A stretch of DNA of 64,000 bases from NCBI RefSeq assembly GCF_014701235.1, contig NZ_AP022873.1, positions 1,054,001 through 1,118,000 of the forward strand, written 5' to 3'. The DNA comes from Dissulfurispira thermophila (GTDB taxonomy: Bacteria > Nitrospirota > Thermodesulfovibrionia > Thermodesulfovibrionales > Dissulfurispiraceae). The translations under genes were made by a program, and so were the position numbers. A model generated the notes under the pieces. That model had not been told where the DNA came from. It saw only the letters and a program-made list of their open reading frames with translations, and did not search any database. Positions 1 to 64,000 of this stretch are shown in pieces. Numbering within the stretch: position 1 is the first letter of the stretch; each line of letters begins with the position of its first letter.

Positions 1-731
1 GTACCTCTGTCTTTAATATATAAAGGCTCTCCAAATGCGAAATAGACTTTTTTTGTAGGGTCGATTTTCCCAAAATCCTTTAGGATTTTGCCATTACCCC
101 ATGCATCTGTTTTCAGTGCTACAGGGACTATAGGAACATTTGCCCTGTGGGCTAATTTTATGCCAATGGTATTGAATTCCTCTGAATTGAAGGTTACTGT
201 TCTTGTGGTTTGCGGGAATATGACAATAGATTTACCTGATTTTAGTCTCTGAATTCCTCCTTCCATTACTGACTTGAAATCATCTCTGGGATTTGTCCTC
301 GTCACAATAATCGGATCTCTTGAACGCATTACATGTTTAAACACAGGGTATTCGACAAGGCTTTTTTTTACGACAAATGTTACATCTCTAAAAGGCTGTA
401 TTATTACAGGAAGAACAAATGTTTCAAGTGTGCTCATATGGTTTCCTATAAATATACAGGGGGTATCGAGATTTTTGAAATAATCAATGCCTGTTATTTC
501 TATTTCAATACCTACGCTTTCAAGTGTGCAGAGCACATCAAAACTACTTTTAGCCCATTCAGCATTACCATATCTTGCTCGCTTTGCACTGGAACTCGCC
601 TTAAATACTATTGGCAAAAGTTTGCAATAGAAGATGAACGAAGGAAATATCCTTGCAAGTAATGATATGCTGATATTGCCTGTTTTGTACGAACCATTTT
701 TAAAATCAAGAAATTCCAGAAAATCCTCCAT
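1..731 (-). CDS. Lysophospholipid acyltransferase (PlsC family), partial at 3' end
   Basis: The frame opens at an ATG at 731 and runs off the left edge, giving about 243 residues without a stop. PlsC-family enzymes transfer an acyl chain to lysophosphatidic acid or a related lysolipid at the inner membrane. Seen directly: the block I motif as NHMSTLET (about residue 97), block III as FPQTTRT and block IV as VPIVPVAL. The usual HX4D catalytic motif is HX4E here, and the usual FPEGTRS is FPQTTRT, so this belongs to a divergent subfamily whose substrate cannot be fixed from sequence. A repeat hairpin lies between it and the HD-domain gene upstream on the same strand. The C-terminus is outside the window. 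The family call is firm and the substrate is not. Confidence 0.85.
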   Translation of the reverse strand, partial: MEDFLEFLDFKNGSYKTGNISISLLARIFPSFIFYCKLLPIVFKASSSAKRARYGNAEWAKSSFDVLCTLESVGIEIEITGIDYFKNLDTPCIFIGNHMSTLETFVLPVIIQPFRDVTFVVKKSLVEYPVFKHVMRSRDPIIVTRTNPRDDFKSVMEGGIQRLKSGKSIVIFPQTTRTVTFNSEEFNTIGIKLAHRANVPIVPVALKTDAWGNGKILKDFGKIDPTKKVYFAFGEPLYIKDRG

Positions 732-756
732 CTTACCTCAACCTCAACTTATTCTT

Positions 757-803
757 TCTTAACCTTAACCTGTCTTTATAAAGACAGGCTAAGGTTAAGG
801 TTG
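757..803. repeat. Inverted repeat of the AGGTTAAGG/GACAGG family
   Basis: An almost perfect palindrome runs from 761 to 796, with arms AACCTTAACCTGTCTTTA and TAAAGACAGGCTAAGGTT differing at one base. It overlaps the stop codon of the HD-domain gene and lies between two minus-strand genes. There is no clean T-run, so it is not a classical terminator, though the hairpin could slow polymerase or protect a 3' end. The same words (GACAGG, then AGGTTAAGGTTAAGG) recur inside pyrC near 45541-45570, so this is one of the dispersed repeat families of the genome. Confidence 0.75.
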
Positions 804-1352
804 AGATGGTTCTTTAAAAAATATAAGCCATTCATCGAACTGTTTTAACTTATCTTCCCCAAACTTTGCAATTATTTCTCTGATTTCTGATACAGACTTT
901 TCTTTTCCAAGACTGTTTTGTTTTTTTGAATAAAACTTATCTGCAAAACATATTATTTTTTCTTCTAGAGTCTTTGGTGTCATATCTCTTTTAGGTAGAG
1001 GTAAATTATTCATCTCTATGTCTTTCACTGTCAAACCAACTCCTACATGTGTTTCACATACAATGGCATGTCTTGGAAATCCCTCTCTTTCGAGTATTTC
1101 TCTGCCAAGATAACCATGGCAGATATAAGGATGATAACCAAAACAGCCAATCTTTGGGGCATAGGTCATAAAGATGCCTATATCGTGTAAAATCGAAGCC
1201 TCTTCTATAAATTTAATATCTGGATTTAAATCTATTACTCTTTCAGCAACCTGCAGTGCCTTTTTTGCAACGAGCATGCCGTGATGAACCAGAAAGTGAT
1301 AAGCCTTTGAGTCAGGCTCATAATATTTTTCTATTATCTTTAGAACATCCAT
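795..1352 (-). CDS. HD-domain phosphohydrolase
   Basis: A 185-residue protein with the metal-binding pattern of HD phosphohydrolases: an N-terminal histidine region (FLVHHG, about residue 20), the central HDIG (about residues 56-59), a downstream CHGYLGREIL histidine and CETHVGVGL. Small HD proteins of this type act on nucleotides or cyclic dinucleotides; the substrate cannot be predicted here. The gene is transcribed away from nrdJ, with only 24 bases between the two start codons. No ribosome binding site precedes the ATG, and a TATAAT-like box ends about six bases upstream of it, so a leaderless message is possible. Confidence 0.8.
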   Translation of the reverse strand: MDVLKIIEKYYEPDSKAYHFLVHHGMLVAKKALQVAERVIDLNPDIKFIEEASILHDIGIFMTYAPKIGCFGYHPYICHGYLGREILEREGFPRHAIVCETHVGVGLTVKDIEMNNLPLPKRDMTPKTLEEKIICFADKFYSKKQNSLGKEKSVSEIREIIAKFGEDKLKQFDEWLIFFKEPSQP

Positions 1353-1376
1353 CTTATATTATAGTATAATTTTCAT
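1353..1376. promoter_or_regulatory. Very short divergent promoter region between the HD gene and nrdJ
   Basis: Only 24 bases separate the two divergent ATG codons. A TATAAT box at 1365-1370 points toward nrdJ, and a second (ATTATA on the plus strand, 1358-1363) points toward the HD gene. Each lies about six bases before its start codon, so transcription would begin at or next to the ATG. Neither gene has a Shine-Dalgarno sequence. The -35 regions would fall inside the opposite coding sequence and do not match the consensus. Confidence 0.5.
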
Positions 1377-3098
1377 ATGGAACTCACAGAAAATGCATTA
1401 AAGGTATTGCATGCCCGTTATCTACTCAGAGATGAAAAAGGCGTGTGTTTAGAAACACCCGAGGACATGTTCAGGCGAGTTGCTCGAAATATAGCCGGGG
1501 CAGAAAGACTTTATGGCGAGGATGCATCATATTGGGAAGATAGATTTTATGAATTGATGACATCACTTAAGTTTCTTCCGAATTCCCCTGCATTGATGAA
1601 TGCTGGAAAGTCTATTGGACAGCTTGCTGCGTGTTTTGTTTTGCCTGTTGAAGACTCTATGAAGAGCATATTCGATACTTTGAAAAATGCTGCATTGATA
1701 CTTCAAAGCGGAGGTGGGACAGGTTTTTCTTTTTCGAGGCTCAGACCTCGAGCAGATATTGTGAGGTCAACAGGCGGCATTGCAAGCGGTCCTGTATCAT
1801 TTATGAAGATTTATAATACTGCTACTGAAGTGATAAAACAGGGTGGTGCAAGGCGCGGGGCAAACATGGGTATTTTAAGAATAGACCATCCTGATATCAT
1901 CGAATTTATTAGAGTAAAGAGAAGAGAGGGAGAATTGACTAATTTTAATATCTCTGTAGCAGTAACAGATGAATTTATGGAAGCATTGAAAAATGAAGGA
2001 GAATATAATCTCCGTAATCCACGATCAGGCGAGATTATTGGAAGCATTAAGGCAAAGGCTGTTTTTAATGAAATTATAGAAAGTGCATGGGAGACAGGTG
2101 ACCCGGGACTGATATTCATAGACAGGATTAACAGGGCTAATCCAACGCCTCATATTGGTCAGATAGAGAGTACAAATCCATGTGGTGAACAGCCCCTTTT
2201 GCCATATGAGGCATGTGTGCTTGGCTCCATAAATTTATCTAAATATATAAAGACAGAAGACAGAGGACAGAAGACAGAAGATAGGATTGACTGGGATATG
2301 CTTGCTGAAGACATTAAGATTGCTGTAAGATTTCTTGATGATTCTATTGATGTTAATATATATCCACTTCCTGAAATTGAAAAGATGCACAAGGGTAATA
2401 GGAAGATAGGGCTTGGAGTAATGGGATGGGCTGATATGCTTATACTTTTAGGTATCCCATATAATCATAAAAGGGCTTTTGAATTTGCAAGAAAGATTAT
2501 GAAATTCATAAGAGATAAATCTAAAGAGGCATCAGAAGAACTCGCAAAAAAAAGGGGAGTATTTCCTAATTTTAAAGGCTCTATCTATGATGCTCCTGAT
2601 ATGCCAAAGGTAAGAAATGCCACGACTACAACCATAGCGCCTACAGGCACTTTATCTATAATTGCAGATTGTTCAAGCGGCATCGAACCTCTATTTGCCA
2701 TTGCATATAAAAGGCTCGTGCTTGATACCGAGCTATATGAAGTAAATAAATATTTCGTCAGGATTGCTGAGAAGAGGGGATTTTATTCTGAATCTTTGAT
2801 GAACAAGGTGTTTAAAAAAGGAAATCTCAAGGGCATAAAGGAAATACCGATGGATGTAAAGAGACTTTTTAAAACAGCACTCGAGATTCCGCCAGAAGAC
2901 CACATCGAAATGCAAGCAGCATTTCAAGAATATACGGACAATGCAGTTTCAAAGACAATTAATCTACCTAATAAGGCAAAGAAAGAGGATGTTGAGAAGG
3001 CATTTATTCTGGCATATGACAAAGGTGTTAAAGGTATTACTGTTTTCAGATACGGTGCAAAGAAAGGGACGCTTGTCAAAATTGCTGACTCAGATTAA
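1377..3098 (+). CDS. nrdJ: Adenosylcobalamin-dependent ribonucleotide reductase (class II)
   Basis: Reduces ribonucleotides to deoxyribonucleotides with a B12-generated radical, without oxygen. The active-site loop NPCGEQP is at residues 267-273: N267, C269 (thiyl radical) and E271. C86 (AACFVLP) and C280 (YEACVLGSINL) match the redox pair of class II enzymes, with C280 eleven residues after C269 as in the Thermotoga enzyme. The barrel motifs SGGGTGFSFSRLRP (111-124) and TTTIAPTGTLS are intact. At 573 residues it lacks an N-terminal ATP cone and ends at KGTLVKIADSD without the C-terminal cysteine pair usual in NrdJ, so reduction of the active-site disulphide may need another route. Residues 291-303 (KTEDRGQKTEDR) are encoded by a GACAGA word tract and look like an insertion. 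Confidence 0.95.
   Translation: MELTENALKVLHARYLLRDEKGVCLETPEDMFRRVARNIAGAERLYGEDASYWEDRFYELMTSLKFLPNSPALMNAGKSIGQLAACFVLPVEDSMKSIFDTLKNAALILQSGGGTGFSFSRLRPRADIVRSTGGIASGPVSFMKIYNTATEVIKQGGARRGANMGILRIDHPDIIEFIRVKRREGELTNFNISVAVTDEFMEALKNEGEYNLRNPRSGEIIGSIKAKAVFNEIIESAWETGDPGLIFIDRINRANPTPHIGQIESTNPCGEQPLLPYEACVLGSINLSKYIKTEDRGQKTEDRIDWDMLAEDIKIAVRFLDDSIDVNIYPLPEIEKMHKGNRKIGLGVMGWADMLILLGIPYNHKRAFEFARKIMKFIRDKSKEASEELAKKRGVFPNFKGSIYDAPDMPKVRNATTTTIAPTGTLSIIADCSSGIEPLFAIAYKRLVLDTELYEVNKYFVRIAEKRGFYSESLMNKVFKKGNLKGIKEIPMDVKRLFKTALEIPPEDHIEMQAAFQEYTDNAVSKTINLPNKAKKEDVEKAFILAYDKGVKGITVFRYGAKKGTLVKIADSD
2255..2287. repeat. GACAGA word tract inside nrdJ
   Basis: A tandem of AAGACAGAAGACAGAGGAC-type words sits in frame in nrdJ and encodes KTEDRGQKTEDR between SINLSKYI and IDWDMLAEDI. 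A related tract (GGACAGAGGACAGAAGA) lies directly before the fabD start codon at 7080-7096, and another (AGAAGTCAGAGGTCTGG on the coding strand) lies inside tilS. The recurrence points to a mobile or self-copying sequence family, not ordinary coding sequence. Confidence 0.65.
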
Positions 3099-3104
3099 AG
3101 CATT

Positions 3105-3854
3105 ATGTTTGCATTGAAGAAAATCATAGCTGCGTTTATTTTGCCCCCGGGCGTATTTATTATTATTTTATTATTTTCAGGATTATGGTTTTTATTTAAG
3201 AAAAACTGGAAGGCCAGTATTATAAATTGCTTTCTTGGTATTTCCATGTGGGCATTTTCCATATCACCTGTAGCAGATGCAATGCTCAGAGGGCTTGAAT
3301 ATAATCTTAAAATCCCTGAAAATTCCAATGGAGATGTGATAATACTTTTAGGTGGTGGTGTATATGATAATGCACCTGATTTATCAGGCATTGGCGCTCC
3401 TTCAGAGGACATGCTTGGAAGGATTCTTACTGCTGTAAGACTTCAGAAAAAACTAAATGTGCATGTGATAGTGTCAGGTGGGGTAGTTTTTGAAGGTAAA
3501 AAGCCAGAGGCTCCTATTGTAAGAAGATTTCTCACTGATCTCGGAGTGCCTGACAAAAAAATTATCATCGAAGACAAAAGCAGAGATACAATTGAGAATG
3601 CAAGATACACCAGTGAGATTTGTAAGAGGTTTGGATATAAGAAACCTTTGCTTGTGACATCTGCATATCATATGAAACGGTCAGTAATGAGCTTTGAAAA
3701 AGTCGGAATCAAGGTTATGCCATTTCCTGCTAACTTCAAGACATGGGAAAATAAAAAATATGGATGGGAAGATTATTTGCCCAATAGTTTGGATTTGACA
3801 CATACTGCAATGCACGAGTATATAGGATTTTTATTTTATAAATTTGCATATTAG
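3105..3854 (+). CDS. YdcF/ElyC-like membrane protein (DUF218)
   Basis: A 249-residue protein with two N-terminal membrane segments (about residues 8-28 and 37-58) followed by a DUF218 domain. That domain is visible as [15 protein letters not shown] (about 76-90), the VIVSGG motif (about 121-126), [13 protein letters not shown] and [12 protein letters not shown]. The family includes ElyC and SanA, linked to envelope and lipid-carrier metabolism, but the reaction is not established. It starts 6 bases after the nrdJ stop and ends 11 bases before pdxJ, so it probably shares their transcript. Confidence 0.85.
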
Positions 3855-3865
3855 GAGGAATTTTT

Positions 3866-4582
3866 ATGTTACTCGGAGTTAATGTTGACCATGTTGCAAC
3901 AGTAAGGAATGCAAGAAAGACCTTTGAGCCTGATCCTGTGATGGCTGCAACACTTGCAATTTTAGGAGGAGCTAACGGTATCACAGTTCATCTCAGAGAG
4001 GATAGGCGCCATATTCATGACAGGGACTTGAGGTTATTGAGAGAGGTAGTAAATTGTGAATTGAATCTTGAAATGGCTGCAACAAGAGAGATGATTCGCA
4101 TTGCCCTTGAAGTAAAACCAGATATGGTGACACTTGTGCCTGAAAAAAGACAAGAACTTACAACAGAGGGCGGCATAGATGTGGTAAATCAGAAGAAACT
4201 CCTCAAAGAAACTATAAAAAAACTCAAAGATGGCAACATCCCTGTAAGCCTCTTTATCAATCCAGATATCATGGATGTGGACATATCAAAAGAAATTGGT
4301 GCAGATATGGTTGAGATCCACACAGGACTTTATGCTAATGCAAAAGGCAAAAGGCAAGAAAAGGAATTACACAGGGTCATAGAGGCAGTGAAGATAGCAA
4401 ATAAATTGGGATTATTGGCTAATGCTGGACATGGTCTTAATTATTTCAATGTGAAGAGCATTGCTGCTATTGAAGGGATAAGGGGTCTTTATATTGGCCA
4501 CAGCATTATATCGAGGGCTGTGCTTGTAGGCATTGAAAGGGCAGTGAGGGAGATGAAGGACTTGATAGGTAATCGTAAATGA
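3866..4582 (+). CDS. pdxJ: Pyridoxine 5'-phosphate synthase
   Basis: Condenses 1-deoxyxylulose 5-phosphate with 3-amino-2-oxopropyl phosphate to form pyridoxine 5'-phosphate in the DXP-dependent vitamin B6 pathway. The 238-residue length is normal. Family signatures visible are [15 protein letters not shown] at the N-terminus, [13 protein letters not shown] (about 39-51), TLVPEKRQE (about 91-99), VEIHTGLYA and NAGHGLNY. A strong ribosome binding site (TAGGAGG) precedes the ATG. The stop codon overlaps the acpS start as ATGA, the usual pdxJ-acpS arrangement. Confidence 0.97.
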
Positions 4583-4962
4583 TCGTAGGCATAGGCACTG
4601 ACATTGTTGAGATAAGTAGAATTAAACATGCAGTTGAAAAATGGGGAAAGCGATTCCTGAAGAAGATATTTACAGAAAAAGAGATCTCTTACTGCTATAG
4701 AAAGAAAGATCCTTTCCCACATCTTGCTGTAAGATTTGCAGCAAAAGAGGCGGTAATCAAGGCATTATCATCAGAAGACAGAGGCATAAAGATTGGTAAT
4801 TTGAGAAGTATTGAAATATTAAATCATCCCACAGGAAAACCATGCATTAATTTACTTGAGAATCTGGAGGCATTTTTTGAGGATAAGTTTATTATTCATC
4901 TCACACTCTCACATGAGCGAAGCTATGCTATAGCTACAGTTGTGCTTGAAAGAAAAAATTAA
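4579..4962 (+). CDS. acpS: Holo-[acyl-carrier-protein] synthase
   Basis: Transfers 4'-phosphopantetheine from CoA to the serine of acyl carrier protein. The 127-residue size is typical. The two magnesium-binding motifs are clear: [12 protein letters not shown] (D8 at the N-terminus) and [12 protein letters not shown] (about residues 52-63). The start overlaps the pdxJ stop by four bases, indicating translational coupling. The next 138 bases before etfB are a repeat tract. Confidence 0.96.
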
Positions 4963-4989
4963 TAAAAGGTATAATCTTCAGTCTTAACC

Positions 4990-5066
4990 TTCTGAAGTGT
5001 CAGAGATTAAAAGTGTCATAGTGCCAAAGTATCAAAGCTCAGAGACTCTGACACTCTGATACTTAT
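4990..5066. repeat. AGTGTCA word tract with inverted parts
   Basis: This stretch between acpS and etfB consists of variants of the words AGTGTCA and AGTATCA. It contains inverted pairs such as AAGTATCA/TGATACTT and TGTCAGAG/CTCTGACA that could fold into a hairpin. The same word family (AAAGTGTCAAAGTGTCAAGG) is found in frame inside carB at about 50649-50690. No gene is seen in it. Confidence 0.7.
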
Positions 5067-5100
5067 AAGGCTTTGATAATCATAATAAAGGAGGATAATC

Positions 5101-5883
5101 TTGAACATCATTGTCTGCATAAAACAGGTTCCTGATACAGCAGAAGTCAGGATAAATCCTGAGACAAACACATTAATAAGGGAAGGTGTTCCGAGCATTA
5201 TAAATCCATATGATCTACATGCAATCGAGGCTGCTTTACAGATAAAAGAGAAAGTTGGAGGCAAGGTGACTGCTATTACAATGGGACCTCCACAAGCAGA
5301 AGATGCATTGAGAGAGGCAATATCCATGGGAGTTGACGATGTAAGGCTTATTTCTGATAGGGCATTTGCCGGTGCTGATACATGGGCAACTTCATATACT
5401 CTTTATAAGGCTATTGAGAAACTCGGATATGACATAATCATTTGTGGAAAACAAGCAATAGATGGAGATACTGCACAGGTAGGCCCTGAGGTTGCAGAAT
5501 TTCTGAATATTCCTCACATAGCATATATTAGAAAAATCGAGGATGTCAGCGACAAGTATATAAAAGTTCAGAGGCTTATGGATGACGGTTATGATGTTGT
5601 TGAATCCCCGATTCCTGTTCTTCTTACTGTTGTTAAGGAACTCAATACTCCAAGACTCCCATCGCTTAAGGGGAAAATGACAGCTAAAAAGGCAGTAATT
5701 ACAAAAATGGATTTGAATGCAATTGGTGCTGAACCTGATAATGTCGGGTTAAAGGGTTCTCCAACACAGGTCAAAAATATATTTGCACCTCAATCAAAGG
5801 CTGACAGAAAAATGCTTCAAGGGAGTATTGAAGATCAAGTAGATGAACTTATCAAACAATTGAGAGGGTTAAAATGCGTATAG
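5101..5883 (+). CDS. etfB: Electron transfer flavoprotein, beta subunit
   Basis: The smaller ETF subunit, which binds AMP or a second flavin and moves electrons between acyl-CoA-type dehydrogenases and other carriers. The TTG start at 5101 is chosen because a clear AGGAGG lies nine bases upstream and the protein begins MNIIVCIKQVPDTAEVRI, the family N-terminus. CGKQAIDGDTAQVGPE (about 122-137) is the EtfB signature. The 260-residue length is normal. It overlaps etfA by ten bases. Confidence 0.95.
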   Translation: MNIIVCIKQVPDTAEVRINPETNTLIREGVPSIINPYDLHAIEAALQIKEKVGGKVTAITMGPPQAEDALREAISMGVDDVRLISDRAFAGADTWATSYTLYKAIEKLGYDIIICGKQAIDGDTAQVGPEVAEFLNIPHIAYIRKIEDVSDKYIKVQRLMDDGYDVVESPIPVLLTVVKELNTPRLPSLKGKMTAKKAVITKMDLNAIGAEPDNVGLKGSPTQVKNIFAPQSKADRKMLQGSIEDQVDELIKQLRGLKCV

Positions 5884-7079
5884 TCGTCAAAATAGAGAAA
5901 TGCACTGGATGCGGACAATGTATTGATTCATGCCCATTTACTGCAATAATTATGCATGAGGGTAAGGCATTTATTAATGAATATTGCCAGTTTTGCAAGA
6001 CATGTCTGAATGTATGCCCTGAGGGTGCAATAGTAGAGATACTGGAAGACGAAGATTTACAGCCTTCATCCTTTAGCACGCAACTTTCAGCCTATAAAGG
6101 CGTCTGGGTTTTTGCTGAGCAGCGCGAAGGTGTGGTTGCGTCTGTTGCTTATGAACTTCTTGGTGTGGGGAAAAGACTCGCAGATGAATTAAGGACAGAG
6201 CTTTCTGCTATTTTGTTTGGCGCAGATGATGTACAGGCAAAAGAGCTTATAAAATGGGGTGCTGACAGGGTCTATCATTGTAAAGACACAATTTTTGATA
6301 AATTCAATGATGAACCTTATGCAATGCTTTTAACCCGCATTATAAACAATTACAAACCTGAAATAGTTCTTGCAGGTGCTACACCTATTGGACGGTCTTT
6401 TATTCCAAGAGTTGCTGCAAGTTTGAAAACAGGTCTGACTGCTGATTGCACAGCACTTGAGATAGACAAAGACTCAGGTAATCTTTTGCAGATAAGGCCT
6501 GCATTTGGCGGGAATATAATGGCTACAATTTTATGTCCAAATCATAGACCCCAGATAGCAACTGTAAGACCGAGGGTAATGAAACGTGGTGAATACATTG
6601 CAGATAGAAATGGTGAAATTATTTCTATATCAGCAGACAATATTACAAGCAGGACAAAAGTGATTGAAACAGTGAAAGAGGTTTCAGAATGCATGGTAAA
6701 TCTCCAGGAGGCAGAAGTTATTGTTGCTGGCGGTAGAGGACTGGGGAGATCAGAAGGATTCAAGATGCTCGAAGAGCTTGCAGAAGTGCTCGGTGGAGCA
6801 GTTGGTGCATCAAGGGCTGCTGTTGATGAGGGCTGGATCTCTTACAGCCATCAGGTAGGGCAGACAGGTAAGACAGTTTGCCCTAAGATATATATTGCAT
6901 GCGGCATATCAGGTGCTGTGCAGCATCTTGTTGGCATGCAGTCATCAGACATAATCATTGCTATAAATAAAAATCCTGAGGCACCCATATTTAATATCGC
7001 AACATATGGCATAGTTGGCGATGTTTATGAGGTTGTGCCACTTCTTATCAAAAAATTAAGAGAGATAAAAGGGCAGTAA
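5874..7079 (+). CDS. etfA: Electron transfer flavoprotein alpha subunit with N-terminal 2[4Fe-4S] ferredoxin domain
   Basis: A 401-residue EtfA. Residues 1-55 are a bacterial ferredoxin domain with CTGCGQCIDSCPF and CQFCKTCLNVCPEG, so electrons can pass from FAD to two iron-sulphur clusters. The rest is the usual alpha chain: VWVFAEQREG (about 76-85), a central domain, then the FAD-binding domain with VAGGRGLG, GASRAAVDEGW, SHQVGQTGKTV and YIACGISGAVQH. This form occurs in strict anaerobes and may serve confurcation or bifurcation of electrons. The gene overlaps etfB and is followed by fabD; no acyl-CoA dehydrogenase is adjacent. Confidence 0.95.
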   Translation: MRIVVKIEKCTGCGQCIDSCPFTAIIMHEGKAFINEYCQFCKTCLNVCPEGAIVEILEDEDLQPSSFSTQLSAYKGVWVFAEQREGVVASVAYELLGVGKRLADELRTELSAILFGADDVQAKELIKWGADRVYHCKDTIFDKFNDEPYAMLLTRIINNYKPEIVLAGATPIGRSFIPRVAASLKTGLTADCTALEIDKDSGNLLQIRPAFGGNIMATILCPNHRPQIATVRPRVMKRGEYIADRNGEIISISADNITSRTKVIETVKEVSECMVNLQEAEVIVAGGRGLGRSEGFKMLEELAEVLGGAVGASRAAVDEGWISYSHQVGQTGKTVCPKIYIACGISGAVQHLVGMQSSDIIIAINKNPEAPIFNIATYGIVGDVYEVVPLLIKKLREIKGQ

Positions 7080-7097
7080 AGGACAGAGGACAGAAGA

Positions 7098-8030
7098 ATG
7101 GGAAAAAGCGTTGTCTTTATCTTTCCGGGACAGGGGTCGCAGTATGTAGGAATGGGCAAAGACCTCTATGATAATTTTGATGAGGTAAAAATGCTTTATG
7201 GCGATGCTTCTGATGTCTTAGGATATGATGTTGCTGATTTGAGCTTTAATGGCACAGCCGAAGAGTTGAATAAGACATTCAGGACCCAGCCATGTTTGCT
7301 TGTTGCAAGCATTGCAGCATATACAGCATTAACCCTGAAAAATATTACTCCATCTGTAGTTGCTGGACACAGTCTTGGTGAATATTCCGCACTTGTTGCA
7401 GCGAGAAGCATATCTTTTAAAGATGCAGTAAGGATTACAGAGATTAGAGGGAAAATAATGCAGGATGCAGTGCCTGAAGGCAGGGGTCTTATGGCTGCAA
7501 TATTGGGACTTGATAGAAAGGTTGTAGATGAAATCTGTAATTCAATTAAATCAGGCTATGTTGCTGCAGCAAATTATAACTGTCCGGGGCAGATTGTAAT
7601 ATCAGGCGAAAAAATAGCTGTAGAGGAAGCAATGAAAATGGCTAAAGAAAAAGGTGCAAAACGTGCACTCCCCCTTGCAGTAAGTGTTCCATCACACTGC
7701 AAGTTAATGGAAGATGCAAGCAAAAAATTCGAAGAGGCATTGAAGGAGATTGAGATAAAGGATGCGCAGGTACTATTTGTAAATAATGTGGAAGCACGGT
7801 TTGTTTCAAATACAGATGAAATAAGGAAGTCACTTGTGATGCAGTTAAGCAAATCAGTTTTGTGGGAAGACTGCATAAAGACCATATCTGCATCTGGTGC
7901 AAATACTTTTATTGAAGTTGGACCAGGAAAGATTTTGTCAGGATTAATTAAGAGGATTGAGCCTTCGGTAAAAATTTTAAATGTTGAAGATATAGAGTCG
8001 TTAAATAAAACTCTGTCAGAGATTTCTTAA
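7098..8030 (+). CDS. fabD: Malonyl-CoA:ACP transacylase
   Basis: Loads malonyl groups onto acyl carrier protein for fatty acid synthesis. GQGSQYVGMG (11-20), the nucleophile elbow GHSLGEYSALV with S92 and H91, the arginine region ITEIRGKIMQ and catalytic H200 (VSVPSHCKLM) are all present. The 310-residue length is normal. The 18 bases between etfA and this gene carry a GGACAGAGGACAGAAGA word tract, so the ribosome binding site is formed by the repeat itself. It may be co-transcribed with etfBA. Confidence 0.96.
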   Translation: MGKSVVFIFPGQGSQYVGMGKDLYDNFDEVKMLYGDASDVLGYDVADLSFNGTAEELNKTFRTQPCLLVASIAAYTALTLKNITPSVVAGHSLGEYSALVAARSISFKDAVRITEIRGKIMQDAVPEGRGLMAAILGLDRKVVDEICNSIKSGYVAAANYNCPGQIVISGEKIAVEEAMKMAKEKGAKRALPLAVSVPSHCKLMEDASKKFEEALKEIEIKDAQVLFVNNVEARFVSNTDEIRKSLVMQLSKSVLWEDCIKTISASGANTFIEVGPGKILSGLIKRIEPSVKILNVEDIESLNKTLSEIS

Positions 8031-8031
8031 G

Positions 8032-8265
8032 ATGCTTATTGATGCAAGGGGATTAAGGCATCCGGAACATATAAAAGAATTTAAAAGACACCTTGAAGGA
8101 CTGTGCACTGTTTATGAGGACATAAAGGTTTTGATAGACGATAATGAATCTGATATAAAGAAGTTTGAGATGTATATCCGTTCATGCCATGCGAAGTATA
8201 AGATTCATAAGGAAGACGGTTATTTAAGGGTAAATATTTCAGCGCCGTTCAGCATGTGCGGATAA
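8032..8265 (+). CDS. TusA/SirA-like small protein without the catalytic cysteine
   Basis: A 77-residue protein starting one base after the fabD stop. The N-terminus MLIDARGLRHPEHIKEFKRH resembles the TusA/SirA/YedF fold, in which the motif is normally DxRGLxCPxPI. Here the cysteine that carries sulphur is replaced by histidine (RHP). A second strand-helix unit (YEDIKVLIDD, then SDIKKFEMYI) and the final EDGYLRVNIS strand fit the fold. Sulphur transfer by the usual chemistry is therefore unlikely; a C-terminal cysteine (SMCG) remains. The fold call is by resemblance only. Confidence 0.55.
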   Translation: MLIDARGLRHPEHIKEFKRHLEGLCTVYEDIKVLIDDNESDIKKFEMYIRSCHAKYKIHKEDGYLRVNISAPFSMCG

Positions 8266-8275
8266 GCAAGCGTAA

Positions 8276-8446
8276 GCTATAAGGTAAAACTAACTTTTGC
8301 AAAATTAATTAGTCCGCAGTGTTTTATGAGAACTAAAACAGAATATAAAAGTTTTCAAAAGTGTAGAGGTAGGGGGGCAGTCGTTACTTTGCCCCTTGGA
8401 GAACCCAGAAATTTTGCTTCAAGTTAGTTCTACCTTGTAGGCTATA
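8276..8446. repeat. Long inverted-repeat element between the TusA-like gene and mdh
   Basis: Arms of about 32-36 bases flank a loop of about 100 bases. The core AAGGTAAAACTAACTT (8281-8296) pairs with AAGTTAGTTCTACCTT (8420-8435) at 15 of 16 positions. The pairing extends inward through GCAAAATT/AATTTTGC and outward through AGCTAT against GTAGGCT with a bulge. Inside the loop GGGGCA (8373-8378) and TGCCCC (8390-8395) form a second hairpin. No T-run follows, so this is not a simple terminator. It could be a miniature transposable element or a structured leader of mdh. It does not match any riboswitch I can recall. Confidence 0.65.
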
Positions 8447-8479
8447 GATGGTAATGAATGTAAAGGAGAATAAATTAGG

Positions 8480-9406
8480 ATGAAAAAAAAGGTTTCTGTT
8501 ATTGGAGCGGGCAATGTAGGAGCGTCGCTTGCGCAGATGATTGTTCAATCTGCAATTGCTGATGTAGTCCTTTTTGATATTGCAGACGGCATACCACAGG
8601 GTAAGGCGCTGGATATTTCAGAGGCATGTCCGCTATGGGGTTCATCATCATCTATTTTAGGAACAAACGATTATTCTCACACAGAAAATTCTGATGTGAT
8701 AGTAATTACAGCCGGGTTTCCGAGAAAGCCCGGAATGAGCAGAGATGATTTGCTTCATGCAAATGCAAAGGTTGTCTCGGATGTTGTGGAAAATACGGCA
8801 AGACTTTCTCCGAATGCAGTGATAATCGTTGTTACAAACCCTATGGATGTAATGGCTCAGGTGAGTCTTAAGGTGTCGGGTTTTGATTCGCGCAAGGTTA
8901 TAGGGATGGGCGGAGTGCTTGATTCAGCAAGGTTCAGGACATTTGTAGCGTGGGAATTGAGTGTTTCTCCTGAAGATGTAGAGGCACTTGTTTTAGGCGG
9001 TCATGGTGATTTGATGGTCCCTATGCCAAGATTTACAACAGTGAAAGGAATACCTATTACAGAACTTCTCAGCAAAGACAGAATTGATGCCCTTGTAGAA
9101 AGGACAAGACATGGAGGTGCAGAAATTGTTTCTCTCTTAAAGACAGGCAGTGCATACTATGCACCTGCTGCTGCAACATATCAGATGGTAAAAGCTATCT
9201 TATTTGATGAAAAAAGGATGTTGCCATGCTCTGCATATCTTGATGGAAAATATAAGACAAATGGCATTTATACAGGCGTGCCGGTTATACTTGGCAGTGG
9301 TGGGGGAGAGAAAATTATTGAGATAGAGTTGAATGAACAAGAGAGTATTGATTTTGAAAAATCAGTAGCAGCAGTAAAATTATTAGTTTCAAAATTAAAT
9401 TCATAA
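8480..9406 (+). CDS. mdh: Malate dehydrogenase (lactate/malate dehydrogenase family)
   Basis: Interconverts malate and oxaloacetate with NAD(H). The dinucleotide fold is seen as [10 protein letters not shown] (7-16) with D33 ending the second strand, typical of NAD preference. The substrate loop [13 protein letters not shown] has R82 and R88, the arginine pattern of malate dehydrogenases rather than lactate dehydrogenases. The catalytic histidine is H175 in [11 protein letters not shown]. The 308-residue length is normal. An AAAGGAG ribosome binding site precedes the ATG. It is followed by ndk after 12 bases. Confidence 0.95.
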
Positions 9407-9418
9407 CGGAGGATATTG

Positions 9419-9832
9419 ATGGAAAGAACACTGTCTATTATTAAACCTGATGCAGTAAGAAAGAATGTCATTGGTGAGATTATTAGCAGATTTGAAAAAA
9501 ATGGATTAAAGATTGCAGCAATGAAAAAGATATGGATGACAAAACAAGAGGCAAAGGGATTTTATATCGTCCATAAAGACAAGCCATTTTATGACAGCCT
9601 GACTGATTTCATGTCTGAAGGACCTATAGTTGTAATGGTGCTTGAAGGAGAAAATGCTATTGCAAAAAACAGGGAGATAATGGGTGCAACAAACCCTGCA
9701 AATGCAGCACCTGGGACAATAAGAAAAGACTTTGCAGAAAACATAGAGAGAAATGCTGTTCACGGCTCAGATTCCCCGGAAACAGCAGCATTTGAGATAA
9801 AATATTTCTTCTCAGAGTTAGAGATATTTTAA
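9419..9832 (+). CDS. ndk: Nucleoside diphosphate kinase
   Basis: Moves the gamma phosphate of ATP to nucleoside diphosphates through a phosphohistidine. The active-site motif NAVHGSDS is complete, with the histidine at residue 115. The family start [10 protein letters not shown] is present. The ATG at 9419 is preferred over the TTG at 9416 because GGAGG lies at a proper distance. At 137 residues it is full length. Confidence 0.97.
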
Positions 9833-9836
9833 AGAA

Positions 9837-9898
9837 AAGGCTGAAGGCGGTAGGCTGAAGTCTATTTACAGCCTTAAGCCTTAAGCCTAAAGCCTATT
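9837..9898. repeat. GGCTGAAGG word tract, inverted
   Basis: A tract built of GGCTGAAGG-type words followed by the reverse words (CAGCCTTAAGCCTTAAGCC), capable of forming a hairpin. It fills the gap between ndk and the helicase, whose start codon directly follows it. Related words occur in frame in the helicase (about 12048-12068) and twice in carB (about 50413-50441 and 51547-51573). Confidence 0.7.
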
Positions 9899-9899
9899 T

Positions 9900-12800
9900 A
9901 TGAGCAATTTTATAACAAACAGCCCCACAAAGCACCTTAAAAAAAGGCTACTTGACCTACTTTCAAAGAGTGTTGAGCTTAAATTCCTCGTTGGATTCTT
10001 TTATTTCTCAGGTCTCAAAGAATTATACGAAGGCATTAAAAACAATCCTGATGTAGTCTTAAAAGTCCTCGTTGGTCTTAATGTTGATAGGACTGCCTAC
10101 GGGATTATTGAGTATGGAAGTGATGATAAAAGACTATCAGATGATGAAAGGCTTTATAAATTCTTCGCCTCTATCAAAAACTCCATAAACACAGAGCATT
10201 TTGACCACAGGGAGTTTTATGAACAGGTGAGGTTCTTTATTGGGCTTATAAAGAATAATCGTCTCATCATCAGAAAGACCTATGAGCCAAACCATGCAAA
10301 GCTCTATATCTTTAAACTTCAGCAAGAGCAGATCGGAAGGAACGCACTCTTTATCACAGGAAGCAGTAATCTCACTTCCTCTGGCCTGACCCGCCAGCAT
10401 GAGTTCAATGTTGAGATAAGTGACTATGGATTTGAAGAGGCAGAGGGATATTTTGATAAATTGTGGGAGAGGGCAATACCTGTAACAGAGGATGATGCAG
10501 TCAAAGAGAGGCTCGTTGAGGTATTGGAGAAAGAGACCTTAATTAAGGAGATTACACCCCTTGAGGCATATGCCCTTGTGCTTAAGACATATCTTGATAG
10601 CTTTAAAGGAAAGGCTCTTGGACAGAGACTCATAGATGTCTTAAATGAAAATGGCTACAGGACTTATACATATCAATTAGATGCAGTAAGACAGGCACTC
10701 TCAATCATAGAGCAGAATAATGGTGTAATCATCGCTGATGTTGTTGGCTTGGGAAAGACGGTGATTGCATGTGCAGTTGCATTTGAGCTCAAAAAAAGAG
10801 GGATTGTGATTGCACCACCGGGTCTTATCGGAGATAAGACAGGAAGTGAAGGATGGAAGAGATACCTTGAGGAGTTTCATCTAACAAAACTTGGCTGGGA
10901 AGCCTTCTCACTTGGAGACCTTGAAAAGGTATCAGAATTTGTTGAAAGGGCAAGGGATATAGAGGTTGTTATAGTAGATGAGGCTCATAGATTCAGGAAT
11001 CAGGACACAAGGGATTATGAACTCCTCAAAAATATCTGCAGGGGCAAGACCGTGATGCTTCTTACTGCCACACCCTTTAACAACAGACCTGCTGATATAT
11101 TCTCACTCCTTAAGCTTTTCATAACCCCAAAGAAATCTACAATCACATTAACTGACAACCTTGAATTTAGATTTACAGAATTTAAAGGCATCTTTGACAG
11201 ACTCTCATATATAAAGAGATATGCCAGTTCCTCTGACCGTCAAAAAAGGCAGAGGGCGCTTTCTTATTACGAAGCCCTCTTTGGCAAGGATGTAATAGAT
11301 ATGAGCGATGTAAAGAGCCGTTCTCACTATCTTGCAAGACAGATTAAGGATACTATTGAGCCTGTAACAATAAGGAGGAATCGCCTTGACCTTCAGGAAA
11401 ACCCTCATTATCGCCACGAAATAAAAGAACTCTCAAAGATAGAAGACCCTCTGGAATGGTTCTTTGAATTAACAAAGGAGCAATCAGAGTTTTATGATAG
11501 GGTAATCAACAGTTATTTTGCCCTTCCTGATGAAGGCGGTATGTTCAAGGGAGCAATCTATAAACCCTTTATCTATAAGATCGGGATTGATGCCTTTGAT
11601 GACCTTAAGGGAGATGAGAGCTTCCAGTATATCACCCAGTTTAACCTCTATGACTTTATGAGGAGGTTGCTCGTAAAGAGATTTGAGAGTTCCTTTGGTG
11701 CCTTCAGGCAAAGCCTTATAAACTTCAGGAAGATAACAGGTATTGTCCAGTCCTTTATAGAAAAGACAGGCAGATATATCCTTGACAGACAGCTTCTTGA
11801 AAAGATCTATCACAAAGATATTGACAAGATTGAGGAGGAGCTTAAAGGATATGCAGATAGGATTAAAAATGGTGAGTATCCAAAGAATCACGAGATTTAT
11901 AAGATAGATGAATTTGAAGATGGAGATGAATTTCTTTCTGACATAGAATCAGATAAACAACTCTTTGATGACATTCTGAAAGAGCTTGAGAAACTTAATC
12001 TTACAAATAATGACCCAAAGGCAGAAAGGCTTATTGAGGCTATAGGCATAAGGCTGAAGGCTGAAGAAAAAAGAAAGATTGTAATCTTTTCAGAATATTT
12101 AGACACAGTAAAATACCTCGCTCCTCTCTTACAGAAAAAGTTCAATAACAGGGTCCTTGTTGTGTCAGGAGACCTTACAAAGACAAAGACAAAGGAGATT
12201 TATGCAAACTTTGATGCCTCTTATCCAGAGGATAAACAGGCTGATGATTATGATATTCTCCTTACAACAGACAGGATCTCAGAGGGTTTCAATCTCAATC
12301 GTGCTGGCATGGTTATAAACTATGACATCCCATGGAATCCTGTCCGCGTGATACAGAGGGTTGGAAGGATAAATCGTATAAGCAAAAAGGTCTTTGATAG
12401 CCTCTACATAGTGAATTTCTTTCCAACAGAAAAGGGTGCAGACCTTGTTCATAGCCGTGACATAGCAGCGAATAAGATGTTTCTGATTCACAATGCCCTT
12501 GGTGAGGACTCAAAGATATTTGACATAGATGAAGAACCATCACCATCAGGTCTTTATACTCGCATTAAACAAAATCCCGACTATCTTGAGGCTGAGAGCT
12601 TCTATACAAGGGTATTGAAGGAGTTTGAGCAGATGAAGGCAGATGCCCCTGAGATTATTGAAAGGCTTAAGGACTTTCCACCACGCATAAAGGTGGCAAA
12701 GCAAGCAGATAGAGATGAACTCTTTGTAGTCCTTAAAAAAGGCAGGCTCTATATTTATCATAAAGACTATGCAGATACCGGGGTCCCCAAAAAGTCACAA

Positions 12801-13274
12801 GACTTTTTGGGGTACAGTGGAGAGATAGAGTTAAAGAGCCTTGAGGATATTCTTGACAGGCTTAAACCCAGAGCCTTAAGCGATGAGCCCTTATCCCTGA
12901 GTAACCGATTCTGGGACGAATATGACAAGATAAGGAACTTTCAGGAGACTGTAAGACATCGCCTCACAGAGCAGAGCCTTGAGCAAAAGGCAATAAATAA
13001 CCTGAAGAGCATGCTTTTAATACAGGGCATGGATGAACTTATACCATACAAAGACTTCATAAGGACACTCCTTGAAGACATCTTTGATTATGGCACCCTC
13101 TCTGACTATACACTGAGAAGGATTGCAAATCTCGCTATAAAGGATTTATCAGCTACAGTCAGGGAGATAGAGAGACTAAAGAGAGATCTTGGCGATGATT
13201 ACCTCTACAGAGAAAAGGAGAGGATCAAAGAACTTACAAAAGAGATAATCATTGCCATTGAAAACAGAGTATAG
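9900..13274 (+). CDS. Phospholipase-D-like / SNF2-type helicase fusion
   Basis: A 1124-residue protein. The N-terminus (about 1-200) is a PLD-like domain with one HKD-like half-site: NHAKLYIF (about 131-138) followed by GSSNLTSSG (about 155). It is joined to a RapA/SNF2 helicase with motif I VVGLGKTV (about 279-286), motif II DEAH at 360-363, LTATPFNN, and C-terminal motifs V and VI (DRISEGFNL about 791, QRVGRINR about 818). Such proteins are found in DNA-restriction and anti-phage loci, including DISARM-related ones. Residues 961-972 ([12 protein letters not shown]) are encoded by a 36-bp palindromic repeat, and GIRLKAEEKRK by a GGCTGAAGG tract. The start lies right after a repeat and has no clear ribosome binding site. 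No partner gene overlaps it. Confidence 0.88.
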   Translation: MSNFITNSPTKHLKKRLLDLLSKSVELKFLVGFFYFSGLKELYEGIKNNPDVVLKVLVGLNVDRTAYGIIEYGSDDKRLSDDERLYKFFASIKNSINTEHFDHREFYEQVRFFIGLIKNNRLIIRKTYEPNHAKLYIFKLQQEQIGRNALFITGSSNLTSSGLTRQHEFNVEISDYGFEEAEGYFDKLWERAIPVTEDDAVKERLVEVLEKETLIKEITPLEAYALVLKTYLDSFKGKALGQRLIDVLNENGYRTYTYQLDAVRQALSIIEQNNGVIIADVVGLGKTVIACAVAFELKKRGIVIAPPGLIGDKTGSEGWKRYLEEFHLTKLGWEAFSLGDLEKVSEFVERARDIEVVIVDEAHRFRNQDTRDYELLKNICRGKTVMLLTATPFNNRPADIFSLLKLFITPKKSTITLTDNLEFRFTEFKGIFDRLSYIKRYASSSDRQKRQRALSYYEALFGKDVIDMSDVKSRSHYLARQIKDTIEPVTIRRNRLDLQENPHYRHEIKELSKIEDPLEWFFELTKEQSEFYDRVINSYFALPDEGGMFKGAIYKPFIYKIGIDAFDDLKGDESFQYITQFNLYDFMRRLLVKRFESSFGAFRQSLINFRKITGIVQSFIEKTGRYILDRQLLEKIYHKDIDKIEEELKGYADRIKNGEYPKNHEIYKIDEFEDGDEFLSDIESDKQLFDDILKELEKLNLTNNDPKAERLIEAIGIRLKAEEKRKIVIFSEYLDTVKYLAPLLQKKFNNRVLVVSGDLTKTKTKEIYANFDASYPEDKQADDYDILLTTDRISEGFNLNRAGMVINYDIPWNPVRVIQRVGRINRISKKVFDSLYIVNFFPTEKGADLVHSRDIAANKMFLIHNALGEDSKIFDIDEEPSPSGLYTRIKQNPDYLEAESFYTRVLKEFEQMKADAPEIIERLKDFPPRIKVAKQADRDELFVVLKKGRLYIYHKDYADTGVPKKSQDFLGYSGEIELKSLEDILDRLKPRALSDEPLSLSNRFWDEYDKIRNFQETVRHRLTEQSLEQKAINNLKSMLLIQGMDELIPYKDFIRTLLEDIFDYGTLSDYTLRRIANLAIKDLSATVREIERLKRDLGDDYLYREKERIKELTKEIIIAIENRV
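12780..12815. repeat. 36-bp palindromic element, copy A, in frame in the helicase gene
   Basis: The inverted arms GGGTCCCCAAAAAGTC and GACTTTTTGGGGTAC lie in frame and encode [12 protein letters not shown]. The reverse complement matches copy B in the IS4-type transposase (40654-40689) at 33 of 36 positions, and the forward sequence matches copy C in carB (51574-51609) at 28 of 36. The G-C pair at positions 15/24 of the arms becomes A-T in both other copies, so pairing is kept. Confidence 0.85.
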
Positions 13275-13289
13275 CTATAATAATCTCAA

Positions 13290-13403
13290 ATCCGAGATTT
13301 GAAATTTGAGATGTGAAATTTGAAATCCTGAAATCCGAGATTTGAAATTTGAGATGTGAAATTTGAAATCCTGAAATCTGAGATTTGAAATTTGAGATTT
13401 TAA
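13290..13403. repeat. 43-bp tandem repeat made of TTTGAAAT words
   Basis: A unit of 43 bases starting ATCCGAGATTTGAAATTTG begins at 13290, 13333 and 13376, with the last copy partial. Each unit is made of shorter words (GAAATTTGA, GAGATTTGA). It ends at the start codon of the S23-type gene. The same words follow that gene at 13891-13974 and appear inside its coding sequence near 13688-13722, so gene and repeat seem to belong together. Confidence 0.85.
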
Positions 13404-13404
13404 A

Positions 13405-13893
13405 ATGACCTACAAACGATTTGAAGATCTCCCTGTCTGGCAGGAAGCCATTGAACTGGCAAAACAGGTCTATTCTTTCACAAAAATCCCTGTCTTTAGA
13501 GGTTATCCCAGTCTTAAAGACCAGATAGAGCGGGCATCGCTTTCAGTCTCAAATAACATAGCAGAGGGTTTTGAACGGGGCACCACTAAGGAACTCCTTA
13601 CATTTCTTTATATTGCTCGTGGCTCAGCGGGTGAGGTTCGCTCCGTCCTCTGTTTTATTGAACAACTACCTGAATTTAAAGATTTCAACTCTGAGATTTC
13701 AAGTCTCAAATCCATATCAGAAGGCATCTCCCGTCAACTCAGGGCATGGGCGGATACACTCCAGAACTCTGAAATCCCCGGTCAGCGTTATCTTACAGAG
13801 AAGGGCCGGGAACTTTCTCAAAAAAGAAAAGAGCAGGATGAATTCTTAAAACAACTTAATGAGATTGTCGAAAAGGGGAGGGGGAAACTTTGA
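13405..13893 (+). CDS. Four-helix bundle protein, S23/IVP family
   Basis: A 162-residue protein of the S23 family, first known from intervening sequences in 23S rRNA genes and later found in many loci near restriction systems. Typical features: YKRFEDLPVWQEAIELAKQV at the N-terminus, LKDQIERASLSVSNNIAEGF (about 38-57), and LLTFLYIARGSAGEVRS (about 64-80). The residues PEFKDFNSEISSLKS are encoded by the same TTTGAAAT-type words that flank the gene. Function is unknown; the fold is probably a pentameric helical bundle that binds nucleic acid. No rRNA is nearby. Confidence 0.85.
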   Translation: MTYKRFEDLPVWQEAIELAKQVYSFTKIPVFRGYPSLKDQIERASLSVSNNIAEGFERGTTKELLTFLYIARGSAGEVRSVLCFIEQLPEFKDFNSEISSLKSISEGISRQLRAWADTLQNSEIPGQRYLTEKGRELSQKRKEQDEFLKQLNEIVEKGRGKL

Positions 13894-13974
13894 AATCTCA
13901 AATTTGAAATTTGAAATTTGAAATTTGAAATCTGAAATCTGAAATCTGAGATTTGAAACCTGGATCTGAAATCT
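13891..13974. repeat. TTTGAAATCTGAAAT word tract after the S23-type gene
   Basis: Repeated words of seven bases (TTTGAAA, TCTGAAA) run from the stop codon of the S23-type gene into the remnant of a RelE-like gene. It continues the repeat found before that gene. No gene or terminator is visible in it. Confidence 0.8.
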
Positions 13975-14106
13975 GAAATACCCCATGAGATTCTCAAACA
14001 AATATACGCTGCTCTGGAAGTGTTATCAGGAGGGCTAAAAGGAGATATTAAGAGACTTACAAATTTTTCTCCAGAATACAGATTAAGGGTTGTAGATTAC
14101 AGGTAG
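13975..14106 (+). pseudogene. RelE/ParE-type toxin remnant
   Basis: The frame reads PHEILKQIYAALEVL, then GGLKGDIKRLT and EYRLRVVDYR, followed by a stop at 14104-14106. This matches the middle and end of the RelE/ParE toxin fold (GDIKxL...YRLRVGDYR). The start and the last strand are missing. It is a decayed toxin gene lying between a repeat tract and an intact toxin-antitoxin pair. Confidence 0.65.
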
Positions 14107-14158
14107 ATTTTATAGCTTTACTTCAACCTTCAGTTCTGTGTTAAGGTGTGATATTATA

Positions 14159-14175
14159 GATATACATGATATATC
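14159..14175. promoter_or_regulatory. Palindromic operator before the antitoxin gene
   Basis: GATATACATGATATATC is a near-perfect palindrome ending 12 bases before the antitoxin ATG, next to a strong CAGGAGGTG ribosome binding site. A TATTATAGATAT stretch just upstream may hold the -10 box. Ribbon-helix-helix antitoxins usually bind such palindromes to repress their own operon; the assignment here is inference from position and symmetry. Confidence 0.5.
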
Positions 14176-14187
14176 AGGAGGTGAACC

Positions 14188-14436
14188 ATGCCAAATCAGA
14201 TGCTTATAAGAATAGAGGAGAAATCAAAAGAAAGGCTTACAAAACTCGCAAGGCTTGAAGGTAAGACAACGAGCCAGTTAATCAGAGAACTCATTGACAG
14301 GTATCTTGAAGAGCATGATATGGGTCCGTATGTTGATAATCTATGGGAAAGGATTGGTAAGAAAATGAGGGCAAAGGGATTTAGACAATCGGATATTAAA
14401 AAGGCGATTGAGGAGTCCCGTCGCCGTCATCCCTAA
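14188..14436 (+). CDS. Ribbon-helix-helix antitoxin
   Basis: An 82-residue protein. Residues 1-45 form a CopG-type ribbon-helix-helix: a strand (MLIRIEEKSKERL), helix A (LTKLARLEGK) and helix B (TSQLIRELIDRYLEEH). The charged C-terminus likely wraps the toxin. A strong ribosome binding site precedes it, and the PIN toxin follows after 35 bases. It probably neutralises the toxin and represses the operon through the palindrome upstream. Because the toxin gene overlaps the Eco57I-type gene, it may control the whole restriction cassette. Confidence 0.85.
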   Translation: MPNQMLIRIEEKSKERLTKLARLEGKTTSQLIRELIDRYLEEHDMGPYVDNLWERIGKKMRAKGFRQSDIKKAIEESRRRHP

Positions 14437-14471
14437 TATTCCGTTCTCCTATAAGAATCTGGTTAATATTT

Positions 14472-14873
14472 ATGAGGGTAGTTATAGATACAAACATCTT
14501 TGTCTCCTCTTTTTTTGGCGGAAATCCTAAGAAGATTATAGATTTATGGAAAAGGGGGGATATAACTCTATGCCTTTCCTCTGATATTCTTGAGGAATAT
14601 ATAGATGTTTTGATAAGACTCGGGATGAAGGACCAAAAAGAACTTTATGAACTATTATCATTTTTTTCATCAGGCTTTAATACCCTTTTTACGAAAAAGA
14701 CACCTTCTATCAGGATTGTTAAAAATGACCCTGATGATGACAAATTTGTAGAATGCGCCCTTGCCCTAAAGGCTGACCATATCATTACAGGAGATAAAGA
14801 ACTCCTATCAATAAGACGATACAAAAATATTCAGATACTTACCCCACAGGATTTTTTAAGGATATTTAGATGA
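14472..14873 (+). CDS. PIN-domain toxin (COG1569 type)
   Basis: A 133-residue PIN nuclease, expected to cut RNA with a metal ion. The acidic residues lie in VVIDTNIFVSSFFGG (D6), a glutamate in the SSDILEEYIDVL helix, the NDPDDDKFVECALAL motif and the final TGDKELL. Length and the closing ILTPQDFLRI are typical of the PIN family that pairs with small ribbon-helix-helix proteins. The stop overlaps the start of the Eco57I-type gene as ATGA, so toxin and methylase are translationally coupled. That is unusual and suggests the pair guards the cassette. Confidence 0.88.
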   Translation: MRVVIDTNIFVSSFFGGNPKKIIDLWKRGDITLCLSSDILEEYIDVLIRLGMKDQKELYELLSFFSSGFNTLFTKKTPSIRIVKNDPDDDKFVECALALKADHIITGDKELLSIRRYKNIQILTPQDFLRIFR

Positions 14874-17800
14874 CATCAGAGATATTAAAAGACATAATCA
14901 ACAACTTCTCCCCTGAGGAATTCATCCACTTCTTCAGGCAAAAGAACCGCTCTTTTAAGCCTTTTAATGAACCAGCCCCTCAATACAATGATGAAGACTT
15001 CACAGACTGCCTATTTCTTGGCGAGATACCCTTTAATGCCACTGACAGGCTCATAATCTATGTCTTCAAGGTCAACAGAGACCTCACCGAGCGTTCAGGC
15101 AAAAAGGCACAGTATGAAAAGGGCAAGAAGATACTCAAAGAGAGTTATGCAGACGCTGGGATTTTTATCTTTTATGATTCACAGGGTAGATTCAGATTTT
15201 CATTGATTCACACAGACTATGCTGGTACAAGAAGGCAATGGAGCCACTTCAAACGCTATACCTATTTTGTAAGCAAAGACCAGACAAACAAAACATTTCT
15301 CAAACAGGTTGAAGAATGTAATTTTTTAAGTCTTGAAGAAATAAAACAAGCCTTCTCCGTTGAGCCAGTAACAAAGCAGTTTTATAACGAAATTCAGAAC
15401 TGGTATTTCTGGGCAATGGATAAAATAACTTCTCCCGATGACTACAAATACAGCCAAAATGAAGAAAAAGACAGAGAAATTAGAAACGCAACAAATCTGA
15501 TAAGGCTGATCACAAGAATAATCTTTATCTGGTTCATAAAAGAAAAAGAGCTTATAAACGAAGACCTTTTTGATAAGACAAAACTTAAGAATATCGTTAA
15601 AGACTTTGGCGAAGGCAACAACTACTATAACGCAATACTTCAAAACCTCTTCTTTGCCTCATTAAACCAGAAAGTTGGCGAGAGAAAGTTTGCCAAAGAA
15701 GACGGATATCCAGTAAATAAAAGCGAATACGGAGTAAAAACACTATTTCGTTATAGAGATAAATTCAACATAGGCGAAGAAGAAGTGCTTAAACTTTTCA
15801 AAGACATTCCCTTTCTCAACGGAGGGCTTTTTGACTGTCTTGACAAAGAAGATGAAACTGGAAAAGTGATATACATAGACGGATTTTCAAGAAATCCAGA
15901 CAAACAGGCAAAAATTCCAGACTTCCTGTTCTTCCAGAAAGAAGAGACCAATATTGACCTTTCTCAATACGGACTTGGTAAAAACAAGCCCGTAAGAGGA
16001 CTTCTTGAGATTTTAAAAAGTTACAACTTTACCATAGATGAATCAACCCCAGTTGACCAAGAAGTCGCTTTAGACCCAGAGCTTCTTGGTAAAGTTTTTG
16101 AAAACTTGCTTGCCTGCTACAATCCAGAAACATCAACCACAGCCAGAAAATCCACAGGCTCTTACTACACCCCCAGAGAAATTGTTGACTACATGGTTGA
16201 TCAAAGTCTAAAAGAATACTTAAAAAACTCCTTACCCTCTGATAGGGGGGAATTAGAGGAAGAATTGGATGAAAAGATTACCCTTCTTCTTTCCTACACA
16301 GATGAAGCACCAGAGATTACAGAAGAAGAAAAAGAAGAAATCATAAGGGCTATTGCAAATATAAAAATACTTGATCCTGCCTGTGGAAGCGGCGCATTCC
16401 CAATGGGCATACTACACAAACTCTTGCTAATCCTTCAAAAAATTGATCCAGAAAACAAATATCTATACAAAATTCAGAAAGAAAAACACAGAGAGATAGA
16501 ACACATTTTAAAATCAGATGACAAAGATGAGTTAGAAGAGCTTTTAAATGAGTTAGAAGAAACCTTTGACGAAAAACTAAACTATCCTGACTATGCCAGA
16601 AAAAAATATCTCATAGAAAACTGCATCTACGGCGTGGACATACAGCCCATAGCCATACAAATAAGCAAACTCAGATTTTTCATATCCCTCATACTTGACC
16701 AAAAAGTTAACAAGACAAAAGACAACTTTGGTATAAGACCGCTACCTAACTTAGAGACGAAATTCATATCTGCAAATACCTTAATAGGGTTAGAGAGACC
16801 AAAACAACTTTCTTTTCGCAATCCAAAGATAGATGAAAAAGAAAAAGAATTAAAAGAACTCAGGCACAGATACTTTTCTGCAAAAACAAGAACGCAAAAA
16901 TTGAGATTACAGCAAAAAGACAAAAAAATCAGAGAAGAAATATCAAAACTGTTAGTCAACGACGGCTGGGATATAGAAACTGCAAAAAAGATAGCCAACT
17001 TTGACTTTTTTGACCAGAACGCATCAGCAGACTGGTTTGACCCTGAATGGATGTTTGGGATAAATGATGGATATGACATTGTGATAGGCAATCCGCCGTA
17101 TATTAAGGAATATACTAATCGACAGGCATTTGATGGTCTTAGAAGCAGCCCTTATTATCAGGGCAAAATGGATATATGGTATTTCTTTGTTTGTGTTGGA
17201 TTAGACCTATTAACGAACAGTGGAATATTAACTTTTATCGCTCAAAACAACTGGATTACTAATTTCGGTGCTAAAAAGATGAGAAACAAAGTAATTATAG
17301 ATAGTATTATAAAAAAATTAATTGACTTTGGCCCATATTTTATTTTTGAAAGTTCTGGGACTCAAACAATGATTATGGTATTTAAGAAAGACACAATAAC
17401 TGATAATTATTCATTTGAGTATCTAAGAATAAGAAGTAATAACCCCGCTTTTAACGATGTCCTTGATATACTCAGAAAAAACAACAATCCAAATATTGGG
17501 TATTTAGAACCAATCATTAAAAGAAGTGAATGCATTAATAAACCTTTAAACTTTTCGGATACAGATATAGAACAAATTTTGAAGAAAATAAAAACGAATG
17601 GACCATTTAATCTATTAGAGGAAGAAATCGCACAGGGCATTGTGTGTCCTCAAGATTTCTTAAATAAAAAGAATGCCCAAAAGTTAGGCAACAAGTTTCC
17701 GGTGGGAACGGGAATCTTTATAATATCTGACGAAGAGAAGCGAAGTATGAATTTAACATCAGAAGAACTAAAGATTATTAAGCCTTACTATACCACCGAA

Positions 17801-18403
17801 GAACTATCAAGATATTATGGGAGCAGGGAAAATAATTACTGGATAATCTATGCCAAATCTGACATGAATAAAAGGATTCACAAGTATCCAAATATAAAGA
17901 GACATCTTGATCGGTTTAAAAAAATCATTACTTCTGACTTTGGCCCCTATGGACTTCATAGAGCAAGAGACGAACGATTCTTCCAGGGAAAGAAGATTAT
18001 ATCTTTACGCAAGTGCCAGATTCCCACTTTTACATATACAGATTTTGATTGTTATGTATCGCAAACATTCTTTATAATAAAAACTGATAGAATAAATATG
18101 AAATATTTAACTGGAGTATTAAATTCAAAAATAGTGTCATTTTGGCTAAATCATAAAGGTAAAAAGCAAGGAAATCAATATCAGATTGATAAAGAACCAT
18201 TGATGAATATCCCCATCCCACCCCTCACCCCACAAAACAAACCCCTTGCCCAAAAGATAGAAACCCTGGTGGAGGAGATTCTGAAGAGAAAGTCTCAAAA
18301 CCCAAACTATGATACTACTAATCTGGAAAAAGAAATAGACAGATTAATCTATCAACTCTACGCCTTAAATGATAAAGAAATAACAGTCGTTGAAGGGAGG
18401 TAA
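14870..18403 (+). CDS. Eco57I-type restriction-modification methylase
   Basis: A 1177-residue protein. The N-terminal third (about 1-400) has the unclassified layout seen in type IIG and related enzymes (LIIYVFKVNRDLTERSGKKAQ, then AGIFIFYDS), which could be a nuclease module. The adenine N6-methylase core follows: motif I LDPACGSGAF (about 501-510), then IENCIYGVDIQPIAIQI, and motif IV NPPYIKEY (about 741-748). The C-terminal TaqI-type recognition region includes ISLRKCQIPT and ends with coil-like helices. It overlaps the PIN toxin and is followed directly by the KAP NTPase. It resembles PglX or DrmMI in size, but the other BREX and DISARM genes are absent. Whether it cuts DNA itself is open. 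Confidence 0.88.
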   Translation: MTSEILKDIINNFSPEEFIHFFRQKNRSFKPFNEPAPQYNDEDFTDCLFLGEIPFNATDRLIIYVFKVNRDLTERSGKKAQYEKGKKILKESYADAGIFIFYDSQGRFRFSLIHTDYAGTRRQWSHFKRYTYFVSKDQTNKTFLKQVEECNFLSLEEIKQAFSVEPVTKQFYNEIQNWYFWAMDKITSPDDYKYSQNEEKDREIRNATNLIRLITRIIFIWFIKEKELINEDLFDKTKLKNIVKDFGEGNNYYNAILQNLFFASLNQKVGERKFAKEDGYPVNKSEYGVKTLFRYRDKFNIGEEEVLKLFKDIPFLNGGLFDCLDKEDETGKVIYIDGFSRNPDKQAKIPDFLFFQKEETNIDLSQYGLGKNKPVRGLLEILKSYNFTIDESTPVDQEVALDPELLGKVFENLLACYNPETSTTARKSTGSYYTPREIVDYMVDQSLKEYLKNSLPSDRGELEEELDEKITLLLSYTDEAPEITEEEKEEIIRAIANIKILDPACGSGAFPMGILHKLLLILQKIDPENKYLYKIQKEKHREIEHILKSDDKDELEELLNELEETFDEKLNYPDYARKKYLIENCIYGVDIQPIAIQISKLRFFISLILDQKVNKTKDNFGIRPLPNLETKFISANTLIGLERPKQLSFRNPKIDEKEKELKELRHRYFSAKTRTQKLRLQQKDKKIREEISKLLVNDGWDIETAKKIANFDFFDQNASADWFDPEWMFGINDGYDIVIGNPPYIKEYTNRQAFDGLRSSPYYQGKMDIWYFFVCVGLDLLTNSGILTFIAQNNWITNFGAKKMRNKVIIDSIIKKLIDFGPYFIFESSGTQTMIMVFKKDTITDNYSFEYLRIRSNNPAFNDVLDILRKNNNPNIGYLEPIIKRSECINKPLNFSDTDIEQILKKIKTNGPFNLLEEEIAQGIVCPQDFLNKKNAQKLGNKFPVGTGIFIISDEEKRSMNLTSEELKIIKPYYTTEELSRYYGSRENNYWIIYAKSDMNKRIHKYPNIKRHLDRFKKIITSDFGPYGLHRARDERFFQGKKIISLRKCQIPTFTYTDFDCYVSQTFFIIKTDRINMKYLTGVLNSKIVSFWLNHKGKKQGNQYQIDKEPLMNIPIPPLTPQNKPLAQKIETLVEEILKRKSQNPNYDTTNLEKEIDRLIYQLYALNDKEITVVEGR

Positions 18404-18406
18404 TTG

Positions 18407-21232
18407 ATGGAGATGAGTTACATTCCAGATGAACCTATAAATTTATTTGAAAATGACCTTCTTGCAACATCTGCTTATGTTGAGGCTCTTGAAGAGATTT
18501 TAAAAGATTGCCCAACACCTTATACAATAGGTATTTTTGGCTCATGGGGTTCTGGGAAATCATCAATTCTAAAAACTATTCAGCATAAGTATAACACAGG
18601 CAACAAGAAAGAAATAATGTTTTTTATTTATGATGCGTGGAAGTACTCCAAAGACGATTTCAGAAGGAGCTTTATTTTAGAGTTATGTAACTTTATGATG
18701 CTAAAAAAAGAGAAAGAAAAAATATTTGAGGCCCTTTATGGAACAACATCTACTACAAAAGAATTCGGTATTGCAAAAATAATTACATATAAAACATCCC
18801 AATCTACCACATTCACTCCAATCATACAACCTGAATTATTTGAAGAGAAATTTAAAGATATACTTAACATACTTAAAAATAACGGATGTAATAAATTTAT
18901 AATTGCCATAGATAATATAGACAGATGTCACAAAGAACAAGCATTTGAAATTTTGCTTACCGTGAAAAATTTTCTTGAATTAGAAGGAGTTATTTTCCTT
19001 ATTCCAATCGACGAAAAAGGTCTTAGAAAATATCTTCAGATGTCACACCAAGATGCCAACGAGTTTTTAAGAAAACTTTTTAATACACACATACAGATAC
19101 GCAGTTTTTCAGATAATGAATTATTTGATTATGGAATAAAGTTAATTGAAAAATACGGGATTAAACTACCTCAGAAAGAGACCGTTATTTCTTTAATATC
19201 ACAGGAATATTCAAAGAATCCTCGTAGAATAATTCAGTTTTTAAACACTCTTCAAACAGAATATTACTTGGCACAGATACAGGAAAGGAAAGGATACATT
19301 CCACAAGGAGCCATTACCAAAAATATAGATATGCTTGTAAAACTCCTGATTATAAGGGAAGAGTATCCAGAAATTTACGAAATTACTCAGGACGACAAAA
19401 ACCTTATCAAAGAAATTAGTGAAGCCATACTGACTCATCGTTTTGAAAAAGAAGAAAATTTGTGGGTATATAAAGACAAAGACTTGACACTTACAGAAGA
19501 GCAATATAGATTTTTTATGAGAACCGCAAACATAGTAATGGAACCCAATGAATTAGAGCCATTTTTTGTAAATAGAGATGTATTCAGAGATTTGCCAGAT
19601 GAAATTTATACTCTTGTGATTAGTCAGGATTGGGAAAACTTAAAGAAACTTGTAGATAAAGGTGAAATTACCTTGGCGAAGTTGATAGATTATATTAACG
19701 ATAAAATCAATGAAGATGTAATCAAAAGAAAATTATATTCCACCTCAGGCTATAATTTATTATCTCTTTTATGTAAGATTTTAGCAGAAAAAGGACAAGA
19801 AATTTCCGGTATTCCTCAATATATTAAATCAGCGCTCGGCATTAATGAACTTTACGAAAATGTATTTAATTTTCCTCAAAAAGAATTTAATTATTCAATG
19901 AAATGGTTTAAAGAGAAAGAAATTAATACTCCTGTTGAAAGAGTTATAAACATACTTAATCAATTATCACTTGATAAGATTACCAAAAATGGACAAATCA
20001 TACAATTTTTTAAAGAATTTATTACAACATTTAAAGAAGAGCGGGAAACACTTTCACAAATTAAAACGAAATTTTCAGAACTTTTGAGTCAAAACTTTGC
20101 ATTATATTCTGAATTTGAAGAAATAATTAAAGACGAGTTGATAAAGTATCTTTTAGATGATGATTTTGCTGCTAAATTAATACCCTCACTTCAACAAGAT
20201 TATAATAAGAACCAAACTAAAGAAAAAGTCAAAGTTCTAAAAGCATTACACATGAATGGAGTATTAAAGGGAAAAACAGTAAATACCTATATAGATAAAG
20301 TTATTTCCCTTATTGGTAACCTTCCATCCCATTTAAACTGGGATTTCTTCAGATTCTGGCTTGAAGGGATACAGGGATTCGTTGAAGAGTTATCCGAGCA
20401 AACAACTATTAATAACTTATTTAACTTATTAAATCAAAATTATGATTTTATACATCAACAATTCTCTTACAGACAACTATCAGAGGTTAACATTAATGTA
20501 TACAAAGCATATGTAAGCGTTGTGGGTGAATTGTATTTGGTAACCAATAATAGTACTCAAAGACAAAGAATTATAACTTGGTTAAATAATTTTCTAAGTC
20601 AATCAGTTCAAATTTCACCAGATGCTGTTTTTCCACATCTAATTAAAATATACCACAAGATTATAAAAAATACCGATGAATGGCCGTTTGCACAGAATAT
20701 TATTGACCTATTAATAACACAGACAAATATAGACTTAAAGAACCCACTTGCTGACACAGTTAATTTAATGTTGGGAAGAAATAAACAATTGAATGTATTA
20801 ACTGAACAATTGATAGAGAAAATAATTGACCATTATTTTGACCTATTTTTTAGAGGCGAACAGAAGGCAGAGAATTGGATTTTGCAAATTATAAATTTTG
20901 TAACTGATAAAATTTTTGATTATATCGTATCCATTCACTATCCAGAACAACTTAATAAGCTTAAAAGTATTATCAATAATATTATAAAAATTAAGGGGTT
21001 TGATGCCCTTTATCCAAAATTGCGAGCGTTACTTGCAAGTGATGACAAAGAGGAGCAGATTACTGCTATAAACATTCTTTCAGGCATAAAAGAAAAAGTT
21101 CCTTCTGACAAAGTTGAGATGATATATCAACTCTTATCAGAAATAGATGACAAAAATATTTCCGAAGATGAACATAATAAGTTAACAGATTTAAAAACAC
21201 ATTTAGAACAACGTCAAAAGGAGGCACTATGA
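18407..21232 (+). CDS. KAP-family P-loop NTPase
   Basis: A 941-residue protein with the KAP NTPase domain in its first 350 residues: Walker A GIFGSWGSGKSSIL (about 40-53), Walker B FIIAIDNIDRC (about 163-173), and the PIDEKGLRKYL and SKNPRRIIQFLN regions typical of KAP proteins. The remaining 550 residues are helical and repeat-like and end in a charged helix. No transmembrane segment is obvious, unlike many KAP proteins. KAP and STAND-like NTPases often act as switches or effectors in anti-phage systems. ATG at 18407 is chosen over TTG at 18404 because of the GGGAGG eight bases upstream. It follows the methylase directly and overlaps the next gene by four bases. Confidence 0.87.
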   Translation: MEMSYIPDEPINLFENDLLATSAYVEALEEILKDCPTPYTIGIFGSWGSGKSSILKTIQHKYNTGNKKEIMFFIYDAWKYSKDDFRRSFILELCNFMMLKKEKEKIFEALYGTTSTTKEFGIAKIITYKTSQSTTFTPIIQPELFEEKFKDILNILKNNGCNKFIIAIDNIDRCHKEQAFEILLTVKNFLELEGVIFLIPIDEKGLRKYLQMSHQDANEFLRKLFNTHIQIRSFSDNELFDYGIKLIEKYGIKLPQKETVISLISQEYSKNPRRIIQFLNTLQTEYYLAQIQERKGYIPQGAITKNIDMLVKLLIIREEYPEIYEITQDDKNLIKEISEAILTHRFEKEENLWVYKDKDLTLTEEQYRFFMRTANIVMEPNELEPFFVNRDVFRDLPDEIYTLVISQDWENLKKLVDKGEITLAKLIDYINDKINEDVIKRKLYSTSGYNLLSLLCKILAEKGQEISGIPQYIKSALGINELYENVFNFPQKEFNYSMKWFKEKEINTPVERVINILNQLSLDKITKNGQIIQFFKEFITTFKEERETLSQIKTKFSELLSQNFALYSEFEEIIKDELIKYLLDDDFAAKLIPSLQQDYNKNQTKEKVKVLKALHMNGVLKGKTVNTYIDKVISLIGNLPSHLNWDFFRFWLEGIQGFVEELSEQTTINNLFNLLNQNYDFIHQQFSYRQLSEVNINVYKAYVSVVGELYLVTNNSTQRQRIITWLNNFLSQSVQISPDAVFPHLIKIYHKIIKNTDEWPFAQNIIDLLITQTNIDLKNPLADTVNLMLGRNKQLNVLTEQLIEKIIDHYFDLFFRGEQKAENWILQIINFVTDKIFDYIVSIHYPEQLNKLKSIINNIIKIKGFDALYPKLRALLASDDKEEQITAINILSGIKEKVPSDKVEMIYQLLSEIDDKNISEDEHNKLTDLKTHLEQRQKEAL

Positions 21233-21789
21233 ACCAGAATGAAGTAAATACTGCCTTTGAAATCCTACTTGAAGAGATAGAGGAGGTCTTCAATATCATT
21301 AGCAAGGAGGGAGAAGATGTCTTTAAGACTCAAGATTTTGATAAAGCAAGATATCTTATTGAAAGCGGTGAGCGGCTTAAGTCTTTTAGGGAAAAGGTTA
21401 GATTGCTTCAAAAAGAATGGCAGAGTATTTTTAGCGGTAGAGTAAAGGCATCTCACAGAAAAAGAAAGGAGAAAAGCAAACTTAAGAAAGGATTAAGAAC
21501 ACCTGAAGATGAATTTAAAATCCCTATATTAGAAGCACTGATTGAATTAGGCGGTAAGGCAGAGATGAAGGCGGTTCTTAAAAAAGTTTACAGCAAGATG
21601 AAAGACAGGTTAAATCAGTATGATTTATCTCCTTTGCCATCCAATCCAAAACAAGCTCGCTGGGAAAACACAGCACAGTGGGCAAGAAACACGATGGTTA
21701 GCGAAGGTCTTCTTTCCCCAGATTCTCCCAGAGGCATATGGGAGATAACAGAAAAGGGTAGGAACTTCAATTCTGTGTCCAGGTCTTGA
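21229..21789 (+). CDS. Winged-helix protein, Mrr N-terminal-domain type
   Basis: A 186-residue protein. Residues 1-75 are a coiled, charged helix region; residues 85-180 look like the Mrr_N winged helix: EDEFKIPILEALIELGGKAE, then ARWENTAQWARNTMVSEGLL and GIWEITEKGRNF. Mrr-type restriction enzymes have this domain in front of a nuclease domain, which is absent here. A DNA-reading or regulatory subunit of the upstream methylase and NTPase is plausible. The start overlaps the KAP stop (ATGA), so the two are made together. Confidence 0.75.
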   Translation: MNQNEVNTAFEILLEEIEEVFNIISKEGEDVFKTQDFDKARYLIESGERLKSFREKVRLLQKEWQSIFSGRVKASHRKRKEKSKLKKGLRTPEDEFKIPILEALIELGGKAEMKAVLKKVYSKMKDRLNQYDLSPLPSNPKQARWENTAQWARNTMVSEGLLSPDSPRGIWEITEKGRNFNSVSRS

Positions 21790-22008
21790 AATATAACAAA
21801 AGATGGTTACCTCATTCAACAGTTAAGTGGTAAGATAGACCCCATAATTCCATTTGATATTGACCATCATCTTTCTCATGAAGACCTGCCACTGCAGGCA
21901 GCAGATTTGTTTTCATGGGGTATCTTTAGAAAATATGAAAAAAAGGACACCGAATGGTTTGAGGTTTTTAAAGCTAAGGTAAAATACGATGATATTTATT
22001 TACCATAA
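21790..22008 (+). pseudogene. C-terminal remnant of a DUF3800 protein
   Basis: After a stop codon at 21787-21789, the frame reads KDGYLIQQLSGKIDP, then DIDHHLSHEDLPLQAADLF and SWGIFRKYE up to a TAA at 22006-22008. LPLQAADLFSWGIFRKYE matches the C-terminal end of DUF3800 proteins (an RNase H-like family common in defence islands). There is no start codon and the front three quarters are missing. Confidence 0.65.
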
Positions 22009-22099
22009 AAAAAGAGCGTGCCCTATGGGTGCATCACCCTCTGGCTTAGCCAACCTATGGAAGGGAACACCAAAGGAACCCACAGCGGACTTACCGCTC
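22007..22099 (-). ncRNA. Candidate 93-nt structured small RNA
   Basis: On the minus strand an extended -10 box (TGGTATAAT, plus positions 22106-22114) puts transcription start at about 22099. The RNA opens with GAGCG and closes with CGCTC (22014-22018) followed by seven T, so the ends pair and the closing stem could serve as a terminator. Inside are several hairpins: AGCGG/CCGCT with a UAAGU loop, GGG..CCC, TGGC-TAA-GCCA and GGGTG-ATG-CACCC. No reading frame explains it. It lacks the GGAA apical domain of signal recognition particle RNA and does not match a riboswitch I know. Confidence 0.5.
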
Positions 22100-22105
22100 A
22101 TAATA

Positions 22106-22114
22106 ATTATACCA
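22106..22114 (-). promoter_or_regulatory. Extended -10 promoter for the candidate small RNA
   Basis: Read on the minus strand this is TGGTATAAT, a perfect TATAAT with the upstream TGN extension that can replace a -35 box. It ends seven bases before the G that opens the paired RNA structure. No good -35 hexamer is seen. Confidence 0.45.
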
Positions 22115-22203
22115 AGCAGGATACACTAATAAAATATTTATTCTTGTAATAAATCTATAACCATTATTTATAAAAGAAACCGGTTATTAGGTTTTGGGGG
22201 GGT

Positions 22204-22578
22204 GAGCTCAAGGATATAAAATTTGCAGAAAAAAGGTAGAAACTGTTACCTATGAAGATGTGATGAAAAAATACAGGTAATGAAAGTACGATTTTTAAAG
22301 CCTGCACAACTTGAAGTTGATGATGCAGTATCATAGTATAACTCTCAATTATCTGGACTTGACAGCAGGTTTTAAGACGATTTAGACAGGATAATAAAAA
22401 GAATAATAACCTTTTCTTATGCTTCTATGGAAATTGAACCTGGATTTAGGCGTTGTATTTTTTTTCAAGATTTCCTTATGGAATCATTTACCGAATTGAA
22501 AACAATGAAATATTAATTGTTGCAGTAGCACATTTACATCGTAAACCAAGATACTGGATTGAAAGAATGACCAAATAG
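22204..22578 (+). pseudogene. Decayed antitoxin-ParE/RelE toxin pair
   Basis: The first part (22204-22280) reads ELKDIKFAEKKVETVTYEDV, then MKKYR and stop, like the C-terminus of a small antitoxin. Its TAA overlaps the ATG at 22280. From there the frame reads MKVRFLKPAQLEVDDAVS, a ParE/RelE N-terminus. It is broken by TAG, then TAA, then a frameshift in a T-run near 22460, after which RFPYGIIYRIENNEILIVAV and HRKPRYWIERM complete the toxin to a stop at 22576-22578. Three lesions make it a clear pseudogene. Confidence 0.75.
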
Positions 22579-22621
22579 GCTTTACCCTTGCTTAAAAAAC
22601 CACCACATTGCAAAGAAAGAT

Positions 22622-22831
22622 AGAGACCAGATCCTCTTTGCCTAATACCTTGCAAAAGAAGGAGAGGACAGCTCTCTTATCATACATCCTCAAGACCTCA
22701 GGCCTCTCAAGGCATTCGGAGAAGACTATCCTGAAGCAAAAAGGTTCCTCATCTATCGGGGAAGTGAGAGGCTGTTAAGAGATGGTATTTCTATAGAGAC
22801 GGCTGCAGAATTCCTTCTTGGATTAAGGTGA
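22622..22831 (+). pseudogene. C-terminal remnant of an AAA/DUF4143-type ATPase
   Basis: The frame reads RDQILFA, a stop at 22643, then SSLIIHPQDLRPLKAF and EDYPEAKRFLIYRG up to EFLLGLR and a TGA at 22829. The DYPEA...LIYRG...FL pattern is the usual C-terminus of DUF4143 ATP-binding proteins. The ATPase part is missing. From here to 23003 I see no further gene. Confidence 0.5.
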
Positions 22832-23003
22832 AGTGAGGATGAACTCTGCGGGGAATCTCGTATCTGAGATTGTTTTGCCTTCGGCTCGTAATGATAGTAA
22901 AAAGTAGGCGAAGTTATGAGGAAATCGCTGGGATAAATTTGGTTTATGAATTGTAAATATAAGGCCCTAAAGTATAAAATAAATAAACAAAAAAGGAGAC
23001 AAT

Positions 23004-24512
23004 ATGGCATATAAGGATTTAAGAGAATTTATTTCTACATTAGACAAAAGAGGTCTTCTTCACAGGATCAAGGCAGAGGTTGATCCAATCCTTGAGATTT
23101 CAGAGATTACTGATAGGATGTGTAAAAGCCATGATGGTGGAAAGGCACTTTTTTTTGAGCATGTAAAGGGATCTCGGTATCCTGTTGTTACAAATATATT
23201 TGGCTCTTTTGAAAGGATGTGCCTTGCCCTTGAAGTTAATGATCTTGATGATGTTGCAAAAAGGATAGAAGACTTGCTTAATTTATCTCCACCAAAGACA
23301 TTAATGGAAAAATTGGCTATGCTCCCAAGACTTATAGAGTTTTCAAAGTGGCTCCCTAAACATGTAAAGGATGCGCCATGTCAGGAGATTATTGAAAGGG
23401 ATAATCCTGATTTGAGCAAATTCCCTATTATCAAATGTTGGCCTGGTGACGGACAGATAACAGATGCAATAAGGAGGCAATTCCCTTCAGAGAGTTTTCC
23501 ACCTCAAAATGAAGGTAGGTTTATAACATTTCCTATGGTCTTTACAAAAGACCCTGAAACAGGTAGGCAGAATTGCGGAATGTATAGGATTCATATCTAT
23601 GATAAAACCACTACAGGTATGCACTGGCATATACATAAAGATGGGGCAAGGCATTATGACAAATATAAAAGGCTTAATAAAAGAATGCCAGCAGCTATTG
23701 CTGTAGGCAGTGACCCCGCTGTTATCTATGTTGCCTCTGCACCACTTCCAGAATCAATAGATGAGATGCTCTTTGCAGGATTTTTAAGGAGAGAGCCTGT
23801 AGAGATGGTGAAATGCATTACCTCTGATATTGAGGTTCCTGCAAACAGCGAACTTGTTATAGAGGGCTATCTTGAACCGGGAGAGATGCTTATAGAGGGA
23901 CCATTTGGTGACCATACAGGTTTTTATTCTGCAGCAGATTATTATCCAGTATTTCATGTGACATGTATTACTCATAGAAAGGACATGATATATCCAGCCA
24001 CTATTGTTGGAAAGCCGCCAATGGAAGATTGTTATATGGGTAAGGCAACAGAGCGGATATTTTTGCCGCTTATCAGGCTTGAGTTCCCTGAAATAAGAGA
24101 TATGAATCTGCCTATGGAAGGGGTGTTTCATAACTGTGCCTTAATATCGATTAAAAAGAGCTATCCGGGGCATGCAAAAAAGATTATTCATGGCTTATGG
24201 GGAAAGGGACAGATGATGTTTGCAAAACTGCTTATTATTGTAGATGATGATGTTGATGTCCAGAATACATCATACACTGCATGGCGTGTTCTGAATAATG
24301 TTGACTGGAAAAGAGATATTGTTATTGCAGAAGGACCTCTTGATGATTTAGACCATGCAGCAAATTTTCCACGCTATGGCTCAAAGATGGGTATTGATGC
24401 AACAAGAAAGACGAGGGAAGAAGGCATGACAAGAGATTGGCCTGATGAATTATATATGTCTGAGGAAATCAAAAGGCTTGTTGACAGGAGATGGAAGGAA
24501 TACGGGTTTTAG
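23004..24512 (+). CDS. UbiD-family decarboxylase
   Basis: A 502-residue UbiD-type (de)carboxylase, an enzyme that uses prenylated FMN to remove or add carboxyl groups on aromatic or unsaturated acids. The N-terminus MAYKDLREFISTLDKRG, the EGPFGDHTGFYS motif (about 296-307), HRKDMIYPATIVGKPPMEDC and the conserved SYPGHAKKI region are all family features. The substrate could be 4-hydroxy-3-polyprenylbenzoate or another aromatic acid. No UbiX flavin prenyltransferase is in the window. The ribosome binding site is AAAGGAGAC. The 3' end overlaps ribD by 22 bases. Confidence 0.9.
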   Translation: MAYKDLREFISTLDKRGLLHRIKAEVDPILEISEITDRMCKSHDGGKALFFEHVKGSRYPVVTNIFGSFERMCLALEVNDLDDVAKRIEDLLNLSPPKTLMEKLAMLPRLIEFSKWLPKHVKDAPCQEIIERDNPDLSKFPIIKCWPGDGQITDAIRRQFPSESFPPQNEGRFITFPMVFTKDPETGRQNCGMYRIHIYDKTTTGMHWHIHKDGARHYDKYKRLNKRMPAAIAVGSDPAVIYVASAPLPESIDEMLFAGFLRREPVEMVKCITSDIEVPANSELVIEGYLEPGEMLIEGPFGDHTGFYSAADYYPVFHVTCITHRKDMIYPATIVGKPPMEDCYMGKATERIFLPLIRLEFPEIRDMNLPMEGVFHNCALISIKKSYPGHAKKIIHGLWGKGQMMFAKLLIIVDDDVDVQNTSYTAWRVLNNVDWKRDIVIAEGPLDDLDHAANFPRYGSKMGIDATRKTREEGMTRDWPDELYMSEEIKRLVDRRWKEYGF

Positions 24513-25621
24513 ATAAAGATATATCATTCATGAAAAGGGCATTGAACCTTGCTGCAAAGGCAAGGGGAATGACGAGTCCAAATCCAATGGTTGGTGCTGT
24601 AATAGTCAAAGGTGGTAAGATTGTTGCAGAGGATTATCATAAAAAAGCCGGTGAACCACATGCAGAGGCCCTTGCAATCTTAAATGCTGCAGACAGAGCA
24701 AGAGGCTCAGATCTTTATGTAACTCTTGAGCCTTGCTGTCATCTGGACAAGCGCACTCCACCATGTACAAATGCTATTATCAATGCAGGAATCAAGAGGG
24801 TATTTATTGCAATGAAAGACCCTAATCCAAAAGTATCAGGGAAGGGTATCGATGAATTGAAAAGGCATAAAATCGAAGTTGTCTGTGGAGTACTTGAAGA
24901 TAAGGCAAAAAAACTGAATGAGGCATATGTAAAATATATAACTACTAAAACCCCATTTGTTATTTTAAAGACAGCAATGACCTTTGATGGAAAGATTGCA
25001 ACTCCCGAGGGTCAGTCAAAATGGATAACTGGAGAGGCTGCACGAAAAATTGTTCATCGAATGAGAGGTAGTGTTGATGCAATTCTATCAGCAGTAGGTA
25101 CTGTTAAGGCTGATAATCCTGAGTTTACAGTAAGAACAGGTCAATGGATTAGAAATCCAAGAAGGATTGTGATTGATCCTAATCTTGAAATACCACTTGA
25201 CTATAAGATTTTCAATACACCACCAGAGACGATAATTATTACAAGAAAACAGGTAATAGGCAATGGGCAAAAGGCAATAGAAGAAAAAAGAAAGGCATTG
25301 ATTGATAGAGGCATAAAAATAATTGAATATGATGGGGATCGCGTGGATCTTAAATTGCTTATGAAAAGGCTTGGAGAGATAGGGATTGCTTCTTTGATGA
25401 TAGAAGGAGGCTCATCTCTTAATGCTTATGCACTTCAGGATGGGATAGTGGATAAAGTGGTATTTTTCATTGCCCCAAAGATTATCGGAGGAAAAGATTC
25501 AATTCCTGCTATTGGTGGAAAGACATTTAGGAGACTTGAGGATGCCTTTCAGATTTATAATATGAATGTAAAAAAAGTAGGGCAAGATTTAATGATGGAA
25601 GGCTATCTTAAAAGTTCATAG
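24491..25621 (+). CDS. ribD: Bifunctional riboflavin biosynthesis deaminase/reductase
   Basis: Deaminates and then reduces the pyrimidine intermediate in riboflavin synthesis. The deaminase domain (about 10-150) has the zinc site: H57-A-E59 in GEPHAEALAI and C83 and C92 in PCCHLDKRTPPCTNAI. The reductase domain (about 155-370) shows KTAMTFDGKIATPEGQSKWI, VGTVKADNPEFTVR and MIEGGSSLNAYAL. The 376-residue length is normal. The ATG at 24491 lies inside ubiD; ATG at 24530 is the alternative start. Riboflavin supply fits the flavin-based UbiD upstream. Its stop codon lies within a GTTCATAGTTCAT repeat. Confidence 0.95.
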   Translation: MEGIRVLDKDISFMKRALNLAAKARGMTSPNPMVGAVIVKGGKIVAEDYHKKAGEPHAEALAILNAADRARGSDLYVTLEPCCHLDKRTPPCTNAIINAGIKRVFIAMKDPNPKVSGKGIDELKRHKIEVVCGVLEDKAKKLNEAYVKYITTKTPFVILKTAMTFDGKIATPEGQSKWITGEAARKIVHRMRGSVDAILSAVGTVKADNPEFTVRTGQWIRNPRRIVIDPNLEIPLDYKIFNTPPETIIITRKQVIGNGQKAIEEKRKALIDRGIKIIEYDGDRVDLKLLMKRLGEIGIASLMIEGGSSLNAYALQDGIVDKVVFFIAPKIIGGKDSIPAIGGKTFRRLEDAFQIYNMNVKKVGQDLMMEGYLKSS

Positions 25622-25671
25622 TTCATCGTTCACCGTTCATTGTAAAAAACTATAAACCATGAACTATGAAC
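25614..25671. repeat. GTTCATAGTTCAT inverted repeat between convergent genes
   Basis: GTTCATAGTTCAT (25614-25626) and ATGAACTATGAAC (25659-25671) form a perfect 13-base inverted repeat around a 32-base loop that contains more GTTCA words. It includes the ribD stop codon and ends just before the stop of the convergent pyruvate-kinase-domain gene. It may act as a two-way terminator, but lacks T-runs. It belongs to the same class of word-built repeats seen elsewhere here. Confidence 0.75.
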
Positions 25672-25676
25672 GATTA

Positions 25677-26243
25677 TCACCTTGGCTTAGCCAGTATCTC
25701 AAGCACTCTTAGTTCAAGAAATCTCTTTGATGTTGCAGACCTTATGACAAGTACAGAATCTGCTCCTTTTGCAGTGCCAGCAACCGCAAGGATTTCTTCT
25801 CCTTCAGGGATAAGTCCAGCATCAGCAGCCATCATTGCAATCTCGCAGCAGACCTTTGGTCCTTCTCCATATCTCCTTAGAGACTGTGAAACAATAAGCG
25901 TTGGATATAGTCCACTGAATTTTGATGCAAAGGCGGTTTCTATGTTATGAGTAATCATTGTGCCTGTATAAACTTTTGCACCTGTGGCTTCTATTTTTTT
26001 TCTTATCTCTAATGGCATTTCATGGGTATTGGCAGCTTTAAAACCTGCTGAATGGGTGACCACTACTATATTTATGTCAAAATTTTTCAATGCCTCAGAA
26101 AATAAAAGCCCTGTATCTCCTTCGGTTGAAGCGATTACAATATGTTTATAGTTACTGTCTCTGATAGCATTTTTTGCAATCTGAAGGCATGCCTCTGTAT
26201 TGTCTTTGCCCGGTTTTTCAAAATATATCACTTTTCTTTCCAT
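25677..26243 (-). CDS. Pyruvate kinase alpha/beta domain protein
   Basis: A 188-residue protein equivalent to the C-terminal domain of pyruvate kinase, without the catalytic barrel. Visible features are KPGKDNTEACLQIAKNAI, HIVIASTEGDTGLLFSEAL (about 34-52), VVTHSAGFK and ILAVAGTAKGADSVLVI. Free-standing copies occur in many anaerobes; their role is unknown and may be small-molecule binding. A CAGGAGGCAG ribosome binding site precedes the ATG. It is divergent from hemW with a 61-base gap. Confidence 0.85.
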   Translation of the reverse strand: MERKVIYFEKPGKDNTEACLQIAKNAIRDSNYKHIVIASTEGDTGLLFSEALKNFDINIVVVTHSAGFKAANTHEMPLEIRKKIEATGAKVYTGTMITHNIETAFASKFSGLYPTLIVSQSLRRYGEGPKVCCEIAMMAADAGLIPEGEEILAVAGTAKGADSVLVIRSATSKRFLELRVLEILAKPR

Positions 26244-26304
26244 TTGCTGCCTCCTGTTTATATATGACTAAAACAATTATAATATATTGGAGGCTTGATT
26301 ACAA

Positions 26305-27504
26305 ATGATTAATTATCTTTATATACATATCCCCTTTTGTATTAAAAAATGCGTCTATTGCGATTTTTACTCTATCCCTTTCAAATCAAAAATTGCAGAG
26401 GATTATATTAAGGCGCTATGCAAAGAGATAGAGTTCAGAAAAGGACTTGTTGGTAATCTTACAACTATCTATATAGGCGGTGGCACGCCGACAATCCTCA
26501 CAGAAAATGAGATTGCAAGACTCTTTGAAGCAATTAAGGATAATTATGCAATTAATCCTGATAATGAGATTACTATCGAGGCAAATCCTCGAACTATTAC
26601 TTCACAAAAGGCAGAGAAGTTGCTCGATTTAGGTATAAATAGAATAAGTATCGGGGTGCAGTCTTTTGTTGATAATGAGCTTATAACTATGGGAAGAAGC
26701 CATAATGCAGATGATGCTGTCAGGGCAGTGAAAGATATTAGAAATGCAGGGTTTAAAAATATATCTATTGATTTAATATATGCAACACCTTATGTAAAAG
26801 GTCAGGGTTCGAAGTTTAAAGGTGTAACCTCAAGCTTTGAATTTCAAATTCAAAACTGGATATATTCACTGCAGAAGGCACTTGAGTTAAATCCTGAACA
26901 CATATCTATCTATGAACTTACACCTGAAGTGGATACTCCATTATACGAAGGTATAAAAAATAGAAGGCTTATTATGCCTGATGAGGTAGTTATTTCAGAG
27001 ATGTATTATAAAGGTATTGATATGTTAAAGGCACATGGATATAACCATTATGAAATATCGAATTTTGCAAGACCCGGGTATGAATGCAGACATAATCTCA
27101 ACTATTGGAACAGGGGATATAACAAGGGCGAATATCTTGGCATTGGAGTAGGGGCGCACTCTTTTATTGCTGGCAAAAGAATAAGTAATACAAGGGATAT
27201 AAACTATTATATCGAAAGCATCAATAACAACAAGATACCGATTGCAGAAGAACATTATATCACTAATGATGAGGCATTGAAGGAATTTATATTTTTAGGC
27301 ATGAGAAAAATAGATGGAATTGATATAGAGTTTTTACCTGATAAAAAAAGGGTATTAATAAAAAAGGCCGTAGAAGATTTGGCACCCTACGGCCTTGTAG
27401 AAATTAAAGATAATCACCTGCGACTTACCAGAAAAGGATTAATCCTCATGAGCGAGGTTATCGTGCAGGTACTGTTATCACTTGAGGAAAGCCGCCCCTC
27501 ATAA
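26305..27504 (+). CDS. hemW: HemW-like radical SAM haem chaperone
   Basis: A radical SAM protein of the coproporphyrinogen-dehydrogenase-like family that carries haem to other proteins. The cluster motif is C12-x3-C16-x2-C19 in IPFCIKKCVYCDFYSIPF. IYIGGGTPTIL, RISIGVQSF and HYEISNFARPGYECRHNLNYW are typical. The 399-residue length is slightly long. At about residues 165-185 the usual short loop after DLIY is replaced by an insert (YVKGQGSKFKGVTSSFEFQI) encoded by TTTGAAT-type words including the palindrome TTTGAATTTCAAATTCAAA. The 3' end overlaps htrA by 47 bases on opposite strands. HemW supply would fit the haem-c sensors of this genome. Confidence 0.9.
   Translation: MINYLYIHIPFCIKKCVYCDFYSIPFKSKIAEDYIKALCKEIEFRKGLVGNLTTIYIGGGTPTILTENEIARLFEAIKDNYAINPDNEITIEANPRTITSQKAEKLLDLGINRISIGVQSFVDNELITMGRSHNADDAVRAVKDIRNAGFKNISIDLIYATPYVKGQGSKFKGVTSSFEFQIQNWIYSLQKALELNPEHISIYELTPEVDTPLYEGIKNRRLIMPDEVVISEMYYKGIDMLKAHGYNHYEISNFARPGYECRHNLNYWNRGYNKGEYLGIGVGAHSFIAGKRISNTRDINYYIESINNNKIPIAEEHYITNDEALKEFIFLGMRKIDGIDIEFLPDKKRVLIKKAVEDLAPYGLVEIKDNHLRLTRKGLILMSEVIVQVLLSLEESRPS
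26805..26860. repeat. TTTGAAT word tract inside hemW
   Basis: In-frame tract containing GGTTCGAAGTTTAAAGG and the perfect palindrome TTTGAATTTCAAATTCAAA (arms of nine bases). It encodes the insert residues GSKFKGVTSSFEFQIQ. The words resemble the TTTGAAAT family around the S23-type gene. Confidence 0.6.
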
Positions 27505-28894
27505 TACCTAAAAGTATGTCCTTTCCTTTTTCTATTTTTGAAACAATATCATTGTATTCTTTTAGATTTGTTACAGGTTTTCTGTTGACTTCCATTATTA
27601 TATCACCCTTTGAAAGATATCCTAATGCTGGGCTATCTTCTTCTATGCTATTTACTACTACTCCTTTTATTTTTCTTGTGATCCCAAGCTTTTGGAGTAC
27701 TTCATCTGTCAGTTCTTGAACAGATACGCCTCTTAAGGAATTCTCAAATTGTGCAGGCGAGACAATCTGTGGTTCTATTGGAAGTTCACCTATAGTAACT
27801 TTGGCAGTCAAGAGATTTCCATTTCTTATGATTTTTATCTCAACAGTCTTACCTGGCTTTGTTGCTGCAACCATATTTTTGAAGTGAAATGGATTATCTA
27901 TCTTTTTCCCGTCATACTCAACTATGACATCATATCTTTTAAGTTCTCCTTTATCAGCAGGACCTCCTTCTACAACGTCTACAAGTAGTACACCAGTTTC
28001 ATCTTTAAGACCAAGCTGCTTTACGATATCAGGTGTTAAAGGTTGTATCTGCACTCCAAGCCATCCCCTTACAACTCTTCCCTGACTGAAGATGCTATCC
28101 ATGACATTTTTCACCATATTGGAGGGTATAGCAAATCCTATGCCCTGATAGCCCCCTGTCACACTGAATATGGCTGTATTGATGCCAATGAGTTCTCCTC
28201 TGATATTTACTAATGCACCGCCAGAATTACCGGGGTTTATAGCAGCATCTGTCTGAATAAAATCCTCATAATCTGTAATTCCTATGCCTGACCTTCCAAG
28301 TGCACTTATTATTCCCATTGTTATTGTCTGACTCAGACCATAGGGATTTCCTATTGCCAAAACCATTTCTCCAACCCTCAGCTTGTCAGAATCCCCCCAT
28401 GGTACTGTTGGAAGATTGGTTTCGTTTATTTTAATAATAGCTATGTCTGTCCTCGAATCCATTCCTACAGGTTTTCCTTTATATTCTTTGCCATCTGATA
28501 GTTTTACTATGATGTCTTCAGCACCCTCTATTACATGATTATTTGTTAGTATGTAACCATCGGATGTTGCAATCACGCCTGACCCAAGATTTGTTACTTT
28601 CCTTTTCTGTGGTCCGATGTCTCCAAAAAACCTTTTGAAGAGCGGATCATCAAAGAATGGAGGTCGCTGTGTTCTTACTGTCCTTGATGTAGATATATTT
28701 ACTACAGCAGGCTTTACGCGCTCTGCAACTTTTGATAAAGCTTCGCCGAATTTTGTAAGTATCTCTGTTGATTCTTTGTCTGAAGTGTTGGCATAAATTA
28801 CAGGCGGCAGCAACAAACAGGCAAGTAGCAAAAAGGTAATAAATGTTAGGAAATAAGTAACGAGTTTTTCTGATTTTAAATTTATATCTTTCAT
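27458..28894 (-). CDS. HtrA/DegP-type periplasmic serine protease
   Basis: A 478-residue trypsin-like protease for misfolded envelope proteins. An N-terminal membrane or signal segment (about 12-35, ending near YANTS) exports it. The catalytic triad is H120 (LTNNHVIEG), D150 (DSRTDIAII) and S224 (NPGNSGGALVN). Two PDZ domains follow (about 270-360 and 385-475), with GWLGVQIQPLTPD and RGVSVQELTDE at their starts. It lies 11 bases downstream of tilS on the same strand and probably shares its transcript with it and the stress protein gene. Confidence 0.95.
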   Translation of the reverse strand: MKDINLKSEKLVTYFLTFITFLLLACLLLPPVIYANTSDKESTEILTKFGEALSKVAERVKPAVVNISTSRTVRTQRPPFFDDPLFKRFFGDIGPQKRKVTNLGSGVIATSDGYILTNNHVIEGAEDIIVKLSDGKEYKGKPVGMDSRTDIAIIKINETNLPTVPWGDSDKLRVGEMVLAIGNPYGLSQTITMGIISALGRSGIGITDYEDFIQTDAAINPGNSGGALVNIRGELIGINTAIFSVTGGYQGIGFAIPSNMVKNVMDSIFSQGRVVRGWLGVQIQPLTPDIVKQLGLKDETGVLLVDVVEGGPADKGELKRYDVIVEYDGKKIDNPFHFKNMVAATKPGKTVEIKIIRNGNLLTAKVTIGELPIEPQIVSPAQFENSLRGVSVQELTDEVLQKLGITRKIKGVVVNSIEEDSPALGYLSKGDIIMEVNRKPVTNLKEYNDIVSKIEKGKDILLGIMRGGFPQVITVPAR

Positions 28895-28905
28895 CTCTCC
28901 TCCGT

Positions 28906-30321
28906 TTAAATCCTTAATGGTTTTACTTCAAATTTTAAAACTCTTTTGGTATCTTTATCAACCTTATATCTTTCATCAAGCCTGTAACCTATGACCCATA
29001 CGATATTGTTGTCAGAGATGAGTAAGGCAATTGCATCCCTCTCATCTCTTGGTATTTTTTCATCAACAAAATAGTCTTGCAGTTTTTTCTTTTTACCAAA
29101 ACCAAGTGGATAAAAGAAATCTCCATGCAGACGCCCCCTTATTATCATCGGAAAATGCACTTTGTCTGCATCTATTACAGCATTTTTTTGGCTGTCTCCA
29201 TAATCTTTTACTTCATTTATGCCCATAATTGTTGAACGAATGACTATTTGTGATTCTCTCAGGACAATTTCGCCAACACCATCTATAGTATAAGTACCAA
29301 GCCTTACTGGTCTTTCAGATGTTAAAATAAGGGTAGAGTATCCTTTTATGGCTCGTATATTTTCTGGCAGATAGATTCTGTCACCTGATTTGCCTGACTT
29401 TATCAATGATATTATTTCTTCGATATGAGTGAAACTGATTCCGCGAAGCCCTCTGGTCTCATCAATAGCCCTTCTTAAAACCCTTCTCAATATCACTGTA
29501 TCCATTGCCTCCAGCGGACCGATAAAAAGCTCAATAGTGTTATCGTTTTTTCTTGTTATGAGTTTCATGAGATTTTTTGTCACGATTATTTCGAAATATC
29601 TTTCTTCGTCTCTAAAAATATCTGCAGTCCTTGAAATTGTTTTTATAACATCCATATTTATCTTTTTTGCTATAGGGACAATGAGTTGTCTTATTTTGTT
29701 GCGGAAATATTTTTGCTTTAGGTTTGATGAATCAATTGCAAAGCCTATTCCTTCGGTCTCAAGAAAGTCTTCTATTTCATATCTTTCTATTTCGATTAAT
29801 GGTCTTATCAAATCTATTTTCTGATTACTGATTCCAGACCTCTGACTTCTGATAGGTGGTATTCCAGCAAGTCCTGAAGGACCTGTTCCCCTGAAAAGTC
29901 GCATTATAATTGTCTCTGCTTGATCATCTGCATTGTGTCCGACGGCAATTTTGTTTGCAGATCTCTGAATTGCGATCTCATTAAAGGCATTGTAGCGAAG
30001 TTCCCTTGCTGCTTCCTGTTTGTTCAGTTTTTTTTCTTTTATATATGACCTCACATCAATTGATTTAGTTATAAAAGGTATATCCATGGAACTGCATAGG
30101 TCTTCACACAACTCAATTTCATAAGGGATTTCATCTGATCTCAGTCCATGATTTATGTAAACTGCAGATAAATTGATACCAAATTCTGTTGAGAGTCTGT
30201 GAAGGATTGTAAGCAGACATACTGAATCAGGACCTCCAGAAAGCCCTACAAGGACATGATCACCCTGAGCCAGCATGTGATATTTATTAATAGTTTCCCT
30301 AACTTTTTTGATTATCTCCAT
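28906..30321 (-). CDS. tilS: tRNA(Ile)-lysidine synthetase
   Basis: Attaches lysine to the CAU anticodon of tRNA-Ile2 using ATP. The PP-loop motif SGGPDS is at residues 28-33, with VYINHGLR and GHNADDQAETIIMRLFRGTG as further family features, and a C-terminal domain (about 380-470) with DYFVDEKIPRDERD. The 471-residue length is normal. A stretch near residues 155-168 (IRSQRSGISNQKIDL) between GIPP and IRPLIE is encoded by an AGAAGTCAGAGGTC-type tract and is longer than the usual junction. It lies 13 bases after the stress protein gene. Confidence 0.94.
   Translation of the reverse strand: MEIIKKVRETINKYHMLAQGDHVLVGLSGGPDSVCLLTILHRLSTEFGINLSAVYINHGLRSDEIPYEIELCEDLCSSMDIPFITKSIDVRSYIKEKKLNKQEAARELRYNAFNEIAIQRSANKIAVGHNADDQAETIIMRLFRGTGPSGLAGIPPIRSQRSGISNQKIDLIRPLIEIERYEIEDFLETEGIGFAIDSSNLKQKYFRNKIRQLIVPIAKKINMDVIKTISRTADIFRDEERYFEIIVTKNLMKLITRKNDNTIELFIGPLEAMDTVILRRVLRRAIDETRGLRGISFTHIEEIISLIKSGKSGDRIYLPENIRAIKGYSTLILTSERPVRLGTYTIDGVGEIVLRESQIVIRSTIMGINEVKDYGDSQKNAVIDADKVHFPMIIRGRLHGDFFYPLGFGKKKKLQDYFVDEKIPRDERDAIALLISDNNIVWVIGYRLDERYKVDKDTKRVLKFEVKPLRI
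29817..29862. repeat. CAGAAGTCAGAGGTC word tract inside tilS
   Basis: Read on the coding (minus) strand this is ATCAGAAGTCAGAGGTCTGG followed by AATCAGTAATCAG, a tandem of short words placed in frame just after the GIPP motif. It encodes IRSQRSGISNQK. It belongs with the GACAGAGGACAGA tracts in nrdJ and before fabD. Confidence 0.6.
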
Positions 30322-30334
30322 TCATTTATTATAC

Positions 30335-31219
30335 CTATTTTCCTATCAAAACAGAGCATTTAGCATGCCCGAGGATACTTCTCGATACGCTACCGAGCAT
30401 TCCCTTTACTCCTCTCATTCCACTGCTGCCTACGGCAATTATATCAGTCATTGACTGTTCTGCTTCATTTAATATTTCCAACGAAGGGTCACCAAACTTG
30501 ATGGATACCTTTATTTTTGAAAATCTGCTGCGTAAGACTTCGCGTGCATCTTCAATGATTTTGTCTGCCACCTTGAATTCTATTTCTCTTATCTTCGCAA
30601 TTTCGTCTTTGATCTTTTCATCCACCTCCATCCAGTATCTTTCAGGTATATCCATATATGCTGAAGGTATAACATTTATAATAGTAATCTCAGCATCATC
30701 ATTAAATGGGATTTTGCTCAAGAACTTACCTGTATTAATAGAAAAGTTTGAGCCATCGGTTGCATAAACAACTTTTAAGGTGTCTGTTGTTTCCAACTGC
30801 GATGATTTAACCACCAGTACTGGCATTTGAGAGTTTATGGAAACAGATCTTGTTACACTGCCTACCATCAGAGATTTTATACCTTTCAGTCCCCTTGCAC
30901 CCATCACAATAAGGTCAGCGCCAAACTCAGAGGCTGCCTCTAATATAATCCTGTCAGGATAACCATCAAGTAATGCAGTGCTGATTTTTGTATTCAGAGG
31001 TTTTAAAATATTGATTGCAGAGTCAAGTATTTGGGGTCCTATTTCTTGTTTTATCTGCCTTAGTCTTGCATAATAAGATCCTCTATCATCTTTGAATGGC
31101 ACATGAGATATAACATTCAATACCATGATTTCATCATTGTGTGAGAAGTTAAACTTCAGTAGAAATCTAACAGCATTTTCTGATTGTGCTGAACCGTCTA
31201 TTGCTAATAGTATCTTCAT
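30335..31219 (-). CDS. Tandem universal stress protein (UspA) domains
   Basis: A 294-residue cytoplasmic protein made of two UspA domains, about 1-140 and 148-294. Each has the start strand (MKILLAIDGSAQSENAVRFL; LKVVYATDGSNFSINTG) and the ATP-type loop, GARGLKGIKSLMVGSVTRSV in the first and GSSGMRGVKGMLGSVSRSIL in the second. These fit the G-x2-G-x9-G-S/T pattern of ATP-binding members. A GGAGGTGACAAC ribosome binding site precedes the ATG. It heads the tilS-htrA group. Confidence 0.93.
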   Translation of the reverse strand: MKILLAIDGSAQSENAVRFLLKFNFSHNDEIMVLNVISHVPFKDDRGSYYARLRQIKQEIGPQILDSAINILKPLNTKISTALLDGYPDRIILEAASEFGADLIVMGARGLKGIKSLMVGSVTRSVSINSQMPVLVVKSSQLETTDTLKVVYATDGSNFSINTGKFLSKIPFNDDAEITIINVIPSAYMDIPERYWMEVDEKIKDEIAKIREIEFKVADKIIEDAREVLRSRFSKIKVSIKFGDPSLEILNEAEQSMTDIIAVGSSGMRGVKGMLGSVSRSILGHAKCSVLIGK

Positions 31220-31314
31220 GTTGTCACCTCCAACGGTTTTCTTAAGTTAAGCATATCATACCATGCTTTGCTTTACAATTTAATACCAGAGTTGATATTA
31301 TAATCGCAAGTTTT

Positions 31315-31407
31315 GGAGAGGTGGCCGAGTAGGTCGAAGGCAGCCGCCTGCTAAGCGGTTGTGGGGGTAACACCTCACCCAGGGTTCGAATCCCTGCCTC
31401 TCCGCCA
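31315..31407 (+). tRNA. tRNA-Ser(GCU)
   Basis: Acceptor arms GGAGAGG (31315-31321) and CCTCTCC (31397-31403) pair fully, with discriminator G and an encoded CCA (31405-31407). The anticodon loop CTGCTAA gives anticodon GCU, reading AGC and AGU serine codons. A long variable arm (TGTGGGGGTAACACCTCACC) and the TTCGAAT T-loop fit class II serine tRNA. A TATAAT box at 31299-31304 ends 10 bases upstream. Remnants of a conjugative element begin right after it, so it is the likely integration target. Confidence 0.97.
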
Positions 31408-31516
31408 TAAAAATGTTTGTTTTTCAGTTAGTTATTTAAATAGGGCTTTAAGAGATTTTAAGGTTAAAAGTTTTTAAAAATCAACAAGTTGCTACCATAA
31501 ATTAAGAAATTTCTAA

Positions 31517-31538
31517 AACCATCAGTAAACCATCAGTA
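31517..31538. repeat. Two tandem AACCATCAGTA repeats
   Basis: Two exact 11-base direct repeats lie 110 bases past the tRNA-Ser gene. AACCATCAGCAA occurs again at 42562-42573, just outside the far end of the element remnant. Such repeats could be arm-type integrase binding sites, but no integrase gene is seen. Apart from these, I see nothing in 31408-31590. Confidence 0.35.
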
Positions 31539-31590
31539 ACTTCATAACATTCCTCTGACTACTAAATAAAAAAAACAGAAATAGTTATAG

Positions 31591-32544
31591 CAGATAAAAA
31601 CTGGCAATAACCAACTGCTGTTTCCTTTTTTTATTGGTTTCAAAATAATATCTGTTAAGAATAAAACCCTTTCAGGGATCTGCCCGTTCCACAATGAAAA
31701 AACCTCCTCATTTGTGATTTACCCTGATGAGGGGAAGTTTCATTGTTTTGGGTGCGGAGAACACGGCAGCTACGCCGACTTCTTGATTAAAACAGGCGTA
31801 GCTGCCGATTTTAAGGAGGCCATTAAGGAACTCCACAACATAGCTGGGGTTCCTTATGGCAATGACAAAAAACATAATAATAACAAAAAAATAGCACTTT
31901 TGTTCAAAGATGCATTAAAAAAGAACAAGAGTGCTATGGAATATATAAAAAAACGGGGAATTTCCGAGTCAAGTATAGAAAAATTTATGCTTGGCTATGG
32001 AGTTCCTACGAGGGAACTGCGAGAAGGAGTGCCTGAAAACTTATTCAGTAACCGTATTATTTTCCCAATAATCATGGGAAAAGAAATGTACGGATTTACT
32101 GGAAGAAGCATAGATGGCACTCTTCCGAAATACAAGAATTCCCCGGGATTGAATAAAAATAAACTGCTCTACGGACTTTTTCCGCAGAGCGTAAAATCCT
32201 GGGGGTTTATTATCCTCGTCGAGGGCTATATTGATGCAATTATGATGCATCAATATGGTTTTGACAATACTGCTGGGGTAATGGGGTCTTCGCTCAGCAA
32301 TGAGCAGATAGACCTTATAAAAGGCTATCCAGTGGTATTGGCTTTCGACGGGGACAAGGCAGGTCAAGAGGCAGCAAAAAAGGCTGCTAAAGACCTGCTG
32401 AAAATGGGAGTTCATGCAAAAATAGCAGAACTCCCTGACAAAAAAGACCCTGCCGATATAATAGCAGAAGGCGATGATATGGCAAGTATCATCGACAATG
32501 CTATACCAGCAGTGGAATTCTTGTTAAAAATGGCAGCAGACTAA
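31591..32544 (+). CDS. DnaG-type primase fragment (zinc finger + TOPRIM), 5' truncated
   Basis: The open frame runs from 31591 (after a TAG at 31588) to a TAA at 32542. It contains the zinc finger CPFHNEKTSSF with HCFGCGEHG, then the TOPRIM motifs ILVEGYIDAI (about 205 residues in) and VVLAFDGDKAGQEAA. No ATG or TTG precedes the zinc finger; GTG at 31714 would remove its first half, so the true start is lost or is a rare ATT at 31633. The RNA-polymerase-like core and helicase-binding C-terminus of DnaG are short or absent. It is best read as a mobile-element primase that lost its N-terminus. Confidence 0.7.
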   Translation, partial: QIKTGNNQLLFPFFIGFKIISVKNKTLSGICPFHNEKTSSFVIYPDEGKFHCFGCGEHGSYADFLIKTGVAADFKEAIKELHNIAGVPYGNDKKHNNNKKIALLFKDALKKNKSAMEYIKKRGISESSIEKFMLGYGVPTRELREGVPENLFSNRIIFPIIMGKEMYGFTGRSIDGTLPKYKNSPGLNKNKLLYGLFPQSVKSWGFIILVEGYIDAIMMHQYGFDNTAGVMGSSLSNEQIDLIKGYPVVLAFDGDKAGQEAAKKAAKDLLKMGVHAKIAELPDKKDPADIIAEGDDMASIIDNAIPAVEFLLKMAAD

Positions 32545-32568
32545 GAAAGATTAGAAATAATCTTATCG

Positions 32569-32877
32569 ATGTCATTGCTGCCACAAACTACTTTCTTTAA
32601 CATCAGCGACAGCGAAAAAGCTGTTGCTTCTGAGCTATATGCCAGAGAACTGGCAAACATGCTCAGAGAGACAGGGAAACTGCTGTATAGAAATTCGAAG
32701 ACAGCAGTTGAAATAAGAAAGTGGTTCAACCTGCTTTTGGTATATCACCAGAAAAAGTTTCTTTTCTGGCAGCCTGTTGGGAAAGATATACAAAAGCAAG
32801 TTAAAAAACTATATTCGATATATAAAAAGGCAGCATTGGGTGATTATTGCACATACCCAATGCTGCCTAATATCTAA
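32569..32877 (+). CDS. Hypothetical protein after the primase
   Basis: A 102-residue frame starting 25 bases after the primase stop. Much of it is helical with many charged residues (SDSEKAVASELYARELANML, about 13-32). I do not recognise a family. It could be the detached C-terminal part of the primase. Its last 15 codons lie in a perfect 13-base inverted repeat, so the original reading frame may have ended differently. No clear ribosome binding site is visible. Confidence 0.4.
   Translation: MSLLPQTTFFNISDSEKAVASELYARELANMLRETGKLLYRNSKTAVEIRKWFNLLLVYHQKKFLFWQPVGKDIQKQVKKLYSIYKKAALGDYCTYPMLPNI
32829..32867. repeat. Perfect 13-bp inverted repeat
   Basis: GGCAGCATTGGGT (32829-32841) and ACCCAATGCTGCC (32855-32867) pair without mismatch around a 13-base loop. 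It lies at the end of the small hypothetical frame and 22 bases before a strong terminator, so two hairpins stand in series. Confidence 0.7.
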
Positions 32878-32889
32878 TAGTTTTACAGC

Positions 32890-32938
32890 CCCCTATGGGT
32901 TGAACCTTTGGTTTGCCCATAGGGGTTTTATTTTTTTT
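32890..32938 (+). terminator. Intrinsic terminator, copy 1 of a duplicated hairpin
   Basis: CCCCTATGGG (32890-32899) pairs with CCCATAGGGG (32916-32925), with an inner AACC/GGTT hairpin, followed by TTTTATTTTTTTT. A nearly identical sequence stands at 33452-33499. Each copy is followed by another hairpin, a GGAGG ribosome binding site and a tiny ORF. Confidence 0.85.
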
Positions 32939-32979
32939 AAAAGCCACTCTGTCTTTGACAGGGTGGCGAAGGAGGAAAA

Positions 32980-33093
32980 ATGGAGTTAAATCTTAAAAAA
33001 ATGGAGGCAGAATTCGCCTCCATGACAAACGAAGAGAGAGTGGGGAGGTTTTATCAAGACTCCCCTCTCTCTTCAGAAGAGGGAAGATGGTGA
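32980..33093 (+). CDS. 37-residue small ORF
   Basis: ATG with an AAGGAGG site eight bases upstream, encoding 37 acidic residues that begin MELNLKKMEAEFASM and end SSEEGRW. It is flanked by hairpins: GCCACTCTGTC/GACAGGGTGGC just before it and a two-way terminator after it. No family is recognised. The strong ribosome binding site and compact transcription unit support it as real. Confidence 0.45.
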   Translation: MELNLKKMEAEFASMTNEERVGRFYQDSPLSSEEGRW

Positions 33094-33114
33094 TTATGAC
33101 GGCGTAAAACAAAA

Positions 33115-33152
33115 ACAGGGTAGAGAGTTTATCCTCTCTACCCTGTTTTTTT
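33115..33152. terminator. Bidirectional intrinsic terminator
   Basis: ACAGGGTAGAGAG (33115-33127) pairs with CTCTCTACCCTGT (33134-33146), followed by seven T on the plus strand and five T when read on the minus strand. It separates the 37-residue ORF from the convergent 63-residue gene. Confidence 0.9.
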
Positions 33153-33166
33153 GTTGTGTAAGGTTT

Positions 33167-33358
33167 TTAGTTTTGCTCTATTTTTATTCCCATCGGCTCT
33201 ATTATCTCTTTTTCATGTATCATTTTTATCAATTTATCTGTAAATTCTTTTCTTTCTTTACCTTCTAATTTTCCTTTCCTCGTGTATACTTCTGCATCTA
33301 TATCATCATTTATAACTTCTAATTCTGTTATTATCTCACTCCAAAATGCATTTACCAT
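33167..33358 (-). CDS. 63-residue acidic protein of the mobile element
   Basis: A small protein (MVNAFWSEIITELEVINDDI at its N-terminus, many Asp, Glu and Lys) with an AAAAGGAGG ribosome binding site. It has its own promoter and palindromic operator upstream and a terminator downstream, so it is a complete transcription unit. No family is recognised. Size and control region resemble small regulators or anti-restriction-type proteins of mobile elements, but this is inference only. Confidence 0.6.
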   Translation of the reverse strand: MVNAFWSEIITELEVINDDIDAEVYTRKGKLEGKERKEFTDKLIKMIHEKEIIEPMGIKIEQN

Positions 33359-33386
33359 CTTTTTAATCCTCCTTTTATCTTTTTTT

Positions 33387-33413
33387 AGAACAAAATGTTC
33401 TAAACATATTATA
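33387..33413 (-). promoter_or_regulatory. Promoter with palindromic operator for the 63-residue gene
   Basis: On the minus strand a TATAAT (plus 33408-33413) is followed by the palindrome AGAACATTTTGTTCT (33387-33401), which would cover the transcription start. This is a typical position for a repressor site. It differs from the Gram-positive LexA box (GAAC-N4-GTTC) by one extra base in the spacer. Confidence 0.55.
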
Positions 33414-33451
33414 ACACATCATTTTCAATAATATTCATTAACAATCTACAG

Positions 33452-33499
33452 CCCCTATGGGTTGAACCTTTGGTTTACCCATAAGGGTTTTTTTATTTT
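33452..33499 (+). terminator. Intrinsic terminator, copy 2 of the duplicated hairpin
   Basis: CCCCTATGGG (33452-33461) and CCCATAAGGG (33478-33487) with the same inner AACC/GGTT hairpin and a following TTTTTTTATTTT. It is nearly identical to 32890-32938. It lies upstream of the 63-residue gene's promoter and ahead of a second tiny ORF. Confidence 0.85.
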
Positions 33500-33533
33500 G
33501 CCCCCTCGCAAGAGGGGAGAAAGGAGGTGCCCT

Positions 33534-33605
33534 ATGAGGATTCTCGGGGCATCTTTTTTAGGATTTATGCTAGTAATGGCAATGTATATCGCCATTACCA
33601 GCTAG
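33534..33605 (+). CDS. 23-residue single-span membrane peptide
   Basis: ATG preceded by AAGGAGG encodes MRILGASFLGFMLVMAMY and five more residues: a short basic N-terminus and one hydrophobic span. A CCCCTC/GAGGGG hairpin (33502-33517) lies just before the ribosome binding site and a strong terminator just after the stop. Size and layout resemble type I toxin peptides or small phage or plasmid membrane peptides. No antisense RNA promoter is evident. Confidence 0.45.
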   Translation: MRILGASFLGFMLVMAMYIAITS

Positions 33606-33611
33606 AATAAA

Positions 33612-33658
33612 AACACCCCCTGCGGAAGGCATTATCACCGCGGGGGGTGTTTTTTTTG
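33612..33658 (+). terminator. Strong intrinsic terminator
   Basis: AACACCCCCTGCGG (33612-33625) pairs with CCGCGGGGGGTGTT (33639-33652), followed by eight T. It ends the transcript of the 23-residue peptide before the relaxase gene. Confidence 0.9.
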
Positions 33659-33691
33659 TTATCACCACTGTAAAACCATAATATCTCATAT

Positions 33692-35080
33692 ATGTTATCA
33701 CTTCTTAGAAAAAAGGCAATAAGAACAACAGTAGACACAAGACCATCCATACATTCAGCAATGGACGATTTGCCTGATGATATAAAAACAGAAACCCAAA
33801 AGCACATAAACACAATATGTGACATACTGGTAGACAGTCAGGCGGATAATCTTGCAAAACAAATAATTAAAAGAACATTAGAACTGGTATGGAACCTGCC
33901 GGCATCAGAAAACCATCACCATTCAGGCGAGTTCGGGCTTTTTTTACACTCTCTTGAGGCAGCAATTAACAGTCTGATGATATTTGAAAATAAGCTTTTT
34001 TTTCAACACAGCAGTGAAGGCAGTATTGACTCGCTAAAAACAAGAAAGTCTAAGCCCAAAGAACAGTATGCCTTTTTGCTGTCAGGACTGCTTTTGGATA
34101 TTCGTGAAGCATTTAGGTTTTTAGTTGAAGGTGATAGCAAGCAACAACATCATGATGATCCAAGAATACATCACCTAATAGCTTATTTTAACGACTACAT
34201 AAAAACAGGAACAGACCAACAAGACCCATATCTTCGATACAATATGTATATATCAAAAATGCTTGAGTCAGTTAGAAATTATGGAGATTTTATTGATTTA
34301 GATAGTATTAATATCGAAGAAAGGGAACTGTATTCTTATTTTATATCAGGTCTGATGCACGATATAGGAAAGGCTCTTGATGTTGTTGTGTCTTCCCAAA
34401 ACGATATATGGAATCCATTTAAAGAGGGTTTGTATCATTTTTACATAAGGAACAATAGAAACATTACAATCAAGCACAAAGACAATAGAACTTACTCGCT
34501 CCATAGAAAAGTCTCACCTGCCTTTGTATCATTGTTAGTTTCTCCTGAAGATATACAATATATAGGACATCATAATTTTGCCGAACTGGTAGAGTATTTG
34601 TCGTCCCCTTCTCACATAGGAAATAAATTTAAAAAAACAATAGAGGCTGACATGGCAAGCACGCAGCAGGATATATCATCGTCCTTGCCTGTCGCCGATA
34701 TTGCTGGAGGAGTTATATCCGAATTAAGAAACATACTTTTATCTGGCAAATACCCGTTTAACTCATATATGCCTGGTGCATGGATTATGGAAGACTATAC
34801 AGCAGTTGCAATTAGAATTGCAGAAGAAGCCCGTTTTGCAACGCTAAACAATGAAAAAAACAAAAAACCGATTGATTTCAGTGCGTTACTTAAAACCCTC
34901 GTAGAAAGAAAATACGTCAAAGCAGAAGATTGGAAGTGTATATATCTAATGGATATAGAAACTCAAGGTAAGGCATTTCAGCAAAAAGTCATTCAATTCA
35001 AAAACTCTACTTTATGGGACAACAATGTGCCTGAAATATGTAAACTAAAGCTGAAATTTAATATTCATAGTAAAAACTGA
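33692..35080 (+). CDS. MOBH-type relaxase (TraI_2 / HD domain)
   Basis: A 462-residue protein matching the N-terminal TraI_2 domain of MOBH relaxases, which nick DNA at the transfer origin. The signature is SENHHHSGEFGLFLHSLEAA, with three histidines at 75-77 and H86, followed by an HD motif in GLMHDIGKAL (about 222-231) and later HHNFAELVEYL. Family members often have a long C-terminal extension; this one ends soon after the domain and is followed in the same frame by a traN fragment, so the original C-terminus may be lost. No type IV secretion genes remain nearby. It shows that the region came from a conjugative element. Confidence 0.7.
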   Translation: MLSLLRKKAIRTTVDTRPSIHSAMDDLPDDIKTETQKHINTICDILVDSQADNLAKQIIKRTLELVWNLPASENHHHSGEFGLFLHSLEAAINSLMIFENKLFFQHSSEGSIDSLKTRKSKPKEQYAFLLSGLLLDIREAFRFLVEGDSKQQHHDDPRIHHLIAYFNDYIKTGTDQQDPYLRYNMYISKMLESVRNYGDFIDLDSINIEERELYSYFISGLMHDIGKALDVVVSSQNDIWNPFKEGLYHFYIRNNRNITIKHKDNRTYSLHRKVSPAFVSLLVSPEDIQYIGHHNFAELVEYLSSPSHIGNKFKKTIEADMASTQQDISSSLPVADIAGGVISELRNILLSGKYPFNSYMPGAWIMEDYTAVAIRIAEEARFATLNNEKNKKPIDFSALLKTLVERKYVKAEDWKCIYLMDIETQGKAFQQKVIQFKNSTLWDNNVPEICKLKLKFNIHSKN

Positions 35081-35671
35081 TGTAAACTTAAGAACTATTT
35101 TTTTTATGTAGGCAGTGCATGTAATTATGCAGCTCAAGGGGTATCAGCACTGGCAAGTAGTCAAGGGTGGCCTGCAAGTGTTATTCAAATGATTGGCAAT
35201 TTTCTTGGTATGCCTCTACCTGCTATGATAGCCAGCACAATTGTCCAAATAATAACTTCTATCAAAAACTGCTCAACATGTTCTGATGAGAAATGTGCTA
35301 CGCAGTATAACCAATATAAAGAGTATTCTCTTATTTCTAACAGATTGTGTCATATTGTTGGAAGTAAATGCACATCAAAATTAAACTTAGGAATCATAAA
35401 GAAATGTCTCAGAACTGGCTATAAGTATTGCTGTTATAACTCCAAATTTGCACGCATACTTGTAGAGCAAGCTTATGGTCAATTAGGCTATCCATGAGGG
35501 GATTATGACAATCCACAATGCACTAATTTGACTTTCGATGACCTTAAAAGATTAGACTTTAGCCAGATGGACTTTTCAGAGTTTATAGAAGAAGTAACAG
35601 CAAAAATGAAGGGCAATCTCAATGAGAATGCCCTTAAGCAGAGGGTGCAAGATAGGATTGCAATACCTTAA
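35081..35671 (+). pseudogene. traN fragment (mating-pair stabilisation protein, C-terminus)
   Basis: Directly after the relaxase stop the same frame reads on: GSACNYAAQGVSALASSQGW, then a cysteine-rich part (CSTCSDEKC, CHIVGSKC, YCCYNSKFARILVEQAYGQL) and, after an in-frame TGA at 35495-35497, GDYDNPQCTNLTFDDLKRLD to a TAA at 35669. CCYNSKFARI and the closing LDFSQMDFSEF are hallmarks of TraN, the F-type outer-membrane adhesion protein. The TGA stands where TraN usually has tryptophan, so a TGG-to-TGA change is likely. Start and most of the gene are missing. Confidence 0.75.
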
Positions 35672-35674
35672 GAT

Positions 35675-35890
35675 TTATTTATTTTCAGTTTCAGTTTTCT
35701 GTATAACACATTCTGGTATAGTTTGATTACCCTGTGTAAAATTGTTACTATCTACAATCTTACTGCCTATGTGACCAGCTATTTCTGATGTTGTTTCCGA
35801 AGCAGCACCTATACTAACATTGGTTAGGGCACTTGACATATCCACTGTGGCTGGGGCGATATAACTACCTGCGATAGGGGCGGCGATCAT
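35675..35890 (-). CDS. Small hydrophobic/alanine-rich hypothetical protein
   Basis: A 71-residue frame beginning MIAAPIAGSYIAPATVDM. Reading the same frame upstream gives KKIGALIAGVV without a usable start, so it may be the tail of a longer exported protein that lost its start. It lies 32 bases after the secreted protein gene on the same strand. No family is recognised. Confidence 0.35.
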   Translation of the reverse strand: MIAAPIAGSYIAPATVDMSSALTNVSIGAASETTSEIAGHIGSKIVDSNNFTQGNQTIPECVIQKTETENK

Positions 35891-35922
35891 TACAACTCCT
35901 GCAATTAAAGCTCCTATTTTCT

Positions 35923-36489
35923 TTAAAAATGAGGCACTCTTTTTTCAGTCTCTAACGGTATATTTTTTTGTTTTAATTCTTCGGGGGTTGAAATCAATTT
36001 ACATATCTTTAAAAAACTATATTTTTCTGGGTTTATAAAGACCATTTCAACGATATTGATTTCTTGCCCACCTTTGACACTATGTTTAAGCTTATAAGAA
36101 CTATTATTGGTAGAGCATTTTGTATAATCTTCGTTTTCATTGCCTTTTGTGCATTCAGTATATAATGAAACAACTTTACATGTAGTTAAATCATTTATGT
36201 CATCACAATAAACAGTTTTATCAATATTTTGATAATATTTACCTTGATACCTATACCCCTGTCTGATGGTTCTTATTGTAAACTCACCATTGGTTTTTAT
36301 ATGTGAAATTCTTGTAAGTGTCCCCTTAAATGTCCCTGAAAATAAATCATTTGAGTAATCTTTACTAAAGACTTCAATTATCGCCTTATCTTTCATCTCA
36401 GGATTCGTAAACACCTCTGGCATTTCTGCCTTACTAACCACCGGCAAAAACACAAACACAAAAGAAAGAAAAATTGCTATAATTTTCAT
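35923..36489 (-). CDS. Secreted hypothetical protein, paralogue of the one at 38459-39394
   Basis: A 188-residue protein with a clear signal peptide (IIAIFLSFVFVFLPVVSKAE) and a mature part with paired cysteines (KTVYCDDINDLTTCKVVSLY, then TECTKG and DYTKCST). The signal peptide and the pattern YC-x6-9-CK-x8-C are shared with the 311-residue protein 2 kb away (FLPVVGGANS; LYCNIKGATACKISG; YNCINEK), so the two are paralogues. The function is unknown; exported cysteine-bearing proteins of this kind occur on conjugative elements. The start overlaps the PIN toxin stop by four bases. Confidence 0.65.
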   Translation of the reverse strand: MKIIAIFLSFVFVFLPVVSKAEMPEVFTNPEMKDKAIIEVFSKDYSNDLFSGTFKGTLTRISHIKTNGEFTIRTIRQGYRYQGKYYQNIDKTVYCDDINDLTTCKVVSLYTECTKGNENEDYTKCSTNNSSYKLKHSVKGGQEINIVEMVFINPEKYSFLKICKLISTPEELKQKNIPLETEKRVPHF

Positions 36490-36893
36490 GGTCTCTTCTC
36501 CTCTCTTATGATTATTATTTCAAGTCCATAACTTTTAAGGCTTTTCATATGATTCCGGTCAGAGGTATATAGTTTTTGGCAATCGCTTGATAATGCTGTG
36601 GCTCCTATTAAAGCATCCACATAAGGCATACCCTGCGAGTGTTTTATTTCTGCTCCTTTCTTAGCAACTTCAATGTCCACAGGCATAGCATCTGCTATCC
36701 TAAATATTCGCTCCACAATGCCTTCTGCTTCTTCTTTTTTCTTTTCCCTATATAGGACATACAAAAGTTCCCCCGCTGTAATCGCTGATATTACAGGGCG
36801 CAGCCTGTTTTGTTTAAACCACCGCCATAGGGCAATGGCTTCAGAATTGCCTCTCATCATAGCTATAAAAAAACCTGTATCAAGCGCTACCAC
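36486..36893 (-). CDS. vapC: VapC-type PIN toxin
   Basis: A 135-residue PIN nuclease that would cut RNA when free of its antitoxin. The acidic residues are in VALDTGFFIAMM (D5), the AGELLYVL helix (about 40-47), PYVDALIGATAL (about 90-101) and LYTSDRNHM. The start overlaps the antitoxin by seven bases. The next gene downstream, a secreted protein, overlaps its stop, so all three may share one transcript. Confidence 0.85.
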   Translation of the reverse strand: MVALDTGFFIAMMRGNSEAIALWRWFKQNRLRPVISAITAGELLYVLYREKKKEEAEGIVERIFRIADAMPVDIEVAKKGAEIKHSQGMPYVDALIGATALSSDCQKLYTSDRNHMKSLKSYGLEIIIIREEKRP

Positions 36894-37111
36894 CTATCCC
36901 TCTCTTTTTGCACTTCTTTCCATGCCTTTTCGCCTTTGGCCGTTAATGTTTTTACCAGAGACTTTTCAATGAAATCATAGTCCTCTTCTTTTACTTCCTT
37001 TTCAAGATACTCTTTCAGTGCATCTCTGATCACTCCGGACAACGGCAGCTTTTTCTCCTTCAATTTTTCCAAAAGTTCATCATCAATGTAAATACTCACT
37101 GTCTTTCCCAT
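36887..37111 (-). CDS. vapB: VapB-type ribbon-helix-helix antitoxin
   Basis: A 74-residue protein. The ribbon-helix-helix occupies residues 1-40 (KTVSIYIDDELLEKLKEKKL, then SGVIRDALKEYLEKEV). The acidic and aromatic C-terminus (EKAWKEVQKERDRW) should bind the PIN toxin. A 24-base palindrome covers its promoter, the standard set-up for self-repression. Confidence 0.85.
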   Translation of the reverse strand: MGKTVSIYIDDELLEKLKEKKLPLSGVIRDALKEYLEKEVKEEDYDFIEKSLVKTLTAKGEKAWKEVQKERDRW

Positions 37112-37114
37112 GAA

Positions 37115-37138
37115 TCTAATGTAATATATTATATTAGA
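37115..37138 (-). promoter_or_regulatory. Palindromic operator/promoter of vapBC
   Basis: A 24-base palindrome (TCTAATGTAATA joined to TATTATATTAGA, one mismatch) starts four bases upstream of the vapB ATG. On the minus strand it includes a TATAAT box. Binding of the antitoxin here would block transcription. Confidence 0.65.
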
Positions 37139-37150
37139 TCTGTCAAGATG

Positions 37151-38459
37151 CTAATCCTTGTTTTTACCAGATAGGTATAGACATATTAACCAGTTTATAG
37201 AGAACATTGAGGGAAAAGGACAAGAGATTAATAATGCTAAAGAAGTGATAAGCAGGAAAGAGGCTGCCCACCGAATACTCGGTATAATAAAGAAGTTGGG
37301 ACTCACTTGGCAGAGAAAAACCCAACCACTTTCAGGATGGAGGGACAGCCTATGAGTATTTTATACCATGAACTTAGGGAAATTGAAGCATCTAAGGCGA
37401 GGGAACTGGTGAGAAAGGTTTTGGCTAAAAACAATGGTAATGTATCTGAGACAGCCCGTATCTTAGGGATATCCAGAAATACTGTCAGAAGGGCAAGAGA
37501 TGGCAACCTTGAAGATTTAAGCAGACGACCTCATCACAGCCCAAATAAGACAGAACACTCATTGGAGGAACTCATAGTTAAAGAATCCAAAAGAACTGGA
37601 TTCAGATATAGGAGGCTTACCTCTTATATGCAAAAGAAATACGGCATTGCGATCTCGGAAAACACTATTAAGGCTATCTTAAGAAGAAATAATGTAAAAA
37701 AGAAGACCAGAAAGTCATATAATGGCAAACATAGGCCTCTTTATGACTATGAGGCATTGATGCCATTCAGTGAGTTTCAACTCGATACTAAGCATCTGTT
37801 GGATAAAAATGCCCTGCCAAAGGAAGTCTATGAACATATGAAGGATTATAATCTGCCTCTTTATGAATGGAATCTCATAGACATAGGGACAAGAACAAGG
37901 TTCACTGCTTATTCTTATGAATTAGGCTCTGTATTTGGACTTATGTTCATAGTATTTGCTGTATTATGGCTTAGGGCTCATAATGTAAGAGGTCTTATCA
38001 AAATAAGGCTGGACAATGCAATGGAGTTCTGCGGAGGAAGTGAAAGAAAGTTAAGACAGTGGAATATGATACTATCTACTTTAGGTGTAATACTTGAAGC
38101 TATACCAGCCGGGGCAAAACACCTGATGGCTGTTGTGGAGAACTCCCACAGGGATGATGACGAGTATTTCTTAATGATCCATGCTGAACGGTGCAATAAC
38201 ACAAAAACATTCCTCTATAAGGCACAACAATGGCAGGATACATGGAATTTCTATAAGCCAAGCCATGGCAAGGGTATGCATGGGTTAACCCCTTACAGAA
38301 AATTAAAGAAATCTAAAATCGCTATCAATTCACATGTGCTAAAATTTCCTGTTTTGCTTATGGAAGACTTGCTTAAAACAGCAGGTTTAATTACACTGTT
38401 CTTTAAATCTCATTTGACTGGTAAATATGTCCATACCAAGTGCCCTAATCCTTGTTTTT
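37151..38459. mobile_element. IS481-type insertion sequence with 15-bp flanking direct repeats
   Basis: CTAATCCTTGTTTTT occurs at 37151-37165 and again at 38445-38459, as expected for a target duplication in the 4-15 bp range of IS481 elements. Just inside, GGTATAGACATATTAACCAGT (left, split here as GGTATAGACATATT then AACCAGT) mirrors the right-end GGTATGGACATATT then TACCAGT as terminal inverted repeats. The insertion lies between vapB and the end of a secreted-protein gene. The transposase frame reads through the right end into host DNA. Confidence 0.7.
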
Positions 38460-38536
38460 CATTGCGACGGCGAAATGTTTTCTATTTGTGTGTTTTCTGC
38501 ATCATTGTTCTTATTATTGTCTTTGCTGTTACTTAA
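37352..38536 (+). CDS. IS481-type transposase (integrase core)
   Basis: About 394 residues from the ATG at 37352, chosen because GGAGGG lies seven bases upstream. A helix-turn-helix (NVSETARILGISRNTVRRA) precedes a second DNA-binding segment and the rve core: FQLDTKHLLD, IRLDNAMEFCGG and the glutamate in VENSHRDDDEYF make the D-D-E triad. The conserved tail HGLTPYRKL is present. The last about 30 residues lie beyond the inverted repeat and come from flanking DNA, so the native stop appears lost and activity is uncertain. Confidence 0.8.
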   Translation: MSILYHELREIEASKARELVRKVLAKNNGNVSETARILGISRNTVRRARDGNLEDLSRRPHHSPNKTEHSLEELIVKESKRTGFRYRRLTSYMQKKYGIAISENTIKAILRRNNVKKKTRKSYNGKHRPLYDYEALMPFSEFQLDTKHLLDKNALPKEVYEHMKDYNLPLYEWNLIDIGTRTRFTAYSYELGSVFGLMFIVFAVLWLRAHNVRGLIKIRLDNAMEFCGGSERKLRQWNMILSTLGVILEAIPAGAKHLMAVVENSHRDDDEYFLMIHAERCNNTKTFLYKAQQWQDTWNFYKPSHGKGMHGLTPYRKLKKSKIAINSHVLKFPVLLMEDLLKTAGLITLFFKSHLTGKYVHTKCPNPCFSLRRRNVFYLCVFCIIVLIIVFAVT

Positions 38537-39394
38537 ATCATTAATGAAATTTCCTATTGCTGAGTTTGATCCATCTCGGAAATATTCTAAAGTGCTCCCA
38601 ATACCTTGTGACGGATTTGTTATGATTTTTCCAGCTAAAATACCAGCATGAATTATGGCACCAAAAAAGTTAAGGATTTTACCGGCAACGTTTGTGGAAT
38701 CATTAGCATTAATATTATCTCTATCCCTTGCTGTTTGTAAATTTTCTACTAATACGCTTGATAACAGCTTAACGTTCTGAGATAATTCAGCAGTCTGTGG
38801 CGTAGTGCAATTTTTCTGGAAAATCGCAGTGCGCGCTATGAACATATCTTGGTCCTCTTTTATTTTTCCTTTAGACCTAAATAGACCTGGTGTTGGTGAT
38901 ATTAGTTCTTTTTGCTTTTCGGCTAATTCTGTTTTGTTTATAATAGAAATGCAGACATTGTCAAAGTAATCTTCAGCTTCTAAATACCATATTATAGGAT
39001 CTATAGAATATTCACTGAAAGACTTTACACTTTCCTTTTCAAAATCACACTCTTTACCGTCCTTTTCATTGATGCAATTATATACTGTTCCACTTATTTT
39101 GCATGCCGTAGCCCCCTTGATATTGCAATATAGTGTAATATCTTTTAAAAACTCTTGGTTATCTAATATGTCTTGGGCTATAAGTCTTACTCTTAATTCA
39201 TCATCCTCTATTGAGAAAATCCTCATTAGGTGAAAAGATTGTTTTTTCGTTTTTGTTTCTGTAGGTTCGAATTTGTAATTATCAACATAAATAGTATTAC
39301 TATCTATTTTATTTTGCTCCTCACTATTTGCCCCGCCAACCACCGGCAAAAACACCATACCCAAACAAAAAACAAAAGCTATAATTTTTCTCAT
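38459..39394 (-). CDS. Secreted hypothetical protein, longer paralogue
   Basis: A 311-residue protein with a signal peptide (FVFCLGMVFLPVVGGAN) and the paired-cysteine region LYCNIKGATACKISG also seen in the 188-residue paralogue. The C-terminal half adds a helix (AELSQNVKLLSSVLVENLQ), a hydrophobic glycine-rich stretch (FFGAIIHAGILAGKII) and a low-complexity Asn/Asp tail. The stop lies at the edge of the IS481 target repeat. Function is unknown; context suggests a cargo or transfer-related exported protein of the conjugative element. A TAGGAGGG ribosome binding site supports the start. Confidence 0.65.
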   Translation of the reverse strand: MRKIIAFVFCLGMVFLPVVGGANSEEQNKIDSNTIYVDNYKFEPTETKTKKQSFHLMRIFSIEDDELRVRLIAQDILDNQEFLKDITLYCNIKGATACKISGTVYNCINEKDGKECDFEKESVKSFSEYSIDPIIWYLEAEDYFDNVCISIINKTELAEKQKELISPTPGLFRSKGKIKEDQDMFIARTAIFQKNCTTPQTAELSQNVKLLSSVLVENLQTARDRDNINANDSTNVAGKILNFFGAIIHAGILAGKIITNPSQGIGSTLEYFRDGSNSAIGNFINDLSNSKDNNKNNDAENTQIENISPSQ

Positions 39395-39523
39395 GTCTTT
39401 ACCCTCCTACTAAGAATTTGTGTTATAACACATCTGTCCAAAATAATTTTTTAGATAAGGAAGCCCCCGATGGGGTAAAATTGTTTTGACACAAAAAAAA
39501 CAAACCCTGAAAGGAGGCTTCCT

Positions 39524-40732
39524 ATGAATAAGTTTAGCAGTATTTTTGGACAGATTCTACAGATATTTTCAAAGAGTGAGTTTTATGAGGCGGTGAGAGA
39601 GACGAAGGCTGATAAAGGGGTAAAGGGATTTAGTTGTTGGGGGCAATTTGTAGCAATGTTATTTTGCCAATTAGGGCAGGCTCATTCATTAAGGGAGATA
39701 ACAGGAGGGCTTGCAACCTGTATGGGCAAGCTGAGGCATTTAGGGATTGAAGAGGCTCCAAAACGCTCCACCCTTTCCTATGCCAACAATCACAGGCCCT
39801 GGCAAATGTATGAGAGGGTATTTTATACATTGCTTGATAAATGCAAAGGTCTTGCACAGGGAAAGAAGAAGTTCAGGTTTAAGAACAAGCTATTCAGTCT
39901 TGATTCGACAATAATAGAACTCTGTGCAAGCCTGTTTAACTGGGCAAAATTCAGGCAGACTAAAGGAGCGGTGAAACTCCATCTCTTATTAGACCATGAG
40001 GGGTATCTTCCAGTCTTTGCCAATATAACAGAGGGTAGAGTTCATGAAGTAAATATAGCGAGGAGACTCTCTTTTCCGAAAGGTTCAATAATTGTTATTG
40101 ATAGGGGATATGTAGACTACGGGCTTTTTGCGAAGTGGACAGAGGAAGGGATTTATTTTGTAACAAGACAGAAGGACAATGCCAGATTCAGGGTTATTAG
40201 AGACAATCCTATACCTGAAAGGGGCAAGATACTCAGGGACTCAGTGATAGAATTTGAGGGATTTTATGCGAAAGAGGATTTTCCCTATCAATTAAGGAGA
40301 ATAGAGGTGTGGGATGACACAAAGGGGGAGGTTATAGTCCTTCTTACAAATCATCTTGAATTCGGACCGACGACATTAGCTGCCATATACAAAGACAGGT
40401 GGCAGATAGAGGTATTCTTTAAGACAATAAAGCAGAATCTGAAGATAAAGACATTTGTGGGGACAACCCCAAATGCAGTGATGACACAGATTTGGACAGC
40501 ATTGATAGCGATATTAGCCCTTAAGTATCTGAAGTTTCGTTCTACCTTTGGATGGTCATTGAGCAATCTTGTTGCTTTATTGAGGTATAATCTCTTTACA
40601 TACAGGGATTTATGGGAATGGCTCAATAAACCCTTTGAGACCTTACCTATTCTGTACCCCAAAAAATCTTGCGATTTTTTGGGGACCCCTATTGTGCCTG
40701 ATGTAGAGCAACTTCCTTTAAGGGGTATTTAA
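39524..40732 (+). CDS. IS4-family transposase (DUF4372 N-terminus)
   Basis: A 402-residue transposase. The N-terminal DUF4372 region (SCWGQFVAMLFCQLGQAHSL) is followed by the DDE core: D in FSLDSTIIELC, D in IVIDRGYVDYGLF and the Y-R-E-K signature in YKDRWQIEVFFKTIKQNLK. Length is complete and the AAAGGAGG ribosome binding site is good. Near the C-terminus YPKKSCDFLGTP is encoded by copy B of the 36-bp palindromic element, so the repeat lies inside a mobile gene. Confidence 0.93.
   Translation: MNKFSSIFGQILQIFSKSEFYEAVRETKADKGVKGFSCWGQFVAMLFCQLGQAHSLREITGGLATCMGKLRHLGIEEAPKRSTLSYANNHRPWQMYERVFYTLLDKCKGLAQGKKKFRFKNKLFSLDSTIIELCASLFNWAKFRQTKGAVKLHLLLDHEGYLPVFANITEGRVHEVNIARRLSFPKGSIIVIDRGYVDYGLFAKWTEEGIYFVTRQKDNARFRVIRDNPIPERGKILRDSVIEFEGFYAKEDFPYQLRRIEVWDDTKGEVIVLLTNHLEFGPTTLAAIYKDRWQIEVFFKTIKQNLKIKTFVGTTPNAVMTQIWTALIAILALKYLKFRSTFGWSLSNLVALLRYNLFTYRDLWEWLNKPFETLPILYPKKSCDFLGTPIVPDVEQLPLRGI
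40654..40689. repeat. 36-bp palindromic element, copy B, in frame in the IS4 transposase gene
   Basis: GTACCCCAAAAAATCTTG followed by CGATTTTTTGGGGACCCC, in the opposite orientation to copy A in the helicase gene and identical to its reverse complement at 33 of 36 bases. It encodes YPKKSCDFLGTP near the C-terminus of the transposase without breaking the frame. Confidence 0.85.
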
Positions 40733-40844
40733 GTTGGACAGCATTTTAATGGATAGTGAAGAAAGAGGGGTAACCTGATTTTGAAAATATGGATTTACCC
40801 GTCCAAAATCCTTATTTTACAAGGGTGAGATTTGTGAGTTTAGA

Positions 40845-41336
40845 TTATTTTGGACAGCAGTGACTATGAATATAATCCAACACATCTCTGTACTCAGACT
40901 TTTTAAACCAATCACTAAGCACATAAACATACTCTACTTTAATGCCGAGAGGGGATACCAGTTTTAAATACTGTTTACGCTTGAAATCACATGTTTGCAA
41001 TTTTTCATCTACCGAGCCAGCAACTTGCTGGTATTTGACTTCAATAATAAATAAAGTTTCTCGCACAATTACCAGCAGAGCATCGTCGGGCAATAATTTT
41101 TTTGAGATTATATTATTCCATTTAATACCCTTTTCTTCCAAAAAACGATAAAAATCATGTTTTCTGAAACATCTTGCAACGAGTCGTCCCTCAAAAAATA
41201 GACCAAGACCTGCTTTGTGAGGGACCTTCTTCAATTCATAGCCAGGTATTGTCCTAATAAGTTCCTGAAAATCAACTTTTCGTTCGAAATGCAAACCTGT
41301 GAGGGTATTACCTCCCCCAAAACCTCCCGCTTTCAT
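40845..41336 (-). CDS. Type II restriction endonuclease (PD-(D/E)XK), 3' end replaced by IS
   Basis: A 163-residue protein with a PD-(D/E)XK active site: P83-D84 in LLPDDALLVI and E99-x-K101 in LFIIEVKYQQ. The methylase gene directly upstream (four-base overlap) is its partner. The last residues, CCPK and stop, are encoded by the inverted repeat of the IS4 element, so the native C-terminus was cut off. The DNA on the far side of the IS would have given a similarly short tail, so activity may survive. Confidence 0.7.
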   Translation of the reverse strand: MKAGGFGGGNTLTGLHFERKVDFQELIRTIPGYELKKVPHKAGLGLFFEGRLVARCFRKHDFYRFLEEKGIKWNNIISKKLLPDDALLVIVRETLFIIEVKYQQVAGSVDEKLQTCDFKRKQYLKLVSPLGIKVEYVYVLSDWFKKSEYRDVLDYIHSHCCPK

Positions 41337-42343
41337 TTCTTGTAACCCTCAGTAACTAAGCACAGCTGTCTTTCGCAAATCGCATCCTCTATTCTTTTTC
41401 TTGATAGTTCGAGATATTCATCCTCCAGATCAATTCCCACATATTTTCTATTAAGCAAAACTGCTGCCACACCCGTTGTTGAACTGCCACAGAATGGGTC
41501 AACCACTAAATCGCCTTCTTTTGTAGAGGCAAGGATAATTCTTTTCAAAAGTTCCAAAGGTTTTTGAGTTGGATGTTTGCCAAACTTTTTCTCCTTAGCA
41601 GAAGGTGCAGAGATTTCCCAGACATTACGCATCTGTCTGCCCTGATTCATCTTTTTCATTAACTGATAATCAAAATAATGCCTGCTCCTTGCGTTCTTTG
41701 CAGCCCATAAAACGATTTCCGTTGAATGAGTAAAATACCTGCATGAGAGATTTGGCGGTGCATTTCTCTTAAACCATATAATGTCATTCAAAATCTTAAA
41801 TCCAAGCTCTTGCATGGCAAAGCCAGCAGAATAGATTATATGCGTCGTTCCAGAGACCCATATCGTTCCATTCGGTTTAAGGACTCGCTGACAGGCTTTG
41901 AGCCACTGAAGAGTGAATTTATGATTCTCTTCAACACCTTTTGATCTATCCCATTTGCCTTTATTAACAGAAACCATCCTGCCTGCATGACAGGTAATTC
42001 CTCCATTAGAAAGAAAATAGGGCGGGTCAGCAAAAATCATATCAACACTATTTTCCCTTGCCTGATTAAGTATCTCTATACAATTACCTTTAAGAAGTCT
42101 CACTGAATATTCTGGATTGTTGTAAAAGATTGAAAAAGGTTTCTTTTTGCCATTGTTGCCATAAGAGGTAGTTTCTTCTGAGATGTAAAAGTCGATAGGA
42201 TTTTCAGAAGATTTGTAAACTATCTCCTTTTTATTTTTATCTTCGTAGGTTTCACGAAATTCGTAATCCATTGATTTTATTGATTTATTTGGCATAGCAT
42301 TTTTTAGGCTTACCCTTTTGTCAAGATTTTCATTTATTTTCAA
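41333..42343 (-). CDS. Type II DNA methyltransferase (beta-class, amino-methylating)
   Basis: A 336-residue methylase. DPPY (106-109) comes before the SAM-binding DPFCGSSTTG motif (about 285), the order of beta-class enzymes that methylate adenine N6 or cytosine N4. WDRSKGVEENHKF, GTIWVSGTTHIIYS and GKHPTQKPLELL are family features. It would protect the site cut by the downstream endonuclease. The N-terminal 75 residues are extra compared with short family members. The pair is the outermost cargo of the element remnant. Confidence 0.88.
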   Translation of the reverse strand: MKINENLDKRVSLKNAMPNKSIKSMDYEFRETYEDKNKKEIVYKSSENPIDFYISEETTSYGNNGKKKPFSIFYNNPEYSVRLLKGNCIEILNQARENSVDMIFADPPYFLSNGGITCHAGRMVSVNKGKWDRSKGVEENHKFTLQWLKACQRVLKPNGTIWVSGTTHIIYSAGFAMQELGFKILNDIIWFKRNAPPNLSCRYFTHSTEIVLWAAKNARSRHYFDYQLMKKMNQGRQMRNVWEISAPSAKEKKFGKHPTQKPLELLKRIILASTKEGDLVVDPFCGSSTTGVAAVLLNRKYVGIDLEDEYLELSRKRIEDAICERQLCLVTEGYKK

Positions 42344-42384
42344 TTAGTTATATGTCTAAAAATCTCCCTTTCACCCTATCCTAC

Positions 42385-42416
42385 CCCTCTCCCCAAAAGG
42401 GAGAGGGAATTTTTTA
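42385..42416. repeat. CCCTCTCCC/GGGAGAGGG hairpin
   Basis: A nine-base perfect stem with a CAAAA loop, followed by AATTTTTT. It looks like a terminator in the plus direction, but no plus-strand gene lies upstream within reach, so it may be a dispersed palindrome. The rest of 42344-42637 holds a TTGACA at 42475-42480 without a matching -10 box, and the AACCATCAGCAA repeat. Confidence 0.5.
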
Positions 42417-42637
42417 ATTTTGTGAAACCCTATTTTTATCTTTAATTAGTGATTTAGATTTTTTTTAGTTTTTCTTGACATCATATGCCTTCAAACAAAG
42501 CAGAATAATATTAAACAATTTACAAAAAAAATTGCAAAAATAATATATTTTCTGGTAACCTAACCATCAGCAAATGGTTGATAAATGTTGAATTATCAAG
42601 GTAAGAGGCAAAAATAGAAGAATTGGAGGATTGGGTT

Positions 42638-43162
42638 ATGAAAATTATGAAGGTTATTGCTGTCGGATTTGTATTGTTGATAATGGTTGTTGGCTGTAAG
42701 AAAAAAGAAGAACAGCCAGTTCCTAAAACACCGATAGGGCAGGCTCCTATGTCAGCACCAATGCAGCCATCGATGTCCCCTCATGGAACTACTGGTAGTA
42801 AGGTTGAGAAAAAGATTTTAGTGCCTGATAGTGTTAAGGCAAAATGGGGTAAGGTAAAATTTACTATTGAAGATAAGACAACTAAAAAGAGCAGTGAATA
42901 TACAGTGAATATTGGCTCTGAATTCAAAGTTCCAAACACAAATTTAAAAATAGTTGTGGGTGAGTTTCTGCCTGATTTTAGAATGGATGAGACCACGATT
43001 ACATCGGCAAGCGATATGCCTAACAATCCAGCAGTGAGGGTTGAGGTGTTTGAGGCTGGGAAAACTATCTTTAAAGGATGGCTTTATTCAAAGTTTCCGA
43101 CAATTCATCCATTCGAACACGAAAGGTATGGCATTACACTGAAAGAAGGGGTAAAAGGATAG
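42638..43162 (+). CDS. DUF2155-type lipoprotein
   Basis: A 174-residue exported lipoprotein. The signal peptide MKIMKVIAVGFVLLIMVVGC ends in a lipobox with C20, followed by a Pro/Met-rich linker (about 27-50) and a DUF2155 beta domain (YTVNIGSEFKVPNTNLKIVV, then FKGWLYSKFPTIHPFEHERY). ATG 42638 is chosen because GGAGG precedes it; an upstream TTG would place charged residues before the signal. The function of DUF2155 proteins is not known. It is followed after 22 bases by a HSDR_N-like gene. Confidence 0.85.
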   Translation: MKIMKVIAVGFVLLIMVVGCKKKEEQPVPKTPIGQAPMSAPMQPSMSPHGTTGSKVEKKILVPDSVKAKWGKVKFTIEDKTTKKSSEYTVNIGSEFKVPNTNLKIVVGEFLPDFRMDETTITSASDMPNNPAVRVEVFEAGKTIFKGWLYSKFPTIHPFEHERYGITLKEGVKG

Positions 43163-43184
43163 AGAGTGTATGAGGGACTAAAAT

Positions 43185-43754
43185 ATGTCAATTTATATTC
43201 CATTGGGTAAAATACCCTCGAGTCCGCAGGAAAGAAAGGAGTTGTTGGCTCAGCAGGTCGAAATGGATGAGTATTTATCACATATTGGGCTTACGCAGGT
43301 TCAGAGGAGGGTTGTTGATTTTCTGATTTCTCATAAAGGCTATAGTAATGAGGATATAGAAGTAAATAGAGAGTTTAAGATTGACCTATTAGATGCCTCT
43401 TTTAATGCACGGGCAGATATTGCCTTGAAAATAGAAGGAAAGATATTTTGCATTATAAAATGTGTCATGAATTCTCTTGAGTCATGGGAAAGACACTCGA
43501 TAGCTTTTGGTCGTGTTGTTGAATCATACCAGATACCATATGCAATTATAACAGACAGCGAGAATGCTCGCGTGCTGGATGTTGTAGAGGGCAAGCTAAT
43601 ATCTGAGGGGCTTGATTCAATACCATCACGAACTGACGCAAGGAAATTTATTAATGAAAAAGCCTTTTCCCCATATTCGAAAGAAAAGGCAGAGAGGGAA
43701 AAAAGGATTCTTTATGCCTTTGATGCTATCGGTTGCTCAACTAATCTTGACTAA
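43185..43754 (+). CDS. Type I restriction HSDR_N-like domain protein
   Basis: A 189-residue protein resembling the HSDR_N_2 domain found at the start of type I restriction subunits and as stand-alone proteins. ADIALKIEGKIFCIIKCVMN (about 85-104) matches the nuclease strand pair, but the usual E-x-K is I-I-K, so the acidic residue is missing and cleavage is unlikely. IPYAIITDSENARVLDVVEGK (about 123-143) is the other conserved part. It is beside a lipoprotein gene, not a restriction locus. Its role is unknown. Confidence 0.65.
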   Translation: MSIYIPLGKIPSSPQERKELLAQQVEMDEYLSHIGLTQVQRRVVDFLISHKGYSNEDIEVNREFKIDLLDASFNARADIALKIEGKIFCIIKCVMNSLESWERHSIAFGRVVESYQIPYAIITDSENARVLDVVEGKLISEGLDSIPSRTDARKFINEKAFSPYSKEKAEREKRILYAFDAIGCSTNLD

Positions 43755-43786
43755 TCTTGTGAATGATTGAGTTGTAGTGATTTTTT

Positions 43787-43815
43787 TTGACAATTTAAAT
43801 GATATATGGTTTAAT
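43787..43815 (+). promoter_or_regulatory. Sigma-70-type promoter of the pyrimidine operon
   Basis: TTGACA (43787-43792) and TTTAAT (43810-43815) are separated by exactly 17 bases. This is the best housekeeping promoter in the window and lies directly in front of the PyrR-binding leader. Confidence 0.75.
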
Positions 43816-43820
43816 AGTAT

Positions 43821-43924
43821 TACCTTTAAGAATAGCCCTGTGAGGCTAAGAAGGTAAGGAGACATTGTGAAATATAAGTACAAGATAATATGCCTTCCTC
43901 TAAAAACAGGGGAAGGCTTTTTTA
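43821..43924 (+). promoter_or_regulatory. PyrR-binding RNA attenuator
   Basis: The leader has the PyrR-binding hairpin: TACCTT (43821-43826) pairs with AAGGTA (43851-43856) and TAGCC with GGCTA, around the conserved loop CTGTGAGG. The core AGCCCTGTGAGGCT closely fits the Bacillus consensus (AGTCC-x-G-x-GAGGCT). A terminator follows: GCCTTCCTCT (43892-43901) with AGGGGAAGGC (43908-43917) and six T. UMP-bound PyrR would hold the first hairpin and allow termination. A second hairpin (GGGAC/GTCCC, about 43933-43946) follows. Confidence 0.8.
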
Positions 43925-43981
43925 TGAGCAAAAGAGGGACTTGTGTCCCCCTTTTGAAATCCTTTTTGAAGAAGATCAACT

Positions 43982-44515
43982 ATGATTAAAGAACTTTTAA
44001 ATAAAAAGGATATAGAAAGGATTATTTCGAGGATTGCGCATGAAATAATCGAAAAAAATAAGGGTACAGAAGGTATCTGTATTGTGGGAATACAACGGGG
44101 TGGTGTTTATCTTGCAAAAAGGCTTGCAAACAAAATAAAGGGCATCGAGAATGTAGATATTACAGTAGGCTCTCTTGATATATCTTTTTACAGGGATGAT
44201 ATAGGAATAAGAAAAGAACAGTCTATTGTAAGAAAGACCGATATCCCATGTGATATAACTGATAAAAAAATAATCCTTGTTGATGATGTCCTTTTTACTG
44301 GACGCTCAATAAGGGCTGCTATGGATGCATTGATGGATTTTGGCAGGCCTGCGCAGATACAGCTTGCAGTATTGATTGACAGAGGTCATAGGGAATTGCC
44401 TATAAGGGCAGATTATGTTGGGAAGAATATTCCCACATCAATATTGGAAAATATAGAGGTTCAGTTTGAAGAAGAGGGACTTGAGGATAAGGTAATATTA
44501 ATGCAAAATGTATGA
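43982..44515 (+). CDS. pyrR: PyrR: pyrimidine operon attenuator / uracil phosphoribosyltransferase
   Basis: A 177-residue phosphoribosyltransferase that binds the pyr leader RNA and, weakly, makes UMP from uracil. The PRPP loop [20 protein letters not shown] (about 98-117), [13 protein letters not shown] (about 38-50) and DITFYRDD-like [10 protein letters not shown] are family features. It is encoded just downstream of its own target leader, the usual autoregulated order. The stop overlaps the pyrB start. Confidence 0.96.
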
Positions 44516-45426
44516 AAGATCTTGTTGGTATAAAGGAATTATCTAAAGACAAAATTAAGTTGATACTCGATACAGCCTCGTCATTTAAGGATGTTCTAAA
44601 AAGAGACATTAAAAAGGTTCCTGCCCTGAGAGGCAAGACTGTTGTAAACCTATTTTTTGAGCCATCAACAAGGACCAAGACATCTTTTGAGCTTGCTGAA
44701 AAGAGGCTGAGTATGGATGTGCTTAATTTCTCTGTGCCAACAAGCAGTGTTGTTAAAGGAGAAAGCCTTTTTGATACTATAAAGACAATAGAGGCATATG
44801 GTGTGGATTTTATTGTGATACGGCATTCTTCAAGTGGAGCACCTCATTTTATTGCAAGGAATGTAGATGCATCTGTTATTAATGCTGGGGATGGTATAAA
44901 TGAACACCCAACACAGGCACTCCTTGATGCCTTTAGCATTCTCGAAAGGAAAGGCAGCCTTAAAGGACTTAATATTGCGATAGTTGGTGATATACTTCAC
45001 AGCAGGGTGGCAAAATCTAATATATATCTTCTCTCGAAATTTGGTGCAAACATCAGACTCATAGGTCCACCAACACTTGTCCCTGAAATGACAGACTATC
45101 ATATTGATGTCTTTTATGAAATGGATGAAGGTCTCAAAGATGCAGATGTTATTATGATGCTAAGGATCCAGATGGAAAGGCAGGGAAAGGGTTTCTTTCC
45201 ATCTACTTTGGAATATTTCAAAAACTGGGGACTCGACATGAGAAGACTCAAACTTGCTAAAAAGGACGCAATAGTCATGCATCCGGGGCCGATGAATAGA
45301 GGCATTGAAATCAGTTCTGATGTGGCAGACTCAGAGCAGTCTATAATCCTCGAACAGGTGACAAACGGACTCGCTGTTAGAATGGCTGTCATGTATCTAC
45401 TTAAGAAGGAAAGTGAAAATGCATAA
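44512..45426 (+). CDS. pyrB: Aspartate carbamoyltransferase catalytic subunit
   Basis: Forms carbamoyl aspartate in de novo pyrimidine synthesis. The carbamoyl phosphate site [19 protein letters not shown] (about 47-65), [12 protein letters not shown] (about 133-144) and the C-terminal [11 protein letters not shown] (aspartate site) are intact. The 304-residue length is normal. No regulatory subunit gene (pyrI) is present, in keeping with PyrR control. It overlaps pyrR by four bases and pyrC by 14 or, from the ATG, 8 bases. Confidence 0.97.
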
Positions 45427-46729
45427 CAGCATACTTATAAAAAACGGACATATCATAGACCCTTCTCAAGGAATTGACAGTATTGGAGATATACTGATTG
45501 AAGATAGGAAGATAAAAGAGGTCAGGCTTCAGCCTAATAAAAGACAGGGTGAGGTTAAGGTTAAGGGACAGATAATTAACGCTGATGGACTATATGTCTT
45601 CCCGGGCATTGTTGATATGCATGCCCATTTAAGAGAGCCAGGCTTTGAATACAAAGAAACAATAAAGACAGGCACAATGGCTGCTCTGAAAGGTGGCATT
45701 ACATCTGTCTGCTGTATGCCAAATACAAATCCTGTCAATGATAACAGGACTGTTACAGAATTTATCTTGAAAAAGGCATATGCTGAAGGTTCATGTTATG
45801 TATATCCAATAGGTGCTATTACAAAAGGACAAAAAGGAGAAGAACTTGCTGAGATGGGCTTGATGTATGAGGCAGGCTGTATTGCTTTTTCTGATGATGG
45901 GAGGCCTGTTGTAAGTACTCTGCTAATGAGAAGGGCTTTGGAATACTCAAAGGCATTGAATGTGCCTATTATTTCCCATTGTGAGGACATAAGTCTTTCA
46001 GATAGTGGCACAATGAATGAGGGAAGTCTGTCAACAAAGATGGGGCTAAAGGGGATTACCTATGCTGCTGAAGATATAATGGTTGCAAGGGATATTATCC
46101 TCTCGGAGCTCACAGGGGGCAAGCTTCATATTGCCCATGTCTCGACAGAGGGGTCTGTAAGGCTTATAAGAGAAGCAAAGAAAAGAGGCATAAATGTAAC
46201 CGCAGAAACTTGCCCTCATTATTTCACAATTACAGAGGATGCTGTAGCGAATTACAATACCAATGCAAAGGTCAATCCACCATTGAGAACACAAAGAGAT
46301 ATAGAGGCAATAAAGGAAGGGTTAAAGGATGGCACAATAGATGTTATAGCCACAGACCATGCTCCACATCATGGAGACGAAAAGCTTCAGGAGTTTGATA
46401 AGGCTCCTTCAGGCATATCAGGTTTTGAAACAGCATTTTCTTTATCTTTAAAACTTGTTCACGATGGTGTTTTATCTATTTCACAGCTTATAGAAAAAAT
46501 GTCATATACCCCTGCAAGGATATTGGGCATAAATGCAGGAACACTGAAAGTTGGCAGTCAGGCTGATCTTACAATAGTAGATATGAATAAGGAGTTTAAA
46601 GTTGAGGCAACAAAATTCCTTTCAAAAGGTAAAAATACACCATTTGAGGGATGGATTTTAAAGGGTACGTCTGTGATGACAATATGCAGGGGAAAGGTTT
46701 TTGATTGCCAAAGTTTTATTGGAGGATAA
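45413..46729 (+). CDS. pyrC: Dihydroorotase
   Basis: Cyclises carbamoyl aspartate to dihydroorotate. Zinc ligands are seen in [11 protein letters not shown] (about 67-77), ISHCED (about 182-187), HIAHVSTEG and the catalytic ATDHAPH (about 310-316). The 438-residue length is slightly above the family norm. Between IKEVRLQPN and IINADGL there is a [11 protein letters not shown] stretch encoded by a GACAGG-AGGTTAAGGTTAAGGG tract related to the hairpin at 761-796. GTG at 45413 or ATG at 45419 may be the start. Confidence 0.96.
45525..45572. repeat. GACAGG/AGGTTAAGGTTAAGG tract inside pyrC
   Basis: In-frame words GACAGGGTGAGGTTAAGG and TTAAGGGACAG encode [11 protein letters not shown]. The 761-803 hairpin near the start of the window is built from the same words (GACAGGCTAAGGTTAAGG). 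Such sharing between a gap and a coding sequence is unlikely by chance. Confidence 0.55.
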
Positions 46730-47866
46730 ATGAGTAAGGCATTGCTTGTATTGGCTGATGGGACATACTTTGAGGGCAAAGGCTTTGGGGCTGATGGAGA
46801 ATCTATAGGTGAGGTTGTCTTTAATACCTCAATGACAGGGTATCAAGAGATACTCACTGATCCATCATACAAGGGGCAGATAGTTACAATGACATACACA
46901 CAGATAGGTAATTATGGCATAAATATGACAGATGTGGAATCTCTCAATAAGCCAAAGGTCGAGGGTTTTATCATTAAGGAGTATTTTGACTTTCCCAGTA
47001 ACTGGCGATCTCAAATGACTCTATCGCAGTATCTTAAGGATAATAATATAGTTGCCATCGAGGGGATAGATACAAGGGCATTAACGAGACATTTAAGAAA
47101 TAGCGGTGTTCAGATGGGAATTATTTCTACTGTTGATTCCGGTCCAGAGAGCCTTTTTGAAAAGGTGAGGGCTCATCCCGGAATATCAACCCTTGACCTT
47201 GTGAAAGAGGTGACAACTAAAGAGGCTTACACATGGGGGGAAGGGTGCTTTACCATTTCACCTCTTCGCCGCTTCACCTCTTCACCACTTTTAATCTCTG
47301 ATACTAAAAAAGTGGTTGTCTATGACTTTGGAGTAAAGTTTAATATACTGAGAAACCTTGTTGATGCTGGTTTTAATGTGAGTGTTGTCCCCGCATATAC
47401 ACCAGCAGAGGCTGTTTTAGAGATGAAACCTGATGGAGTCCTCTTAAGCAACGGGCCCGGTGATCCTGAGACAGTTACCTATGGCATAGAGAATGTAAAA
47501 AAATTGATAGGTAAAAAGCCTATCTTTGGAATATGTCTCGGTCATCAGATACTCGGTCTTGCGATGGGCGGGAGGACATATAAATTAAAATTTGGACATC
47601 ATGGAGGGAATCATCCTGTAAAGGATTTAAAGACAGGAAGGGTTGAAATAACAGCACAGAATCATAACTATTGCGTTGATATTAATAGCCTAAAAGGGCA
47701 GGTTAGATTGACCCACCAGAATCTTTTTGATGGATCAGAAGAAGGCATGGAGCATGTGGAATACCCTGTATTTTCTGTCCAGCACCATCCAGAGGCAGGC
47801 CCGGGTCCAAATGATTCAACGCATTTGTTTAAAAGGTTTAGGGAGATGATGGAGGAAAGATGTTAA
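46730..47866 (+). CDS. carA: Carbamoyl phosphate synthetase small subunit
   Basis: Glutaminase subunit that feeds ammonia to CarB. The N-terminal domain (1-165) includes GEVVFNTSMTGYQEILTDPS. The glutamine amidotransferase domain has nucleophile C269 (GICLGHQILGLA) and the SVQHHPEAGPG histidine and glutamate. The 378-residue length is near normal. Residues about 171-190 (GCFTISPLRRFTSSPLLISD), between AYTWGE and KKVVVYDFGVK, look inserted and are encoded by a TTCACCTCTTCACC tract. The stop overlaps the flavin reductase start by seven bases. Confidence 0.96.
   Translation: MSKALLVLADGTYFEGKGFGADGESIGEVVFNTSMTGYQEILTDPSYKGQIVTMTYTQIGNYGINMTDVESLNKPKVEGFIIKEYFDFPSNWRSQMTLSQYLKDNNIVAIEGIDTRALTRHLRNSGVQMGIISTVDSGPESLFEKVRAHPGISTLDLVKEVTTKEAYTWGEGCFTISPLRRFTSSPLLISDTKKVVVYDFGVKFNILRNLVDAGFNVSVVPAYTPAEAVLEMKPDGVLLSNGPGDPETVTYGIENVKKLIGKKPIFGICLGHQILGLAMGGRTYKLKFGHHGGNHPVKDLKTGRVEITAQNHNYCVDINSLKGQVRLTHQNLFDGSEEGMEHVEYPVFSVQHHPEAGPGPNDSTHLFKRFREMMEERC
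47243..47296. repeat. TTCACCTCTTCACC word tract inside carA
   Basis: The tract reads ATTTCACCTCTTCGCCGC then TTCACCTCTTCACCAC, in frame at the junction of the two CarA domains. Its reverse complement (GTGAAGAGGTGAAG) matches words after carB (52360-52396) and before the GGDEF gene (53691-53717). Confidence 0.65.
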
Positions 47867-48387
47867 AGCAAATTAAATCCGATATTTATCACCTTATGCA
47901 CCCAAAGATGGCTTTTTTTCTAACAAGCATAAGCAAAGATGGTAAGCCAAATGTGATGGCATGTGCGTGGGCAACACCTGTGAGCGAAGAGCCTCCCATT
48001 ATGGTGGTCTGTGTGTCAAAAGAGAGTTACACCGCAGAGTTAATTAAACAGACAAAAGAGTTTGCTATCAACATTCCTACCAAAAATCTTTTGAAACCTC
48101 TCATGATATGTGGTAAGACATCAGGCAGAAATACAGACAAATTTCTTAAAGCAAAACTTAAGCAAATTAAATCTAACTCATTGAAAACACCTCTAATTGA
48201 TGGATGTATCGGCTATATTGAGTGTAAGCTCTTCAAGGTTGTTGATGCTGGGGAATGTTATGCCTTTTTAGGCAATGTTGTTCATGCCAGTGCTGATAAT
48301 AGATTTTTTAAAAAGAATGCATGGACAGAAGATTCTGAAATACCACTTCATCTAAGCGGTGCAAAGATGGTGTATTTTAAGGAATGA
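47860..48387 (+). CDS. Flavin reductase-like FMN-binding protein
   Basis: A 175-residue protein of the flavin reductase domain family (PMAFFLTSISKDGKPNVMAC, then ATPVSEEPPIMVVCVSKES and FAINIPTKNLL). Members bind FMN and use NAD(P)H to supply reduced flavin, or act as flavoproteins of unknown role. It is translationally coupled to carA and lies inside the pyrimidine operon, which is not usual; a link with a flavin-dependent step such as dihydroorotate oxidation is possible but not shown. Confidence 0.85.
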   Translation: MLKQIKSDIYHLMHPKMAFFLTSISKDGKPNVMACAWATPVSEEPPIMVVCVSKESYTAELIKQTKEFAINIPTKNLLKPLMICGKTSGRNTDKFLKAKLKQIKSNSLKTPLIDGCIGYIECKLFKVVDAGECYAFLGNVVHASADNRFFKKNAWTEDSEIPLHLSGAKMVYFKE

Positions 48388-48401
48388 GCCATAAATGATT
48401 T

Positions 48402-49004
48402 ATGGGCAATAAGACTTATCATATAGACATTAAGGACAATGTTTTGACATTCAGCACAAGCTCTTTTAAGGCTGAGAAGGGCAGTGTGCTTCACAGCGGC
48501 ATTTACAACCGTGAGCTTGCATCAAGCCTTGCTTCTGGTGCATTGGTAATGCTGCTGGGATTCTTTTTTGCTTCAAAGTTTAAAACAACCGCTGTTTTCT
48601 TTATTGTTACATTATTGTTTTTCATTATATCTTTTGTTATCTTTAGGACTTATATTTTTTTAGAGCCTATCCTCTACATTATTATTGATAAGACAAAAGG
48701 AGATATTGCCATTGTAATTAGAAGGATTTTCAGAAAAAGGAGCATAACATCTTCACTATCTGAACTCAACGACATTAGACAGGACTATCTGTCAGTGACT
48801 CCTGAAAACCCTGACGGAATAAGGCTTGTGGAACAGGTTGCACTTCAGCACGGCACAGTGATACCGGGTTTTGGGCAAACATCCGAGTTTTATACAGTGG
48901 AGTTGGAATTTAAAGATGCAAAGAGGTTTATCATATTTTCATCTGAAGATCATTCAATAGCTGAAGACATAGCGACAAAATTCAAGAATTTTATAAAGGG
49001 GTAA
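48402..49004 (+). CDS. Membrane protein of unknown function between carA and carB
   Basis: A 200-residue protein with two adjacent membrane segments ([18 protein letters not shown], about 45-62, and [20 protein letters not shown], about 68-87). A soluble C-terminus of strands ([38 protein letters not shown]) is reminiscent of a PH-like domain. No named family is recognised. It starts 14 bases after the flavin reductase gene and ends two bases before carB, so it is part of the operon. Confidence 0.75.
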
Positions 49005-49006
49005 AA

Positions 49007-52000
49007 ATGCCAAAGAGAACAGATATTAGAAAGATACTTTTAATAGGCTCTGGACCTATTATAATAGGGCAGGCATGTGAATTTGATTATTCTGGAACAC
49101 AGGCGTGTAAAGCATTGCGTGAGGAGGGTTATAAAATAGTGCTTGTGAATTCAAATCCAGCAACTATAATGACAGACCCTGAAATAGCAGATGCAACCTA
49201 TATTGAGCCACTGTCATCCGAGATCCTTGAATTAATCATTAAAAAGGAAAGACCTGATGCTATCTTACCAACAATGGGTGGACAGACTGCGTTGAATCTT
49301 GCTGTGGAATTATCAGAATCAGGGGTGCTCGATAGGTATTCAGTTGAACTAATAGGTGCAAAATTGCCTGCTATTAAAAAGGCAGAAGATAGAGAGCTTT
49401 TTAAAGAAGCCATGAAAAAAATAGGACTTGATGTTCCAAAGAGTGCTGCAATTACTAATATGGGAGACGGACTTGATATTATTGAGCATATAGGATTCCC
49501 AGCGATTTTGAGGCCTGCCTTTACATTAGGCGGCACCGGAGGCGGAATTGCCTACAATATTGAGGAGTACCGTGAACTTCTTGAAAAGGGACTCAAGTTA
49601 AGCCCTGTCCATCAGGTGCTTGTTGAAGAGTCTGCCCTCGGATGGAAGGAATATGAATTAGAAGTTATGAGAGACAGAAATGACAATGTTGTCATAATAT
49701 GTTCGATAGAGAACTTTGATCCAATGGGAGTTCATACGGGTGACTCTATTACAGTGGCTCCAGCCCAAACCCTTACTGACAAGGAATACCAGAGGATGCG
49801 TGATGCTGCTATTGCTGTTATCAGGGAGATAGGTGTTGATACAGGTGGTTCTAATATACAGTTTGCAATAAATCCAAAAGACGGCAGGATGATAGTTATT
49901 GAGATGAATCCTCGTGTATCAAGAAGCTCTGCCCTTGCAAGCAAGGCGACAGGATTTCCTATAGCAAAGATTGCAGCAAAGCTTGCTGTTGGTTATACGC
50001 TTGATGAAATAAGAAATGATATAACAAAAGAGACACCGGCATCTTTTGAGCCAACAATAGATTATGTGGTAACAAAGATTCCAAGGTTTACATTTGAAAA
50101 ATTTCCAGAGGCAGATACAACACTTACTACACAGATGAAATCTGTGGGAGAAGTAATGTCTATAGGCAGGACATTCAAGGAATCTTTGCAGAAGGCATTG
50201 AGAAGCCTTGAAATAGGCTCATCAGGTTTTGAAGATATAGAGACCGATATAAATGAAATAAAATCAAGGTTAAAGACCCCAAATGCCGAACGCATCTGGT
50301 ATGTAGCACAGGCTATGAGGCAGGGGATGACTGTTAATGAGATTTATGAACTCACATGGATAGACCCATGGTTTTTGAATAATATAAAGCAGATTGTAGA
50401 GATGGAAGAGATGTTGAAGTCTGAAGGCTTAAGGCTTAAAGATAAAGAAGTCCTGAGCAAAGCAAAAGAATATGGATTTTCCGACAAGAGGATCGCAGAA
50501 TTGACAGGTAAAACAGAAGCTGACATTAGAAAATTAAGGATCGAGTCTGGGATAAATCCTGTGTATAAGCTTGTTGATACTTGTGCTGCAGAATTTGAGG
50601 CATATACCCCGTATCTTTATTCAACTTATGAAAAACCCTTTTATAGCGTTAAAGTGTCAAAGTGTCAAGGTGTCAAAGACTCTGATACAGTTAAGGTTGA
50701 GTGCGAATCCAATCCAACTGATCGCAAAAAGGTAATAATTCTCGGCTCGGGTCCTAACAGGATAGGGCAGGGTATAGAGTTTGATTACTGCTGTGTTCAT
50801 GCAGTCTTTGCCCTGAAAGAGCTTGGTTATGAGACTATAATGGTTAATTGCAATCCCGAAACTGTCAGCACAGACTATGATACAGCAGACAGACTCTATT
50901 TCGAACCCCTGACAATAGAAGATGTCTTAAACATTGTAGAAAAGGAGAAACCAGAAGGTATAATAGTGCAGTTTGGAGGACAAACACCATTGAAATTAGC
51001 TGTGCCGCTTGAAGGAGAAGGGGTAAAAATTCTTGGGACATCTCCTGACTCTATTGATAGGGCTGAAGATAGAAAGAGATTTAAAGAACTGCTTCATAAA
51101 TTGGATTTAAAACAACCTGAAAGCGGGACAGCAATGTCATGTGAAGAGGCCATAGCTGTTGCAGATAGCATTGGATATCCTGTGATGGTAAGACCATCTT
51201 ATGTCCTTGGTGGAAGGGCAATGGAGATAGTCTATAATGAAAACTCTTTAACAGATTATATGAAAAGAGCAGTTAAGGCATCGCCTGAGCATCCTATTCT
51301 CATCGATAAATATCTCGAAGATGCAATAGAAGTAGATGTTGATGCAATATCAGATGGAGTGGATGTTATTATCGGCGGCGTCATGGAGCACATAGAAGAG
51401 GCAGGGATACATTCAGGAGACTCTGCATGCTCTATTCCTCCATATTCATTGCCTCCTGATGTTGTGGCTGAGATAAAACGACAGACAAAGGCACTGGCAA
51501 AGGAACTCAATGTCATTGGATTGATGAATGTGCAGTTTGCAGTGAAAAAGGCTGAAGGCTCAAGGCTGAAGGCGGAGTCCCCAAAAAATCCTGAGATTTT
51601 TTTGGGTAAAGATGCTGAAGATTATGAAATATATATACTTGAGGTTAATCCAAGGGCATCAAGAACAATCCCATATGTAAGTAAGGCTACAGGTGTTCCT
51701 CTTGCCAAGGTTGCTGCAAAGGTTATGCTTGGTAAGACATTAAAAGAACTTGGACTTTCTAAAGAAATAGAAATAAATCATGTGGCCGTCAAAGAAGCAG
51801 TTTTCCCTTTTGATAGATTTCCCGGAGTTGATGTTATCCTTGGTCCTGAAATGAAGTCAACAGGAGAGGTAATGGGTATAGATAAAAACTTCGGGCTTGC
51901 CTATGCAAAGGCGCAAGCTGCAAGCAAAAATAGGATACCAACATCAGGAAAGATATTTATAAGTGTAAAAGACAAGGATAAGCCTCAGACTTTTGATATA

Positions 52001-52372
52001 GCTAAAAAGTTATCAGAAATGGGATTTCAGCTTATTGCAACGAGAGGCACCAGACAGTATCTTCAGGATCGGGGAATTGATGTGGAATTAATAAATAAGG
52101 TTATGGAGGGAAGACCCCATGTTGTTGACATGATTAAAAACAGGGAAGTAAACTTTATAATAAACACAGTTACAGGTGCACAGGCGCAGAGAGATTCGTT
52201 GTCTATTAGGAGGACTGCACTTCAGCATAATATTCCTTATACAACTACAATATCAGGTGCAAAGGCTGTGCTGATGGCAATCGAGATGCTTTTGAAGAAA
52301 GAATTGAGTATAAAGTCGATACAGGAATACCATAAAGACAGTGTCAAAGCTGAAGGATTGGTGAATAGGTGA
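49007..52372 (+). CDS. carB: Carbamoyl phosphate synthetase large subunit
   Basis: Makes carbamoyl phosphate from bicarbonate, ammonia and two ATP. The two homologous ATP-grasp halves are clear ([20 protein letters not shown] at about 11 and [20 protein letters not shown] at about 579), with the MGS-like C-terminal domain ([14 protein letters not shown] onward). At 1121 residues it is about 45 longer than usual. Three stretches look inserted: about 470-482 ([13 protein letters not shown]), 547-566 ([18 protein letters not shown]) and 847-870 ([20 protein letters not shown]). All three are encoded by repeat words or by copy C of the 36-bp palindrome and fall in linkers or surface loops. It ends the pyr operon. 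Confidence 0.96.
50413..50441. repeat. TCTGAAGGCTTAAGG tract inside carB
   Basis: AAGTCTGAAGGCTTAAGGC then TTAAAG lies in frame and encodes KSEGLRLKD in the linker of the oligomerisation domain. The words match the 9837-9898 tract (GGCTGAAGG, CTTAAGGCTTAAGG). Confidence 0.55.
50649..50690. repeat. AAAGTGTCAAAGTGTCAAGG tract inside carB
   Basis: Three AGTGTCAA-type words in frame between the two halves of CarB, encoding [14 protein letters not shown]. The same words form the gap between acpS and etfB (4990-5066). Confidence 0.65.
51547..51609. repeat. GGCTGAAGG tract plus 36-bp palindrome copy C inside carB
   Basis: Words AAGGCTGAAGGCTCAAGG and CTGAAGGCGGAG (51547-51573) run directly into copy C of the palindrome (51574-51609: GGAGTCCCCAAAAAATCC then TGAGATTTTTTTGGGTAA). 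Together they encode about 21 residues between FAVK and [11 protein letters not shown], two parts of the ATP-grasp fold that are normally close. Copy C matches copy A at 28 of 36 bases and keeps the arm pairing. Confidence 0.8.
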
Positions 52373-52396
52373 AGTGGTGAAACTGATTCACCACTT
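52360..52396. repeat. GGTGAATAGGTGAAGTGGTG tract and hairpin after carB
   Basis: AAGTGGTGAA (52372-52381) pairs perfectly with TTCACCACTT (52387-52396). The tract begins inside the last CarB codons and supplies its stop. It could act as a weak terminator, with only TTTTAA after the stem. The words are the reverse complement of those inside carA. Confidence 0.6.
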
Positions 52397-52436
52397 TTAA
52401 CCTTTGATACCATGACACTAAAAGGAGGAGGTTTAT

Positions 52437-53651
52437 ATGTCATCCATCAAAAGAATTGGTGTTATTACAAGCGGCGGCGACTGTGGAGGGCTTAATGCAG
52501 TCATCAAGGGTGTTGCACGATATGCTTATTCATTGGGTATAGAATCAGTGGTAATACCTAATGGCTATGCAGGTCTTTACAACCTTGTTGATCTTGATAA
52601 GGTTGTTTCTCTTAATGCAGAGCGTGTAAGCAAAATCGAGGCATCGCTTGCAGGTTCAGAGGCAGGGCATTCTCGTGTAAAACTGAGCAAGATAAAAGAC
52701 CCCAATACATACGAGAGGATAAAAGAAGGTCTCAGAAAATTTGCTATAGATGCACTTGTAATAAGTGGTGGTGATGATACAGGGAGTGTTGTTGTTGACC
52801 TTGCATCTCATGGAGTTCCGTGCATACATGTACCAAAAACCATGGATTTAGATCTTCAGCCCTATAGTGTTGGAGGGGATTCCGCTGTGAACAGAATAGC
52901 TACATTTGCGAGAGATTTAAAGACAACAGGGTTGAGCCATAATCGAATTCTTGTTATAGAGGTCTTTGGCAGATATGTTGGACACACAGCATTAAGAGGC
53001 GGCGTAGGGGCAGAGGCTGATTGCATATTGATACCAGAGATACCTGTTGATTTTGATGTTGTTTATGAACACATGAAGGCTACATATTTTGGCAGGGTGA
53101 TGAGAAGCGATGTCAAGGCTGGCACATATATAATTGTAGTTGCAGAAGGACTTAAGAATGCAAGTGGTGAGATGCTTTATGATGAATCAGCAGGTGTAGA
53201 TGCATTTGGCCACAAAAAACTTGCAGGGGCTGGCAAGTATGTAAGACAGCAGCTTGAAAAGAGGCTTAAGAATGATCCAGAGGTTATAGAGTTTATGAAA
53301 AAAACAGGTATGTATGCACCGGGTGTATATGAGATTCCTGAGGTAAGAGAAGTAACCCCCGGTCATCTTGTTCGATGTGGAGGGTCATCTGCATTTGATG
53401 TAAATTTTGGGTACAAGGCAGGTGCTGGAGCAGTTCTACTACTGCTTGAAGGTAAAACAGGCAATACAGTTGTTAATGTTGATGGCAATAAAATCTACCA
53501 TATGCCTACATCAGAGGCAATAAAGAGAAGGGAAGTAGATGTTAAGGAAGTAGCCCTTTTTGAAAGTCTTGGCATCTGCTTCGGAAGGAGGCCGCAGAGG
53601 TTCGAGCATGAGTTTTCTGAGGTAAATGGAAGTATTATACGACATTTGTAG
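52437..53651 (+). CDS. 6-phosphofructokinase, probably pyrophosphate-dependent
   Basis: A 404-residue PfkA-superfamily enzyme phosphorylating fructose 6-phosphate. The N-terminal loop TSGGDCGGLNAVIKG, GGDDTGS (111-117) and VPKTMDLDLQ (132-141) are the phosphoryl-donor sites. ATP enzymes have glycine at positions equivalent to E. coli 104 and 124; here they are aspartate (D114) and lysine (K134), the pattern of pyrophosphate-dependent enzymes. FGRYVGHTALRGG is the sugar-phosphate site. The ribosome binding site AAGGAGGAGG is strong. It may act in glycolysis and gluconeogenesis. Donor use is inferred from two residues. Confidence 0.9.
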   Translation: MSSIKRIGVITSGGDCGGLNAVIKGVARYAYSLGIESVVIPNGYAGLYNLVDLDKVVSLNAERVSKIEASLAGSEAGHSRVKLSKIKDPNTYERIKEGLRKFAIDALVISGGDDTGSVVVDLASHGVPCIHVPKTMDLDLQPYSVGGDSAVNRIATFARDLKTTGLSHNRILVIEVFGRYVGHTALRGGVGAEADCILIPEIPVDFDVVYEHMKATYFGRVMRSDVKAGTYIIVVAEGLKNASGEMLYDESAGVDAFGHKKLAGAGKYVRQQLEKRLKNDPEVIEFMKKTGMYAPGVYEIPEVREVTPGHLVRCGGSSAFDVNFGYKAGAGAVLLLLEGKTGNTVVNVDGNKIYHMPTSEAIKRREVDVKEVALFESLGICFGRRPQRFEHEFSEVNGSIIRHL

Positions 53652-53690
53652 ATGATTATATTCATAAACATATATAACATTGATAATTAT

Positions 53691-53746
53691 TTGGTGAATA
53701 GGTGAGGATGTGAAGAGGACTGGGCAACCACAAAGGGTTGCCCCTA
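53691..53746. repeat. GTGAATAGGTGAGG tract and GGGCAACC palindrome
   Basis: GGTGAATAGGTGAGGATGTG and following words (53691-53718) repeat the tract after carB. Next to it GGGCAACC-ACAAA-GGGTTGCCC (53723-53743) is a perfect eight-base stem followed by CTACA. The palindrome resembles short dispersed elements seen in many environmental genomes. Together they fill the gap before the GGDEF/EAL gene; the rest of 53652-53690 shows nothing. Confidence 0.6.
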
Positions 53747-53779
53747 CAATCTATTTTTAAAAGGGGGGGAGTTCGAGAC

Positions 53780-56359
53780 GTGTCTTTTTTAAAAGAAATA
53801 ACACAGAAACAGTACCGATTAAAGTCATTTGTATGCATTGCTGTTTTAATAGCATCGTATATCAGCTTTAATGTTACATATCTTGTTGTATCATCTATCT
53901 ACAGGCATGCGTTTATAAAAAACGCTGACAATGTCTCTGATGCAATATCTCAACAAATATTTAACTCCATGCTTCAACTGATGGAACGCGGCTGGAACAG
54001 AAATGAATTAAAGACATTTCTTGATTCTATAAAGGGTGTCCGCACTCAGTTCCCTTACAATGTTGAAATATTCAGGGGAGAGATTGTTGAAAGAGATTAT
54101 GGCAAGATAGAACAGCCTGATATGGGCAGAAATATCAAAGATGCCTTTGGCTCAGGGGATGCTATAACCTACAAAGATAATTCTAATGTCATAAATATCT
54201 ATCCTATCAAGGCAGATGCAAAGTGCCTGAAATGTCATGTTCATGCAAGAGTCGGAGATGTGCTCGGAGTAATGAAGATCAGGCAGGATATAAGCCCTGC
54301 AATCAATGAGGCAAAAAAGAGATTTAATTTATTCTTTTTCATGCTTTTTCCTATCCCATTTATTATGGCAGGTGCTATTGCCTTTTTTTTGAATAAGAAA
54401 ATCAAGAGTTCCACTGACTTTTTCCACAGGCAGGTGAGCGAAATAAACAGCATCAAGGACCTGACAAAGCTGAACAATCTCAGTATTATCGAAACAGGCT
54501 TTAAGGAGTTTAACGAGACATTGTCAGAGGTTAGAGAGCTTTCCAAAAAGATCAGGAGCCTTGCTGTTGATAAGGATATACTCGAATTTGAGATAAAAGT
54601 GCTCGAGAAGTTCGTAATCACATCTGAGGTAGTCAGGGACTGGAAGGAATATGTAGGATATTTGCTTTTAGAAGTAAATAAGGTTATGGAGGCATATACA
54701 TTGTTTTCCATATTTCAGGTGGATGAAGTGTTCTACGACCTCGAGATATTTTGGAGGAATACACCGACTGAGTTTACAAAACAAAAATTCGAATCAATAG
54801 TCATGAGACATATAAGAGACAAAAGCAGTAAGTTCAGCGACTTAACAGAATTGACAACTAATCATAATATTGCTGACCCATCTTCAAATTTGCCTGAACT
54901 CGATGAAAGAGATATAGAGTTTCAGACAAAGTCTCTAATCCTCGATGTGCCGCAGATAGGAGGAGTGGTGGGAATTGGTGTGCAGTCTAAAATAACTGAT
55001 AATCCGATACGCTCTCTTGTGATAGACGGTATCCTTACGACCCTTTTGAATGTTGTTGGCTCTATAAAGGCAATATCAAAATACACTAAGGATCTTGAAT
55101 ACTATGCTACAAGAGACCCGCTGACAAATCTGTATAATCAAAGGGTTTTCTGGGAGTTGCTTGGTTATGAGATAGGAAGGGCAAAGAGATATGGTTATAA
55201 ATTTTCTATTTTAGTCATTGATCTTGATAATTTTAAGAGTATCAATGATTCATATGGTCATGCATTTGGTGATAAATTTTTATCAGAATTTGCTATAAAG
55301 GTCAAAGAATCATTAAGGCAGGGTGATATACTTGCAAGGTATGGGGGCGATGAATTCGTTGTTGTACTTCCAGAGGCTGACGAGGAACAAGCATTTATTG
55401 TTGCAACCAGGTCAAAGGAACATTTAGAAAGCCTATATCTCACAGCCCCTGATGGAACATATGTTAAAGCAACTGTTTCTATAGGACTATCTGTATTTCC
55501 TGATCATGCTGACAATGCCAAGGATTTATTTATATTTGCAGACAATATGATGTATAGGGCAAAGTCAGAAGGCAAAAGCAGGATAGTTGTTCCTACTCAG
55601 AAAGATATTATAGATGTATTTAAGGCGATGAGCGAGAAGAGTTTTACGGTCTCAAGTGCAATCGAACAAAAGAAAATAATTCCATATTTTCAACCTATAA
55701 TCAATATACAGACAGGTAAGATAGAGTGCTATGAGGTTTTTAGCAGGATACAGACAGACAAGGGACTCATGAATGCATCAGAATTTATAGATGCTGCTGA
55801 GAGGCTTGGTGCTATAAGCAAACTCGATCTTGTGCTGATGGAAAAAGTTTTTGAAAGGATTAAACAGAATGGATATGATGGATATATATTCATTAATCTG
55901 TCAACAAAATCTCTGATTTTGAGTGAGTTCATACCCGGCATATTAAAACTTACAAAACAATATGACATTAATCACGGAAAGATTATTTTTGAAATAACAG
56001 AAAGGGATACAGTAAAAAATATATCACTCCTCGAAAAATTTGTAGATAATCTAAAGTTTAATGGATTCGGATTTGCCATAGACGACTTTGGTTCAGGTCT
56101 TTCATCGTTTCACTATGTAAAGAGATTTCCAATAGACTTTATAAAAATAGATGGGGACTTCATAAGGAGCATGGTGAGGAGCGAAAAGGATATGGCGATT
56201 GTCAAAACCATGATAGTGCTGGCAAGAGAGTTTAATATAAAAACAGTTGCTGAATATGTTGAAAATAAAGATATTCTCGCTGCAGTGAAGGCATTGGAAA
56301 TAGATTACGGGCAGGGCTATTATGTAGGCAGTCCTCTACCGGATCTAATTACAACATAA
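53780..56359 (+). CDS. Haem-c sensor diguanylate cyclase/phosphodiesterase (GGDEF-EAL)
   Basis: About 859 residues from GTG 53780, chosen because GGGGGGAG lies upstream and an earlier TTG falls in a repeat. A membrane segment (about 15-38) leads to a periplasmic sensor with a c-type haem motif, C149-L-K-C152-H153, then a second membrane segment (about 190-210), coils and a GAF-like region. GGDEF (522-526) is intact, in ARYGGDEFVVVLPE. The EAL domain has EVFSR in place of ExLxR, with ITERDT, DDFGSGLSSFHY, KIDGDF and VAEYVE, so most catalytic residues remain. It probably adjusts cyclic di-GMP in response to redox state or a ligand at the haem. Confidence 0.92.
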   Translation: MSFLKEITQKQYRLKSFVCIAVLIASYISFNVTYLVVSSIYRHAFIKNADNVSDAISQQIFNSMLQLMERGWNRNELKTFLDSIKGVRTQFPYNVEIFRGEIVERDYGKIEQPDMGRNIKDAFGSGDAITYKDNSNVINIYPIKADAKCLKCHVHARVGDVLGVMKIRQDISPAINEAKKRFNLFFFMLFPIPFIMAGAIAFFLNKKIKSSTDFFHRQVSEINSIKDLTKLNNLSIIETGFKEFNETLSEVRELSKKIRSLAVDKDILEFEIKVLEKFVITSEVVRDWKEYVGYLLLEVNKVMEAYTLFSIFQVDEVFYDLEIFWRNTPTEFTKQKFESIVMRHIRDKSSKFSDLTELTTNHNIADPSSNLPELDERDIEFQTKSLILDVPQIGGVVGIGVQSKITDNPIRSLVIDGILTTLLNVVGSIKAISKYTKDLEYYATRDPLTNLYNQRVFWELLGYEIGRAKRYGYKFSILVIDLDNFKSINDSYGHAFGDKFLSEFAIKVKESLRQGDILARYGGDEFVVVLPEADEEQAFIVATRSKEHLESLYLTAPDGTYVKATVSIGLSVFPDHADNAKDLFIFADNMMYRAKSEGKSRIVVPTQKDIIDVFKAMSEKSFTVSSAIEQKKIIPYFQPIINIQTGKIECYEVFSRIQTDKGLMNASEFIDAAERLGAISKLDLVLMEKVFERIKQNGYDGYIFINLSTKSLILSEFIPGILKLTKQYDINHGKIIFEITERDTVKNISLLEKFVDNLKFNGFGFAIDDFGSGLSSFHYVKRFPIDFIKIDGDFIRSMVRSEKDMAIVKTMIVLAREFNIKTVAEYVENKDILAAVKALEIDYGQGYYVGSPLPDLITT

Positions 56360-56402
56360 ATTACTAACCAGATTCAGCAATAAACAGAGTAATTACTCTA
56401 AC

Positions 56403-58127
56403 ATGGTAGAGATGTTATTAAATAAAATGAGGCGATTAAATTTAATTATATATATCCTGTTTGTTTTTGCTTATCTAATCTGTATTCCTTATGAATCTTC
56501 AGCCCAGCAGGAAAAGGTGTTGAAAATAGGTGTGGCATCCATGATTACTCCTGTTGATGCTGTCAAATATTATCAGGAGATAATTGATTACATAGGTGAA
56601 CAGATAAAACAGCCTGTCCAGATGATCCACAGAAGGACATATGATGAGATGGATACCATGCTCGAAAGGGGAGAAGTCAAGGTTGCATTTATTTGTTCTG
56701 CGCCATATGTTAAGAATCGTGAAAAATTCGGGATTGAACTCCTTGTTGCACCAAGTGTTAATGGTAAGGCAACATATCATTCATATATAATTGTTCATAA
56801 GGATAGCCCAATACAATCATTCCCGGAATTGAAAGGGAAATTTTTTGCATTTACTGACCCAAAGTCCAATACAGGCAAACTTTATCCAACATATCTTCTT
56901 AAGACGATGGGCACTACACCCGAGAAATTCTTTAAAAAAATTATGTATAGTTACAGCCATAACAAGTCTGTGGAATTTGTAGCAAAGAAAATCGTAGATG
57001 GGGCTGCTGTTGAAAGCATTGTCTATGAATATATGCTTAAAAAAAATTCACCGTATGCAAAACAGACAAAGGTTATAAAGCGGTCTCAGCCCTACGGTAT
57101 TCCTCCTGTTGTGGTAACAAATGATATTGATGCAGGTCTTAAAAAGAAAATAAAAGAGGTTCTTCTGAATATGCATAAAACAGAAAAAGGCAGGGCAATC
57201 CTGAGGGCAATGATGATAGACGGATTCGTCGAAATACAAGACAGTGCTTATAATTCAATAAGGGAGATGGAGAAGTCTGTAAAAAATAACGAGACTGCTG
57301 TCAGGAAAACAAATGGTAGAAAAGTAGTTTTGTTTGGAGTAATACCAAGAGACAATCCGAGGATATTATATGAAAAATATCAGCCGCTTTTGGACTATCT
57401 TTCAGAAGAAACCCCTTATTCTTACGAACTCGTCATAAAGAAGAATTATGAAGAAACTGTTGAGGCACTTGGGCATGGAGAGATCGAGGTTGCACTACTG
57501 GGTCCTCTTACATACTTGGAGGCTAAGGCAAGATATGGAGCAATATGCATACTTAAGCCAAGAGGGATTGATGGAAATGCATCTTATAAAAGCGTAATAA
57601 TAAAAAGAAAAGATTCGAATATAAAAAGCACTGATGAGTTGAGAGGTAAAAGCATGGCATTTTCTGCTTCAAAATCCACATCAGGAAATCTAATGCCCCG
57701 ATATATGCTTGCAAATTCAGGGATTCACCTCAATGAATTGAGTAACTATGCAAATTTTGATTACCATGATTCAGTTGTCAAGGCAGTTTTAAAGGGGCAG
57801 TATGATGCTGGTGCTGTCCGAGATTCAGTGGCAAGGAAGTACATAAAATTAGGTCTGCATGTTATTGCGGAGTCTCCCGAAATTCCAACAGGTCCGCTTG
57901 TTGTGGGTCCCGGGACGCCATTTTCTATAATAGAAAATATAAAAAGAGCACTGCTTGATTTGAATCCTAATAATCCAAGGCATCAAAAGATATTGAAGAG
58001 ACTTGATGATGACTTCAGAAATGGTTTCATAGAGGCATTAGATAAGGATTATGCAGATATACGGGCAAAAATCAATGCAGTCCCCCAGACATGCGGCAAA
58101 GGCTGTCATCCGAAGATAAAACTATGA
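56403..58127 (+). CDS. Double PhnD-like periplasmic binding protein with C-terminal CxxxCH
   Basis: A 574-residue exported protein: signal peptide (about 12-34, IYILFVFAYLICIPYESSAQ) and two consecutive PhnD-type binding domains, about 38-290 and 305-550. Each has the start of the fold (KIGVASMITPVDAVKYYQEI; LFGVIPRDNPRILYEKYQPL) and the SNTGKLYPTYLL or STSGNLMPRYML binding loop. Such domains bind phosphonates, phosphite or similar oxyanions. No ABC transporter genes follow; instead a histidine kinase overlaps its stop, so it more likely serves sensing. The C-terminus holds C564-x3-C568-H569, possibly an unusual haem-c site. Confidence 0.88.
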   Translation: MVEMLLNKMRRLNLIIYILFVFAYLICIPYESSAQQEKVLKIGVASMITPVDAVKYYQEIIDYIGEQIKQPVQMIHRRTYDEMDTMLERGEVKVAFICSAPYVKNREKFGIELLVAPSVNGKATYHSYIIVHKDSPIQSFPELKGKFFAFTDPKSNTGKLYPTYLLKTMGTTPEKFFKKIMYSYSHNKSVEFVAKKIVDGAAVESIVYEYMLKKNSPYAKQTKVIKRSQPYGIPPVVVTNDIDAGLKKKIKEVLLNMHKTEKGRAILRAMMIDGFVEIQDSAYNSIREMEKSVKNNETAVRKTNGRKVVLFGVIPRDNPRILYEKYQPLLDYLSEETPYSYELVIKKNYEETVEALGHGEIEVALLGPLTYLEAKARYGAICILKPRGIDGNASYKSVIIKRKDSNIKSTDELRGKSMAFSASKSTSGNLMPRYMLANSGIHLNELSNYANFDYHDSVVKAVLKGQYDAGAVRDSVARKYIKLGLHVIAESPEIPTGPLVVGPGTPFSIIENIKRALLDLNPNNPRHQKILKRLDDDFRNGFIEALDKDYADIRAKINAVPQTCGKGCHPKIKL

Positions 58128-59587
58128 ATAAAATAATCCTTTTTTGGTCAGGACTGAGTATTAGGTCCAAGTTCATTCTGATTACAACAATAGCCATTAT
58201 ATTTCTCATGGGAATAATAGGCTATATGGCTGTTGAAAGAGGGAAAAAGATTCTATATGCAGAGGTGCAAAGACAGGGCAGACTGCTTGGAGAAACACTG
58301 GCAATACCAATAATCAATGATTTGATTTATGAAAGGCTTGGATTGGTAGAGGAAGGTGGACTGCTTGACAACTATATAATGGAGATATTTAACAGGCGGG
58401 ATGTTGATTTGATTTACATAGCTATTCTGGATGAAGAAGGCAGGGTAATATCTCACAACAATATTGCAGAGTATGGGAAAATGTATTCTGATGCTGCAAC
58501 AGTAAAGGCACTACAATCAGATGAGGCAGTGATATATAGTTTTTCATCTGAAGGGCATAATGCCCTTGATTTTGGAATCCCTCTCTCCATAGGAAAAAAA
58601 AGATGGGGCACATTAAAATTCGCAATATCACTCCAAAAAGTAGAAAAAGAGATAACTGCCACTATTAAAAAGATTGTCATCCTCACATTGTTTCTTATTA
58701 TTGCAGGCTTTGGGATAATACTCTTTTTAAGCAATCATTTTATAAGTCCTATTACACATCTTGCCTCTACAATGGAAAAGACAAGGGGAGATTATCTTGA
58801 TGTCAAGGTTGATGTGAAGGGGCATGATGAGCTTGCTGTACTTGGTGAGAGATTCAACGATATGATAGCAAGGATAAAACAGGCAAACGAAGAACTCAAA
58901 AAGACTCATGAAAAACTTGTGCAATCAGAAAAGCTCGCCTCTGTAGGCATACTCGCATCAGGAGTAGCACACGAGATAAACAATCCACTTGGAGGGATAT
59001 TTAACTGCCTGCAGATGTTGAAGCTGAATATAAACAATCCCGAGTCAAGGGAAAAATATATAAGTCTGATAAAAGAAGGGCTTGACCGCATAGAAAATAC
59101 AGTAAGCAAGCTTTTGTGGATGTCGAGAAAGGGAGACCACAAGCCTATTAATATTAATGTGAAAGACTCTATCAATGGTGTTTATACATTTGTTGGACAT
59201 AAACTCAAAAAGAGCAATATTCAGTTTATCAATGGAGTTGAGGATGATATTTCTATTGTCTTTGATCCTCATGATTTTCATCAGGTGATTCTAAATCTCT
59301 TTATAAATGCAATCCATGCGATGAAGGACAGAGGGACTCTAACTGTCAAAGGATACAGAAATAATTCAAAGATACATATAGAAGTAATAGACACAGGTGA
59401 GGGTATCCCTCGGGAAAATCTTGGAAAGATATTTGATCCATTTTTTACGACCAAGCCTCCCGGAGAAGGGACAGGTCTTGGATTGTGGTTGAGTTATGAT
59501 ATAGTTAGAAATTATAATGGAAATATTTCTGTTGAAAGCGAGGTTGGGAAGGGCAGCAAGTTTACATTGACCTTTCCTACAAATTAG
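58124..59587 (+). CDS. Membrane sensor histidine kinase (HAMP, HisKA, HATPase)
   Basis: About 487 residues from ATG 58124, which overlaps the binding protein's stop as ATGA. Membrane segments about 20-40 and 185-205 flank a periplasmic domain. HAMP follows, then HisKA with the phospho-acceptor H283 in [14 protein letters not shown]. The ATPase domain has FINAIHAM (N box), [10 protein letters not shown] (G1) and [13 protein letters not shown] (G2). It most likely receives a signal from the PhnD-like protein and phosphorylates the response regulator that follows 38 bases downstream. Confidence 0.94.
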
Positions 59588-59625
59588 CAAACCATTGAAC
59601 AAGATGTCATTGCGAGGTCTTTAGA

Positions 59626-60963
59626 GTGAAGGAAACGGTTCTATTAATAGAAGATGAAAAATTGATGAGGGTCACACTTGATGACGCACTTAAGTCAGCA
59701 GGCTATGATGTTGTTTCATTCGAGGCAGGCACTGATGCACTGAATTTTTTAAAAGACAATTCAGTTGATGTTGTGGTTACAGATGTGAGGCTCCCTGATA
59801 TTGACGGTATAGACATATTACGGCAGATTTCAGGGACGAATGATTCTCAGGTGATCGTGATGACTGCCTTTGGCACGATAAAAGACGCTGTAGATGCAAT
59901 GAAACTCGGTGCATTTGATTACATAACAAAACCGTTTTCACTGGATGAATTCATTCTGTTGATAGAAAGGGCGCTTGATGTTAAGAGGCTCAAGGATGAA
60001 AACATAAGGCTCAAAAAAGACCTTGGTAAATGCTATTGCTTCCCAAATATAATCGGTGAAAGCGATGCTATGAAAAAGGTCTTTTCATTGATACAAAAGG
60101 TTGCAGACAGCGATTCGACTGCCTTGATACTCGGAGAGAGTGGCACTGGAAAAGAGCTAATAGCAACTACAATTCATTATCAAAGCAAACGAAAGGACAA
60201 GCCTCTTATAAAAATAAACTGTGCGGCAATGCCTGACGGACTAATAGAAAGCGAATTGTTCGGACACGAAAAAGGTGCATTTACAGGCGCGATAAAGAGA
60301 AAGCCTGGCAGATTTGAGCTTGCCAACGGAGGCACTATTTTTCTTGATGAGATTGGAGACATCCCTCTGTCCACACAGGCAAAGATCTTGAGGGTTATTC
60401 AGGAAAGGCAATTCGAAAGGGTAGGCGGGACAGAAACCTTGAATGTGGATGTCAGAATAATAGCCGCAACTAACAAAGACCTGGATGAAGAGGTAAAAAA
60501 AGGCAATTTCAGAGATGACCTTTACTATCGCCTTAATGTGATACCAGTTACACTGCCTCCTTTGAGGGAGCGTAAGGAAGATATTCCATATCTTGTTGAT
60601 TTTTTTCTGAATAAATGTAAAAACAAACTTTCCAGAAATATTCGTTTTTCAAAAGATGCTATGGATATCCTCCTTAAATATGATTATCCGGGTAATATCA
60701 GGGAACTCGAAAATATTGTAGAGAGGTGTGCTACTCTCTCTGCTTCTGATATAATTCAGAAAGAAGACCTCCCCTCTTTTGTATTCGAAAAATCTGATAA
60801 CATTAAACATGTCTATCTTTCTGATGTGGCAGCAGAGGCAGAAAAGGAGCATATAATCAGGATATTAAAAACCACAAAGGGCAATAAAACACGGGCAGCA
60901 GAGGTGCTCGGCATTAGCAGAAAGACTTTATGGGAGAAAATGAACTTATATGGCATAGAGTAA
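59626..60963 (+). CDS. NtrC-type sigma-54-dependent response regulator
   Basis: A 445-residue regulator starting at GTG. The receiver domain has phospho-site D53 (VVVTDVRLPDIDG) and the switch lysine in YITKPFS. The AAA domain carries LGESGTGKELIATTIH (Walker A), the sigma-54 contact loop EKGAFTGAI, GGTIFLDEIGD (Walker B) and the arginine-finger region FRDDLYYRLNV. The Fis-type helix-turn-helix TRAAEVLGISRKTLWEKM closes it. A sigma-54 promoter lies 210 bases downstream before the pstS-like gene, a likely target. Confidence 0.96.
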   Translation: MKETVLLIEDEKLMRVTLDDALKSAGYDVVSFEAGTDALNFLKDNSVDVVVTDVRLPDIDGIDILRQISGTNDSQVIVMTAFGTIKDAVDAMKLGAFDYITKPFSLDEFILLIERALDVKRLKDENIRLKKDLGKCYCFPNIIGESDAMKKVFSLIQKVADSDSTALILGESGTGKELIATTIHYQSKRKDKPLIKINCAAMPDGLIESELFGHEKGAFTGAIKRKPGRFELANGGTIFLDEIGDIPLSTQAKILRVIQERQFERVGGTETLNVDVRIIAATNKDLDEEVKKGNFRDDLYYRLNVIPVTLPPLRERKEDIPYLVDFFLNKCKNKLSRNIRFSKDAMDILLKYDYPGNIRELENIVERCATLSASDIIQKEDLPSFVFEKSDNIKHVYLSDVAAEAEKEHIIRILKTTKGNKTRAAEVLGISRKTLWEKMNLYGIE

Positions 60964-61020
60964 GCAGATAATGTTCAAAGGCTGAGCATATGTATAAAAT
61001 ATAGACACCACACGAATTAA

Positions 61021-61072
61021 TTGTTACGAAAAGGTAACAAATCTTTTTTTGCTTAAAAAAAGCAATTTTTAT
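61021..61072. terminator. Two adjacent hairpins after the response regulator
   Basis: TTGTTAC (61021-61027) pairs with GTAACAA (61034-61040) and is followed by ATC and seven T: an intrinsic terminator. Overlapping its T-run, TTGCTT and AAGCAA (61050-61067) form a second stem followed by five T. Together they end the upstream signalling transcript. Confidence 0.75.
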
Positions 61073-61171
61073 AATAAAAACAAAGAATATTTATCAAAAT
61101 CATAGACTTTATCGTTTCTTTTTTGTAATATTTTGTCCAGCTAAAGCCCTTGAAATTCAGATGGTTATAAA

Positions 61172-61187
61172 TGGCATATAAATTGCT
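61172..61187 (+). promoter_or_regulatory. Sigma-54 promoter
   Basis: TGGCATATAAATTGCT fits the -24/-12 consensus (TGGCAC-N5-TTGCW) with correct GG-to-GC spacing. It lies about 85 bases before the likely start of the pstS-like gene and directly downstream of a sigma-54 activator gene. Enhancer sites for the activator were not recognised in 61073-61171. Confidence 0.75.
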
Positions 61188-61225
61188 TATTTTTAAACTT
61201 TAGAAATGATAATCTTTCTCCCTCC

Positions 61226-61258
61226 GGTGAACGGGAATGTCCCCCAGCCCCGTTCACC
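61226..61258. promoter_or_regulatory. Leader hairpin before the pstS-like gene
   Basis: GGTGAACGGG (61226-61235) pairs perfectly with CCCGTTCACC (61249-61258), followed by CTCTTTTTG. It lies between the sigma-54 promoter and the coding start and could be an attenuator or a stability element. Its presence argues against the ATG at 61237 being used. Confidence 0.6.
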
Positions 61259-61272
61259 CTCTTTTTGTGCTA

Positions 61273-62154
61273 ATGTTAAATTTATTTTTTTATATACATA
61301 AAATACGAACAACAATATATAAGCCTTTGCTATTTTTGATTACCCTGTTTTATGCAGCAAATCTGGGTGCTTATTCAGTTGAAGCCACTTTGAAGATATC
61401 TGGCTCCAGCACCATACAGTCACTTGCAGAAGATGTGGCAAATCTGTATAAACAGAGATATGGACAGCCCATTGATGTGCAGGGTGGAGGCACTGATGCA
61501 GGCATTAGAAATACCATTAAGGGTATTTCAGACATTGGAATGGTTTCAAGGGCGCTAAAAAGAAACGAGAAATCTAAACTGCATTATACTACTATTGGCT
61601 TTGATGCTGTTGCAATAATTGTCAATGTGCGCAATCCATTGAAAGAAATAAACAGGACAACTCTCATTACTATATATAACGGAACTATTAAGAACTGGAA
61701 GGAGATAACCTCATGGGACCAGCCGATCACCATAATATCGAAACAGACAGGCAGGTCAACACTCGAGGTGTTTGAGGAATATACAGGCTTAAAACACCAT
61801 TTGCATGGGCGGGGAATCAATGGCAATATCTCAAAAGATGTATATGAAGCAGGCTCTAATATTGAGGCAGCAACACTGGTAGGAGGAATGCCGGGCGCTA
61901 TAGGCTATGTATCAGCAGGAACAGCAATGCTGCTTATAGAAAAGGGGATGCCTATAAAGATTCTTGCGCTGGATGGCATTGCAGCAACAAGAGATAATGT
62001 AATCAATGGTACATATCCTGTCAGAAGGGAATTAAATCTTGTGTACAGAAAATATGATAAAAGAATAATTAATTATTTAGGACTTTTTATGAGCATAGAT
62101 GGACAGGAGATAGTTAAGGCTCAAGGATTTATTCCTGTTAGAAAAGACAGGTAA
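61273..62154 (+). CDS. PstS-like phosphate/oxyanion-binding protein
   Basis: A periplasmic binding protein of the PBP-like (PstS) family, about 293 residues from ATG 61273 (ATG 61237 lies in a hairpin). A signal segment (about 17-32, KPLLFLITLFYAANLGAYS) precedes LKISGSSTIQSLAEDVANLY and VQGGGTDAGIRNTIKGISDI, where GSST and the GGG-x-D-AG loop bind phosphate in PstS. TGRSTLEVFEEYT is the second binding loop. No pstCAB transporter genes follow; the kinase gene starts four bases later, so it may be a sensor input. Sigma-54 control is likely. Confidence 0.9.
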   Translation: MLNLFFYIHKIRTTIYKPLLFLITLFYAANLGAYSVEATLKISGSSTIQSLAEDVANLYKQRYGQPIDVQGGGTDAGIRNTIKGISDIGMVSRALKRNEKSKLHYTTIGFDAVAIIVNVRNPLKEINRTTLITIYNGTIKNWKEITSWDQPITIISKQTGRSTLEVFEEYTGLKHHLHGRGINGNISKDVYEAGSNIEAATLVGGMPGAIGYVSAGTAMLLIEKGMPIKILALDGIAATRDNVINGTYPVRRELNLVYRKYDKRIINYLGLFMSIDGQEIVKAQGFIPVRKDR

Positions 62155-62157
62155 AAC

Positions 62158-63426
62158 ATGAATTTTTCTGAAAAAACAAAGATTACTCTTCCTATTCTTT
62201 TAATTGCAATTTTTGTTTTCTCATCTTTTGGCTGGATCTTTTATTTTCATAATTATCAGTTGAAACAAATAACACGGACAGTATATCTGCTGAACACAAT
62301 AGATAGAGATATCAAAGAGTTCAACATGGCTGTTCAGAGCGGCATCTTAACACTCGATAACAAATATGTCATCCATGCTGACAAACATTCTCTCAGTGTT
62401 TTTGACAGTCTCTCTACACTAAGAAAAAGTCATTCTTTAGAGGCAGAGAGGATAAAGAGGAAATACATGGAATATTATTCGAAACTTGTCTCGATCAATT
62501 CGTTGTTTTTAGAAAAAAGGATAGCAGAAGGAAGAAAGAGATTGGGTGAACTCGAACTCATTTATTCTGAAATAAATGATGAGATATCAAAGGCAATTGC
62601 CATGCATACACTTGAGCATGAAAGGGCAGTAAAGAATATAAACATTTTTATGGCTGTAACATCCTTTGTCTTTATTGTTATGGTCTCTCTTATCATAGCC
62701 CTTTTCATGCATTACAGCAAAAAGAGAAAACAAGCAGAAAAGGCAATGATAGAATCCGAAAAAATGGCTTCACTGGGTGTTCTGGCAGCAGGCATTGCCC
62801 ATGAAATAAGAAACCCCCTTACAATAATTTCTCTTGGCATTGAGCACTTAAAACAGATGTTTGCTGGTGATAAAGATGTGCTTTATCTGACAGGGAATAT
62901 CCATAATGCAGTTGAAAGGGCAGACAAGATAATAAAAGGACTGCTTGATTATTCCCAGCAATCTGCCTTCAGATTTGAAGACTTTGATGTATCTCTGATA
63001 ATTGAGGAGTCTTTACAAATATTGGATGAGCAGATTAAAAACAGAAATATATCTGTTGTAAAGCAATTTTCTCCATTGCCTCTTCATCTTAAGTGTGACA
63101 GAGACAAGATGAGACAGGTTTTTGTGAGTATTATGCTTAATGCAATTAATGCCATGCCTGATGGTGGAACGCTCTCGATAAAACTCGAAAGAGATGAAAG
63201 AGCCGCTATGCGGATTATATTTGCAGACACTGGAAAAGGGATCTCAGAGAAAGAGATACACCGAGTATTTGACCCATTTTTCAGCGATTCTCAAGGTGCC
63301 AGCACAGGTCTTGGACTTTCTATAGCAAAAGGCATAGTTGAAAGACATGGTGGTAAAATAATAATAGAAAGTAGGAGAGGGAAGGGCACTGATGTGATAA
63401 TCACATGCCCAGCAGGCAAGGGATAA
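62158..63426 (+). CDS. Membrane sensor histidine kinase
   Basis: A 422-residue kinase. Two membrane segments (about 10-30 and 162-185) enclose a helical periplasmic domain. HisKA carries the phospho-acceptor H215 in AAGIAHEIRNPLTII. The ATPase domain shows SIMLNAINAMPDGG, FADTGKGISEKE and STGLGLSIAKGIVERHGGKI. There is no HAMP or response regulator gene next to it in the window. Its position after the pstS-like gene suggests that the binding protein supplies its signal. Confidence 0.93.
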   Translation: MNFSEKTKITLPILLIAIFVFSSFGWIFYFHNYQLKQITRTVYLLNTIDRDIKEFNMAVQSGILTLDNKYVIHADKHSLSVFDSLSTLRKSHSLEAERIKRKYMEYYSKLVSINSLFLEKRIAEGRKRLGELELIYSEINDEISKAIAMHTLEHERAVKNINIFMAVTSFVFIVMVSLIIALFMHYSKKRKQAEKAMIESEKMASLGVLAAGIAHEIRNPLTIISLGIEHLKQMFAGDKDVLYLTGNIHNAVERADKIIKGLLDYSQQSAFRFEDFDVSLIIEESLQILDEQIKNRNISVVKQFSPLPLHLKCDRDKMRQVFVSIMLNAINAMPDGGTLSIKLERDERAAMRIIFADTGKGISEKEIHRVFDPFFSDSQGASTGLGLSIAKGIVERHGGKIIIESRRGKGTDVIITCPAGKG

Positions 63427-63448
63427 CAAGAAATTATAAGGGGGGAAT

Positions 63449-64000
63449 ATGAATCTGAAGGATGTATCTTTGAAAAATAAGGTAGTGGTGCCGATTGCAG
63501 TGATGGTTACCATAGGTATTATAGTAACAATCATCGTAACTACAGGCAGGACAAAAGACATTGTCATTGATGAGGCAAAGAATACGACTCTCACAGGATA
63601 TAGGGATACAGTATTGAATGCACTTACAACAATGATGATTACAGGCAATATCAAAGAGGCAAAGACACCATTCCTTGAGCAGATGTCTCATGTTGCAGAT
63701 GTGCATGTAATAAGAGCAGAAGTGCTTGACAATGACTATGGAAAAGGCAAACCCGAGGAATATCCAAAGGATACATTAGAAAGAGAGGTCATAGACAAAG
63801 GCATAGAGAAGGTCTTCCTTGATGGCGAGCATCTCAGGGGCATCTTTCCATATATTGCAAAATCAAATTATATGGGAAGAAACTGCCTTAACTGCCATAA
63901 TGTAAAAGAAGGGACAGTGCTTGGCGCAATAAGCATAAAGATACCACTTATCCGCTCTTTTGCCACGATCAGGTCAGCCCGCAACCTTTATTTTGGACTC
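63449..64000 (+). CDS. Haem-c membrane sensor, partial (runs off the right edge)
   Basis: From ATG 63449 (GGGGGG upstream) 184 residues are visible without a stop. A membrane segment (about 13-33, VVVPIAVMVTIGIIVTIIVT) leads to a periplasmic domain with a c-type haem motif, C146-L-N-C149-H150, followed by GTVLGAISIKIPL. The same order occurs in the GGDEF/EAL protein (KCLKCH, then LGVMKI). The C-terminus outside the window may be a chemoreceptor or another output domain; this cannot be decided here. Confidence 0.8.
   Translation, partial: MNLKDVSLKNKVVVPIAVMVTIGIIVTIIVTTGRTKDIVIDEAKNTTLTGYRDTVLNALTTMMITGNIKEAKTPFLEQMSHVADVHVIRAEVLDNDYGKGKPEEYPKDTLEREVIDKGIEKVFLDGEHLRGIFPYIAKSNYMGRNCLNCHNVKEGTVLGAISIKIPLIRSFATIRSARNLYFGL

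Follow-up and report, generated by a model that had tools for sequence, protein, structure and literature searches.

The window, that is, the whole stretch of 64,000 nucleotides analysed here, belongs to the single 2.37-Mb contig that makes up the Dissulfurispira thermophila genome. Three of its genes, encoding a helicase, an insertion sequence (IS) transposase and a carbamoyl-phosphate synthase subunit, contain copies of one short palindrome, named A, B and C in the following list.

9900-13274, plus strand: SNF2-type helicase gene with a PLD-like domain, host of copy A (Pfam Helicase_C, SNF2-rel_dom, PLDc_2)
12780-12815, plus strand: copy A of the palindrome (covariance model, E 1.6e-10)
39429-40863, plus strand: IS4-type insertion sequence carrying copy B (alignment to a second IS copy)
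39524-40732, plus strand: IS transposase ORF, 402 aa including the inserted peptide (Pfam DDE_Tnp_1 and DUF4372)
40646-40651, plus strand: CCTATT, left direct repeat of 6 bp (present once in the other IS copy)
40652-40687, minus strand: copy B, the 36-bp element as bounded by the empty IS copy (covariance-model match 40654-40689)
40688-40693, plus strand: CCTATT, right direct repeat of 6 bp (IS-pair alignment)
49007-52372, plus strand: carB, carbamoyl-phosphate synthase large subunit, host of copy C (Pfam; PDB 1bxr)
51548-51619, plus strand: insertion of 24 codons in carB (residues 848-871), in which copy C follows a GGCTGAAG-type repeat (absent in 30/30 homologues)
51574-51609, plus strand: copy C of the palindrome (covariance model, E 6.2e-9)

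The three 36-mers lie where the original prediction had placed them (12780-12815, 40654-40689 and 51574-51609), and counting the letters gives the same agreement between them as it had reported, with 33/36 equal bases for copy A against the reversed copy B and 28/36 for A against C. The arm pair 15/24 is indeed G-C in A and A-T in B and C, with pairing kept, and the encoded peptides are alike. Copy A is read in forward frame 0, copy B on the reverse strand and copy C in forward frame 2; the peptides resemble each other despite these differences, as the frames of the palindrome code for similar peptides. By analogy with the boundaries of copy B, those of copy A would be 12782-12817. The pattern GTCCCCAAAAAN{6,16}TTTTTGGGG, for which copy C is too diverged, matches A and B in the window compared with 0.00 matches expected from 100 shuffles, and gives 16 strand-hits at 14 places in the genome compared with 0 for the pattern read backwards. 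In the window the covariance model, run with filters off, recovers the same three places, and the match after them has an E value of 1.8.

The decisive case for mobility is copy B. A second copy of its IS, located at 219918-221310 of the genome (transposase search match 220013-221170), is without the palindrome. When the two are aligned, 1391 of 1435 columns are identical; the rest are a single gap of 42 bases and 2 substitutions, the latter among 1393 aligned bases. The 42-bp insertion is made up of the 36-bp palindrome together with a 6-bp direct repeat: CCTATT stands on both sides of the palindrome in the filled copy and occurs once in the empty copy. Counting the conserved outer GG as part of the element would change the split from 36 + 6 to 38 + 4. 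Since the pair differs by only 2 substitutions and one clean 42-bp insertion, the element is mobile and has been so recently. The empty copy might also have arisen by exact deletion; six more distant IS homologues were aligned, five of which are unlike or cut short at the peptide site, and the sixth, in G019 (70 %), is clearly without the peptide, which makes insertion the more likely course. The second IS copy is flanked on both sides by TTTAAAAT; the window copy (ends 39429 and 40863) is without such a repeat.

A search for further copies across the genome, proposed together with the original prediction, revealed dozens more. The covariance model was built from 15 copies, and with the best 150 of 2626 candidates scored it gave 108 strand-matches at E<=1, which merged over both strands into 66 places, 56 of them at E<0.01. 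Not counted among them are the places 199772 and 1928448 and the outer nested match 2283625-2283702. The number is a lower bound, given the limit on candidates scored and three arm matches, at 876260, 1676124 and 1852443, that lie outside the table. The original observation is confirmed and understates the case. Forty-five of the 66 sites are at or in an ORF of >=100 aa (43 inside, two upstream of the start), and the ORFs of 38 sites have a Pfam domain (Pfam was run on 40 ORFs). Internal to 26 Pfam-supported genes are 29 sites, the hosts being the IS transposase, helicase, carB, pheT, mnmA, infB, mfd, glnE, nuoG, tig, cca and others, while nine Pfam-supported sites are near an ORF start whose true position is uncertain. 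All six classes of orientation and phase occur among the 29 internal sites (forward 8, 1, 10; reverse 3, 2, 5). That the palindrome invades coding sequence without breaking it, as had been proposed, is borne out, except that genes are not a preferred location and are better described as tolerated, 43 of 66 sites lying inside such ORFs vs 87 % of random 36-bp window sites. Two copies each are found in a cbiG-type gene, comEC and a histidine kinase gene, and in a CobQ-like gene one copy lies in frame within the loop of an older copy. At 2049163 and 2050539 of the genome (L191) neighbouring M16 peptidase paralogues have the palindrome at residues 30-41 in both, with upstream flanks alike, which suggests that the insertion preceded the gene duplication.

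The element consists of two inverted 12-bp arms that enclose a loop of roughly 4 bases, with a total length of 36 bp (GGTCCCCAAAAAATC-loop-GATTTTTTGGGGTACAG). In an alignment whose rows hold both strands of some copies, 94.0 % of the stem cells are paired and 39 are altered on both sides compared with 11.4 in shuffles (0/500 shuffles); the pairs with two-sided change (5 vs 3.5; 73/500 shuffles) and the pair types (13 vs 11.5; 72/500 shuffles) are not unusual. The consensus has 0 stop codons in six frames; the same is true of 0.8 % of composition shuffles, of 1.2 % of 36-mers drawn at random from the window and of 7.0 % of palindromes with shuffled arms. The net insertion is 42 nt, that is 14 codons, in the five cleanest cases (IS, helicase, nuoG, pheT compared with three relatives, and pilD compared with G003), 39 nt in glnE and tig and 51 nt in mfd; it is variable in mnmA (27-63 nt), cca (18-21 nt) and carB (9-72 nt) as well as in cdaA, where it is C-terminal. 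Selection on survivors explains lengths in multiples of three in any case, and that the element is tuned to an insertion length of 42 bp is a conjecture.

The host genes were compared with their homologues by joining 14 host segments as a query and searching 15 genomes, this one included; relatives' DNA was used for 12 genes from G001-G003 (same genus) and G005 (same family). For infB no orthologue was among the matches listed, which places it outside this comparison. In the genes compared the relatives are mostly without the peptide. It is missing in 3/3 relatives for both nuoG and glnE, in 4/4 for mnmA (a variable loop), in 3/4 for pheT, where G005 has other residues, and in 3/4 for mfd, where G005 has a palindrome of its own in a different frame. 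Furthermore, it is missing in 2/3 relatives for tig, one being partial, in 2/2 for the C-terminal site of cdaA and in 2/2 for cca, with other residues present. The sites in carB and pilD are variable loops in which some relatives carry other sequence; absence is clean in G001 only for carB and in G003 and both G005 rows for pilD. The copies in recJ and ubiA are N-terminal.

The original prediction had also proposed that the peptide would be absent in homologues of the helicase and CarB, and this is the case for both. The helicase peptide begins at residue 961, and of the three homologues aligned the two closest (G058 and G048) have a clean 14-residue gap, the more distant L370 (G055) having unlike residues and a gap. 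None of the 30 CarB homologues carries the peptide, and the 24 inserted residues are absent in all of them, two having 4-5 other residues (31 of 81 available CarB sequences were aligned). A structural model of CarB (mean pLDDT 84.7) predicts a low-confidence loop between two strands, with residues 852-868 below 50. Sequence alignment with solved MnmA, CarB and PheT leaves the peptide unaligned, and with the solved structure of trigger factor it shows a shorter gap. A second CarB insertion at 50636-50698 (residues 544-564) is absent in most homologues aligned; at a similar place the L017 CarB has a different, repeat-like insertion of 39 residues.

The nearest CarB sequences come from one Thermodesulfovibrionia MAG and one Nitrospirae MAG, and from this we infer that the genome belongs to Nitrospirota. 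Apart from this genome, matches to the palindrome at E<=0.01 occur in 26 of 59 relatives. With the best <=115 candidates scored per genome and both strands counted, the relatives richest in strand-matches are G037 (at least 100), G005 (at least 77), G029 (at least 65), G009 (at least 52) and G007 (at least 42). Of 295 genomes of the phylum, 23 have matches at E<=1e-4 (this one is among them): 21 belong to the same order, one to the class and one lies elsewhere in the phylum. The element is found almost only in this order, which by the CarB placement would be one of Nitrospirota. Among 50 genomes reached via CarB loci, a set with five labelled Nitrospirae, Nitrospirota or Thermodesulfovibrionia and with no positive-control genome, 0 matched at E<=1e-4.

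An RNA hairpin or conserved binding site that selection keeps for a function of its own, such as a terminator or a nucleoid or segregation signal, would not be a mobile element. The two-sided stem changes are what such a site would show, and in G037 and G029 the palindrome is part of larger intergenic repeats. However, its places are not conserved, the relatives being mostly without it at the same gene positions, and close relatives differ in copies (at least 80 strand-matches in this genome vs at least 16, 3 and 3 in others of the genus). Rfam, run on 11 element loci and the window, has no family at the palindrome. Together with the filled and empty IS this makes a selected site the least probable of the explanations considered, one we scarcely credit.

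Could the palindrome instead be a repetitive extragenic palindrome (REP), moved by a REP-associated tyrosine (Y1) transposase (RAYT)? Size and hairpin fit REPs, both being palindromes of 20-40 bp in many copies, and Y1 transposases are encoded in 40 of 60 genomes, with one gene in this genome. Copy number, however, does not track the Y1 genes: G005, a 96 % complete draft, has at least 77 strand-matches and no Y1 match. Among 30 fetched Y1 loci of about 3 kb each, some of them from copy-rich genomes, 0 have a copy at E<=1. Transposases of this class are not known to leave a 6-bp direct repeat. REPs seldom overlap coding regions, according to passages of PMC12306157, whereas 43 of the 66 sites here are genic. 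With this location and no linked RAYT gene seen, such an origin is not supported and appears quite improbable. An automatic REP count for Thermodesulfovibrio yellowstonii is contained in the same source (PMC12306157, in part).

Some spread occurs by hitch-hiking with larger repeats, since 10 of the 66 sites in this genome, and most copies seen in G037 and G029, lie inside such repeats. In G029 the 13 re-found copies (of 20 fetched) belong to a larger repeat that has an outer stem of its own, their frames having 60-139 codons, and the copies fetched from G037 are mostly within another larger repeat; in G005, 15 of 19 re-found copies (of 20 fetched) are in stop-to-stop frames of >=200 codons. 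If hitch-hiking or gene conversion with GGCTGAAG arrays and intergenic composites were the only way of spreading, the palindrome would have no mobility of its own. The similar composite flanks of the carB, cbiG and pilD copies and of 10 other sites agree with this, as do the composite repeats of G037 and G029. On the other hand, the IS insertion is a bare 36 bp plus 6 bp, and the insertions in nuoG, pheT and the helicase gene are no larger than that, which leaves hitch-hiking highly improbable as the sole route. Empty forms of the larger repeats were sought in G000 and G029 by exact patterns whose gaps were kept below the filled spacing; there were 0 matches, a result that is neutral here.

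The best explanation, to which we assign a probability of roughly 85 %, is a very short non-autonomous mobile element with inverted arms. Its mobility is evident from the dispersal, the empty sites of relatives, one filled/empty pair with a 6-bp repeat, nested and adjacent copies (two adjoin in one G005 locus and three in one G037 locus) and the unequal expansion in relatives. A transposase acting in trans would recognise the arms and insert the element elsewhere, making a staggered cut in the target so that about 6 bp are duplicated. Genic copies would survive owing to the stop-free consensus and a net insertion of a multiple of three, with about 14 residues added to a tolerant loop, and copies that break frame or fold would presumably be lost by selection. 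The parent IS would have ends resembling GGTCCCCAAAAA and CTGTACCCC. Reading by eye 55 arm matches in four genomes revealed no such parent and no IS-sized pair of arms, and the enzyme moving the element was not found in them. Over older copies, target duplication is weakly supported: for 47 copies besides the IS pair, the offset of that pair gives p=0.028 for 4 bases, 0.13 for 5 and 0.92 for 6, another offset giving 0.0073, so that the signal is not specific. Exact shared 4-6-mers at the copy edges are at permutation level (48 of 66 copies kept), and the one significant summed edge score (0.002) is at an uninterpretable offset. The weakness of the signal might reflect that most copies are old.

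The original prediction had likened the palindrome to the Rickettsia palindromic elements (RPEs), an interpretation that is supported for behaviour and not for membership. Shared with the elements of Rickettsia and Wolbachia are palindromic repeats in many unrelated protein genes with the frame kept, here probably in loops, and PheT is among the RPE hosts, as here (PMC3767692, in part). For a solvent-exposed position of the peptide, as expected of RPEs, the comparison rests on CarB, the one host modelled, in which the insertion is predicted as a low-confidence loop. RPE-type palindromes are described from Rickettsia and Wolbachia in the portions available of PMC3767692 and PMC10969869, with a length of 100-150 bp given in the former. 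In contrast, the element reported here has 36 bp, belongs to another phylum and offers a filled/empty pair in one genome with a 6-bp direct repeat. It may accordingly be regarded as an RPE analogue, likened by behaviour and set apart by length and lineage. MITEs are likewise non-autonomous with terminal inverted repeats, which are present here; their target-site duplication is seen clearly (6 bp) at one recent site and weakly over old copies. Unlike MITEs the element has no interior, its arms meeting almost directly. A parent transposon was not recognised by eye among the arm matches of four genomes. No description of the element was found in open PMC papers. RPE-like behaviour is seen here in a different phylum, with a recent insertion beside an empty site in the same genome. 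This opens to testing the questions of what enzyme is responsible for the movement of these elements, by what means the reading frame is maintained on insertion, and whether core proteins regularly gain new peptides from short mobile DNA. Tentatively, and with more doubt than confidence, one may think of a transposon adapted to protein-coding DNA, stop-free in six frames and in frame by default, its length and target duplication adding up to 14 codons, through which core proteins across the order would continually gain lineage-specific peptides by the action of a transposase.

Other repeats and RNA features were noted in the window. GGCTGAAGGCTGAAG-type repeats are located at 51546-51571, 9835-9860 and 12041-12066, carB and the helicase gene containing one each, and in pilD the palindrome copy is within a repeat of this type. 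Heptad-type tandem repeats (TGAAATC/ATTTGAA) occupy 13294-13404 and 13891-13979. Rfam assigns a DUF3800-V RNA to 22009-22105 on the minus strand and a PyrR binding site to 43819-43926. Two terminator-like hairpins, at 32890-32937 and 33452-33499, are 92 % identical and 562 bp apart.

Follow-up and report, generated by a model that had tools for sequence, protein, structure and literature searches.

We analysed a 64,000-nt window from the genome of Dissulfurispira thermophila (GCF_014701235.1, NZ_AP022873.1, positions 1,054,001–1,118,000 of the forward strand), the window being the whole stretch of DNA examined, and identified a DUF3800-V small RNA gene which faces the C-terminal remnant of a DUF3800 gene (Table 1). 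The ndk and ubiD genes, which abut in three congeners and in one further genome (G146), are separated here by 13 kb carrying genes for a SNF2/PLD helicase, a type IIG restriction-modification (restriction-methylase) protein, a KAP NTPase and an Mrr_N-domain protein. A first-pass annotation, made from the letters of the DNA, had placed a candidate small RNA gene at the end of this defence island among gene remnants. That location is correct, since the RNA lies at the right end of the island, with the DUF3800 remnant adjoining it.

Table 1 Features of the locus in window coordinates, and copies of the unlisted RNA type in coordinates of the named loci
Feature	Position	Strand	Basis
Defence island, RNA at its right end, inserted between ndk and ubiD	9833–23003		ndk/ubiD comparison, domain content
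Mrr_N-domain ORF	21229–21789	+	PF14338, E 2.4e-16, residues 95–180 of 186
DUF3800 remnant, last 68 codons and stop TAA (22006–22008)	21802–22008	+	Profile match, identity to relative, translation
DUF3800-V small RNA gene	22007–22099	-	Predicted +1 to end of T-run; Rfam model span 22009–22105
Closing stem 3′ arm CGCTC and T7, presumed terminator	22007–22018	-	Read directly; T-run retained in most relatives
Closing stem 5′ arm GAGCG	22095–22099	-	Read directly; closing helix 99% of cells paired in 20 relatives
Extended −10 TGGTATAAT	22106–22114	-	Read directly; 6 nt before predicted +1; without TTGACA −35
Unlisted RNA type, copies	L175 2131–2204, L197 2130–2203, L198 2132–2205, L200 2105–2178	-	
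Unlisted RNA type, copies	L196 1415–1488, L199 1413–1484, L201 1416–1489	+	

Direct reading of the minus strand gave, in order, TGGTATAAT (22114–22106), TATTAT, GAGCG (22099–22095), CGCTC (22018–22014) and seven T (22013–22007), so that the extended −10 and the pairing of GAGCG with the CGCTC directly before the T-run are as the first-pass annotation had described them. No ORF of at least 50 aa covers the RNA, in agreement with its remark that no reading frame explains the sequence. The Infernal search against Rfam which it had proposed (Rfam 15, 64-kb window) returned RF02964, the DUF3800-V RNA, at 22105–22009 of the minus strand with 68.3 bits (gathering cut-off 37.4, E 2.9e-13). This match covers the full model length (1–96 of 96) and is the only Rfam match at the RNA locus, with all 20 consensus pairs and all 22 conserved columns retained. 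The whole 2.37-Mb genome was searched for RF02964 copies and for DUF3800, and RF02964 is present there once, which is not the pattern of a known repeat, the finding that the annotation had named as contrary to its proposal. The Rfam score and the covariation in relatives described below bear out the candidate and support a small RNA gene of an already catalogued family, with transcription predicted from sequence. Missing from the first reading were the family name and the fact that the facing remnant is the C-terminal end of the usual partner, DUF3800. New here are the orphan state of the RNA, the strict rule of RNA/DUF3800 placement and an RNA type unlisted in Rfam.

Within the phylum, 22 of 395 genomes contained the DUF3800-V RNA, with 28 copies in all. 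The lone-sequence fold of the window copy is moderately better than that of shuffles (z −2.16); as this stability is only moderate, the weight of the structural case falls on the homologues. An automatic consensus from 27 copies contained 20 pairs, 14 of them with compensated double changes. Within the window's subtype (20 copies), a structure of 26 pairs, among them those of the closing stem, had 97.5% of cells paired against 90.4% in shuffled alignments, and 13 double-change pairs against 5.6, a count that none of the 500 shuffles reached. All pairing measures of this structure exceeded all 500 shuffles, and slid controls stayed below 47%; the covariation check suggested in the first-pass annotation hence came out in favour of an RNA. 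The closing stem is near-invariant in this subtype (99% paired, no double change). In the second V subtype it reads AAGCGG/CCGCTT in L020 and AGACGG/CCGTCT in L022, and these two compensated changes support it there too.

The RNA has the shape of one long rod with a GAGCG/CGCUC closure and conserved internal loops GGUAAGNCC, GGUGUUCCC and GGUUGGC. The helices that had been counted as at least three more hairpins do exist, but they are stacked or nested within a single unbranched rod and form no separate hairpins. Most variable positions fall in helices that covary, and between the predicted ends no variable unpaired segment is long enough to serve as a guide. One copy (L028, 1501–1637) has an apical-loop insertion of ~40 nt and adjoins a 39-codon DUF3800 remnant. 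In L024/L005 (G339:C53, 5115–5676), two tandem DUF3800-V RNAs, 370 bp apart, accompany one intact DUF3800; next to the first RNA, only a few final codons of a second DUF3800 seem to remain.

TTGAC was detected upstream of the RNA in 21 of the 28 copies, and most relatives have a TTGACA-spacer-(−10) promoter at the equivalent place; the best −35/−10 fit had a mean of 2.7 mismatches against 5.5 in shuffled upstream sequence. The claim that the window copy has its own promoter stands as to the extended −10, but not as to a full two-hexamer promoter: the TTGACA −35 is absent and a standard two-hexamer scan reports no promoter. The claim thus rests on the extended −10 and on the relatives, of which L023 carries the same TTGGTATAAT as the window copy. 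The T-run after the closing stem is retained in most copies. Compared with the family as described by RF02964, the window copy is alike in its full-length match, rod structure and predicted own promoter; where the family has a DUF3800 gene alongside, it has only a 68-codon C-terminal remnant in the standard position. It also differs in having no TTGACA −35, and the outer pairs of the model fall in its spacer and T-run, where they are mostly unformed.

The DUF3800 remnant matched the profile at 7.7e-30 over positions 144–211 of 211, its first ~141 codons being lost, and it is 78% identical to residues 142–209 of an intact relative. Its translation runs ...DGYLIQQLSGKIDP...KVKYDDIYLP and then stops. 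The stop codon overlaps the T-run of the RNA exactly as in intact loci, and the Mrr_N ORF is joined in frame to the remnant through a TGA. The acidic residues D7, E8, D11 and D130, invariant in the clade, fall in the lost part. As this remnant is the only DUF3800 match in the genome, the window RNA is an orphan; the intact DUF3800 that a functional DUF3800–RNA pair requires was not found in this genome. Between the remnant and its best relative there are 32 third-position differences and 13 at first plus second positions, so the two diverged mostly while the gene was still functional, and it was truncated recently. That the window RNA is intact is therefore no proof in itself of selection since the loss, and this RNA is probably a transcribable relic without its cognate partner.

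Intact loci follow a strict rule. In each of the 15 loci found to retain an intact DUF3800 of this clade, the RNA gene converges on the DUF3800 gene and terminates at the DUF3800 stop codon. Of the 13 intact DUF3800-V proteins from the 395 genomes, none lacks an RNA in this position. The same geometry was found on a phage contig (L212) and on L213, a mobilizable plasmid of Candidatus Tenderia electrophaga carrying a DUF3800-V cassette, as well as for type IX (n = 5 loci), type VII (n = 1) and an RNA type absent from Rfam (n = 8 loci). The type IX (RF02968) and type VII (RF02967) loci also resemble DUF3800-V in having a TTGAC(A/G) promoter; they differ from it in sequence and structure, and their partners belong to other DUF3800 clades. 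On the viral contig, by ORF reading, the cassette (4995–5744) is flanked by the genes for the terminase large subunit and the portal, and its strand is opposite to that of the late genes, in the manner of an accessory unit carried by the phage. Scanning genome and viral contigs with a first DNA pattern had returned 126 loci, none of which holds a DUF3800-V RNA by covariance model because the allowed spacing of 12–24 excluded the true spacing of 11 nt; an improved pattern run on the viral contigs found no loci.

The RNA type follows the DUF3800 clade without exception (V, IX, VII and the one type outside Rfam). Mapped onto a maximum-likelihood phylogeny of 36 DUF3800 proteins, the RNA types require 3 changes, the minimum; shuffled types needed 12.3, and none of 200 shuffles was as low. 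The second V subtype, including the plasmid copy, corresponds to one clade with support 99/96. Such matching is what a protein–RNA partnership predicts, and linked inheritance alone could also give it. With its own RNA type for each DUF3800 clade, placed head-on at the stop codon, the rule makes a defence protein–RNA partnership directly testable, and the window orphan is a naturally occurring example in which the RNA has lost its protein.

The RNA type outside Rfam is a structured RNA of ~70 nt facing a DUF3800 clade related to the DUF3800-V clade, and most copies have a TTGAC promoter. No Rfam family matched it even at E 1. Its model had 12 matches in 10 of the 395 genomes (11 strong, 1 weak), most of them beside DUF3800, and it shares a GUAAGNCC-like start with the DUF3800-V RNA.

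About half of the RNA copies have no intact DUF3800 alongside. At these orphan loci we found C-terminal pieces of 68, 47, 39, 23 and ~6–10 codons, or else a frameshift, an internal deletion or nothing recognisable. The loci were collected through RNA searches, which biases them toward RNA-only loci. Orphan RNAs retain 19.2 of 20 pairs and partnered RNAs 19.0 of 20. This leaves two readings, that the orphans arose only lately or that the RNA is retained for its own sake. The remnants are all short, and deletions may stop at the RNA. At L245 (1572–1598) and at L010 (just after the RNA), with two RNA types, only the last ~8–9 DUF3800 codons remain. In G295, a DUF3800-V gene is split over two contig ends (L004 and L193, on C24 and C63) with ~6 residues in common, as if interrupted by an insertion sequence.

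DUF3800 RNA loci are often part of restriction-modification islands and are sometimes carried by plasmids or phages. N6_Mtase was detected within 6 kb of 10 of 27 RNA loci against 0.55 expected (P 2.7e-11), a count lowered by the broken contigs of many genomes, and by reading of ORFs and Mtase positions several RNA loci lie directly beside hsdM. A location in defence islands was thus observed both in the window and, as enrichment near DNA methylases, in the relatives. Against the explanation favoured below counts that PADLOC 2.0.0, as matched here, contains no DUF3800. Neither NCBIfam nor PADLOC has a name for DUF3800-V, no PDB chain matched the DUF3800-V profile, and a single-sequence structure prediction of the phage-borne DUF3800 (pLDDT 48.8) was too poor for a fold search. 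For the function of the DUF3800 RNA families of Rfam, our literature search found no describing paper; the RNAs themselves were reportedly first described by Weinberg in 2017. DUF3800 has been modelled as an RNase H-fold nuclease, found with CRISPR effectors in Cas12a2 and type VI-F loci, and noted as associated with ncRNAs (PMC10910872, PMC12669027).

We consider it fairly probable that the locus is an orphaned DUF3800-V RNA gene whose RNA is a fixed, non-guide partner of an RNase H-fold DUF3800 defence nuclease, the non-guide part following from the lack of an unpaired variable segment between the predicted ends. The RNA would be transcribed from its own promoter and fold into the rod closed by GAGCG/CGCUC, with transcription stopping at the U-run beside the closing stem; it would bind the DUF3800 protein as a fixed partner in a ribonucleoprotein and activate or restrain the nuclease, and the complex would act in phage defence. 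In this genome the protein was truncated recently, which probably left the RNA as a still transcribable relic, and with the partner gone the proposed mechanism cannot operate here as described. Two points speak against the partnership: the clade matching could reflect inheritance of linked cassettes without RNA–protein contact, and the copies that keep their structure without an intact partner, about half, do what a strictly dependent subunit need not do.

The orphans could also be read in another way, which we regard as unlikely but worth weighing: DUF3800 would be a harmful toxin that the RNA binds and silences, so that loss of DUF3800 is tolerated and loss of the RNA is not. Among the 395 genomes there is no intact DUF3800-V without the RNA and there are many RNAs without an intact DUF3800; the shortness of the surviving C-terminal pieces and the pairs kept by the orphan RNAs fit as well, as does one orphan of the unlisted type that retains only the last nine DUF3800 residues. 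However, the DUF3800 gene is ~6.5 times as long as the RNA, which makes chance damage commoner in the gene, the search through the RNA favours RNA-only loci, and an N-terminal piece that has no RNA is more easily overlooked (G041 may be one). A distinctly less likely reading would make DUF3800-V an RNA-silenced defence nuclease, and selection would keep the orphan RNAs because they neutralise incoming DUF3800 cassettes, as genes of small-RNA immunity or anti-addiction. In every intact locus the two genes face each other and overlap at their ends, which might instead suggest antisense control, in which DUF3800 mRNA running past its stop codon carries the complement of the RNA as a 3′ UTR and pairing lowers DUF3800 expression. 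This idea is modelled on convergent type I toxin-antitoxin systems, where an sRNA gene faces a protein gene with overlapping 3′ ends and the protein is a small membrane peptide. The layout is alike, but DUF3800-V has a nuclease-type protein and a conserved, covarying fold, and antisense pairing needs no conserved internal fold, whereas this fold shows strong covariation and its loops are conserved between phyla. A different RNA structure for each DUF3800 clade at the same place likewise points to recognition by the protein, and we hold antisense control to be improbable.

Still more doubtful is a role as the guide of a programmable nuclease, as played by the omega RNA in IscB/TnpB systems, even though DUF3800 is described as a nuclease with an RNase H fold and is found next to Cas12a2 and type VI-F loci (PMC10910872, PMC12669027). 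In both cases a structured RNA adjoins a nuclease whose fold is RNase H-like, but in DUF3800-V the genes face each other, no hypervariable unpaired guide segment lies between the predicted +1 and the terminator, and the variable positions are mostly covarying pairs. The moderately stable single-sequence fold might even be that of a chance hairpin or a known DNA repeat with no RNA gene, a reading to which we give almost no credence: the homologues already contradict it through the Rfam score, the covariation and the conserved promoters in relatives, and a single copy in the genome is not a repeat.

Two other features were observed in the window. Upstream of the RNA promoter, at 22240–22600 on the plus strand, lies a degenerate ParE-like toxin gene (PF05016, E 0.0047, with stops read through). 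A PyrR binding site (RF00515, 57.6 bits, just above the cut-off) was identified at 43819–43926 on the plus strand, before a pyrimidine gene cluster.
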